A stretch of 64,000 nucleotides of DNA from Ianthella basta (lineage: Eukaryota; Porifera; Demospongiae; Verongiida; Ianthellidae). The position numbers and the translations under genes were made by a program. The DNA is taken from NCBI GenBank assembly GCA_964019415.1, contig OZ025879.1, forward strand, positions 2,601,794 to 2,665,793, in the 5' to 3' direction. Below, piece after piece: positions 1-64,000 of the stretch (its first letter is position 1; each line of letters begins with the position of its first letter). The notes below the pieces were generated by a model. It made no database searches, was not told the DNA's origin, and saw only the letters and a program-made list of their open reading frames with translations.

Positions 1-2
1 GA

Positions 3-3000
3 TATGCCTTCTGTTTTCTTCCTTTGAAAGACCCAACAGGACTTCCAGTCAGCATCCATGGCTACTTCAGGGTGGCTAGCAATCGACGAAGCATTGAATG
101 GCCCAATGCAAGCAACACAGGTGAATCTGCTCTCTGGAACAAGCACTTGATGGAAGCTCTTGTGGTGCCATCATATGCCATTCTTCTGGCCAGCAAACAA
201 TATCTGCTCTCATGCAGTGGCACTCCAGCTCTTCCACCAGCTGAAGGTGTTCCAGATCCATATTCGTGGTTGCCACTGCCACAGGAGGTGAAGCACAGTG
301 AGATCTGGAAGCACCTCTTGGAGGCAGACCCTTCAGTTCAGTCACTCCTCACTGCCTCACCTGTATGGTGGACTGCAGCTGATGGTGGAAAGTGGGTTGT
401 ACCCCATGAAGCCAACTTGGTACCTAATACTGTACCGGAGGAAGTAACCAAACTTCTGATTACTCTGAATTGTCCAGTAGTTTGTCTTCCGCCGGCTGTC
501 AAGGAGTGCTTCTGTTATGGCCACACAGATCACCCTTTCCAGTATGTTGATCAGCACTATGTTCGTCTTCAATTAGAGGAGAAGGCTACAGTGGCAGCAC
601 AGCTGTTGAAGGATACAAGTGTACTTTGGAAGGTTTTGGATTATGTAACTTCAGATCTGTCATCTGACTGGGAATACCCTTACCTTAAAGGTCTCCCAAT
701 TGTTCCCTTAGCACAGCTTGGCAGTGAGCCCGTGTGCTTGCAGAGAAGACGAGGAGTGACATCTGAAGATCTGGTTTACATAATCACAGATGACCTCACT
801 CGCAGTATTCTTCCAGGTTTAGACAGCAGACTCCTGTCCCACACACTGCCGAAGCACATCCTTGAGGTATTCAACAGCCTTGCAGGCTTGGACCAGTTCT
901 GTGTGACAAAGGCAACCCCTCACGATGTGTGCCCCAGCCTTATTGAGGAATCAATGAGGACATGGAATGCTCAGCCCGGTCAGCCTATTCTTTGGTTCCC
1001 GAGACTTGCTCATAGTCACCCCACGATGCCTGAAGAGAAATGGCTCACCAATCTTTGGGAGTGGCTCAGGTCAACACTGGGAGTATCAATTGAAGACATA
1101 GAGCACCTCCCGATTGTACCAATGACAACCATGTCAGGAGGTGCACAAGAGCAAGTTCAGCTGTGTCCATTGAATGCACTTGAGAAAAGCTTGAGGCAGC
1201 CAATGGTTGCAGTGTCCCAGCAAGTAGAAGACATGATTGAGGAATTAGGCTGCAAGTTGGTTCCACATTCTCACATCTTCATTGGACATGAAGACACACT
1301 GAATGTCTACCTTCCCGTGGTATCTCCACTGTCATTGCTTCGAGTGCTGAAAGACATCCGTAATGTATCTCAGCTGGTTAAGAGCCTCAGCGCTGGAAGT
1401 AAAGATGTTTTACGTCACTACCTTCTCGAGAACATTGCAGACATGGAATCACGTGATGTTGCATCTTTTCGCTCCCTTCCAGTCTTTGAGACTCTTACTT
1501 CTGAGTACATCAGCTTACAGAATCTGCACTCAGTCATCTTCCCTCCCTACAACCTGAAACTGCCCAAACACCTTCCTTTCCCAGCCAATACTCTCCACAT
1601 CCCTTCCAAAGATTATGAAGAGTACACCATTCTGTTGGGAGAACCTGAAACACTGGACTCCTTCATTGCATCCTATGTTGGCCCGTTTGCACTGAACAAC
1701 TGTACGAATGTGGAGAGGGATAAGATCTTCCTATGGATCCTTCAGCAGCTAAGGGTGTCGCAAGATAAATCACTGTGTGACTACTTGAGGAAAACAGCAT
1801 TTTTACCCTCAAGCAGTGATGACAGCCTCTATTGCCCCACAACACTCTATGACCCAGAAGATGAATTTCTGAAGCAAATGTTCTTAGATTCTGAAGCAGC
1901 TTTTCCATCATTAGGGTTTCAGTCTTGCCTAGCTGAACTGAAAGAATTAGGCCTGCGAACAAGACAAGAGCTTCAGCGAAATGACGAAGCTTTTCAGTCT
2001 TTCATAATGAGCAGAGCCAATGCTGTGATCTGGTTTGACTCTGCTAAAGCTAGTCAATGCTCAAAACACATCCTGAAGGCTCTGTGTGATGCTGACAGAA
2101 ATCTCAGCACTCTTGTGTTTGACCAAGTACAAGACGTTCCATTCCTTTTCTGCCAGTCCACTCCTCCCAAAGACTACCCTCCAGAACTTGCTTGGGCTGG
2201 TACTGCTGTGGAAGTCCCACTACCTCCTTCTGGTCTCTGTGCGTCTCAGGACCAGAAACACTTGGGTCACCTAGTGGGATCTGTGTCTCCAGTACTGTCC
2301 CAGAGGTATAAGGAGGTGTACAATAAGCAGGTATTTCAACACCTTTTTCTTGATGTGTCTGTGGATATGGTATGCCAGCACCTTGTGAATGTGGTCAAAT
2401 TGGATAGTCAAGCCCACTCTGCCAATGCTGCATCTGTGACAGAGATGATGGAGTCTGTTTACCCTTTCCTTAATCAACGGGCAGGACACCATGTCAGCCA
2501 ATTGCCACCGCGGTGCATTTGGCACGGGTCTCAAAAGGCATTCCTCCCTCTGGAGAAAGTTGCATGGACTGGTATCCCAGGTTCTTCCCTTGTGCCATAC
2601 AGGTACACCATACAGGAGATTCCAGGAGCATATCGGTACCATCAGATGTGGAACGAGTTCAAAGTCCAAGAAACATTTGAAGCACATGTTGTCCAGCAGG
2701 TGCTGACTGAGCTTAAAGACCATTTGCTGGCTCGTAAGGGAACACTCTCAGACACAGAGGTATCAATGGTGATTCAGATTTTGAAGTTCCTCCAGAACAA
2801 AGGAACCGCAGGCCAGGTACTGATGCCAACTGTAAAAGGTACTCTTCTCTTGGCAGAGGAATGTACCTATGATGACCGAGAGCTCTCTAGCAAAAGACAG
2901 AAGCAGTTAGACAGCAAGGGCATTGTGTTCACACACAGTGATGTATCCAAGGATCTGGCCCAGCACTTCAGGGTCCCTCCTGTGACCAGCAAAATTGCAA

Positions 3001-6000
3001 AACCCACTGGTCTGAAGATAAAGTGTGAGAAGGCTGGTCAAAGCATTGAGCTAACTCGTCGGATTGGCAACATCATCAAGGACTATGAAGACAGTATAGA
3101 TGTTTTCAAGGAACTTGTTCAGAATGCTGATGATGCAGGTGCCACAGAAGTCAAATTTCTGATTGACTGGAGACAACACAACTTGGACCTGCTCTTCACA
3201 AAAGAGATGCGTCACTGGCAAGGCCCAGCACTGTATGGGTACAACAACAGTGTATTTTCATCAGCTGACTTTGAGAACATTCGTCAAGTTGAAGCAGGTA
3301 CAAAACTGACTGATCCAACCAAGATTGGACGATTTGGTTTAGGATTTTGCTCCGTGTATCAGCTAACAGATGTACCTAGTTTCATCAGTGCTAGCAAGCT
3401 TGTTGTCTTTGACCCTCACATGCATTTCCTCGGTACTAGTTTGACTGGTGGCTCCCCTGGAATTAGTATTGACTTTGTGGAAGAGCAGAGTGATATAGGG
3501 ACTTTCTATGCAGACCAGATGTCACCCTACCAAGATGTGTTTGGTTGCAATGTACTGGATACACCAGGAAAAGGCAAACATGTCAAACCAGTGAAAGGGG
3601 GATTCCAAGGAACACTGTTCAGATTTCCTTTTCGTAGTATGAGGACCCCACGGTCTGACATCTGCAGCAAAACATTTGACAGAGAAGAAATCAAACAGTG
3701 GAAGGAAGACTTTATAAGATCTGCACAGAATCTGTTGGTCTTCCTTCGTCATGTGAAGATGGTGGGACTATATGAGCTGGAGAGTGGTGGCAATCCCACA
3801 AAGGACATGAAAGAAGTGTGTGTCATCTCGTGCAAGCATGAAACAGAGTTGTTTACACCTCATGATTTGGTGGAAGAATATGAAAGGGATCCTAAAGGCA
3901 CTGGTGGAAGTCATTCTCTTGCATTGAAGAGTGTATCAGTAGATAAACTGAGTATGGCAAAGAAGGGCAAGCAAAAAACAGAAAGGCATAAACAAAAGTG
4001 GCTGGTGGCATCCGCTGTAGGGTGTGAAGAAAGCTTCAGATATGCAAGGTCTCCCTATGGCATTGATCACGGTCTTGTACCCCTGGCAGAGGTGGCTGTA
4101 AGAATGGATGGATCAAAAGCTCTAACTCCAGTGGAATGCGAGGGACAGCTGTTCTGCTTTCTCCCACTGCCAATTGCATCCGATGTGAAGTTTCTGGTTA
4201 ATGGTTTCTTTGATATTTCTACCAACAGGCGTAGTCTGAAAGATCTCCAGGACCGTAGCAAGAAGAACGTTTGGAATCGTCATCTTATCACTGACTGCCT
4301 GTCCAGGGCTGTCCTGTGGATGTTTAGAGGCCTTCAGCAATGTTGTCCAGGTGATTCACTATCACCAGCCTTCCTGGAGTCTTACTACAATCTATTGCCC
4401 TCTCATGATGCAACTGATGATGTTAGTAAAGAGCTAAAACCAGCTTTACTGAAAAGAATGCAGAATGACAACATCCATTTCTTCCATGTCACTACCAAGG
4501 ATGGGCAGTGTTGGAAGGCCCATCATGAAGCCCATGTTCTTAACCGAGATTTCCAGATGAAGCACTTTTCAGTAACACTACCTGACATGTTGCAAGTTAT
4601 GTTAGAAGTTGTGGAACTCAGTGTTGCCTCTAATGTGCCAGAGAATGTGCAAGATGTGTTGAGAGATTTGCTGGAGATAGTGTCACCCAGACAGTACTAC
4701 GAAGAGTTCTTCATTCCTAGATTGCCTGCTATCGAGAGCTGCTGTCGTGAAAAGCAGATCATATTTGTATTGAAGAATATGGCACTATTAAGTAAAGGGG
4801 ACAGATGGCTTGAGGAGCTGCTGAGAACATCACAGTGCATTCCAACTGCACCAAATGGCACCTTAGTACTTCCCACACGACTGATTAACCCAAGTGGGCC
4901 TTTATGCATGCTGTTTGATGAATGTGAGGAACGCTTTCCAATCTCTCAGCTTCGCAGAGATGAGATAATGAGTGCATTGAAAGTACTTGGAATGTGCCAT
5001 GATATCTTGAATGTTGAGGATGTTGTGGACAGGGCACAAAATGTAGTAAATCTGTCTGTCCTGGAAATGAAGAAAGCACAGAAAAGGAGTCAGAAACTGC
5101 TACTCTACATCTCTGAACACCATGTTGATGTGCCCTCCCTAAGCACAATCCCCTTTATTCCAGTGATGCAGAGACCAGAAGGTGTCAATGTGCCTTGGTT
5201 GGCTAGTGACACTTGTTTGCAGTTTTCTAGTGCTTCTGAAATGTTCAACACAGGATTCAAACTTGTGTTTACTAATGATCTGATTCTTGATCCCAGCCTG
5301 CAACATGTAATTTTCCCCAGCAAAGTGCTTCAATTTCATTTGAAGCCAACGTTAGAGCAAGTCGTTCAACACTTGAAGAACCTCAGTAAGTGGACAAGTG
5401 TCAGTGCGCTGAGTAAAGCAGATGAGACATTCTTGACTGACACTACACGAAAAGTGTACATGTACTTGGAGAAAGAGCTGAAGTTGGCAGATGACAACTC
5501 ACTTGAAAGAAAACTTTTCCAGGGTCTTGAAGTGGACAAGAATGCAGTGGTCTGGAATGAAAACACTGCAGTATTCTTGAAAACCAGTTTACTAGCTCTC
5601 CAGTCTTTAGAGAATGTGTCCCTGGCTCCATATCGTCTGTCTGCTAATGAGGTCCCAGCACTGATGAGAACACCAAGACTCTGGAAAGCACTGGGTATCC
5701 ATGACATGCACACCCATGATGACTGTATAGCTGTTCTGCATGAAATGCCAACACCACTGACCAAGAAAGATGTCAGCATTGCAACAAATATTCTTCGTTA
5801 CCTTTCAGGAGAAACAGAAGTGAGAAAACGTGTATTAATCCCCACAACCAAACAGACACTACTCCCACCATCCGAGTGTTACTACAATGATTTGCCTTGG
5901 AAACAGCAAGCACAAGGAAAGCACCTCCTGGACAAGTATGACTTTGTTGACCAAGGTGTAGCACAAAATGTGGCTCAGAAGTTTGGAGTGCAACCCATTT

Positions 6001-9000
6001 CCACTAAGATTGCCAATCCGACAAGGTTGAAGATCAAGTATGAGCAAAAGGGGCAGCAGCTTCCAGTGACTCGCCGCATCAACCGTCTTCTTGATGAGTA
6101 TAGCGAAATTGATGATGTCTTTAAAGAGCTCATTCAGAATGCTGATGATGCAGAAGCAGAAGTAATCAAGTTCCTCATTGACTGGAGGCAGCACAAGACA
6201 GATTATCTCCTTAAGCCAGAGATGGCTCCCTGGCAAGGTCCTGCACTTTATGTGTACAATAACAAGACATTCTCTGACCAGGACTTTGACAACATTTGTG
6301 AACTGGAAGGAGCCACAAAGAGGAGGAATCCTACCAAAATTGGCCGCTTTGGTGTGGGTTTCTGTGCAGTGTACCATCTGACTGATGTCCCCAGCTTTGT
6401 GAGTAGGTCACGGCTAGTGATGTTGGACCCACAGACAAAGTTTCTCACTGATGCTACATCAGCCAATTCTCCTGGTATTCGTTTTGACTTTGTGGAAGAA
6501 CAGGAGGAACTAACAAGTTTCTATGTTGACCAGATGGCTCCCTATGAGGGTATATTTGGTTGCAAAGTTCTTGATGTACAGGAAGGATTTGATGGCACAC
6601 TGTTTAGATTTCCTTTTCGCACTAAACCCAGTGAAATATCTAAAAGAGTGTTCCAGAGAGTTCAGATCGGTGAAATGAAAAAGGTGTTGATGAGTCAAGC
6701 AGATAGGTTGCTAGTGTTCTTGCAACACTTGAGAAAAGTGGAGATGTATGAACTGCGTGAAGGACAGGACCACACTAACCCGTCTTTGCTAGTCTCTCTG
6801 GAGAGGGATAGTTCAAGATCTGTCAATTTACTGGAGCAATTCAAGAGTGCTGTGGAGCATGGTAGCAGAATGACACATTACAACACCACACAACAGTTCA
6901 CTTTGACAAGGACAGAGGTGGTGCCTGGAGCATCTCCAAAGTCAAAGAAGAAGAAGGGCAGACCTGTTGCCTCACTTCAGTCCAGTAGCACAAGATGGCT
7001 GGTGGCATCAGCAATGGGAGAAGCTGGCTCAAGTTCATGGGAACATGCCTGTTCTGCAGAGGGTAGAGAGAGAGGGGATGTCCCACTGGCTGAGGTTGCA
7101 GTGCCAGTTGTAGCTGAAGATTGTGTTCTTCCTCCAAAGCTACTTCAAGCAGGCCAAGTATTCTGTTTCCTTCCTTTGCCCATCACCATAAGTGACCAAA
7201 AATGCTTGATCAATGGTTACTTTGAGATTTCCAAAAATCGCCGTGACCTGGACAAATTGCAAGATGAGAACATGCAGGATGCATGGAACCGTTTGCTCAT
7301 CAGAAATGTCTTGGTGAAAGCTTACATTGCTCTGTTGAAGCACCTTACTGAAATGCTTCCTAGTGACAAGTACCAACGTACCCAGTTCCTTGAATGGTAT
7401 TACAAGCTCTGGCCTCTTGACACTGCTAGCCACCCTCTTAGCAAGGAACTACAGGTAGCCTTCAAGAAAGCTCTTTGTGAATCAGGCATACCTTTAGTGT
7501 GGAGCTTGGCTGATGGAGGGAAATGGCTACCAGTCTGCAAAGTGACTTGTCTGGATGACTCCTTCCACACGTCACTGTTTGATACTGTTCGTAAGGATAT
7601 ATTGGACATCCTGGTACAGCATGGATACAATATGGCTGAGCTACCATACACTATCAGAGCATCCCTCTGTTCAGGGCCTGACTCATGCCTTGCAAGTGTC
7701 TCCTTCAAACATTACTGTGAAGAGGTTTTGCTGAAGAACCTGTCACATTTGCCACATGATAAGAGAGACACCCAGCTACTGTTCATTTTGAAGCACTTGG
7801 GAGCCCTAAATGTTGCTGGAGAAGAGGATTGGCTGAAGAAATTGCTTAAAAGGACTGCATGCATTCCTTGTGAACCTAACGGTACTCTTCTTTGTCCTAC
7901 AAAACTTGTGTTTCCAGAAGGACTGCTGTATGAGCTGTATGATGTGGATGAAGAACGATTTCCATCCAAAGCATTCTCTGAAGTGAAGCACTCTCTTGTA
8001 GAACTGGGAATGGTTGTTCATAAGCTGGAAGAAGAAGATGTAGTCAATCGTGCCAAACTGATACATACACTGTCAGTAGATAAGGCAAGGCAGCGATGTG
8101 AGAGCTTCATTCAATATCTTACAACTGTTCACTTTGTCAGTGAGTTGAAGTATTATTCTTGGTACATGGAGAACCCACTGATTGAAGCACTTTCAGACAT
8201 TGCCTTCCTGCCAGTTCAACAGAGACCCAGTGGATCAACCATTCCTTGGTATGGTGACTGCACACTGTTTGCAAGTCCAAGGGAGGTATATGCTCAAGGT
8301 GAAAGTGACCTGATCTTCAGTTGCAAGTTGACAGCTGACCTAACAAGTGGCCATGATGTGGAGAAGCTATTCTCTCTCAATGCACCTAAGTCTGATGAAG
8401 TGCTGAGTCATCTCACACAAATTGTGAATTGGGCTGAAGCTGATGAAACAGAGATGACATCACAAGACCATATCCTCCTTGATCGGTGCATGCCTGCTGT
8501 TTATGAGTGGCTTGGTAACAGTCTGGGATGTACAAAACAGACAGATGTTCCCAGAGCAGGTGCTAGGTCACAAGGGTCATACCTAACAGGAATGCGAAGC
8601 ACCAATGTGTATGCAGCAGACAGTGCCACAAAAGTGGACACTGCAAGTAAAGAATTGTTCTGGAAAGAGGAAGTAGTGCAAGATTTGAAGAACAGGCCAT
8701 TTATTTGGCAAGAAAGTAATGCATGTAAGAGGTTCCACACTCCTGCTCAGACTGTGAGCGACAGGCATCTCAAACTAAGCTACTATCCTTACTTGGTCAA
8801 GTTGAGCCCAGAGAATGAACACTATCAACAATTTTTCAAAGTCTTTGGTGTAGAAACTACACTTACCAGACTGAAGATTGCAGATGTGTTGAAGACCATT
8901 TCACAATATGAGACTAAGATCAGTTCAACTTCAGAGTTGATGGAGCTCATTGTTCATATAGCTCAGCGACACTTTCACTACCAACATGATAGCAATCTGG

Positions 9001-12000
9001 CTTTCTACCTACCAGATGCAAATGGAGTGATGATGGATGCAAGGACGATGGCATATCCTGAAAGCATTGCAGAATCGGGATTTTTCCCAGAAGAGCTGGC
9101 TCATGGTTGGACCCATTTTGTTACTGATCGCATATCAAAAGCAGATGCCAAAAGGTTGGGTGTGCAGGACATTCTTGCCAACATCATGCAGCAGTTTGAA
9201 GACAATGAATATTTCAGGGAAGAAGACTTTGGCCAAAAGGAGGAGATATGTACTCGCCTGAACAACATTCTCAAACAGTACCCTGCTGATGTATCTATCT
9301 TCAAGGAGTTCATTCAGAATGCTGAGGATGCCATGGCAACAGAAATAGCATTTGTGATTGATCATAGATGCAGCTATGGAGATAAGTCACTGTTTGCTAA
9401 TCAACGAAGTTGGAAGTCTTTGCAAACAATGCCCGCACTTCTTGTCTTCAATAATCGCAAGTTTCAAGAAGCTGACATTCAAAACATCAAGAAGCTGGGA
9501 ACTGGTGGGAAGGCAGATGCCTCTGACAAGATTGGTCGCTTTGGTATAGGTTTCAATGTTGCTTATCATGTCACAGACTGTCCCACTTTGGTATCCTTTG
9601 GAGAAGGTGGGTTAGCCGAGAACTTCTGTGTCTTTGATCCTCAATTCAAGTATGTTCCCAGTCGCTTTGATAGAAAACTACCTGGAGCAAGATACAGGAT
9701 GAAGAATATGGAAGGTAAGAACTCAAGTGAGCACTTTCCTGACCAGTTTGCTCCCTTCCTGAGGGATGTGATGCCAGAGATGGCTGAATCTGCTCCAGGA
9801 AGCTTTGCAGACCTTGAGGCCAAGTGGCCACATGGCTACAGTGTCTTCCGTCTACCTCTAACCAGAGCTGCTAAACATTACATGGAAGTGAAGTCAGGTT
9901 TTGCTAAAGATGCTAAATCGCAAGAGTTGCTGGGTTATCACATGACTCTTCCTCACCTTAACAGACTTGCTAAAGAATTGACTGAACAGGCTCCAGGTAT
10001 GCTGCTTTTCCTCAACCATTTAAAGAGGATATCAGTTTTTGAAGTGTCTGGTGAAGGGAACGTTGTGAGTCCATGGACAGTTGAGGTGATACACAGTTCA
10101 GGCAACCAGACAGAGTGCAGCCAATTTGCCAATGAAGTGAACAGGGTGTGTGCAAATTTGCAGTGTGATCTTGGCTCCCAGGAGACTTGTCCAGCGTGTT
10201 TTCATACAACATACCTCATACAATTGAAGTCCACAGGGAGAACTCCAGAAAGATCTGTTTATCCAAAGGATCCCTGTACAGGCAGACAAGCAGACAAGAA
10301 ACTGGATATTGGAAGTTTCAAGATCTTGCCTTCGAGCATGCAAACAGCTGCTTCAATGTCAGTGAGCCATACTGCAGTATCCACCATTAGCAGACAGGAA
10401 AGTAGAAGTCCCTTGAATCTGGTTGGAGAACACAAGAAGGAGCAAAGGGATTACAGTTCAAAGGAAGAGTCAGTAATGCAGGAGTCAAATTCAACATCAA
10501 GTTGGGTCATTAGCAAACGTTTTGGTCTGTCTGACATCCCTGAAGAACTGCTGGACTTTGGAGCTAAAGAGCGTCTCTTTCCTCTGGCTGGAGTGGCAAT
10601 TCAAGTGCCAAATAGTGCTGAGACTTATGGTGCTTCTACCTATTTCACTGGCAACCTGTACAGTCATTTACCTCTACCTCTGAGTACAGGTATCCCTGCT
10701 CACATTAATGGCCATTTCTGGGTGGACCCCTCTCGCAAGCACTTAGAAGGTTCTCCTGGTATGGAAAGGAAAGGTATCAGTCAGTGGAATGAAGCAATAA
10801 TGCAAAAGGTGGTAACTAGGGCCTATGTGGATGCTGTAACACACTGCAAGGTTCATGTCAAGAACAGTGAAGGTTTCAGTGACTGGTTCAACAGGCTTCT
10901 CCTTGCACAACCTACACCATCTTCTGTACTAGATGATTTCCATTTCAGCAAATGCGTATATGAACTAATGATTGAAGAAGAATGTGAAATCCTTATTGCT
11001 GATGCACCAGCCATAGAAGAAAATACAACAGAGGTGAAATGGTTAGCCCTCACAGCAAATGCAGGTAATCCCAGGAAAGGTTGGTTCTTCACTGGAGACC
11101 CTGAAGTGAGAAAGGTGCTCCTCTCTATAGGTGTTAAGTTAGTTTCTACACCTCTGAGAGTGAACATACGGGTGTCATTCTTGCTTTCGAAGTCCGTGCA
11201 AGGCTACTCCGGAGAGTTTACTGTAGATTTGGCCAGGGAGTACTTAAGGAAAATTGCCACTTGCTACAAGGATCACGAGGATGCAATAGTCTCGGCTCTG
11301 GTACCTCTGCTGACCTATGTTCTTAGTGGAATTGACTCTCCAGAGCAGTGTAGTGCTGTCAATGGCCTACCCCTGATGCTCACTAAGAACAATAAGTTGA
11401 GACTGATTGACACCAGAGCTCCATTATTTTCTTCAAAATTCATTGACCTTCTTCCAGAGCACTGCATGCAAAGGTTTGTGTCACATCAACTTAGCGAGTC
11501 AAAGCTAATGGGCAAACTGATGAAGCTTAAGTTGGTGACACCGCTCAGTCCGCAGTATCTTGCAGAGAATATTAACCTACCCAATCAGCGATTGGCCAAC
11601 TTAAATGAGTGCAATATGAAGCTTCTGCGCAGACTGTGGCACTATATTGCTCTTTCTATTTCATCCACTCCTAATATTCTGGCCTACTTTGATCGTGTCT
11701 CCATTATTCCCACAAGCCGATCTACAGTGGTCTCAGTGAGTAACTGTAAGACAGTGCTGAGAGAACATGGTTCAGTGACATTACTGAGGAAGCTTCAACT
11801 CCCAGTACTGGACTTCTCACAGGTATGTAACCAAGCCAATGTCACTGCTTGTGTGAAAGAAAGGCTGGCAGTTGAAAGCAGAGTAGATGAGGTGCTGAAG
11901 GTTGTTGAAAACCATCTAGCTGAAGAACCTACCTTGGCTACTCTTTATGATGTGAATCAAATTGAAGTTGATGAGTTTGTTGGATTTTTGCTCAAGTGTC

Positions 12001-15000
12001 AACGTCTGTATCAATATGTGAATACATTGAAGAAACTGAACATTTTCAACCTGTTAAATGAGTGCTGGGAGTCTCTGGAAGGACACAGTACTAATGCAGT
12101 GTATGCTTTGCCTGGAAAAGAAACACCAAATGACGGCCTGAAAACTATATCCAGCAAGTCCAAACTGCGGATCATCAAGATCAATCACCTACATCAACAG
12201 TTTTATGAGGCAGTGGGTGTACAGGTGCTTGATAGACCTGCTTTCTATGCCAAAGTCATCATTCCCCATTTTGCACTCTTACCTGTAGGAGCTCAAATCA
12301 TCCATCTTCAGCACATGATTCAACAAAATGACTTGATTGCTCTTCTGAAGCAACAACTGTGTGGTGTTCGTTTCATCACAGATAATAGAAGGGCAGGTCC
12401 ACAACTAGCTTCAGAGTACTTTGACCCTACTGTAGAGCTGTTAAAGGAATTTCTAACATCTGAGAAGTTTCCACCTGAAGTTTGGTGCGAGGAAGACAAT
12501 CTGCAGCTGTTAAGACGATTAGGCTTAAGGTCATCTGTCTCTGATGACATGTGGAGGCAGTTTGCATGGAGTGTTAAAGACTGTGGAAAGATGGCTGAAG
12601 AAAAGGCTCAGTTGTTGTTACAATCTCTCCACAGTCGTATTCAGGATGCTGTTCCCTTTGCCCCTTTAGCACGAACAACACAAAGGCAGCCACTGTGTGT
12701 CCCACAGCAGCTGCTGCATTTCTTGCGCAGTATTGCTGACATTGAATTTATTCCCTATAAGATTCCTTCTGACATGGAACTATTGTTTCGTCAGTTGAAA
12801 CTTACTGTTCCATTACCAGCTAAAAGGTTCATTTGTTGCAAAAATTCGGTGTTCTGTGAAACAGCAGATGAAGCAAAATTGGTGTGTCTCAGCAAACACC
12901 CACATGTTGAGCAATGTGCATTGTTGGGTTTCATGTTCCGCTACAACCCCAATGGACAGGCCATTACAAGGGAAGTTGTGCACGCCCTGGGACTGCAGCT
13001 ACCTTCTGTGACCTTAGTGTGTCATAACCTAAAGCAACTAGTTGTCAGTTCTGAGCTATGCTCTGTGTCTTCTAACGTCCAGAGTCAAAGTGCCATTCGA
13101 AGACTTCAGGATCTCTTCACTGGTCATTATGTATATCTTGCAAAGTATCATGATGAACAGCCACTGGGAGAGATAACTCAACTCCTCAAAGGTGAGCAGT
13201 GCTTATTCATCCCATCAGACAAGTCGTTTACTATGGAGAAGGGAGCAAACCTTGTGTTGGCCAGGTCACTCCGCACTAGACCATATGCCAGGTATTTGCA
13301 TTGCATTCCTGAATACCTTGCAGCACCTCAGTATTCAGACTTTCTGAGAGCAGTTGGAGTTCAACAGACTTTGTCAGCTGGCCACTATGTACACACTCTG
13401 GAGAGGCTTGCTACAATGAACAGAGACCCAAACTTACTGCGAGCAATATCAGCCCTGTACCATGACCTAGTAGCTTTGCTAGAGGGTGAAGTGGGCACAG
13501 ATGAGGCTGTGGATGCTTGTGCCTTTATTCAAAGGTATGGAAGACCAATTCTATTGCCAGCACAGAATGGAGAATTGCTCCCTGCTAACCAACTAGTTTT
13601 GAATGATGCAGAGTGGTTAAAGGAGAGGTTGGAGCAGGGCTCTGGCTACCGTTTCATAATGCCTCCACCACGTAAGATTAGTGGACAGGTGTCTCTACCT
13701 CCCTGTCTTGGAGTACAACCACTGAGCAAGCTAATCTTTGAAGAACTGGACAAGGATGCAGTTATGGATAGGGACAACCGTTGTGAGGCAGAGCTCAAGG
13801 CTGAAGCAGCTCTGGAGGGAGAATTAGTTGAAGGATGCCCTTATTCAGGGGAGTTTGTGTACCTTATTCAATCAGAAGAGTTTGCACATGGTCTTCGAAG
13901 AATGATCAGTCACCAACTGGGAGGGAAACCTCTTTCAAGGGAGCACGAGCAAGCTATTGAGGCTGTGCAGAACCTTGATGTCAAGTGTGTCTATGCCATC
14001 AGAACTCATTTGAGGCATCGAAAAACTGGTTATGTACCTGGCAGTGATAACGATGATGTTCCTTGCTTTCTTGATGACATGAAATGCCTCTATGTGAGGT
14101 TTCATCCCAAAGATAAATGTATTAGCAGCAGGCGACTTTTGAACATGGTAGTAAAGTGTATCAATAGAATCCTTGGTGGAAGTGTTGATGCCATGCACTT
14201 GCGTGAAGTCCTGGAATCCTGTAATCCTGCTGCTGTGGAGCGGGTCTTGGACCAGAACCAGGTAATGGCCTACAAGATACAAGAGGAGGCTGATGGACAG
14301 ATGACACAGTATGAAGAAGGTCAGGGCACAGAGGTAGAAGATGACCTTGAGTTAATGCTGACCTGCAACTTCAGAGAGGGAGACCTTGTTAAGTACTGCA
14401 GTGAAGATAGTCGAATGGTGATTGCAACAGTCCTCAAAGTGACAGAGGAGAGCTCAGACAATGAAGATTTCCCCTTCCCTCCAACTCTTCATCTGAAGCT
14501 ATCACCTGGACGTCATGGGGAGTCAGAACACAAGGCCATGAGCTCCTTACTTGTCTGCAAGTTTCTATCACCAGAGCAGATTGCATACCTTGAATCTCTC
14601 AGTGGAGCACTGCAACTGCAACAGAACAGGCCTGGGATCTCACAGGAGAAGGATGTCCTTCTAGAACTGCCATGTAGCAGTCAAGAAGACCTGCAAAGCT
14701 ACTTCAGTGGCATCAGTGATGCTCTGGAGCACTTTGAGAGTCCACAGGTGTTCTTTGCAATTGAAAGACTGCTATTTCAACTGCACTTTTATTGTGTTCA
14801 TGGAAACAGGCAACCAGAAGCATTCAGGGAGTTAGTGGAAGTTCTGAAAGCAGTCTTCTTTGCTCACTGTACTGAAGCTTTTAGTCAGTCTCTTGAAAGG
14901 AAGATCAGCAGCTTACTTCAACCTCCAGTTCAGCCAACCCCAAATGTACAGCCTGATGAGGCAGTTTACCAAAGACAAGAGTCATACCGGGATCTCAGTT

Positions 15001-17001
15001 CATGGAGCATTCCAATTGTGCCACCTTCTTCATCCAGCACAGGAAGCTATGTTGCTGGATCAACTTACGGCGGACAATACATTACTCCAACACAATCATC
15101 TGCTCCCTACATTTCTTCTAGGCAGCCAAGAGTAAGGCAGAATAGAGCTCATTACCCTATTTTGCCTGCTCCTAGGACACTCATAGGTGGTGGGGCATAC
15201 ATTTGGGGAGGTGGTACAGGGCATGGTATCTGGCCAGAGGTAACGGAAGAAGTAATCCCTGTTCCAGCTCCAACAGTGAGTCTTGAGGATGCCTTCATTT
15301 GGCTAAAGGATGCATGCCGCACTGTGCAGCTTGTCAAAGAAATGGAAGGTGTTACAGAAGTCATAGACATGCCCAGCCTGGAAGGAGAAGAGCAAACCAT
15401 TGTCTACAAGTATCCTGAGACTCTCTGCTTCTATGCTCACGAGATTGTGCTCAAGTGCTTGAAGGCTGTGTTTTTTGCTTACTGTGGCTTGCCCAACCAG
15501 TTGGTGGAGTGCAGCAATCTCGTACAGCTACACCAGACACTGATGGGAAAGCTTGCAAGAAACCATGAAGTTCAGAGTGTGTTAAGTAAAACAGTACGTA
15601 GCTATGTCCACCTAGTGAGTGGACATGGAGACTGTTGTCGGTTCCCCTCATATGACCCCCCAGCCTTACCCTGTGACACTCACTCCCCAGCTGTGGCTAG
15701 AGAAGTGCTCAGATCAGCCATGTGCTTTGTGGAGGAAATACAAAAACTGGCCCAGATTCGTGCATTCTTCCCTGAAGGTCTGGACTCCTTCACTGTTGTT
15801 CGACCAGAGAGCTGGACAGAACAGGAGGGAGGTTAGCAAGTGTTTCATGTTAACTGTGTAATGAATTAAATGAGGTGCACACAGTGATCTGTTTTCATCT
15901 GCCAGTATGATCTGCATGATGTTATGTGTAAGTCAAACTAGCATGACTGTATATTCTTGGACTTAGCCAATACCCTCCCAGCCATATAAAATGACATAGA
16001 GAGTGTGTCATTGAAATTCTTGCGTAATGCACTTAGTCTAAATGTGATATTGGGACTGGGACACATGTACAAGGGAACATTGCTGAAGCCTCTCACTGTG
16101 TTGTTGAACTGAGACATAGCTTGACATCTAGAGGACAGTTGCAGCAATATTTATGATGCTTCATGCACCACTAAGACTCTTATATAGATTGCTCATGCCA
16201 AAATGTATTCTATGTTACAATGTCTTCTAAAGTAAGTGGCTTGTCTCCTATACATCTACATATAGCTCTAGTGCATAACTACTGCTACGTCATAATTTTA
16301 TTATTATCCTGTACATTGTCTGTACGTACGTACATATTAATTTAGTCTTAATTGCCACTCAATGTGTAGAGCTTCCTTCCCACTGGGAAAGACATGGGGA
16401 AGAAGAGGAGTTGAAGATTGTTCCCGTCAGCCCTCACAGTCGTGAGTTCAAGGAGATAGCAGCCCTCTTCGCCAGGACCATGCCAACTGACAAGTATGCC
16501 ATTCAGAGGCTGGAGCGAGTACAGAACAGGGTTCTGTGGATGAGGTACCGTGACTGCAAGGAACGCTTTGGGAGGGATCTGCCCTCTGCAGGAGAGAAGC
16601 ACTTGTTTCATGGAACAAGCCAGACTGACCCTAAGGTTATTTACGGTGGTGATGCTGGATTTGATGTTGGCCATAGTAACGTTGGGATGTGGGGACCAGG
16701 GAATTACTTTGCAGTCAATGCATCTTACTCTGACCGTTATGCACATCCAAAAAATGTCCTTGGACGTCGAGATCCCCTTCACAAGATGCTGGTTGCCAAG
16801 GTTCTCACTGGCTTGCCATTTGTTTCACCTCCAAATAAAGAATTGAGATTCCCACCTGAGCGAGCTGACACAGGTGCTGGGGAGGGAAGAGTGAGACGTC
16901 GCTACAACAGCGTGCAGGGGACAGCTAAAGGATCAGAAGTGTACATCACTTACAGCAATGAGCAAGCCTACCCAGCCTACATCATTTCTTATATAAAGTA
17001 G
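3..17001 (+). CDS. Sacsin-like giant protein A with C-terminal HEPN and PARP domains (5' end outside window)
   Basis: The frame is open from the left edge, and by comparison with gene B about 270 residues of the giant exon plus the earlier exons are missing. Exons seen are 3-15831 and 16370-17001. Three sacsin-type HSP90-like ATPase modules are visible: the N-box motif QNADDA or QNAEDA near 3120, 6133 and 9313, each followed by a GRFG(L/V/I)GF box near 3330, 6343 and 9537. The HEPN-like domain lies at about 15280-15770. The stop at 15834 lies inside a predicted intron: donor G|GTTAGC at 15832, acceptor TAG at 16367-16369. Splicing restores the frame as a GAG codon followed by LPSHWE, the usual lead into a PARP catalytic domain (HGT, then ASYSDRYA, then QAYPAY). 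Sacsins are co-chaperone-like proteins; the role of this fusion is unknown. No frameshift is seen. The sacsin call is very secure; the PARP join is strong but unverified by RNA. Confidence 0.88.
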
Positions 17002-18107
17002 CCTTAGAATATTATGCATTCACATAGCAGTACATGCATATTTTCAAGTAGGCACCTAATATAGTATTTACTGTATATGCATGTACTCAAACTAACGAGC
17101 ATAGTCAAACTGCAACCATAGGCCTCAATGTATATTTTGTGGAGAAACTGTAATATTGTTGTAGTTATTAAATTGGTACTAGCGAAATAAATAACCAAGC
17201 ACGGCTGCCTGGAGTCTTTTGGGAGCCCCTCGAAACGCAGTAAATTTTTATGGTGTCCTTCACGGTGCATGGGGGCCTGGGCAAACTTTAACCCCCCCCC
17301 CCCCCCTCCCCCTCAGAGTCTCTTGGCAGGCCTTAGGCAGCAGTATGGTACATTATTTTATTTAGGACCTACCTCATACTGCAAGTAAGTTTGTTCCAGC
17401 TAGACACATGACTTCAGTCTGCAACTAATAGCACAGCACAAATCAGACTACTGCTGAGTTGTCATAATTATTGGACACACTTCTACACAGTTCTAGATAC
17501 AGTGCTAGCAATATAATATGACTACAGAACAAACAAGCCGAGGAAGACTTGACTGCACAGAAATACCATTACACTTACGTACACTACACATGCACATCAC
17601 TTGCATCAAGTTGTATTGCTACAATGAACAGCAAATGTAAAGCTGTGACAAACTAGTTCCATATTTGCATAAACCATGCATGCAGTGTTTGGATGCATAT
17701 AATTATACATGTTCTGGTCAGTGATGTATTAGGGTCTTTGTTGCTGTTAACGTTAACCTCTGGGACCTCACTGGCAAGGTAAGATCTCTTGTTAGATGTA
17801 TACTTGGTGCATGTGCCGTGCAACTGGTCATGCATGCATGCACAGTACATGACAGTAGTACACTGGAGCATACATCACACACATGGGTGTACTTATTTAT
17901 GATGATACCCTTTCCTGTTTCCTTCGATTTCCATTCATCCGTTTCCGCTTCGCCGGAGGGAAGTGCAATAGAAGTCAAGGCCTCGCCCTTCTCTGTGTCT
18001 CTATTCAAGACTGTATACGACTGCTACTTTACCTCACAACCTTAGCAGGTGTACCTGCACAACTAAACTGACCGGGGTAGCCATTGCTCCCCGCGGCGTC
18101 TACAGCC
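17002..18107. other. Intergenic region between the two sacsin-PARP genes
   Basis: This is the 1.1-kb gap between the PARP exon of gene A and the first ATG of gene B. It holds an AATAAA signal near its start and a C-run of 15 (17292-17306) continuing as T and more C. The last 200 bases are GC-richer and presumably carry the promoter and 5' leader of gene B. I see no supported coding region; short ORFs here have no family resemblance. Confidence 0.6.
17186..17191 (+). terminator. Putative polyadenylation signal of sacsin-PARP gene A
   Basis: A canonical AATAAA lies 185 bases after the PARP-exon stop codon, on the correct strand and before the next gene. The position fits a short 3' UTR. The cleavage site cannot be placed from sequence alone. 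Confidence 0.5.
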
Positions 18108-21100
18108 ATGAGTGACGACGAAGGTAAGCGACTTTTAAAGGTAGGCTATGCTGCCGTGTTTGTACGGTAACCTAAATAGCTATCCACTAGGAATGTTTCA
18201 TTTCGACATTACAGACGAGCTTGAGTTTGGAACTAGACAAGCACCTTTGGTAGTGCGAATCAACAAGATACTGGCGGATTACCCGCCCGGCACACAGATT
18301 TTGAAGGTAAGTAATTACTTGGCTACATCTGTGCAAACACCATACCCGCGGGATAGCTAGGTCATGAGTGACACCCGTCTGACTGCCTGCTTGCGCAGGA
18401 ACTAATTCAGAATGCAGATGACGCGAAGGCGACTAGAATGGCCTTCTTGGTTGATCCTAGACAACATGGCGTGAAAGACCTTATGAAACCAACGCTTGCT
18501 CGCTTCCAAGGTCCGGCCTTGATAGCGTGGAACAATGCCAAGTTTGAGAAGGAGGACTGGGTGAACATTGGTCGACTGGATCAGAGCTCAAAGGAATCGG
18601 AGGTGCTCAAAGTGGGGCGGTTTGGTATCGGTTTTCAGTCTGTTCACCACATCACAGGTGGGTTATGGGTTGGCAGGTAGGTTATGCAGTTTTGTTAAAT
18701 TACCGTATTTGTCCGTATAGAGGCCGGGCTCGAATAGAGGCCGGGCTCGAATAGAGGCCGGGGCTCGAATAGTGGCCGGGGGTCAGGAGGCCAGTTCATT
18801 AATAGAGGCCGGGTCCGAATAGTGACCGGGTCCTGAATAGTGGCCGGGTCCCGAATACTGGCCGGCTTTGCCACAATCGACATGGAATGCCTTTCAATCG
18901 ACGCTTTTGTGCTCCTTAGCAACTGCAAGTCGCTTGTCACACTTCACAGTTGCCAAGGATCATCAGAGTTGCAAGAGCGATGTCTAAGAGAAAGTCGTAA
19001 GGTAGGGTAGGGGGTTTCTGAACAAGACAGAGTTTCCGAACAGGGCGCCGCATTTCGCCTGCACTGAGTAGAACAGCTTCCATTTCTGTACGCAGTTAGC
19101 ACAAGAGTCAATGTATAAACTGACACAACGAGAAGCTGTTCCTTCAAATGCAGACGGAGCGCGGTGCAGTGTTCAGAAACCCCCTACTTTACCTTACAAT
19201 GTGATGTGGCAGATGTCTCCTTCAAGTTGAAAGCCATTGAGTGCGCAGAGAAGACGACCAAGGAAGCCACTGCCACCTTATGCACGTGGTGGCCTCTAAC
19301 AACGCTCTTTTTCCCGACAGAACTAGTCGCGTGCGAATCTTGACTTGCAGTCATTCTCCCCATGCGCGGAGACAATACTATACACCACTGATTTTATATT
19401 GGACACAAGGCCAAGTATTAGGACAAATATTTTAATAGAAGCCGGGCTCAAATAGAAGCCGGGTCAAAACTCCCAGGAAAGAAATAGAGGCCCGGGCCTC
19501 TATTCGGACAAATACGGTATAGGGATTCAGCGCAGCCAGCTTGGTTCTACCATGCTGTGCAGTTAACACATTCGTTGGTTGTTTATCAATACTGGGTGCA
19601 TTTACCAAAGCCATCTTTGCCTGCTTACACTTCACTTTCTGTTACTAAGCTTTTAAAAATTTCTGGAAATTACGGTCATTAGCTAGCTCCAGCAACTGCA
19701 TGGCCACCCCTCGTGAACAACATGACATTTGCTCAGTCAATTTAAGTAGACTCTACCCACGCTTACCAGAATAACATGATCTTCTATAAACTTGTTTACT
19801 AGCTGTTACACTGTGTACTTTTGTGCAAGAAACAGCTGAATATGACCCAAACTCTGGACAGCTGTTAAAAGGGTTTTAACAGTTTAGAGAAGATCATGCT
19901 GAATTTAGAATGGCTGACATGATACTCAAAACAAATGTAAGTCAAAGTCCAACTTACTGGCATGTCAATCCTAAGTGGTTAGATGCAGACGAGTCACTAT
20001 TGTATCACTTCACTCACCAAGGCTGGCTGAATTGAAAGCAAAATTTTATAACTGTATGGCTGTCATTCATCAGACGCACACATGAACTTAACTTAAATAG
20101 TATGTACATAGAACAGCACAATAAATGGAGTGAAACCGACAGCTAAGACCACACAACCATGGGATGAATGTTACATTCAGATGCAGATGAAACTAGTCTA
20201 AGGGATGACGGCCTAGCTGGGAAACAATGAGTTGACAATGTATAGCTTTATAGTTGTTGAACTGTCAAAAAGTGAGCGAGACTGGGACATATATTGTGAA
20301 GCCTATGTATGGTGAAGGTGGAAAGGGCTGGTGGTCGATTGCAGCATTCTTTGCCATAGTTGAGTTGGTATGGTCATCTAACCTAACAGCTAGTTGGTGT
20401 TCTAGACGCTAGTGTGCATGCTTAACATTCCAACTTGTCATTCACATGCACTGTGGGACATGTCCAATGTTCACATACAGTGACCCTACAGATTGCATGT
20501 GGTGCATATCTTGTCTGTGAAACAGAAGTCATCATGCAGCCATTGGTGCAGAGCACTGCAGTGACAGTATTGTTGCATCAGGTGTTTCATAGGGCGTTGT
20601 CTTCTCTGTACTTGTGTTGCTTGGTTGTTCATGTGATGCCATGTGATGTGCATGTGAGTTGACTGGAACTTGGGAAGGAAATTGTGCCATCTAGAGCATT
20701 GTATGACATTGTACTTGAGCATGCAGGGATGAATTCTGAAAGGGAGTAGGGGCATTCACCAACATTTGGTTATCAGATGTCACGAAACGGCAGTGGCAAA
20801 GAACAATTAAAGGCCACAGATAGGCTTCTTTTGATGTATTGACGACGGCAGCGTACCCAAAGGCAACCTGGAGTGCTCGTAAGAGAAAAGCGTCATAGGC
20901 TGCTCGTACCCCATTTTGTCTTTTCATATTATTCTTGTTCTCCTTCCCACCGAATATTTGCGCACTCCTAGCGCACGACACAGGGTACCTACGGACCCAA
21001 GTCGTGTACGAGGACTGACATACCAAGGACAAGGACTAGGATCTGAGCGCCGGTGGCAATCCGACAAGTACAGCGCTGGAGCGGGCAGGAAATTTGTCCT

Positions 21101-24100
21101 CCCCGTGTATTAAAGATATCCCAATGCCGCCATTTTGTTGCGCTGGTATACCGTACGGTACACGGCGGTCGCTTCATCTAAAGTGGCATAACTGTGCTCG
21201 ATGCTCTGCACAATCTTCAGCTAATTTAAGAAGGGGGTATTAGTCAGCGCTGGTATCAATCTGACGTACTAGCGGGACTAGCTAGCTAGACATTTGGGCC
21301 CATGTAGCTGCACAAGGAAATTAGGAATGCATAGCGACCTTCATGGCAATGTGGTTCATCATGGAGTTACTGTTGCTTGTTTCTATGCTTTTTCTGCTGG
21401 CCATTCCTAAATCCCCTTTAATTCTAAAGGAATTCTTATACACTAGTATAAATCTACCCCTTGCCTTCCTGAAATCCCTCCAGTTAAAGCATCTTGTACT
21501 TGCCCCACTCCCTCCTCCTCCATTGCTTCAAATCTCACATTTCTCCAACTTGAAGACTATTCTAACTATAGCCTTGTTGCGGATGGAAAACAGACTTGAC
21601 TGAAGGACACAAATCAAAATGCCAATTTACGCAAAGTAATATTTGTTTTGTCAACAGCCATTGCTCACACTTTGTGTGCAAGACCCAAGCTATATCATGT
21701 GCTTGCAATGCACCTTCAATGAGTGCTGTCACAAAATTATCAGATTTACACAGCAAATTTCAGCAGTAGGAATACTGTAATGGTACATCATGTAGTCATT
21801 GTATGGTCACTGTGGCTGGTCCAGTGTGAGTAGGATGGACAGATACCTCATCCATCAGCTGTGGGAACTGCCTGCTCGGCCGGCAGTTCCCACAGCTGAT
21901 GGCTGAGGTATCTGCCCATCCCAACCTACCTTCACTGTAGAGTAATGACTGCAGGGTGTGGAGGGAGGGGTCCAAAGGTTTCAGGAAAACTCTTTCAGGT
22001 TTAAAGGAAACAATGGAAATGTTGTGACAGGCATGCAGCTGGACTAGAGGATGATTTAGTGCAACATGTACAAATGACCTTTTCCGTTGCTGTGGTGCTA
22101 CAGAGTATGTGCTTGGTGTCAGCTCACATGATTATAGCTTATACAATGTTCATCTGGTATATTATCTCCATCATACGCTTCCCACCATTTTTGATGGGGC
22201 AGGAGAAGTGGTCTAGCACATTTAGTCCTTAACCTTGTTGTTTGTGGTTTCATATTACTGTGCGCCATGACATGTCAAATATTATATTGTATTAGCACCT
22301 TTTAACATCATATACACAGTAGTATGGCAGCGGCACGTTAGCACAGTTTATAGTGTCACATATTGTAACTGATGGTGCAATAGAACACATTTGCGCCAAT
22401 CGTGGACAGTAGGCTCAGAACCGTGCACATATTATGTTCGATGACTGTTCAGTCTAGTGTTGCCAGAAGAGATTCATTGGTGACATGAGGAAGCAACACG
22501 TCTGGCAAGGTGGTGAAGCAAAGATTTCCTTAATTTGCTGGTGGATAAGGAAACAAAACACCCCCTGCCATAGAGAACAACACCAAATCACTTGTCTATG
22601 CCAATTTGTAGCTGCAGCTAATCCGAAACTGCAGAAAGGCTAATCTCAGGATATCCACAATAGCTAGCACATAATTTTGTGATAGATGAAGCAGTTGTCC
22701 TAACTGGTATATACGTATGCATGATAATAAACCACTTTTCAAAGTCCAGGCCTGTGAACGTTTGAATTAATTGTATGCCTCAATGAGTTAGACTGACAGT
22801 AAGTATTGGCAAGCTGGACATTAACATTAGTTTTTTCCTGTAATAAATATTCCATTGCTCCATGTTCTTAAGCACCTGTTTATACACTTTGCTTCAGATG
22901 TGCCATTTATTGTCAGTGGCAAGCGAGTGGGTATCATTGACCCCCACATTGTCTTCATCAGCAACAAGGAAGAAGGCAAAACAGGGATGATAAAACCATT
23001 AAGTCAGTTTTACAAGTTTGCTGACCAGGTGGCTCCATTCATCGGCCTCTTTGGGTTTGATTGTTCCACAGAGAATTATGATGGAACTCTCTTTCGCTTC
23101 CCCTTTCGCTGCAGTGACCCTACATTTTGTTCAAAGATTATTGATAAATGCTACACAACTGAAGAAGCTATTGCTGACCTCTATTCCTCTCTGATGGAAG
23201 AGGCCTCACGCATCTTGCTCTTCCTGAAGTGCATTGAGAGCATCGAACTGTACACATGGGACCCTTCAATGAATGCACCGAAGCTCTACCTCCAGATAGA
23301 GCTAGAGCCAGCTTGTGTACCTCGGGTGCGCGAGCTTCGCCGAACATGCAAGGAACACTGTGAAGAGGTGGAATCATTCACTGCCTTGGGAGCCTTCACT
23401 GTGCAAGTCACAGACTCCAACAGTCAGAAGCAGAGTTTCTCTTGGCTGACATGCACCACTGTGGGATCATCTGACCGCCATTTGTTGTCTCTTGCCTCCA
23501 AGTTGCAGGTTCTCCCTTGGGTAGGCATAGCAGCCTCTCTGCCTAGTGCTGCACAGTGTGAGAACTGTTTTTTTGAGGACCTGGTTCAACCAGGAATGAC
23601 AGCAGAAGATGTAGCACGTGACCTTCTGAACCAGAAGAAATGCTTCAGAAGAGTTGTGACGAACTGGAAGGGGCCCAATGAGCAGCCTGATGGGTTTGCC
23701 TTCTGCTTTCTTCCCCTGAAGGAGCCTACTGGACTTCCGGTCAGCATCCATGGCTACTTCAGGGTTGCCCGTAACCGTCGGAGCATTGAATGGCCTAGTT
23801 CAAACAATACAAGTAAATCTGCTCTCTGGAACAAGCACCTGATGGAGGCTCTAGTGGTGCCTTCTTATGCCATTCTTCTTGCCAGTAAGCAATATCTGCT
23901 CTCATACAGTGGCACTCCAGCTCTTCCACCAGCTGAAGGTATTCCGGATCCATATTCATGGTTGCCCCTGCCACAGGAGGTGAAGCACAGTGATATTTGG
24001 AGGTACCTCTTGGAGGCAAAGCCTTCAGTTCAGTCATTGCTCACAACCTTACCGGTGTTGTGGACAGCAGTTGATGGTGGAAAGTGGGTTGCACCCAGCG

Positions 24101-27100
24101 AAGCATGCCTGGTATCTGATGCGGTACCAGTGAGTGTGGCCAAACTCCTGGTTGATCTCCACTGTCCAGTAGTTTGTCTTCCACAAGCTGTCAAGGATTG
24201 TTTCAGCTATGGGACAGACAAACTCCGGTGTGTTGATCAGCATTATGTTCGTGATCAATTAAGGAAGAATGCTATAGTGACAGCACAGCTGCTGAAAGAT
24301 ACAAGTCTACTTTTGAAGGTTTTGGATTACATAACATCAGATCTATCAGTCTGGGAATACCCTTGCCTTGAAGGTCTCCCAATTGTTCCCTTAGCACAGC
24401 TCGGCAGCGAGCCAGTTCGCTTACAGAGGAAACAAGCAGCGACATCTAAGGAATTGGTTTACATAATCACAGATGACCTCACTCGCAGCATTCTTCCAGG
24501 TTTAGATGGCAAACTCTTGTGCCACACCCTCCCAGACCACATCCTTGATGTATTCCTCAGCCTTGCTGACTTGAACCAGTTCTGTGTGACAAAGGCAACC
24601 CCTCACGATGTGTGCCCTAGCCTTATTGAGGAATCAATGAGGACATGGAATGCTCACCTGGGTAATTCTGCACTGTGGGACCCAAGACGCAAGAAGAAAT
24701 GGGAGATGGAACTAACCTCTTATTCTCATAGCTTTCCTGTTATGCCAGAAGAAAAATGGCTCACCAACCTTTGGGAGTGGCTCAGGTCGAATTTGGCAGT
24801 GTCAATAGAAGATGTAAAGCACCTCCCAATTGTACCAATGGTAGCTTTCTCAGGTTGTACAGGTGACCAAGTCCAGCTTCGTTCATTAAATGCACTTGGG
24901 ATGTCCTTGAGGCAGTCAGCACCTGCAGTGTCCCAGCAAATAGCAGATATGGCTGAGGAATTAGGGTGCACCTTGGTTCCACATTCCCACATCTTTGTCG
25001 GACATGAAGACTCACTGAATGTCCACCTTCCCATGGTATCTCCACTGTCACTGCTTCGACTGCTGAAGAACATCCGTTATGCATCTCAGCTGGTTACGAA
25101 TCTCAGTACTAGAAGTAAAGATGTTTTACGTCGCTACCTTCTTGAGAGCATTGCAGAGTCTGACATGGAATCACATGATCTTACATTTTTTCGCTCCCTT
25201 CGAGTCTTCAAGTCTCTTACTTCTGAGTACATCAGCTTACAGAATCTGCACTCCGTCATCTTCCCTCCCTACAACCTGAAACTGCCTGAAGACCTTCCTT
25301 TCCCAACCAATACTCTCCAAATATCTGATAATGATTATGAAGAGTACAAAATTCTGCTGGGAAGAGAACCAGAAACGCTGGACACTTTCATTGAATGCTA
25401 TGTTGGCCCTTTTGCACTTACTGGCAATTGTACAGACACAGAGAAGGATAAGCTCTTCCTGTGGGTCCTTAAGCAGCTGAGGATCTCACAAGATGATTCA
25501 CTGTGTGAGTATTTGAAGAAAACAGCCTTTTTACCCTCAAACAGTGGTGACTGCCGGTACTGCCCTCATGCACTCTATGACCCAGAAGATGGATTTCTCA
25601 AGCAAATGTTCTTAGATTCTGAAGCAGCTTTTCCATCATCCGATTTTGACTATTACCTTGCTGAACTGAAGGAATTGGGCTTGCAAACAAAGCATGAACT
25701 TCAGAGAAATGCCACAGCTTTTCAGTCTTTCATAATTGACAGAGCACATGCTGTGATCCGGTTTGACTCTGCTAAAGCTAGTCAGTGCTCAAAACACATC
25801 CTGAAGGCATTATGTGATGCTGATAAAAGCCTGAGCACAATTGTGTGTGATCAAGTAAGGGACATTCCATTCCTCTTCTGCCAGTCCACTCCTCCCAAAG
25901 ACTACCCTCCAGAGCTTACATGGGCTGGTACTGCTGTAGAAGTCCCACTACCTCCTTCTGCTCTCTGTGCATCCCAGGATCAGAAACACTTGGGTCACTT
26001 AGTGGGGTCTGTATCTCCAGTGTTGGCATACCAATATAAGAGACTCTTCAATGAGCACATATTTAAAGACATTTTCAAGAATGTGTCTGTGAAAATGGTG
26101 TGCCGCCACCTTGTGAACGTGGTTGAACTGGATAGTCAAGCCCTCTCTGCCAATGCTGCATCAGTGACAGAGATGATGGAGTCTGTTTACCTGTTCCTTA
26201 ATCAGCAAGCAGGACACAAAGCCAGTGAACTTTCTCCGCATTTCATTTGGCATGAGTCTTGCAAGGCATTCCTCCCTCTAGAAAATGTTGCGTGGACTGG
26301 CATCTGTGGCTCCTCACTGGTACCATACAGGTACACGATACAGGAGATTCCAGGAGCTTATCGGTACCGTCGGCTGTGGAATGTGCTGGGAGTTCAAGAA
26401 AGACTAGAACCACATGCTGTACAGCAGGTACTGATTGAACTTCAGAGACATTTAAAGGAACATGAAAGAACACTCTCAGATGCAGAGGTTTCAATGGTAA
26501 TTCAGATTTTGAAATTCCTAGAGAGCAGGACAACCATGGGCCAGGTGCTAATGCCAACTGTCAAAGGTACTCTTCTCTCGGCAGAAGAATGCACCTATGA
26601 TGACCGAGAGCTCTCTAGTGAAAGACAGAAGCTGTTAGACAGCAAAGGCATCGTGTTCACACACAGTGATGTATCCAAATACCTGGCTAAACACTTCAAG
26701 GTCCCTCCAGTGACCAGTAAAATTGCAAGGCCGACTGGTCTGATGATAAAATGTGAGAAGGCTGGCCAGAGCATTGAGCTATCTCGCCGGATTCAAAACA
26801 TCATCAAGGACTACAAAGACAGTACTGATGTTTTCAAGGAACTCATACAAAATGCTGATGATGCAGGTGCCACAGAAGTCAAATTTCTCATTGACTGGAG
26901 ACAACATGACATGGAGCTGCTCTTCACAAAAGAAATGCATCACTGGCAAGGCCCAGCACTGTATGCCTACAACAACAGTGTGTTTTCACCAGCTGACTTT
27001 GAGAACATTCGCCAAATTGAAGGAGGTACAAAGCTGACAGATCCAACCAAGATTGGACGATTTGGTTTAGGCTTCTGCTCCGTGTATCAGCTAACAGATG

Positions 27101-30100
27101 TTCCTAGCTTCATCAGTGCTAGCAAACTTGTTGTCTATGACCCTCACATGCATTTCCTTGGTGCTAGTTTGACTGCTGGCTCCCCTGGAATTAGTATTGA
27201 CTTTGTGGAACAGCAGAGTGATATAGGAAGTTTCTATCCAGATCAGATGTCACCCTACCAAGATGTGTTTGGTTGCAATGTGCTAACTGAGCCAGTAGAT
27301 GGGGAAATGCCAAAGCCACTAGAAAGGGGGTTTCAAGGAACCCTGTTCAGATTACCTTTTCGTGGAATGAATTGCCCGCCCTCTGATATCTGTCGCAAAA
27401 CATTTGGTAGAGAAGAAATTCAACAGTGGAAGGAAGACTTTAAAAGACTTGCACAGAATCTGTTAGTCTTTCTTCGTCATGTGAAGATGGTGGGACTGTA
27501 CGAGCTGGAGAGTGGTGGCAATCCCACAAAGGGCATGAAAGAAGTGTGTGTCATCTCTTGTAATCATGAAACAGATTTGTTCACTCCTCGTGATTTGGTG
27601 AAAGAGTATCACAGGGATCCCGATGGTGTTTGTGGAAGCTGTTCTCTTGCACTGAAGAGCATATCTTTGGATAAATCAAGCACCACAAAGAAGGGTAACC
27701 TTGAAACAGAGAGGCATGAGCAGAAGTGGCTAGTAGCATCCGCTGTAGGGTGTGAAGGCAGCTTCAGATTTGCAAAATCATGCGATGGGATTGCAACTGG
27801 CCTCATACCCCTGACGGAAGTGGCTGTAAAGGTCTGTTGTGATGAATCTGGCTTAACTCCAGTGGTATGTGAGGGACAGCTGTTTTACTTCCTCCCACTG
27901 CCAATTGCATGTGATGTGAAGTTTCTCATTAATGGTTTCTTTGATGTGTCCACCAACAGGCGTAGTCTCAAAGATCTCCAGGACCAAAGCAAGAAGAATG
28001 TATGGAATCGCCTCCTTATTGATGACAGCCTCTCCAGTGCTGTTCTACAAGTGTTCAAAGGCCTCCAGTATTGCCACCGAGGTGATTCAACATCCCCAAC
28101 TTTCCTGGAGTCTTACTATGGTCTATTGCCTTCTCATAATGCAACTGATGATGTAAGCAGAGTGCTGAAACCAGCTTTGCTGAAAAAGATGCGGAAAGGC
28201 AACATCCCTTTCTTCCATGTCATTAACAAGATTGAACAGTGTTGGAAAAACCGTGATGAGGCCCATGTTCTTCATCAAGATTTCCATAAAGAAGACTTTG
28301 CAGCAATTTTGCCTGACATGCTCCAAGTTATGACAGAGATTTTGGGACTCAGTATTGCCAAGAATGTACCAGAAAAAGTGCAAGATGTCTTGAAGGATTT
28401 TTTGCAGATTATGTCACCCAGAAGATACTACCAGAAGTTCATCTCAAATTTGCACCTTATCGAGAGATGTAGTCGGGAAAGGCAGATTGTGTTCACCTTG
28501 AAGAACATTGCACTCATAGATGGCAAGGATAGATGGCTTGAACTGTTGCTGAAAAAGTCACAGTGCATTCCAACTGCACCAAATGGCACTTTGGTGCACC
28601 CCAAACAGCTGATTGACCCAAGTGGACCTGTACAAGCGCTGTTTGATGAATGTGATGAACGTTTTCCAGTCACTCAGCTTTGCAGTGACGAGATCAGGAG
28701 CACATTGAAGACACTTGGAATGTGCTATGATGTCTTGAATGTTGAGGATGTTGTGGAGCGGGCACGGAGTGTAGTAAACCTGTCTGCCACAGATGCAGTG
28801 AAAGCACGAAGCAGGAGTCAGCTACTTCTATATTATATCTCTGAACACAATTGTGATGTGCCCTCCTTGAGTGCAATACCCTTTATCCCTGTGATGAGGA
28901 GACCAGAGGGTGTCAGTGTACCTTGGAGGGCCAGCGACAATGGCTTTTCCAGTGCTTCTGATCTATACGACAAAATTTCCAAACTTGTATTTTCAAATGG
29001 TCTGATACTAGATCCTAACCTGCAACATCTACGAATTCCCAAAAATGTACTGGATTTTAAGGCAGATACTTCTTTAGAGCAAGTGGTTCAACACTTGAAG
29101 AACCTCATTTACTGGGCAAATGGCAGTGAGTTGAATGAAAAGGACTGGAAATTGCTGACTGATACTGCTGCAGAGGTATATGCATATTTGGAGAACCAGT
29201 TGAACGGGGAAGATGATTCAGAAGTTGGAAGGAACATTGTCCAGTGTCTTGAGGTGGACAAGAATGTGGTAGTCTGGGATGAAAACGATGGAGTGTTCCG
29301 GAAAACAGATGTGCTTGCTCTCCAGCCTCTGGAGAATGTGTCTCTGGCTCCATATCGCCTGTCTGCAAATGAGGTCCCAGCACTGAAAAGAACACCAAGA
29401 CTCTGGAAAGCTCTGGGTATCCGTGACATGCACTCCCCAGATGACTGCATAGCTGTTCTGCATGAAATGCCAACACCACTGACCAAGAAAGATGCAAGTA
29501 TTACAATGAATGTTCTCCATTTTCTTTCAAGAGAAACAGAGGTAAGAGAATGCATGCTAGTTCCAACAACCAAGCAGACATTACTGCCACCGTCAAAGTG
29601 TTATTACAATGACTTCCCTTGGAAAGAACAATCACATGTGCAGCAATTTCTGGACAAGTATGACTTTGTTGACACTGGTAGTGTACCACAAGAACTAGCT
29701 CAAAAATTTGGAGTACTACCTATTTCCACTAGAATTGCCAACCCAACAAAGTTGAAGATTAAGTATGAGCGAAAAGGGCAGCAGCTTCCACTGACTCGCC
29801 GCATCAGCCGTCTTCTTGAAGAGTACAGTGAAATTGATGATGTCCTTAAAGAGCTCATTCAGAATGCTGATGATGCAGAAGCAGGAGTGATCAAATTCCT
29901 CATTGACTGGAGGCAGCACAAGACAGAGTATCTCCTTAAGCCAGAGATGGCTCCCTGGCAAGGTCCTGCACTTTACGTGTACAATGACAAGACATTCTCT
30001 GACCAGGACTTTGACAACATTTGTGAACTGGAAGGAGCCACAAAGAGGAGAAATCCTACCAAAATTGGCCGTTTTGGTGTGGGTTTCTGTGCAGTGTACC

Positions 30101-33100
30101 ATCTGACTGATGTCCCCAGCTTTGTGAGCAGGTCACGACTAGTAATACTGGACCCAATGACAAAGTTTCTCACTGATGCTACATCAGCCAGTTCTCCTGG
30201 TATTCGTTTTGACTTTGTGGCTGAAAACAAGGAACTAACAAGCTTCTATGTTGACCAGTTGGCTCCCTATGAGGGTATCTTTGGTTGCAAGCTACTTGAT
30301 GCAATGAAAGGGTTTGATGGTACACTGTTTAGGTTTCCTTTGCGATCTGAAGCCAGTATCATATCAGAAAGAGTGTTCAAGAGAGAACAAATCTGTCAAC
30401 TGAAAGAAGTGTTGATGAGTCAAGCAGACACACTACTGGTTTTCTTGCAACACTTGAGAAAGATTGAGTTTTATGAACTTAGCGAAGAACAGGACCACAC
30501 TAATCCATCTTTGCTAGTCTCCCTGGAAAGGGATAGTTCCAGATCTGTCAATTTACTGGAGCAATTCAAGAGTGCTGTGGAGCATGGTAGCAGAATGACA
30601 CATTACAACACCACACAACAGTTCACTTTGACAAGGAGAGAGGTGGTTCCTGGAGCATCTCCAAAGTCAAAGAAGAAGGGCAGACCTGTTGCCTCACTTC
30701 AGCCCAGTAGCACAAGATGGCTTGTGGCATCAGCAGTGGGAGAACCTGGCTCAAGTTCTTGGAAGTGGGCTTGCTCTGCGGAGGGTAGGAAGAGAGGAGA
30801 TGTCCCAGTGGCTGAGGTTGCAGTACCAATTGTAGAGGGAGATGGTTTCCTTTTTCCAATGCCTCTTAAAATAGGCCAAGCATTTTGTTTCCTTCCTTTG
30901 CCCATCACCATAAGTGACCAAAAATGCTTGATCAATGGTTACTTTGAGATTTCTAAGAATCGTCGTGACCTTGCTAAGTTGCAAGATGAGCATATGAAGG
31001 ATGCATGGAACCGTTTGCTCATCAGGGATGTGTTGGTGAAGGCTTACATTGCTCTGTTGAGGCACTTTACTGACATGATTCCTAGTGACAAGTACCAACG
31101 TACCCAGTTTCTTGAATGGTATTATAAGCTCTGGCCTCTTGACACTGCTAGCCACCCTCTTAGCAAGGAACTAAAGGTTGCCTTCAAGAAAGCCCTCAGT
31201 AAATCAGACACACCTCTAGTGTGGAGCATGGCTGAAGGCGGGAAGTGGTTACCAGTCAGCGAAGTTAAGTGCCTTGATGACTCCTTCCAAAAGGCCCTGT
31301 TTGACCCAGTTCGGATCAATATTTTGGACACTTTGGTACAGCACAGATACAATATGGCTGAGCTACCATACACGATCAGAGCATCCCTGTGTTTGGGGTA
31401 TGACTCATCCATTGCAAGTGTCTCCTTCAAGCATTACTGTGAAGAGGTCTTGCTGAAAAACCTGTCACATTTGCCACATGATAAGAGAGACTCCCAGCTA
31501 CTGTTCATTTTGAAGCACTTGGGAGCCCTAAGCGATGCTGAAGAAGAGGATTGGTTGGTGGAGCTGCTTACATCCACTGCATGCATTCCCTGTGAACCAA
31601 ACGGTGCTCTTCTTTGCCCCACAAAGCTTGTGTTTCCAGAGGGACTGCTATGTGAACTGTATGAGGTGGATGAAGAACGATTTCCATCCAAGGAATATTG
31701 CAAAGTGAAGCACTCACTTGTGGAACTGGGAATGGCCGCTCATAAATTGAAAAATGATGATGTACTTGAGCGAGCTAATGTGATACATACACTGTCAGCA
31801 GATAAGGCAAGACAGCGATGTGAGAGCTTCATTCAATATCTTACAACTGTTCACTTTATCAGCGAGGTAAAGGATGCACCATGGAATTGGTCAGAACACT
31901 TGAAGAATCCAACAATTGAAGCACTTTCAGACATTGCGTTTCTGCCAGTTCAGCAGAGACCCAGTGGATCAACCATTCCTTGGTATGGTGACTCAGCACT
32001 GTTTGCAAGTCCAAAGGTAATGTACTCTCAGCAAGGAAGTGACATGCTTTTCAGTTGCAAATTCACAGCTGACCTACCTGCTGGCCATGATATCAAGAAG
32101 CTATACTTCTTCAAGTCACCTGCATGTGAGGATATTCTAAGCCATGTCATGGAGATTGTCAAATGGGCTGAGGATGTTGAGACAGAGATGATGCCACAAG
32201 ACCTTGCCATCCTTGACAGGTGCATGCCTGTTGTGTATGGGAGACTCGATAACAGCTTGCAGTTCACAGAGGGAGAAGATTTTCCCAAAGTAGGTCCTAG
32301 GTCTCAAGGAACATTGTTGTACCAAGCAGGTACAGCAAGCACCACAACAACTGAAGTAGATTTGCCTTGGAAAGAGATGGTAGTAAAGGAATTAAAGTAT
32401 AGGTCATTTATTTGGCAAGGAAGTAATATAGGCAAGAGGTTCCACAGTCCTGCTCAGACTGTGAGTGACAGTCGTCTCAAGCAAAGCTACTATCCTTACT
32501 TGGTCAAGTTGAGCCCAGAGAATGAACAGTATCAGCAGCTCTTCGAAGCCCTTGGTGTAGAAACTATGCTTTCTAGTGACACAATAGCAGATGTTTTAAA
32601 TAGCATTAGAAGAGATTGGGCAGAAGTTAAAATTGATGACCCAGAATTGATGGACTTCATTATTCACATAGCCCAGCAGCAGTTCCACTCTCATCATGAT
32701 GACAACCTGGTTTTCTACCTACCAGATGATGAAGGGGTGATGAGGAATGCCAGGGAGATGGCGTATCCTGAAAGCGTTACAGAATCAGACATTTTCCTTG
32801 AAGACCTCACTCATGTTTTGGCTCACTTCGTTAGTGACCGCATACCAAAAGCAGCTGCTAAATGTATGGGTGTGCAGGACATTCTCACCAACATCATGTG
32901 TCATTTTGAAGACAATGAATATTTCAAGGAAGAAGACTTTGGCCAAAAGGAGGAGATATGTACTCGCCTGAACAACATTCTCAAACAGTACCCTGCTGAT
33001 GTATCTATCTTCAAGGAGTTCATTCAGAATGCTGAGGATGCCATGGCAACAGAGATAGCATTTGTGATTGATCACAGGCACAATTATGGAGCAAACTCAA

Positions 33101-36100
33101 TGTTTGCTCATGATGACAAATGGAAGTCTTTGCAAACAATGCCTGCACTATTGGTTTTCAACAATCGCAAGTTTCAAGAAGCAGACATTCAAAGTATTAA
33201 AGAATTAGGAATTGGTGGGAAGGCAGATGCCTCAGACAAGATTGGTCGCTTTGGTGTGGGCTTCAATGTTGCTTATCATGTCACAGACTGCCCCATTTTG
33301 GTGTCATTTGGTGAGGGTGGGTTGGCTGAGAACTTCTGTGTCTTTGATCCTCAATTCAAATATGTTCCCAATCGCCAGGGTACCCCTAGACAGCTACCAG
33401 GAGCAAGATACAGGATGAAGAATGTGGATGGTAAGAACTCAAGTGAGCATTTTCCTGACCAATTTGCTCCTTTCTTGATGGATGTGATACCTCAGATGGC
33501 CAAATCTGCTCCAGGAAGCTTTGCAGACTGTGAGGCCAACTGGCCACATGGCTGCAGTGTCTTCCGTCTACCTCTCACCAGAGCCAGTAGACATCACATA
33601 GATGAGACCTCCACTAAAACGGAATTCAATAGATCACAAGGGTTGCTAGGATGTGCAATGACTCTCCCTCACCTTAGTGGGCTTGTAAGGGATTTGACTG
33701 AACAGGCTCCAGGTATGCTGCTCTTCCTAAACCACTTGAAGCAGATTTCAGTATTTGAAGTGTCAGATAAAGGCAAAGTTCTCAGTCCATGGACAGTTGA
33801 GGTAAGACACAGTTCAGACAACCTGATAAAGTGCAGTCAATTTACCTCTGATATTAAAGGAGCATGCGCTAGTTTAGAAGGTGATGACTTCCAGGAGCAG
33901 CCTTGTCCAGACAGCTTTCAAGTAACTTACAGCATACAGTTAATGACCACAACAACAACTCCAGAAACACCTGAATGTACTTCAGTAGATGGCTCTATTG
34001 CCAATCAGGCAGACAAAGAAATGGTTGTTCAAATTCCACAGACTTTGCCTTCAAGCATTCACACAGCTGCTTCAATGTCTGTAAGCAGCACTGCAGTATC
34101 CACTACCAGTGCACAGGCAAGTATTATAGATTTGAAACAAGTTGAAGATCAAGATAGAGAGTTATGTAATGACAGCCCTAGGGAAGTGGTATTAACAAAA
34201 CACACTGATTCAACATGGGTCATCAGCAAGCGGTTTGGTTTGTCTGACATCCCTGAAGAACTGCTTTACAGAGGAAGTAAGGAGCAACTCTTTCCTTTGG
34301 CTGGAGTAGCAATCCTGCTACCAGATAGTAGTGGGACTTATGATGGCTCTACCTTCACTGGTACACTGTACAGTCATTTACCTCTTCCTCTGAATACAGG
34401 AATCCCTGCTCACATTAATGGCCGTTTCTGGGTGGACCCCTCTCGCAAGCACCTGGAAGGCTTTTTGGGCACAGGAAGAAAGAGAAATCTTTTGGATAAG
34501 TGGAATGAAGCTATCCTTCAACAGGTGGTACCGAGGGCTTATGTCAATGCTGTAACATACTGCAAAATGTATGTCCAGAACAGTAAAGCTTTCTATGAAT
34601 GGTTCTACAACCGTCTCCTTGCACAACCTACACTGTCTTCTGTACTAGATGATTTCCATTTCAGCAAATGCGTATACGAACTAATGATTGAAGAAGAATG
34701 TGAAATTCTTATTGCTGATGCACCAGCCACAGAAGATACCACAGAGGTGAAATGGCTAGCCCTTACAGCAAATGCAGATAATCCCAGAAAAGGTTGGTTC
34801 TTTGCTGGAGACCCTGAAATTGGAGACCCTGAAGTGAGAAACGTGCTCCTCTCCATTGGTGTGAAGCTAGTTTCTACATCAGTTGTAACTTCAAACTCTA
34901 TGTTGCAAACATACTCTGGAGACGTTACAGTGGATATGGCCAGGAAGTACCTGATAATGGTTGCCCCTTACCTCAAGGACCACAAGGATGTTATAGTATC
35001 AGCTCTGGTACCTCTGTTGACCTATGTTCTTAGTGGAATTGACTCTCCAGAGCAGTGTAGTGCTGTCAATGGCCTGCCTCTAATGCTGACTAAAAATGAT
35101 CAGTTGAGACTAATTGACACCAGCACTCCATTGTTTTCATTGGAATTTATAGACCTTCTTCCAGAACACTGCATGGAAAAGTTTGTGTCACATCTGCTTA
35201 GTGAGTCAGAACTAATGGACAAACTACTCAAGCTTAAACTGGTAACACAAATCAGTCCAGGGTATTTAGCTGAGAAAATTGAATTACCCAATAAGCCACT
35301 GGCCAACTTTCATGAGTGCAACATGGAGCTACTGCGAAGACTATGGTGCTATATTGCTGATTCCATCTCTTCCACCCCTAATATTTTGGCCTACTTTCAT
35401 CATGTCTCCATTATTCCCACAAGCCGATCTACAGTGGTCTCAGTGAGTAACTGTAAGACAGTGCTGAGAGAACATGGTTCAGTGACATTGCTGAGCAAGC
35501 TTCAACTCCCAGTGCTGGACTTCTCACAAGTCTATGACAAAGCCGATGTCACACTAACTGCTGTTGTTAAAGAATTATTGGCAGTTGAGAGCAAAGCAGA
35601 TGAAATGCTGGAAGTTGTTGTAAACCATCTAAGTCAAGAGCCAAGATTAGCTACCATTGTTGGAGTGAAGCGTATTGAAGTGGATGGGTTTATTGGGTTT
35701 TTGTTAAAGTGTGATTACCTACACGAGTATGTAGGCACACTGAAGAAGCTGAATATTTTCAATGTAATATGTGATGGGTGGGAGTCCCTGGAACGAAAGA
35801 GTGTGGTGTATGCTTTGCCTGAAAACCAAACACCAGAAGTGGGCCTGAAAACTATATCCAGCAATTCCAAAATGCAGATCATCAAGATCAACCACCTACA
35901 TCACCAGTTTTATGAGACAGTTGGTGTGCAGGTGCTTGATAGACCTGGCTTCTATGCCAAAGTTATCATTCCTCATTTTGCACTCTTACCTGCAGAAGCT
36001 CAAATCATCCATCTTCAGCACATGATTCAACAAAATGATTTGATTGCTCTTCTGCAACAACTGTGTGATGTTCGTTTCATCAAAGATAATAGAAGGGCAG

Positions 36101-39100
36101 GTCCACAACTAGCTTCAGAGTACTTTGACCCTGTTGAAGAGCTGTTAAAAGAATTTCTGACATCTGAGAAGTTTCCACCTGAAGTTTGGTGTGAGGAAGA
36201 CAATCTGAAGCTCTTGAGACAGTTAGGCTTAAGGTCATCTGTCTCTGAAGACTTGTGGAGGAAGTTTGCTCGAAGAATTAAGGACTCTGGAAAGAAGGCA
36301 GATAGCAGGGCACAAATGTTGTTAACATCACTGCAGAGTCATATTCAAGATGCTTGTTCTTCAGACTCTTCAACCGTTACAGTACAAAAGCAGCCACAGC
36401 AAGACCCACAGCAGCTGCTGCAATTCTTGCACAGTATTGCTGACATTGACTTCATTCCCTACAGAATTCCTTTTGATGTTGAACATGCTTTTCGTCAGCT
36501 GGCAATTGATGTTCCTGTACCAGAAAAGAAGTTCATTTGCTTTAGAAATTCAGTGTTCTGTGAAGTGGATGAGGCACAGTTGGTGTGCTTTAGCAAACAT
36601 CCACATGTTGACTGTCATGTTTTGTTCAGTTTCAGTCACCAATCCAAAGGACAGGCTATTGTGAAGCAGGTGTTGTCTGCCCTAGGACTGCAGCTACCAT
36701 CTGTGGCATTGGTATGTGATAACCTGAAGCAGCTAGTTGCCCGTTTAGTACAGTGCATTGTATCTTCTAACCAAGACAGTCAAGAAGGTGTTCAAAGACT
36801 GCAGAAGCTCTTCATGTGCCACTACAACTATCTTGCAAAGTATCACAATGAGCAGTCACTAGCAGAAATATCTGATCATCTTAAAAGTGAGAATTGTTTG
36901 TTCATCCCATTGGATAAGTCATTCAAGATAGAGAGGGGAACAAACCTTGTGGCAGCCAGGTCACACCACACCAGACCATATACAATGTATTTGCATTGCA
37001 TCCCACGATACCTTGCATCATCTCACTACTCAGACTTTCTAAGTGCTGTTGGAGTTTTAGGGAGCCTGTCAGCTAGCCACTATGTTCACACTCTGAAGAG
37101 GCTAGCTAGTATGAGTAGAGAACCTAACTTATTGAGAGCAATAAGAGCCCTGTACGAAGACCTTGTAGCTCTGCTAGAGGGTGCAGAAGACTCAGATAAG
37201 GCTCTAAATGCTTGTGAAAAACCAATTCTACTGCCAGCATGCAATGCAGAACTGCTTCCTGCTGACCAACTTGTTCTAAATGATGCAGAATGGATAAAGG
37301 AAAGATTGGAGCAGTGTTCTGACTATGATTTCATAATGCCTCCACCCAGTAAGAGTAGTGGACAGGTATCTCTACCTCCCTGTCTTGGAGTACAACCACT
37401 GAGTGAGTTGATCTTTGAAGAACTGGACAAGGCTGCAGTACTGGACAGGGACAACCGTTGTGAAGCAGAGCTCAAGGCCGAAGTTGCTCTGGAGGGAGAA
37501 TCAGTTGAAGGATGCCCTTATTCAGGACAGTTTGTGTACCTTATTCAATCAAAAGAGTTTGCACTTGGTCTTCGAAGAATGATAAGTCACCAACTGGGAG
37601 GGAAGCCTCTTTCCAGAGAGCATGAGCAAGCTATTGAGGCTGTTCAGAACTTCGATGTCAAGTGTGTCTATGCAATCAGAACTCATTTGAGGCATCGAAA
37701 CACTGGTTATGTACCTGGCAGTGATAACGACGATGTTCCTTGCTTTCTCGATGGCAAGAAATGCCTCTATGTGAGATTTCATCCCAAGATTGAATTTGAC
37801 AGCAGTAGACGACTTTTGCACATGGTAGTAAAGTGTATATATAGAGTCCTTGGTGGATGCCTTGATGCCATGCACTTGCGTGAAGTCCTGGAATCCTGTA
37901 ATCCTGCTGCTGTGGAGCGGGTCTTGGACCAGAATGAAGTAAGGGCATACAAGATACAAGAGGAGGCTGATGGACAGATGACACAGTATGAAGAAGGTCA
38001 AGGTGCAGAAATTATAAATGACCTTGAGCTAATGTTGACCTGCAACTTCAGAGAGGGAGACATGGTCAAGTACTGCAGTGAGAATAGCAGAATAGTAATT
38101 GCAACAGTCCTCAAAGTGACAGAGGAGAGCTCAGACAATGAAGATTTCCCCTTCCCTCCAACTCTCCATCTGAAGCTATCACCTGGAAGTGATGGAGAGT
38201 CAGAACAGAAGGCCATGAGCTCCTTACTTGTCTGCAAGTTTCTATCACCAGAGCAGATTGCACACCTTGAATCTCTTAGCGGAGCACTGGGCAACTTGGA
38301 GCAGCAACAGAATATACTTGGGCTCTCACAGGAGATGAATGTTCTTCTGGAATTGCCTTGCAGTAGCAAGGAAGACCTGCTAAAATACCTTTCTAGCATC
38401 AGTAATGCCCTGGGGCAGTATAAGAGTCCACAGGTGTTCTTTGCCATTGAAAGGATGTTGTTTCAGCTGCATTTTTATTGTGTGCACAGAAACAGGCGGC
38501 CAGAAAAATTTAGTGAGTTAGCAGAATCACTGAAATCAGTCTTTGCAGCCCATTGCTCTGACAATTTCATGCAATCCCTTGAAAGAAAAACTGTCAGCTT
38601 AGTGCAACCACTGCCAACTGTACAGCCTGATGAAAGGGTTTACCAAAGACAAGAGTCATACAGAGAACTCAGTGAATGGAGGACCCCGACTGTTCAGTCC
38701 ACTCCAACTGACACAGGAAGCTGTGGGTCTACTTACCTTGGACAGTACATTCCTCCAATACCACCTCATGCTCCCACCCTGTCTTCTGGACAGAGGAGCA
38801 TGCAAAGCGGAACATATTACCCTGTAGCACCTGCTCCTGGGACACTCAGAGGTGGTGGGGCATACATTTGGGGAGGTGGCACAGGGCATGGTGTCCAGCA
38901 GTCTATCTGGCCAGAGGTAACAGAAGAAGTAATCCCTGTTCCAGCTCCAACAGTGAGTCTTGAGGATGCCTTCATTTGGCTAAAGGATGCATGCCGCACT
39001 GTGCAGCTTGTCAAAGAAATGGAGGATGTTACGGAAGTCATAGACATGCCCAGCCTGGAAGGAGCAGTACAAGCCAGTGTCTACAAGTATCCTGAGACTC

Positions 39101-40629
39101 TCTGCTTCTATGCTCATGAGATTGTGCTCAAGTGCTTGAAGGCTGTGTTTTTTGCTTACTGTGGTTTGCCCAACCAGTTGGTGGAGTGCAGCAATCTGGT
39201 ACAGCTGCACCAGACACTGATGGGGAAGCTTGCAGGAAACCGTGAAGTTCAGAGTGTTTTAGGAGAAACTGCACGTAGCTATGTCCACCTAGTGAGTGGA
39301 CATGGGGACTGTTGTCGGTTCCCCTCATATGACCCCCCAGCCCTGCCCTGTGACACTCACTCCCCGGCTGTGGCTAGAGAAGTGTTGAGATCAGCCATGT
39401 GCTTTGTGGAGGAGATACAGAAACTGGCCCAGATTCGTGCGTTCTTCCCTGAAGGTCTGGAGTCCTTCACTGTTGTTCGACCAGACAGCTGGACAGAGCA
39501 GGAAGGAGGTTAGCAAGTGTTTCATTGAAGCATTCACAGTTTAAACATGCAGTGAAAGGAATGAGCTTATGTTGTTTGCCTTCAACTAGCATCTGACACT
39601 ATGAAGTGTATACTTGTAGATCACGTCTGTACATTCTTCAAAACTTCTGAAATTAAGACATATTTGCCTGATCAACAACTCTATTTCTGTTGCATTTATT
39701 GTGTAGTGGTACAAACTGTAAGGGCCACTCAGACAATACAAGGTGTAAATGGCAATGTAGCAACTAATAATTATACAATTTGTGTTGTGCCAATCATGGC
39801 CTGTGCACAAGGTTGCATCGATCTTCCTTTCCACTAATCATAATCGTCAGTAGAAGCTGATCATAGACTACATGTTTGGCAAAGTGGTTGTTGTGATCAT
39901 CAATCAACTTCAGCAGCTCCAAAACTTATCTTATTGCATGAAAGGTGTAGTGATGCGATATGTCCTTATCTCTAAACTTGATATGTAGAGTTTCCTTCCC
40001 ACTGGGAAAGACACGGGGAAGAAGAGGAGTTGAAGGTTGTTCCTGTCAACCCTCACAGTCGAGAGTTCAAGGAGATAGCAGCCCTCTTCGCTAGGACCAT
40101 GCCAACTGATAGGTATACCATTCAGAGGCTAGAGCGAGTACAGAACAGGGTTCTGTGGATGAGGTACCGTGACTGCAAGGAACGATTTAAGAGGGATCTG
40201 CCCTCTGCAGGGGAGAAGCACTTGTTCCATGGAACACGACAGAACGACCCTGAAGTCATTTATAGTGGTGATGTCGGATTTGATGTTGGCCACAGCAAAG
40301 TTGGGTGGTGGGGAACAGGAATCTACTTTGCAGTCAATGCATCTTACTCTGACCGTTATGCACATGCAAAAAATGTTCTTGGACACCGCACACCACTTTG
40401 CAAGATGCTGGTTGCCAAGGTTCTCACTGGGTTGCCCTTTGTTTCACTTCCAAACAGGGAACTGAGATTCCCACCTGAGCGAGCTGACACAGGTGCTGGG
40501 GAGGGAAGAGTGAGACGTCACTACAACAGTGTGCAAGGGACGAGTAGTGGATCAGAAGTGTATACCACTTATAACAATGAACAGGCTTACCCTGCTTACA
40601 TCATTTCTTATAATATTATATCCAGGTAA
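18108..40629 (+). CDS. Sacsin-like giant protein B: four sacsin repeats, HEPN and PARP domains
   Basis: Predicted exons are 18108-18123, 18215-18306, 18399-18657, 22898-39508 and 39989-40629, all in phase, giving about 5,872 residues. The start is the ATG reading MSDDE; exon 2 could instead begin at 18191, adding eight residues in the same frame. HSP90-like ATPase boxes (ELIQNADDA-type then GRFGxGF) mark four sacsin repeats at residues of about 37, 1434, 2438 and 3493. A J-domain-like segment without HPD lies near nt 38380-38560, a HEPN-like domain near residues 5475-5655, and a PARP catalytic domain at about 5660-5872. Human sacsin has three repeats, an N-terminal ubiquitin-like domain and no PARP; no ubiquitin-like domain is seen here. 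The giant exon is 16.6 kb. The gene is a tandem duplicate of gene A. The sacsin assignment is secure; the function of the fusion is inferred only. Confidence 0.87.
18703..19517. mobile_element. Non-autonomous DNA transposon with CCGTATTTGTCCG termini
   Basis: The left end reads CCGTATTTGTCCG and then TATAGAGGCCGGG. The right end is its inverse, ending CGGACAAATACGG. Both ends are flanked by TA (18701-18702 and 19518-19519), which suggests a TA target-site duplication of the Tc1/mariner kind. Sub-terminal tandem repeats of a GAATAGAGGCCGGG-like unit lie inside both ends: about six at the left, and on the right the inverted and direct forms. No transposase is seen, so it is a MITE-like derivative. 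The superfamily is inferred from TA only. Confidence 0.75.
21832..21921. repeat. Inverted repeat with 40-bp arms (hairpin)
   Basis: The left arm (about 21832-21872) and right arm (about 21882-21921) are reverse complements with two or three mismatches around a 9-base loop. Weaker symmetry extends outwards, with CAGTG-like sequence on both sides. It could be the core of a foldback element. In the pre-mRNA of gene B it would form a long stem. Confidence 0.8.
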
Positions 40630-42250
40630 CATACATAAGAGCTCTGCGTAATGCATAATTAGCACAAACATAATGAAGTTTAAGTTTACATCAATTAGTA
40701 GTCAAACTGCAATCTTAGGCCACTATTTTGCACAAAGGATGATATAGAGAGGCAATTACATAGTTTTGTACTTTCTTATGTCAGTCTTGCAATAGTGATT
40801 AATTAATCACTGATTGATTAAGACATTAATGACCTTAATGCGACAGAGGTGGTGCCGTGCATGCTGTGCACATGCAGCAACAATTATTTATTAAATAAGA
40901 ATTCTAATTCATGGTAATTAATACATTATACAAATGGCGGACTTGTGAAACCATGCAATTACAAAAGGACCATGACATATTTCATATTTAAATGAACCAT
41001 ATAATATTATTGTATTTAACTATCTGACAGTCTGAAATTTGAAGCTACGTATATTATGACTGACATTCAACACACGGAGCTTCCTGGTCTGTAGCTCTCT
41101 CCATGCAATCTCTTTCAACCCTGGTACGGTCCTTTGTTATATAGTGCATGCAAGTTGTCCAACATGTGCCATGGCCATGCAATGCTTACTTCCATAGCTG
41201 GCCTCTTAAAATTTTATGCAACTTTTGTCCATTTCCTGCCACCTGTTGTCTATGCAGTTAAATGTTCCTTTTATCAACGTCTCATCATGATTATTCTTCT
41301 CCGTCAAGGTGTCGAAAACTCAATGCAAAATGCATGACACGTACCTTGTCCCATGACGTGCACTTCGCCCATATCCTTTCTTATATCTCATCCCCATTCC
41401 ACCACTCAGCTGCAATTGCAACTTGACCAACAACCTCCACACACTCAGACTCGCAATATCTATGCATGCATCAAACGCTTAACTTTTTATCATTATTCAT
41501 CCTCAGGTTCTCAGCTCCCTTTCACTATATACCCCCATTTATACCAGCCCATGGCTGAAGGGGTCACCTTAACAAATAACAAATAACAGATATACTCTCT
41601 AAACATGTGAACAGGTGCATCAAGTAAAAATGGGAGCTATGGTATAAGCCCATGCCAGGGGATCACCATGTTGTGATGGTATTGGACAATGCATACATAC
41701 ACATTACTGTACCATGCCGGCCAAAGTGTGATTTAATTACTCATGCATCATGCACTGCTCAAACCCATCCAGACATGATGTTCCCCTGAGCATAATTTAT
41801 ACCTAAGCTCCAATTTTATTTGATGCACCTACACACATAAAAACATAATAGTTAGACCTGTATACTTACAATGCTCAGCATTCTCCATCTCACCAATTGC
41901 AATGAACTACAATTCTCACCTCCTCAAGCTGTATTATACACAATTAATTAGTTATAATTATATATATCCCCCAGCAGGTACCAGCACCCAATATAATTAT
42001 ATAACTCTCCTATAGCTAGCCTCATGCAACTATCTACATATGTATATATATGTCTGCTCATTTCCATGATAAACACAGTGCAACTAGCACTATTATATAC
42101 ACAGGTGCACAAAATGTGCACTCCAAGTACATGTATAAAATTCTATGGACATGGCTCTGATGCTACAAACACAGAAGAGTAAAATTAAAAGTGAATATAT
42201 TGAACTGGTGGGTCTCTGTTCAGATAGTAGTCAGTAACAAAGCTTTCTCG
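40630..42250. other. Convergent intergenic region between sacsin-PARP gene B and POFUT1
   Basis: This 1.6-kb AT-rich stretch separates two genes that end towards each other. It holds an 18-base perfect palindrome at 40794-40811 (AGTGATTAATTAATCACT) and an inverted-repeat element at 41613-41830. No ORF here resembles a known family and I see no RNA gene. Confidence 0.6.
41613..41830. mobile_element. MITE-like element with long imperfect terminal inverted repeats
   Basis: The left end AGGTGCATCAA matches the right end TTGATGCACCT in inverse. The similarity runs inward for roughly 60-65 bases with scattered mismatches. The total length is 218 bases with no coding capacity. I could not define a target-site duplication, so the superfamily is open. 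Confidence 0.6.
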
Positions 42251-45200
42251 TCAAAGAAAGCCCCAGAAGTCTGTCCTCTTCCCCAGGTGATCTCTCTCCC
42301 TCTTAGCCACAGCAGAGAAGGCCGAGACACAGTTGGCTATGAAGGCATCTGCTTCCTCCATCAAGGCAAGGTCCAATAGAGGGTCTTCCTCAGTACCATA
42401 CACAACCGTCAGCTGCACAGCATGTCGAGGAAGAGTAGATATAATGGAACACCACATTGACACAGTACTTCATACACAGCTGCAGACTATCCCAACAAAT
42501 GTACATAGACTACCTACATACGTACTTAAACAGTCTGCCAAACTACTATCAAGCTCAGTGGGATTGAGAAGATGTTTACATTTGACTGCAACACTGACTA
42601 GTGATTGCAACAAGCCAACTATACACATGCACGCAACACAACAGGCTATAGCTAGTAAACTGTGGGAATTAGCCTTCATGAGGCAATGTGCACACATAAC
42701 ACACCCAGTCTTCTGAGAGGATAGCAACTACAGCCAAGATCAGTGCCCTCTACTGGCATGATGCTAATGCTGGTCTCAAGCATAGCAGAACCAGTACTTG
42801 CGTCAGACTCACATCAACGTGTAAGTTACCGCTCAACACCGCTCCAGTCCACGCACAGCTTGATACAACTCACATGCTTTTCTGCTGCAAGCAGTTCTTT
42901 CAGTTTGCGGAAAGGCCTGGTATGGGCTGAGTCGTACCCAATAAACACCTTGCGAACTCCCTTGGACGCTGCCCTCAGTACAATCTTGGTCTTCATGTCC
43001 TCAGGATCAGGGAAACACATCTCATACTTGAGACGACCCCCATTCCTCTCCTTCCAGCACTGAGGTGACTCCACCAGCACGTACACCCCCTGGTCACCCT
43101 GCCCTTTGATACGCTGACAGGTACGTTTCTGAGCACGGTACAAACACAAGAGTGCAAATGAATGCGAGTATCATTGCTAGCCATTGTTGGGGTGGTCACA
43201 GCTCTAGAACTAGTCACAAAGCACAAACTATGCACACTCCACTCATCATGCCCTCACCCAATCATCTCCCAGCCGCACGTGTGCTGCGAGGTAGGGCTGG
43301 TTGTCTAGCTTGTCTCTCTTGAAGTCCAGCATTCGCTTGCGTACATTGACTGACCACTTGAAGTAACGCTGAATGTACGTATCTTCCTTGTTGACTGGAA
43401 AGGTGGCAGGAGGGCTACTCAGGGCTATCACTGGGAACTTGGCAGTAGGGAACCTGGAGTCACATACAGTACATATGTACATACATGGTATAACATGTAC
43501 AGCATTAGCAATGGGTAGATCAGTGCATAGTATTGATGCACAACTGCATGTGTATTAGTGCAATCATGTTACACTCCATCCACTCTACACAACCATGGAT
43601 CTGTAACACCTGGCATTCCAGGTACCATTGCTACATACATAGTCAAATACTGCCACACACAACTTGACAACAAGACTCAATACTCTACAGAGGCGTCTTC
43701 ACTAGCAAGTGCACTCCTACAATCTGAGTGAATTCACTGAATTGAGCTCACTACATGTTCACTGAACACAGCGAACATGTAGAGCATGTGATTAGTTTAA
43801 TGTACAGTGTTGGAGGTGTCAGTGGGTGGTCACTGGTAACTCAGTCCACAAGCTGTAGAGTCTACAGCTGTCCATCAGCCCCTTACTTTGCCTGCCACTC
43901 TTCAATGTATCTGCGCCTATGCAGGTTGTATGAAAGCCCGTCAATGAACTGACATCCAAGGAAGTTGATGTCATACTTCTTCCAGAGGTCCCCCTGGGGG
44001 TGCTCCTTCCTCACATTGGGGCAGCCACCAGAGCCAGAATGGATAAAGACTGCAGGGGGGTCACAGTCAGGATGTGTTGATGTTTGCATACAGAGACTCC
44101 ACACACCACATGTAGCCTGATAAGCATTAGTGCTCAGTCCTTGAAAGTAAGTAGTCAATTCAATGAAAAACTGTTTAAATAGCATAAACTGCTGGATATG
44201 GAAGATTTCATCAGTTGAAGTGGTGAAGAGATGTGAGTGTGAGTTGTTGCTATTACAATGTTACTGCATCTGAACAAGAGCGAGTACAGTTGGACAACAT
44301 ACAAGTACGTATGTCAAATGTGCAAGTTAGAGAGAGTTACTGAATTAGTCTGGCTTTTGTGTGTGCATGTGTCCAATACTCACACACAGTAATGCAGTGA
44401 CAGATGCAGCACGCTGATGTACATGCAAAGAGCTAGGGTCCAGTGTTCTCCCTAGGCTGCTTCTGAAGGGTACAGAACTCTTCTTGTTCCCTTAAGAACC
44501 CTCCGTGAGGCCATAAATATGGCACTGCACCCTCCTTGAACGGCTAGTCATGTGGTGTGGGCAATAGCATTTGCACGCAGCCCACGCTGTGTCAAGTTGC
44601 ACTGGTCTAGTGTACAGTGTACACTTCTTCAACTATTTTCTGGGGAGAACACTGCTAGGGTAATTACAGAACTCACCAAATCGTTTCTGATACGGCCATA
44701 CAACAGGGGCAATGTCTCTCATAAATGTTTCCATGGTGATCACCCGATGGAATGCTTGCAATGCGTCCACACTAAAGTAGTCTTCAAAAGGCACAAGCAC
44801 CTATATAGAAAAACAGATATTCACAGCAGCCAAAAGTGAAATTATCTAGTAAACATTGTCCCACTCTTTACCACAGACATACAGATACTGCAAAGCACCA
44901 AAGTACAGGTCTCACGTAGCCATACCATTTCACCCTCTATAGGTCGCCTGACCTATGGTATCATAACATGAAATGGAGGGAAAGTGGTCTGGCTATACAA
45001 GACTATAAAGGCATACAGGAGAGGATTGGAGTGGAGACTTTCTGAGAACATAGGGTCACACTATAGTGGTGAATCCAGGGGGTGTGTCAGGAAGAGGAGG
45101 GGGGGGGACTACTGAGGTTACCACTTTCCTACAGTGGAGTGTGTAATAAACATACAGCTATTTAATGTGGCATCACGGCATGCAGAACCTTACACCACCA

Positions 45201-46276
45201 GCCCTCTCCCCCTTCCCCATCTACCAAAGTCCCAGATCCACACTACAACAGTCAGATCTCTTGCATGACAAACTTGACCCAGTCAATTCCCATGACTCCA
45301 ACCAACACGTACACTCCTTGAACCCATATTACTAGTCTAAATGCTGTGAGTGCATTCCATGTATCTTACTAACTGGTTTAATCCCGTCTATGTTCTGGTA
45401 CTCAATGATGGGAGGGAGGATGAGTGTCCTGTTGAGCGCTAGTGCAAAGGACAGCACTCCCAGAAAGTAGCTCATCTGGTTCCCAAAGTAGCCTGCAACA
45501 GCGGGTTGACAGCAATGCAGAATGGCTTAGGGTGCCAGCTTCAAACAACACATTCCAGTAGCTATGGCACAGTTTACATATTACATGCCTGGTGGAACAG
45601 CCCAGGCTGCCCAGGCCATGGCCTGACCAGATTTTTAGGCCTGGCCATTATTCTTTTGTATAGCAAAGATACTTGTTGGCCTGTGCATGTGGCCATCTAG
45701 GTAAGATTGTCTTGCCATGGCCTGATCACCTTTAAAGTGCTTCCTCCGGGCCTGCAGTTACACAGTTATACATAACCTTGAAAGTTACAAATATAATATT
45801 ATAAGAGCACAGATAACATTATATAGCCACATTAAACAGACATGAACAGTGGTCATGGTTTGACAATGTACGAACACCACAGTGAATACCACGAAACATG
45901 TATCAGTGGTCGCTGTACACGGACCGCCGTCGCAGCTATCATGGCCCACATACCCACACCTATTCTTCTCTTTCAGGTAACATGAAGGGGCGTAGACTCA
46001 AGAGTGAGCCCCCACGGAGCTAAGCACCCTCGTATCTATCGCGGCGAGGTGTAGACGGTGCTACAGCCTAGCACCACGGCACTACTTGTTAGTCTACTGC
46101 AGCGACTCACCGATACATGAACAGAACATGATATAGCCATTCGGATCGATTTGCGGTGCAGAGTCAGTGTAGTTCTGCGTGGAGGCAAACTGTATTCCGT
46201 CATTCACATCATACACGTTTCCCTCGCATCCTTTGCCGAGCAACACAGCAGCCAGAACCAGCAAGACTAAATGCAT
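42251..46276 (-). CDS. POFUT1: GDP-fucose protein O-fucosyltransferase 1
   Basis: Seven exons, 5' to 3' on the minus strand: 46276-46111, 45492-45374, 44800-44677, 44049-43887, 43453-43258, 43128-42874 and 42412-42251. All join in phase to about 394 residues, close to the usual 390. The enzyme adds O-fucose to EGF repeats, such as those of Notch, in the ER. Diagnostic segments include [12 protein letters not shown] near the N terminus, HVRLGDDW (the HxR nucleotide-sugar motif of the GT65 fold) and [14 protein letters not shown] near the C terminus. A hydrophobic signal peptide ([13 protein letters not shown]) begins the protein. It ends FWGFL, without the KDEL-like tail seen in fly and human enzymes. 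It shares a 106-bp promoter with EIF3G. Exon 4 was placed by phase and a good polypyrimidine tract, and is the least certain boundary. Confidence 0.9.
44441..44654. mobile_element. hAT-like MITE, copy 1, in POFUT1 intron 3
   Basis: The termini CAGTGTTCTCC and GGAGAACACTG are inverted repeats. They are flanked by CTAGGGTC (44433-44440) and CTAGGGTA (44655-44662), a 7-of-8 match consistent with the 8-bp duplication of hAT elements. It is 214 bases long with no transposase. A homologous copy in the opposite orientation lies at 52727-53006. The right end stops 23 bases downstream of the exon 3 boundary, just inside the intron. Confidence 0.75.
44801..46110 (-). other. POFUT1 introns 1 and 2 (interrupted by exon 2)
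   Basis: Apart from the 119-base exon 2 at 45374-45492, this stretch is intronic. It holds a G-rich tract near 45098-45107 and no coding segment that I can link to a family. Around 45590-45750 there is a locally repetitive GGCCTG/CAGGCC-rich patch, without clear element boundaries. Confidence 0.55.
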
Positions 46277-46382
46277 TGCGCCTTCTCAGGGTTTCGGGAT
46301 AACCCTATCACGTGACAGTCATGCGCCATCCACCCACGTGTCACGGCTGTTTCGAGGCGTGTGCAGCAAGGACGGACAGAAA
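46277..46382. promoter_or_regulatory. Bidirectional promoter of POFUT1 and EIF3G with two CACGTG boxes
   Basis: Only 106 bases separate the two divergent start codons. Two perfect CACGTG boxes lie at 46309-46314 (in the context TCACGTGAC) and 46335-46340, 26 bases apart. CACGTG is the core site of bHLH factors such as MYC/MAX, USF, TFE and CLOCK partners. No TATA box is seen. Which factor binds cannot be told from sequence. Confidence 0.7.
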
Positions 46383-48860
46383 ATGCCGGTCGTAGAAGAG
46401 TAAGTACATAAACCGGAAAATCGTCCTGTTTGAGAGGCTTACACTATCGTAAAACCACAAGTGCCTTACGTCCATCCCTTGCTTATTCGTTTCCATTTCT
46501 CTCCCCACAGTAAGCCGGCCCCTAGTTGGGCCGATCGCATGGAACAGGATGAAGCCAGTAAAATCACTCCAGGTGCGGTCCAGGGATGTGCTGATAGAGT
46601 GTTGTATGTCACTGAATAATGTCATATTGTTGTATGTACTTCACTGTACCTGTAGGCTCACAGAGCAGTTTATGCCGGCACACACACGCATGAGTACTCC
46701 TAAGCTTTGTAGTAAAGTGTGTGTGTGTGTGTGTGTCCTTGTGTATTCACCTGCCTTACATCATCCTGTATGTATGTATGTGTCCACAGACAACCTCCCG
46801 GCTCCAACCAGCACAATGGATGGGGACCTGAGGAAGGTGGTGGAATATCATGTTAATTCTGAAGGAAAAGTTGTCAAAGTCAGTGAGACTGTGTATTGCA
46901 TGCACACGTACTTACAGCATGCATATCTGCATGGAACATCCACCGGTGGACAGCTGTAGTGGATTGTTTGCTTCCTTTTTGACTGTTCCACCTGCCAGAC
47001 TACAAAGGTGTACAGAATTGAAAAGAAGTCAGTGCCAAAAGCTGTGGCATTACGAAAGAAGTGGAAGAAGTTTGGCAACGCAGAAGATGACGGTGTTGGT
47101 CCCAACACAGCCCAAACAATGGTGGCAGACGAGGTGTACCTCCAACTAACAACGAACAAGGAGGTTAGAATACTCTGAGTCTCACACAATAGTACTCAAT
47201 GTTGCTTGGTCCCATCAGTCAGTAATACTCATCAACTTGTAGCGTGCTACACTATTCTATGTATATACTGTACCTCCTTCCTTGCATGTTATTTCATACA
47301 TGGATACTTTGTTGCCCTGACGGCCTCAGACACTCTATTCCACTGTTAGGTGGTTGTGGTTGTTACAGTTGGTTCTCAGGCCTTTGTGTTTACTTCAGTT
47401 GGACGTGACTCGTTGTGTCTTTTCTTCCTTGTTTGTTGCAGAGTCTGGACCAGCAGAGCCAAGATGATGACACACTGAAGAAGTTGGCATCGGCAGGCAA
47501 GGGAATGGTACAGTGTCGTATCTGTAAGGGAGACCATTGGACTACACAGTGTCCTTATAAGGACTCTCTGGACACTGGGCCAGCTAGTGAGGGGACTACA
47601 GGTCAGTCTGTGTGTTGGGGAGGTGTGTGTGTGTGTGTGTGTGTTTTGTGCATGGTAGTGACGGTTGTGTGGTTAGTGTGTGTAGTGTGTGAGGCACGTG
47701 TGGTGTGCATGGCATGTGTGGTGTGCATCACTCTTGTGACGTCCTTTGCACAGCACTTAATCTCATCTTACCTGGCAGCAGTGACTAGAGAAAAATATAC
47801 TGCAGTATGTGGGACTAGACTTCTCTCATATGACAGGTTGCAGAAATGCTTGTTGCAAAGTGTTGCTCAACTCACAACTCACCTTTAAACTTTCACCTCA
47901 CTTGGTGCCGTAGCAGGGGACCCAAAGCCGTTCAGGTATTATTATGGGTACCACGCCAAAAGTGAGGCCACATTTAGAGGTAATTTGTGAGTCAAATGAC
48001 ATTCGTATTAGCCCCATTTTGAAATCGCTTGAAATGTTTGACACCTGTCTCCGTTCCCTTGTGGACGTGTTGAGTGTGTACACTATTAGTTATATGGGAT
48101 GAGATGTTTGGGTGTAGTGCAAGTGACAGTTGGCCAGTTTGATCAATTTTGTTGCCATGGCAACGTATCCCACTCACATGGCCCCTCCCCCTGCTGTAGC
48201 CACAGCTCAGCCAACTGAGCCCCAAGTGACGGAGCCAAAGGCACCCACCAAGTACGTCCCTCCCGCCAAGCGCTACGGAAGTGACTCCAAACGTGAAGGG
48301 GAGTCCATGTCGACACGGACTCGAGGTCAGTCCACCTACCAGCCCCACCTACCAGCCCCACCTACCAGCCCCACCTACCAGCCCCACCTACCAGCCCCAC
48401 CTACCAGCCCCACCTACCAGCCCCACCTACCAGCCCCACCTACCAGTACAGTGTGCAGTTGTGGTGCATGGCAGTGATTGATGGGTGACCTGCCATGACC
48501 CCAGAGTGTACCCTTTGTAGCCTGTGCTAGACAGGGCACTGGGGACAACGAACTAATGTTAAGTGTATTAAGAGCTCTTTTGAGGCCTCAGCACTTGTTA
48601 ACTGTGTCCCTTGACCTCCCTATGTATACACCCTCCATGGGGATACATACATATATAGTAGATGGATGAGTGCTGATGCTCTAATTGCATTACAGCCTTT
48701 GTCTAGATATATCGTTAGCACCTATGAGGGGGCAGAGGTTAGGGGTCACCCTGAATTGGGGTTAAGGGTTAGTCTGGCTATGTATGTATGTATGTCATTT
48801 TGGAGTAGACCATGTCATATGTTGTATCATACCGAGGACTGGGGTTGAATATGTCGTGTT

Positions 48861-48952
<92 letters not shown>

Positions 48953-50435
48953 TGTTGTAGTCTCCACATCGCTATGTACTGCATGTGTAGGCATGCAAGG
49001 GTTGGGGTCTGCTGTGCTGTGACCCATTGTGGACATTTTTGTGGACAAATTGTAGCAAGTGGTGGTCATGCCTACTGGCCTGTTCAGTGATGGTGATCCG
49101 GGAGGCAATCACTAGTTGATGTAGTAGGCACTTTGTCCAGTACTGATGAGTCAGTCAACATTGTTAACCTCATCAGTTGGTGTAATGTGCAGTGGATCAT
49201 TGTTCACCAGAAGGCACATGTCTGCTGTATTGGGCTCGGGTGTTGTCACAAGTGCTAAGCATGCAGTTCTCATTACCTCTTGTGGTTTAGATGACACAGC
49301 CACAGTGCGGGTCACTAACCTTTCAGAAGATGCAACCGAGCAAGATCTGCGGGAACTATTTGGACACTTTGGCGCCATCCAGCGCATCTACCTGGCCAGG
49401 GACAGAACAAGCCAACGCTCTAAAGTAAGTCGATTTGTGGCATGAGTGTATTTGATGCTTTGCATTGCATTTGCAATAGCATATCTGCTGTTAGTGCTTG
49501 TATAAATTCATTCACAATGCAATAGCCGTGTGTCTCTATAATGTAACAGGTTGCTGTCAGTATGTGAGACACCCACCACTTGCCCACCACCTAACCCCCT
49601 CCGCACCACACATGTAGGGTGTGTAGTGGAGGAGGAAGTAGTGGCTCGCTTATTGATATGGTACTGATAGACTGAGTCTGATGGTGCGGCACACTCTACT
49701 AGATGTGACCTATACAGGCCACATTACTGTGTATGTAGTGTGTGTGTCATTTGTGAGCCTCTTGACCACTTTAAAGACTCGTGCTGCATGCTTGTGAGAA
49801 TGCCTCAGCTTGAAAGGGCTTGCCTGCAGACAGATGCTGATAGCTGTCCTCCTTCTTCACTCCCTCCCTCTTGTGTGTTTGTGTACGTAGGGCTTCGCTT
49901 TTGTCAACTATTATGACCGTTATAATGCTGAGAAGGCCATCAAATCTCTTGATGGGTTTGGCTATCATTACCTGATCCTCAAGGTGGAGTGGGCCAGGTG
50001 AGTCATGTCACATGACAGTCAGGTGATTGTCATGTGACATTTCCTGTGACTGCATTGGAGTGAGTCATGTCTCCAATTAAGGAGAATGAGAATCTTATGA
50101 AATGCACTGTGCAGCCGTGTTTCTTCCCTCCTCCCACTCGTATCCTACTGTTCAGTGATGCGTGTGAGCCTCTCATGTGGGGCTTTGTTGCATGCCTGAT
50201 CCCTTTTCCTGTGTACCAGCACACAATTGTTCCCCGACACTGTGCATCATCCGTGTAGCGCACATGGCAGTAGGTGTGTGTGTGTGTGTGCAAACGACCA
50301 GTTACAATTGACAGGGCTACAATGTGTTTGAGTGCACATCCCTTTTATCTTACAGTACTTTGACCTCTGCTTGTGTGCTCCTTGATCCCTCTGCTTCTCC
50401 TTGCTCCCTCCACCAGACCACAAGAAGACAAGTAG
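46383..50435 (+). CDS. EIF3G: Eukaryotic translation initiation factor 3 subunit G
   Basis: Nine exons: 46383-46399, 46511-46572, 46790-46878, 46999-47163, 47442-47601, 48200-48325, 49291-49424, 49891-49997 and 50417-50435. All join in phase to about 292 residues (human: 320). The protein is an RNA-binding subunit of eIF3 that supports scanning and reinitiation on the 40S ribosome. It shows the N-terminal PSWAD motif, the conserved KKWKKFGNAEDD block, a zinc-knuckle-like CRICKGDHWTTQC, a KYVPPAKR linker, and a C-terminal RRM that starts ATVRVTNLSEDA with RNP1 GFAFVNYY. The last exon adds only PQEDK. Exon 6 was placed at a strong pyrimidine-rich acceptor by phase. Introns carry GT-rich microsatellites and a 13-bp minisatellite. 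Confidence 0.93.
48332..48446 (+). repeat. 13-bp minisatellite in EIF3G intron 6
   Basis: About 8.8 nearly perfect copies of CCACCTACCAGCC start six bases after the exon 6 donor. Every unit contains a C-rich run ending in CAG, so it resembles a 3' splice site. The repeat is open in the exon 6 reading frame, which would give a proline-rich tail if the intron were retained. Confidence 0.9.
48863..48950 (+). repeat. (GT)44 microsatellite in EIF3G intron 6
   Basis: An uninterrupted run of 44 GT units lies mid-intron. ORFs crossing it are artefacts of the repeat. Confidence 0.97.
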
Positions 50436-51103
50436 CACTCCCAGCGTGTGTAGGAGTGGACTGGGACCTGACATAGCATGCTTCTCATGTGCTTCCGTGT
50501 GTTATTCGTACTGTAGCAGATTGAACAAGCACTTCCACATACACTTAACATGCTAGACACACACCGTACAATGTGGACAGAGACAGTATCCCATGTGGTA
50601 GTGTTGGTGTGTGTGATGTCAGTATCCCACATGTAGCACTACATCAACTGATGTCTTTGTTCGGTGTAAAGTTGGAAGTCACTCTGTTCGGTCGTACATG
50701 TGTACATCAACTGACTGTACGAATCTGATTGGTGGATTAAGTGTGCATGCAGTGTCATAAGTGAAATATGAACAAGTTGGTAATTTGTGAGCCAACCATG
50801 CACATACAGTACCAAATATGTATGCTGAGTGTATATATCTGTGCAATCCCCATAGTATTGGTGTGCACATTGGTCTAAAGAGTCTGTGCATACATAGCTG
50901 TCCATGCAACCATCCCAGGGCTTCGTCAGTCACAAAGTGTTTGTGACTGATGAGATCCTTGAGGTTGAAATGCCTCACTAATTGACATTTACGCTGCACA
51001 TTCTGTAGACATGCAATCATTCAATTTTCATTGCTAAAGCTCATGAAATAAATAACTGTTTGAGAACCATTAAAAGATGGGATGTACCTGATTGGAGGGA
51101 TGA
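50436..51103. other. Convergent intergenic region between EIF3G and QSOX
   Basis: These 668 bases lie between two genes that end towards each other. A plus-strand AATAAA at about 51047-51052 could serve EIF3G, though it is 600 bases from the stop. No clear minus-strand signal for QSOX was found. I see no coding region. Confidence 0.5.
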
Positions 51104-58478
<7,375 letters not shown>

Positions 58479-58606
58479 TTTTACACTCTTGCGTAATAGT
58501 AGTACACACACACATTGGTACACACAAAAGATACACTGACGTATATAGCTGACATGCAAACGACACCATAACATGTAAAAGTGCTATTTGTTAAAGAATG
58601 AGTCAG

Positions 58607-60496
58607 TTATGAAAGTCGCGCGTTGGGGTCTTGGGGGTTGCTCGGAAAAGTTTGAAACAGTTGGTCCCCACATAGATCGGTAATAAAGTCTAGTCCCAAA
58701 TCCAGTGTGTCTACACTATTGATCTTATCGATGGGTGGTCCCACAACTGGCTGCGTGCTGGTGCAGTACATTGGGGCTGCAGCAGGGGGTAAGGGGGGAT
58801 GGAGGGATGGGGTAGGCTGGGGCATTGCCTGCGCATAGTGGTGGGTGGTGGACGATGGGTACCCACTGCTGTCCATGTGGAGCGGCTCCTTGCAGTACGA
58901 GTAGCCAGTGCCTGTTGGCTGCGCAGGGGGGTGCAGTTCCTTAACAAGGACTTTGGTCAAGTCAACAAACTTCTTTCTCTCCTGATTAAGCAAATTCTGT
59001 TGTTCCAATAGTCGTATCTGGCTATCAAATAGGGCCGAATTCTTCATCTGCAGCTCCTTCTCAAGCTCCTTCAGCCTTTGTTGCATGCTGTCAATAGCTG
59101 GGTTTGTTTTCGGTGGTCTGGGTGTGGCCGAAGCTGGAGGAAGTTCCTCTGTTTGTTGGGGAGGAACACATTGACCGCACCACTCTGGCTCATCACTTCT
59201 GGGCAGGTACAGGGGGTCGATGGAATTTCTCAGCTGGGAGTCAACCTGGTTTGTGCCCAAGATCTTGACCTCCAAGACAATGTGGTCAATGTCATGGTTC
59301 CAAGGGTTGCAAGCGATGAAGCCTCGAGTTGAACACCACAGCCACTGTCCACCTTTAGTGAACAAACGATAGAGGTTGGTTGTTCCACACCCCCGGGTAG
59401 TGAAGGACTGGATGGCCTCGCCAAACGCAATGACATGGTAAGGATGAACAAAATCAAAGATAGAAGCCCCTATTAGCTCACTGGTGGTGAAGCCAATAGC
59501 AATGGTTGCATGCTTCTGCACTTCAATAATCCTGCCACCCTTTGAGATGCGTAATTCAAACTTAAACTCATCATCCATTGCAAGCGAGGAATCCGGGAAG
59601 GAAAGCGTGTCACTAGTTCCTACAAGGACGTAGCAGTGGTTGAAAGGTGCAGCTGATGTTGTGAGAGTACCTACGCTGGCATCACTGCTTGACGCTGCGC
59701 TGTCCTTCCACCGACGCAGGTACGTACTGCAGGTGAAGGACAGAGGCTCAGGCATTGCAGTCGTTAAGCTAGCACTTCTGTGAAATCTGTAGCGTGCACG
59801 ACTCCTTGGGTAACAGATGATTTGTTGACCATCCTGGGTCTTCTCAGGCAATTGTGCTAAGGATGACGAATCGAGGATGGACTGTGCGTCTTCTTGAGTC
59901 ACAATGGTGCTCAAAAGTTGCCCTGCGACCATGGAGGAAGAGACCCCCAAGGAGGACAGTATGGTGTTAGAGGAGTACATCACGCGGCCAGGAGGGACGA
60001 TGATGAGCAGAAAACCGTTGCACGCGTGTAACAAGTGTTCGGTGAGCGTCCCACTGTTGTGGCATCTTAGCTTTTTGGGGTCCACCTTTCGTCTCGCATG
60101 GACGGGAGGAGTGGGAGGCGACGCGCTAGGAGAGACTTGACGGACCGCAGACGGACCAGGAAGGGAGGCTGAAGACGAACCGTGAAAAGTGGAGAGGTCG
60201 TGGTAGAAGCGAACATAGTTTCTTGCGTTGCACAAAATCGAGGCTTTGTCTTGCTTCTTGTGTATGTCACTGTCCCCGCCTGTAATTGACAACAACGTGA
60301 CGAGTTGGTCAAAGAACGTGTTCGTAGTCAGGCGCCTGTTCTTCTCCGCCGTCCTCCTCCTGCTTGGCGGTCCCACTGAGTCAGCTGACCCCCCAACTGA
60401 CACTACGGCTGGACTCCGGTCCAAAGCACGCTCGGGGGAAGGACAATCGGTAGAAGGAGACAGCAGTGTCAAGGAAGGCGAACCCAGAGTATCCAT
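58607..60496 (-). CDS. CLOCK/NPAS2-like bHLH-PAS transcription factor, single exon
   Basis: A 629-residue uninterrupted ORF. Residues of about 46-101 form a basic helix-loop-helix (SRRRTAEKNRR, with the E-x-x-R-R core for E-box contact, then helix 2 starting DKASIL). PAS-A follows at about 150-215 (LLHACNGFLLIIVPPG) and PAS-B at about 305-415. PAS-B holds YRLFTKGGQWLWCSTRGF, closest in my reading to the CLOCK/NPAS2 signature RFLTKGQQWIWLQT. A coiled coil lies at about 468-521 and a Pro/Gln/Tyr-rich tail at the end. These proteins pair with ARNT/BMAL-type partners and bind CACGTG-like boxes in the nucleus. Unlike its neighbours it has no intron. It diverges from a small gene and ends 128 bases before the QSOX start. 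An NCOA-type coactivator is the main alternative. Confidence 0.82.
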   Translation of the reverse strand: MDTLGSPSLTLLSPSTDCPSPERALDRSPAVVSVGGSADSVGPPSRRRTAEKNRRLTTNTFFDQLVTLLSITGGDSDIHKKQDKASILCNARNYVRFYHDLSTFHGSSSASLPGPSAVRQVSPSASPPTPPVHARRKVDPKKLRCHNSGTLTEHLLHACNGFLLIIVPPGRVMYSSNTILSSLGVSSSMVAGQLLSTIVTQEDAQSILDSSSLAQLPEKTQDGQQIICYPRSRARYRFHRSASLTTAMPEPLSFTCSTYLRRWKDSAASSSDASVGTLTTSAAPFNHCYVLVGTSDTLSFPDSSLAMDDEFKFELRISKGGRIIEVQKHATIAIGFTTSELIGASIFDFVHPYHVIAFGEAIQSFTTRGCGTTNLYRLFTKGGQWLWCSTRGFIACNPWNHDIDHIVLEVKILGTNQVDSQLRNSIDPLYLPRSDEPEWCGQCVPPQQTEELPPASATPRPPKTNPAIDSMQQRLKELEKELQMKNSALFDSQIRLLEQQNLLNQERKKFVDLTKVLVKELHPPAQPTGTGYSYCKEPLHMDSSGYPSSTTHHYAQAMPQPTPSLHPPLPPAAAPMYCTSTQPVVGPPIDKINSVDTLDLGLDFITDLCGDQLFQTFPSNPQDPNARLS

Positions 60497-60623
60497 TCTT
60501 AACTCGAACTAGTACTTGACACGTCCTGACGAGAAAAGATACGATTCTTCGGCTATGCCCCGGCTATAAAAAATGAATGACGTTACGCAACGTTTCATTG
60601 CGTCACTTTTAGGGCGGGGCGCG
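60497..60623. promoter_or_regulatory. Bidirectional promoter with TATA-like box and bZIP-type sites
   Basis: This 127-base gap separates the bHLH-PAS start codon from the chosen start of the small plus-strand gene. It holds TATAAAAAA (60565-60573), TGACGTTA (60578-60585) overlapping TTACGCAA (60583-60590), and TTGCGTCA (60598-60605). The last three resemble CRE/ATF, C/EBP and PAR-bZIP sites. The TATA-like box points to plus-strand transcription starting near 60595-60600. That would leave the ATG at 60573 outside the mRNA. Confidence 0.55.
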
Positions 60624-60881
60624 ATGGCGGAGAAACAGACTGAACAAAGGCCCTCCAGTGCAAGCCACAAATTTGAGAAGGATCCCAAGAACCAGCCCTG
60701 GGGGACGGTCGTGAAGCCGAGCATGCATCTTGGGCACAGGAAGGCGTCTAGGGAGGAAGTGGAGGAGGTAACCCAACGGCTTAGTGCTCCGCGAGCGGAA
60801 AAGCCGCCACCTGATTCCGACCGCACGGGTGCTCTGAAGGAGTCCGGCATTATGAACAGCTACGCGTGGAAGGGATGGTAG
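60624..60881 (+). CDS. Small unrecognised hydrophilic protein (85 residues)
   Basis: A single-exon ORF starting MAEKQTEQRPSS with a good initiation context (GCGATGG) and ending SYAWKGW. I do not recognise the family. It is charged, lacks a signal peptide or membrane segment, and has a Trp-containing motif NQPWGTVVKP, an acidic SREEVEEV helix and a conserved-looking Trp-rich C terminus. Its composition and its own promoter in a head-to-head pair suggest a real gene. An upstream in-frame ATG at 60573 would add 17 residues but overlaps the TATA-like box. Small ciliary or sperm microtubule-associated proteins sometimes look like this, but I cannot support that assignment. Confidence 0.6.
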   Translation: MAEKQTEQRPSSASHKFEKDPKNQPWGTVVKPSMHLGHRKASREEVEEVTQRLSAPRAEKPPPDSDRTGALKESGIMNSYAWKGW

Positions 60882-61163
60882 CCGCTTAGCTGGTCAACAA
60901 TCTCTGTGTTAAAGTTTGTATATAAACTTTAGCTATAAACCTTTATAAATTGTAGCCTTTTGCAGTCCAGACTGCCAAGCCACGCATATGTAGCTGTGCA
61001 GGGCAGCAAAGGTGGCTGCAGACTCCTTGTGCTATTGTATTCGTCTTCTTTGCTGCGTTTCCTACTGTATGTACTTTGATATCATTTAAACAGAATGTGA
61101 AAACGTAACTGGACTTCACTGTCGTGCATACGTGTGCTATAGGCTCACTTGTAACATCACTAA

Positions 61164-61431
61164 CAGTAGTGCAGGAAGTTGGTTCAAGTTAGGGGGGCTG
61201 AATCAACTTTAAGGTCCAACGGTCAAGCTGTGGGTAGCCCACTTCAATCAATATTATCATTACCCATTGATACCACAATGCATCTGCTAGGTGGTTAGCC
61301 TATAGGCTCTGCAATAATTGAGTCAATTATAGGCTGTACAGCTAATTTTCTAAGGGGAGCTGCATGAGCCCCTCTCACTTCAATCCAAGGGGGCTCAAGC
61401 CCACCCTGGTTATATGGTTCCTACACCGCTG
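61164..61431. mobile_element. MITE-like element with CAG(T/C)(A/G)GTG(C/T)AGGAA termini
   Basis: The left end CAGTAGTGCAGGAA and the right end TTCCTACACCGCTG are near-perfect inverse copies. Sub-terminal GGGGGGCT and GGGGGCTCAAGCC blocks resemble common invertebrate non-autonomous repeats. No target-site duplication could be fixed and there is no coding capacity. The boundary call is tentative. Confidence 0.45.
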
Positions 61432-62326
61432 ACTACAGGAGATTGTGGAATCTTTGCAATGCAAGCCAAAAAGCGGTTGATCATGTTCACCAATGAAATC
61501 CCTCCGAACAGGTGACGTAGTAACACTAATGTATATCCTTTCGTGGGGGTGCACGTGACTGAAACCACTTCTTTTGTTGCAAAGATTGCACAATTTCCTG
61601 TAACATGTCAACTGGCAACATGGCCATGGGTTGAGGTCCTATTGCATTGAATGCGGGATGTGCTCATATTGTGGAATGTATGCATGTATTGCCAGCCTGT
61701 CAGCTCATGGATAGTCGGCCCTACATAGCAGGGCATGTATGCATTGGCATGCAGCACCAAACTGCATGGGGAGCTGAGCTCCATGGACACAGTATCAATC
61801 CCATTGCAAATTTATGTATGGGGCTGAGCTTCGGATCAGAGTGGGCCATAGAGATGCATGGAATTTTAGCCCCTCCCTCTGCCCTCTGTGCAAAAATGCA
61901 AGTGTAACTGTAGCCTATATATACATTACCTACTCTGCAATCCATGACCTATGGACAGTTGTCACCTACATATTGGGTACAAACTGATCAGCAACACTAT
62001 TATATTCCAACTCATTTGTATCCATGTGCACCGTCCGTCCCACATACACTTAATCTTACTGCCCACTGCCCACTGTATATACATCAGAGTTGATGACATG
62101 CATGCATGGCTGCAGGTGGTCCAGACCATGCAATGAGTATCAGACAACACAGCGCACTCAATCTGATGTACGCTCTTGAAGTGTCACTTGCTGTATACGT
62201 AGTTATAGATATATTGCTTTTCATTTAGCTATCAAACATGATGCAAGCATGCACTGAATGAATCAAATAATCATAACTTCAAATCAAGCACAGCAGATCT
62301 ATTTTGTATAACACAATAGCGTTTTA

Positions 62327-62607
62327 TGAAAGACAACGCTTGGAACTACACATGGTAAGGAAAGTGGGGGGGGGGGGGGGGGGGGGAGGGGGAAGCACCG
62401 GCAACCTCCAGATCTTTAGCCGACCCTTTAGCAGCCGGGTCACTGGTCACCGCCAACAGCCATTGATCCATTCCCTCAGAGGAGATAACAAAGTGGGCGG
62501 GCTCTAACCAGAGCCTCCTTTGGAACCCCCACAGCTGGTCCAGTTCACTGCCATTTTCCCTTCCCCCCTCTTTCCTTACCATGTGTAGTTCCAATCGTTG
62601 TCTTTCA
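62327..62607. mobile_element. Inverted-repeat element with 39-bp arms
   Basis: The left arm (62327-62365) starts TGAAAGACAACG. The right arm (62569-62607) is its inverse with one mismatch, so both strands encode the same ERQRLELHMVRK peptide. The arms enclose a G-run (about 62367-62386, then interrupted G) and a 180-base non-repetitive core. No clear target duplication is seen. It could be a MITE or a locally inverted duplication. Confidence 0.65.
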
Positions 62608-62675
62608 TTCATGTCACCATGGTACATAGACTATCTTACAACAGCATTTTAGTAATATTAAGCATGGACATAGTG

Positions 62676-64000
62676 TCACATAACCTGAGGAGCAATCTGT
62701 AGGTGCTTCTCTGCCCTTTCTTCCCTTCTCCGCTTCCTCTTGAGGTCAAATCGCAGTAGGAAGAATGTGCAAAAGAAGAGTACAGAGCTCAAAAGGTATA
62801 GGCCTGGGAAGGTGATGAAAAGTGCCCATTCATATTGCCCATGCAGGGCTTCCTTAATGGGGGCCACGACAAGGTTGAAGTTGCCTCCAATGATAGTGAT
62901 GACAAACAGGTAGATGGACACAGAAGCTGTCTTTATGACCCCCGGCACGAGGTCTACTACCAAGGCCAGTGTGACTCCGATCCACATCTCGCCGATGACA
63001 TTCGAGGGGATGAGCATGAGGAAGCACCAGGGGGAATAGGGGATGAAGAGCGCACCAGCTGCAAACGGAGCAGCCAGAACCTGCATGCATACATAGAAAA
63101 GAGCACATTGAGGAGGCTTACAGTAAGTACATGTGAACGTATACAGCTATATTAAAGTATTGTCTCCAAACATTCGTCATTCTAAAAATTCGTCAAACAA
63201 AAAACATCCAAACATTCAAAAAACATCCAGTCCAAACATACTCTAACTGCTGACAAATTCCTGTTTCTCTAATATTCATTACATCACTCTAACAATTTGC
63301 CATACAGGAAGTGCATTCAATAATTCCTATCAGTAAACAGCCTTTGTGTACCCCTTGTGAAAATTCCCTTGGAAGGTGCCCAAGTACATCGTCTCCAGCT
63401 CCCTACACAGCTACAGGAAGCATGATATTCAATGACACGTTCTTGACAGCCAGCAGCGACAAATAGTGTTCAAGAATCTTTGTAACCATGATATCCTCAA
63501 AGTACCGTCCACACGCTGAGCCCATAACCCACCATCACACCAAGTAACAGCCCTACGTATCAAAGCACTCCAAGTCTTCGCCGTCCACTCTTAAAGTTCC
63601 ATCGGGATAATCCAAATACTCGACACCATCCACCATCTTGTTCATCCCAACTCCAATTGTCACCAAGTGATGACATTGTTGGGCACATTGTGTGACAAAT
63701 TTACTAGAGAGAATACAGTATGTAGAATGTGTAGGTCCTTTTAACTCAAAGACTAACTCTCAGCAGTGCATGTTGAGTTACCTGGTGTATAGTACAGTGC
63801 ATTAGTAGCCTACAAAGAGCCACTGTACTGCAGTGGTACCATCCCTGAGGCACTCACCTGGCTAATGACTAGCACCCATACTCGCCAGTAACTACCACGC
63901 TTGGCAACCACAACATCTGAAATCAGGCCGCCCACAAAGGCGCCCAGGGAGCCTGCAACCAGTGGAATCCATCCCATGAAGGAAGAGATTTCATCTGGGC
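62676..64000 (-). CDS. Major facilitator superfamily transporter, C-terminal part (runs off right edge)
   Basis: Two exons are visible on the minus strand: 64000-63858 (open at the window edge) and 63080-62676. They are joined in phase by donor CAG|GTGAGT and acceptor GCAG. The first encodes a membrane segment with GAFVGGLISDVVV, the glycine-rich loop of MFS proteins followed by the R that precedes the next helix. The second encodes about four membrane helices, including PSNVIGEMWIGVTLALVVDLVP. It ends in a basic cytoplasmic tail (LKRKRRREERAEKH). The pattern resembles spinster-like or organic-anion MFS carriers. The substrate cannot be inferred, and the N-terminal half is outside the window. 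Confidence 0.85.

Follow-up and report, generated by a model that had tools for sequence, protein, structure and literature searches.

Introduction

The closest described relatives of the genes considered here are the sacsins (human SACS and the animal sacsins), in which repeated Hsp90-like SACS domains with ATP-site motifs are combined with a C-terminal HEPN domain, and for which, to our knowledge, the targets of the Hsp90-like repeats and of the HEPN domain have stayed unclear. According to the main text of PMC3710099, mutations of sacsin occur in a human ataxia, and a sponge, Amphimedon queenslandica, has sacsin-like proteins with DEATH domains; its multiple sacsin-like HEPN proteins with a signalling module are interpreted there in terms of host-pathogen conflict or apoptosis, and the word "PARP" has no occurrence in that main text. 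Also relevant are the TRADD-N immune proteins, which may have C-terminal PARP or sacsin domains (PMC8195603); PARP14-like ART, HEPN and sacsin are listed among the TRADD-N partners in lineage-specific expansions, and in the available text of that paper no sacsin-HEPN-PARP chain is mentioned. Finally, there are bacterial sacsin-like ATPases (109 loci found, 80 kept), which have a SACS-type domain, with about 40% identity over the domain in the best of them.

The genes described below have the sacsin arrangement of SACS repeats and C-terminal HEPN but, in contrast to sacsin, a PARP exon follows the HEPN. As in Amphimedon (so far as PMC3710099 describes it), sacsin-like HEPN proteins are multiplied, each with an extra module, but here that module is a C-terminal enzyme domain; the parts list of PARP14-like ART, HEPN and sacsin is shared with the TRADD-N proteins, where, however, these domains appear as partners of TRADD-N. 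The combination of sacsin repeats, HEPN and PARP was not met in the literature surveyed.

Two adjacent genes and a family of sixteen

The window is a stretch of 64,000 nucleotides from the sponge Ianthella basta (contig OZ025879.1, positions 2,601,794 to 2,665,793, forward strand). Four open frames lie where the first-pass annotation had placed them (3-15836, 16279-17001, 22831-39513 and 39982-40629), the giant frames comprising 5,277 aa in gene II6 (open at the window edge) and 5,560 aa in gene II7. II6 spans 3-17001 and begins upstream, its 5' end being outside the window; II7 spans 18108-40629, with five predicted GT-AG exons encoding 5,872 aa. The features are as follows.

3..15831, + strand: II6 giant exon, sacsin repeats to HEPN (5' end outside window); open frame, SACS PF25794; donor GAG/GTTAGC after 15831
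3048..3806, + strand: II6 SACS repeat (SACS match)
6063..6776, + strand: II6 SACS repeat (SACS match)
9237..10049, + strand: II6 SACS repeat (SACS match)
15273..15830, + strand: II6 HEPN tail (HEPN-like match)
15832..16369, + strand: II6 last intron, phase 1, 538 bp (predicted); GT-AG
16370..17001, + strand: II6 PARP exon (terminal), triad H-Y-V; PF00644 E 2.2e-15
18108..18123, + strand: II7 exon 1 (predicted), start ATG 18108
18215..18306, + strand: II7 exon 2 (predicted)
18399..18657, + strand: II7 exon 3, N half of SACS repeat 1
22898..39508, + strand: II7 exon 4, 16.6 kb; remainder of SACS repeat 1, repeats 2 to 4, long linker, HEPN
26776..27528, + strand: II7 SACS repeat 2
29788..30501, + strand: II7 SACS repeat 3
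32947..33774, + strand: II7 SACS repeat 4
38950..39507, + strand: II7 HEPN tail, sacsin type; PF05168, fold match to 3o10
39509..39988, + strand: II7 last intron, phase 1, 480 bp (predicted)
39989..40629, + strand: II7 PARP exon (terminal), triad H-Y-V; PF00644 E 3e-18, PARP15 E 4e-16

The open frames, the Pfam matches and the HEPN fold match bear out the original description of two adjacent giants carrying sacsin repeats, HEPN and PARP. The earlier gene model does need correction in that II7 also has three small 5' exons (18108-18657), and "two genes", although both are present, are merely two of 16 in the genome. All 72 SACS matches found genome-wide (71 of them over the cut-off) fall in 16 genes on one contig, as grouped by hand: arrays of eight (I) and seven (II) genes, plus one (III). 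Every one of these has, on the same strand and in the same domain order, a HEPN-like tail and a PARP exon, and with 16 of 16 sacsin genes carrying that exon a chance neighbourhood of sacsin and PARP was rejected. In II3, II4 and II5 the sacsin frame is broken over more than one open frame, so that not every copy need be functional.

Sacsin repeats and accompanying domains

SACS (PF25794) is matched in both giant frames with E-values down to 3e-132, and there are four SACS repeats in each window gene; human sacsin, by contrast, is described in PMC3710099 as having three Hsp90-like modules. With exons 1-4 of II7 joined, the SACS match becomes complete (2-244 of 247, E 2.7e-73). The motifs E[LF]IQNA[DE]DA and GRFG[ILV]GF, which are Hsp90-type ATP-site motifs, are found in all four II7 repeats, and binding of ATP by these repeats is accordingly a prediction from conserved motifs.

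Human sacsin has a DnaJ domain before the HEPN, whereas a search at E up to 1 found no DnaJ match in either giant exon (II6 or II7); DnaJ is not known to be required in every sacsin. Nor would an N-terminal ubiquitin-like domain fit in, if the predicted II7 start is right. The 150 matches listed include no Death domain inside a sacsin gene (150 of 437 candidates scored, so that this is a lower bound); a Death-domain match near gene III (C12, 3310025) was set aside, being on the opposite strand.

The HEPN tail

In the window copies taken alone the HEPN family PF05168 is matched weakly, below the Pfam cut-off (E 0.034 and 0.073), improving to 0.0041 on a trimmed piece; across the family it is matched by all 16 members at E up to 1, the best value being 5.4e-10. 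When a structure model of the window HEPN is compared with the PDB, human sacsin HEPN (3o10) comes first, with three of its chains (probability 1.00, E 5e-3 to 9e-3); the model is of low confidence (pLDDT 57) and gives no PDB match at E 0.001 or below. Together these point to a HEPN tail of the sacsin type. The HEPN RNase motif Rx4-6H is missing in both window copies, and an RNase reading was rejected for these two; among the 16 tails, R-x5-H occurs at the RYP site in four (I2, I4, I6 and I7), with a further Rx4-6H match elsewhere in I2 and I4-I7, and one in II1.

The junction between HEPN and PARP

It had been claimed from the window alone that the PARP exon of both copies has a matching acceptor, joining in the same phase to a donor at the same place in the HEPN exon, and this stands: the junctions 15831/16370 and 39508/39989 are both GT-AG and phase 1. 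Between II6 and II7 identity runs 0.883 in the exon, 0.458 in the intron and 0.881 in the following exon, changing at the predicted splice sites. A possible phase-1 GT donor and a YAG acceptor occur at the homologous place in all 16 genes. Moreover, the HEPN frame stops ahead of the PARP exon in every copy and the intron lengths cover all three values modulo 3, so that the HEPN and PARP frames cannot join unspliced. It should be borne in mind that donors were chosen by homology and phase and scored with a hand-typed, approximate matrix; the chosen donor is the best-scoring GT among those scored in 12 of 16 (in I8 a tie), the exceptions being I3, I4, I5 and II3, while scores are poor in I5, II3 and III and pyrimidine tracts are short at several acceptors.

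A rather different interpretation treats the PARP exon as a small gene of its own behind each sacsin gene, co-duplicated with it and having its own promoter and start. The PARP open frame does contain a complete catalytic domain, an in-frame ATG precedes the acceptor in six copies (I1, I2, I3, I4, I6 and I7), and in II6 a possible AATAAA/ATTAAA lies at 15865, shortly past the HEPN stop. The first-pass statement that no in-frame start precedes the PARP core therefore holds for both window copies but is not general. However, the other ten copies, the window pair included, have no such ATG; in the window exons Met first occurs at residue 37, which already lies within the matched domain; conservation between II6 and II7 begins at the acceptor, where YAG and phase 1 are maintained in 16 of 16; and the II7 intron has no AATAAA/ATTAAA, one being present instead within 400 bp past the PARP stop. 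A separate gene thus appears very improbable. Comparison of the junctions strongly supports the HEPN and PARP exons forming one fusion gene, and a one-protein sacsin-HEPN-PARP architecture can be predicted with high confidence.

Splicing might nevertheless be used as a switch, with a short sacsin-HEPN form (intron retained) and a long form in which the enzyme is turned on. In II4-II7 the HEPN frame stops 5 bp or less from the donor, so that a retained intron would yield a clean sacsin-HEPN end, and the possible polyadenylation signal at 15865 in II6 could terminate such a form, but its lack of a counterpart in the II7 intron speaks against this, and alternative 3' ends are considered unlikely.

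Probable enzyme type of the PARP exon

The terminal exon matches PF00644 above the cut-off in both window copies. The nearest solved relatives of the family PARP are PARP15 (1.8e-37), PARP12 and PARP14, which rank ahead of the tankyrases (PARP10 comes behind tankyrase-2), and the window exon and the PARP15 construct 6ry4 begin at the same point (LPEHW). In contrast to PARP14, PARP15 and PARP12, the window genes have no macro or WWE match, and the carrier is a sacsin. A predicted structure of the PARP (pLDDT 30) was discarded.

A Glu at the third place of the catalytic triad marks the poly-ADP-ribosylating PARPs. Since a Glu sits one residue before the triad position in both window copies, the triad is easily misread by eye as H-Y-E, but alignment to PARP15 puts Val there, and the poly-ADP-ribosylating reading was rejected; a non-Glu third residue is shared with the PARP14/PARP15/PARP12 group. 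Over the 16 PARPs, H is present in 16, Y in 15 (II4 has Ser) and I or V at the third place in 16. The exon is probably of the PARP14-like, mono-ADP-ribosyltransferase type.

Whether such a domain is catalytic is a further question, as it could instead be a sensor of ADP-ribose or NAD+, or a scaffold, leaving the protein a chaperone only. The loss of the triad Tyr in II4 would fit this, and the window HEPN without its RNase motif is a precedent, within the same protein, for a domain lacking its usual catalysis. Set against it are the retention of H and Y in the other 15 copies with I/V in all 16, the fact that PARP15, a named mono-ADP-ribosyltransferase, itself has Leu at the third place, and selection: dN/dS is 0.10-0.49 over 22 within-group pairs, by which measure the PARP exons are under purifying selection (no value among the 22 indicates an arms race). 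A non-catalytic PARP is therefore quite unlikely, and mono-ADP-ribosyltransferase activity is probable in most copies.

A possible mode of action

The suggestion that a chaperone-sensor is here coupled to ADP-ribosylation fits the ATP-site motifs of all four II7 repeats and the H-Y-I/V triad of 15 of 16 PARPs. The spliced exons would give a single protein of about 5,900 aa, whose SACS repeats may go through an ATP-driven cycle of binding and letting go of protein assemblies that are non-native or foreign. Its HEPN domain might dimerise the giant, HEPN dimerisation having been described for human sacsin, while the C-terminal PARP, lying beside the bound client, would add single ADP-ribose units to it or to its surroundings; the mark could then lead to removal of the client or signal stress or infection. 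On balance we favour, on these sequence grounds, an ATP-driven chaperone scaffold bringing a mono-ADP-ribosyltransferase to damaged or foreign proteins, within an expansion of immune or stress type. It is the tandem expansion that suggests an immune- or stress-effector role, and for client-directed ADP-ribosylation in stress or immunity the balance falls a little on the side of doubt.

A natural sacsin with a built-in enzyme would label its own clients, in that the proteins it holds should bear ADP-ribose. Such a protein would connect a proteostasis giant with the PARP14-type antiviral system, and the family would add an expanded set of candidate immune effectors, probably of animal lineage.

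Relationships and origin of the PARP exons

PARP exon identity falls to about 31% between groups. PARP distances rise with HEPN distances (Mantel r 0.949, with 0 of 5000 permutations as high), a figure helped by near copies within groups. In a tree (rooted at the midpoint for drawing only; PARP15 and gene III sit on long branches) the 16 family PARPs lie on one side of a 97/97 branch and seven C5 PARPs on the other, so that "one group" holds relative to those seven sequences only, other PARP matches in the genome being outside the tree; those of C6, C9 and C12 (4.47 Mb) were left out as too diverged or partial. Of the C5 paralogues, the single one whose whole length was read has the order Macro-WWE-PARP and is PARP14-like.

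The idea that the fusion came from a prokaryote or a virus was rejected, since none of the 80 bacterial SACS loci (997 kb) has a PARP or HEPN relative by family profiles at E up to 0.01, in which respect they differ from the present genes, and among the 30 pattern matches that the PARP alignment gave in a viral scan there was no relative. Tentatively, and with more reserve than conviction, sacsin may here be an ATP-clocked mono-ADP-ribosyltransferase, in which three to seven Hsp90-like modules would read the folding or assembly state of a client and ADP-ribose on the client would record it, the enzyme having perhaps been acquired a single time from a PARP14-like gene, with later tandem expansion into an immune repertoire inside the cell. 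If sacsin does act as such an enzyme, ADP-ribosylation would be a sacsin output that vertebrates lost or never had.

As a separate observation on the same genome, a silicatein query gave 35 matches, none of them shown to be a silicatein: the active-site motif was seen in three of 11 loci scanned, in each case in the cathepsin form CGSCWAFS.

Sixteen predicted sacsin-HEPN-PARP genes on one contig

The two giant genes of the window (C12:2601794-2665793), II6 and II7, belong to a set of sixteen genes on contig C12 (assembly of 209 Mb, 96 contigs), in every one of which repeats of the Hsp90-like sacsin domain (SACS, PF25794) are accompanied by a HEPN-like tail (18 HEPN-tail matches in all) and by a downstream, same-strand match to the PARP catalytic domain, of which the whole genome has 65. 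A genome-wide search with the SACS profile, in which all 73 first-look candidates were scored, gave 72 matches (71 over the cut-off), all on C12; sorted by position and strand, with grouping by hand, they make up the following genes.

I1-I8: C12 1.16-1.37 Mb, eight genes, three SACS repeats each
II1-II7: C12 2.46-2.64 Mb, seven genes, three repeats in II1-II3 and four in II4-II7
III: C12 3.27-3.30 Mb (3267973-3298856), one gene, eight SACS matches, about seven repeats

The open frame of gene III, a single-copy relative, runs to 8,367 aa, compared with about 4,600 aa for human sacsin. None of the 16 genes from the SACS search is without a PARP, although a copy too diverged for the profile might escape such a search. 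Perhaps not all 16 are working genes, because the sacsin frames of II3, II4 and II5 are split (that of II4 in two pieces) and the II4 catalytic triad is altered; the sequence of II2-II5 and III was examined near the junction only. Two of the 18 HEPN-tail matches are short fragments, with 81 and 90% identity, at C12:2595413-2595606 between II5 and II6; they lie on the strand opposite to their neighbours and are probably a decayed copy.

The four open frames claimed in the first-pass annotation are present in the window, and Pfam matched sacsin domains in both giant frames and the PARP catalytic domain in both small ones. Its HEPN label is weak when either window copy is taken singly: these score E 0.03-0.07 against PF05168 (0.004 for a trimmed piece), below the Pfam cut-off, while all 16 members match at E up to 1, the best at 5.4e-10. 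In Foldseek, three chains of the human sacsin HEPN structure 3o10 come top for the window HEPN model (E 5e-3 to 9e-3, probability 1.00), the model itself being of low confidence (pLDDT 57).

Gene structure and the predicted HEPN/PARP junction

Gene II7 is predicted to be complete within the window, as five exons with GT-AG boundaries set by hand, which when joined form a single open frame of 5,872 aa.

Predicted, hand-placed exons of II7 (window positions)
18108-18123: exon 1
18215-18306: exon 2
18399-18657: exon 3
22898-39508: exon 4
39989-40629: exon 5 (PARP)

Support for the 5' exons comes from the first SACS domain, which becomes complete only when they are joined (2-244 of 247 positions, E 2.7e-73). 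All four SACS repeats keep E[LF]IQNA[DE]DA and GRFG[ILV]GF. As far as visible, II6 has the same layout, its 5' exons lying upstream of the window. The third II7 intron contains short degenerate repeats (RPGSNRGRARIEAG-like in translation) at window 18690-18870 and 19430-19500, perhaps an interspersed repeat.

In every one of the sixteen genes a phase-1 GT lies close to where the HEPN frame ends, and a phase-1 YAG lies immediately 5' of the [FLI]P..W with which the PARP exon begins, giving predicted introns of 208-2,294 bp. Donors were picked by homology and phase, and the one picked is the top-scoring GT among those scored in 12 genes (one tie), the exceptions being I3, I4, I5 and II3. The predicted acceptor is the stronger evidence for the junction, since alignment, not score, fixes its position. 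Identity between II6 and II7 falls from 0.883 in the HEPN exon to 0.458 within the intron, rises to 0.881 across the PARP exon and is 0.518 3' of it. The PARP exon opens at the start residue of the PARP15 construct 6ry4 ([FL]PSHW vs LPEHW). Counting against the predicted junction, an in-frame ATG lies 5' of the acceptor in six of the 16 copies.

Enzyme type, selection and probable origin of the PARP exon

In PDB profile and single-sequence searches, PARP15, PARP12 and PARP14 rank above the tankyrases and PARP10. The first triad residue is His in all 16 copies, the second Tyr in all except II4 (Ser), and the third always Ile or Val, where PARP15 has Leu; a third residue other than Glu accompanies mono-ADP-ribosylation. 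Across 22 within-group pairs, PARP has a dN/dS of 0.10-0.49 and the 300-codon tail that includes HEPN one of 0.17-0.37, values at which both look to be kept by selection. With its Tyr to Ser change and sacsin frame split in two, II4 (C12:2547582-2550818) is a candidate for a natural catalytically dead copy.

PARP and HEPN distances among the 16 genes correlate at 0.949 (matched by none of 5,000 permutations), a figure raised by near copies within groups; between five groups, identity is 31-46% for PARP and 25-56% for HEPN. The correlation fits a shared history of the two parts that predates the split into groups I, II and III. A 24-row tree, unrooted and with two long branches, separates the 16 sacsin PARPs from seven PARPs of contig C5 with support of 97/97. 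A single C5 gene was read from end to end, and it is Macro-WWE-PARP, so the exon probably derives from a PARP14-like gene. This PARP14-like frame runs uninterrupted at C5:5757867-5761163 and surrounds one of the four PARP matches that lie at C5 5.70-5.78 Mb.

Relation to described proteins and possible role

In full-text searches of a largely open-access literature collection, none of the papers listed describes a fusion of sacsin with PARP; public annotation may already contain such predicted proteins, unremarked. The nearest cases in that collection are Amphimedon sacsin-like proteins with Death domains (PMC3710099) and TRADD-N joined to sacsin or to PARP, each separately (PMC8195603).

The domain parts, which alone are observed, suggest a chain in which the Hsp90-like repeats, driven by ATP, would hold a client, two chains would pair through HEPN, and the C-terminal PARP would modify the held client. 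Within-group dS is 0.08-0.48 across the tandem growth to 16 copies, and tandem expansion of such a kind is common in immune or stress effectors. Elsewhere, a sacsin is among the oyster genes raised by viral RNA (as cited in PMC8195618), a sacsin-like gene lies within the highest-FST adult region of an oyster herpesvirus-survival scan (PMC9437489), and sacsin is among diversified coral genes reported as responding to stress or immune challenge (PMC6208414); the examined parts of these three papers make no mention of a PARP fusion.

Other loci

On the minus strand of the window, 51104-52015 and 53676-54530 match Erv1/Alr (2.8e-15) and, weakly, QSOX pseudo-Erv (0.014, under the cut-off), together perhaps one quiescin sulfhydryl oxidase gene, and 58607-60508 holds a frame for a bHLH-PAS transcription factor. 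Two bacterial frames of 2,841 and 3,277 aa (loci L074 and L079, from one Verrucomicrobiaceae MAG) reach 407 and 391 bits with the SACS profile, close to double the 221 bits of the runner-up, and perhaps hold more than one SACS domain each. Among the matches listed, Death domains form dense arrays at C3 4.64-4.75 Mb, where single frames of some 1,000 aa or longer often hold them, and at C6 9.05-9.39 Mb; these are candidates for further large immune families.
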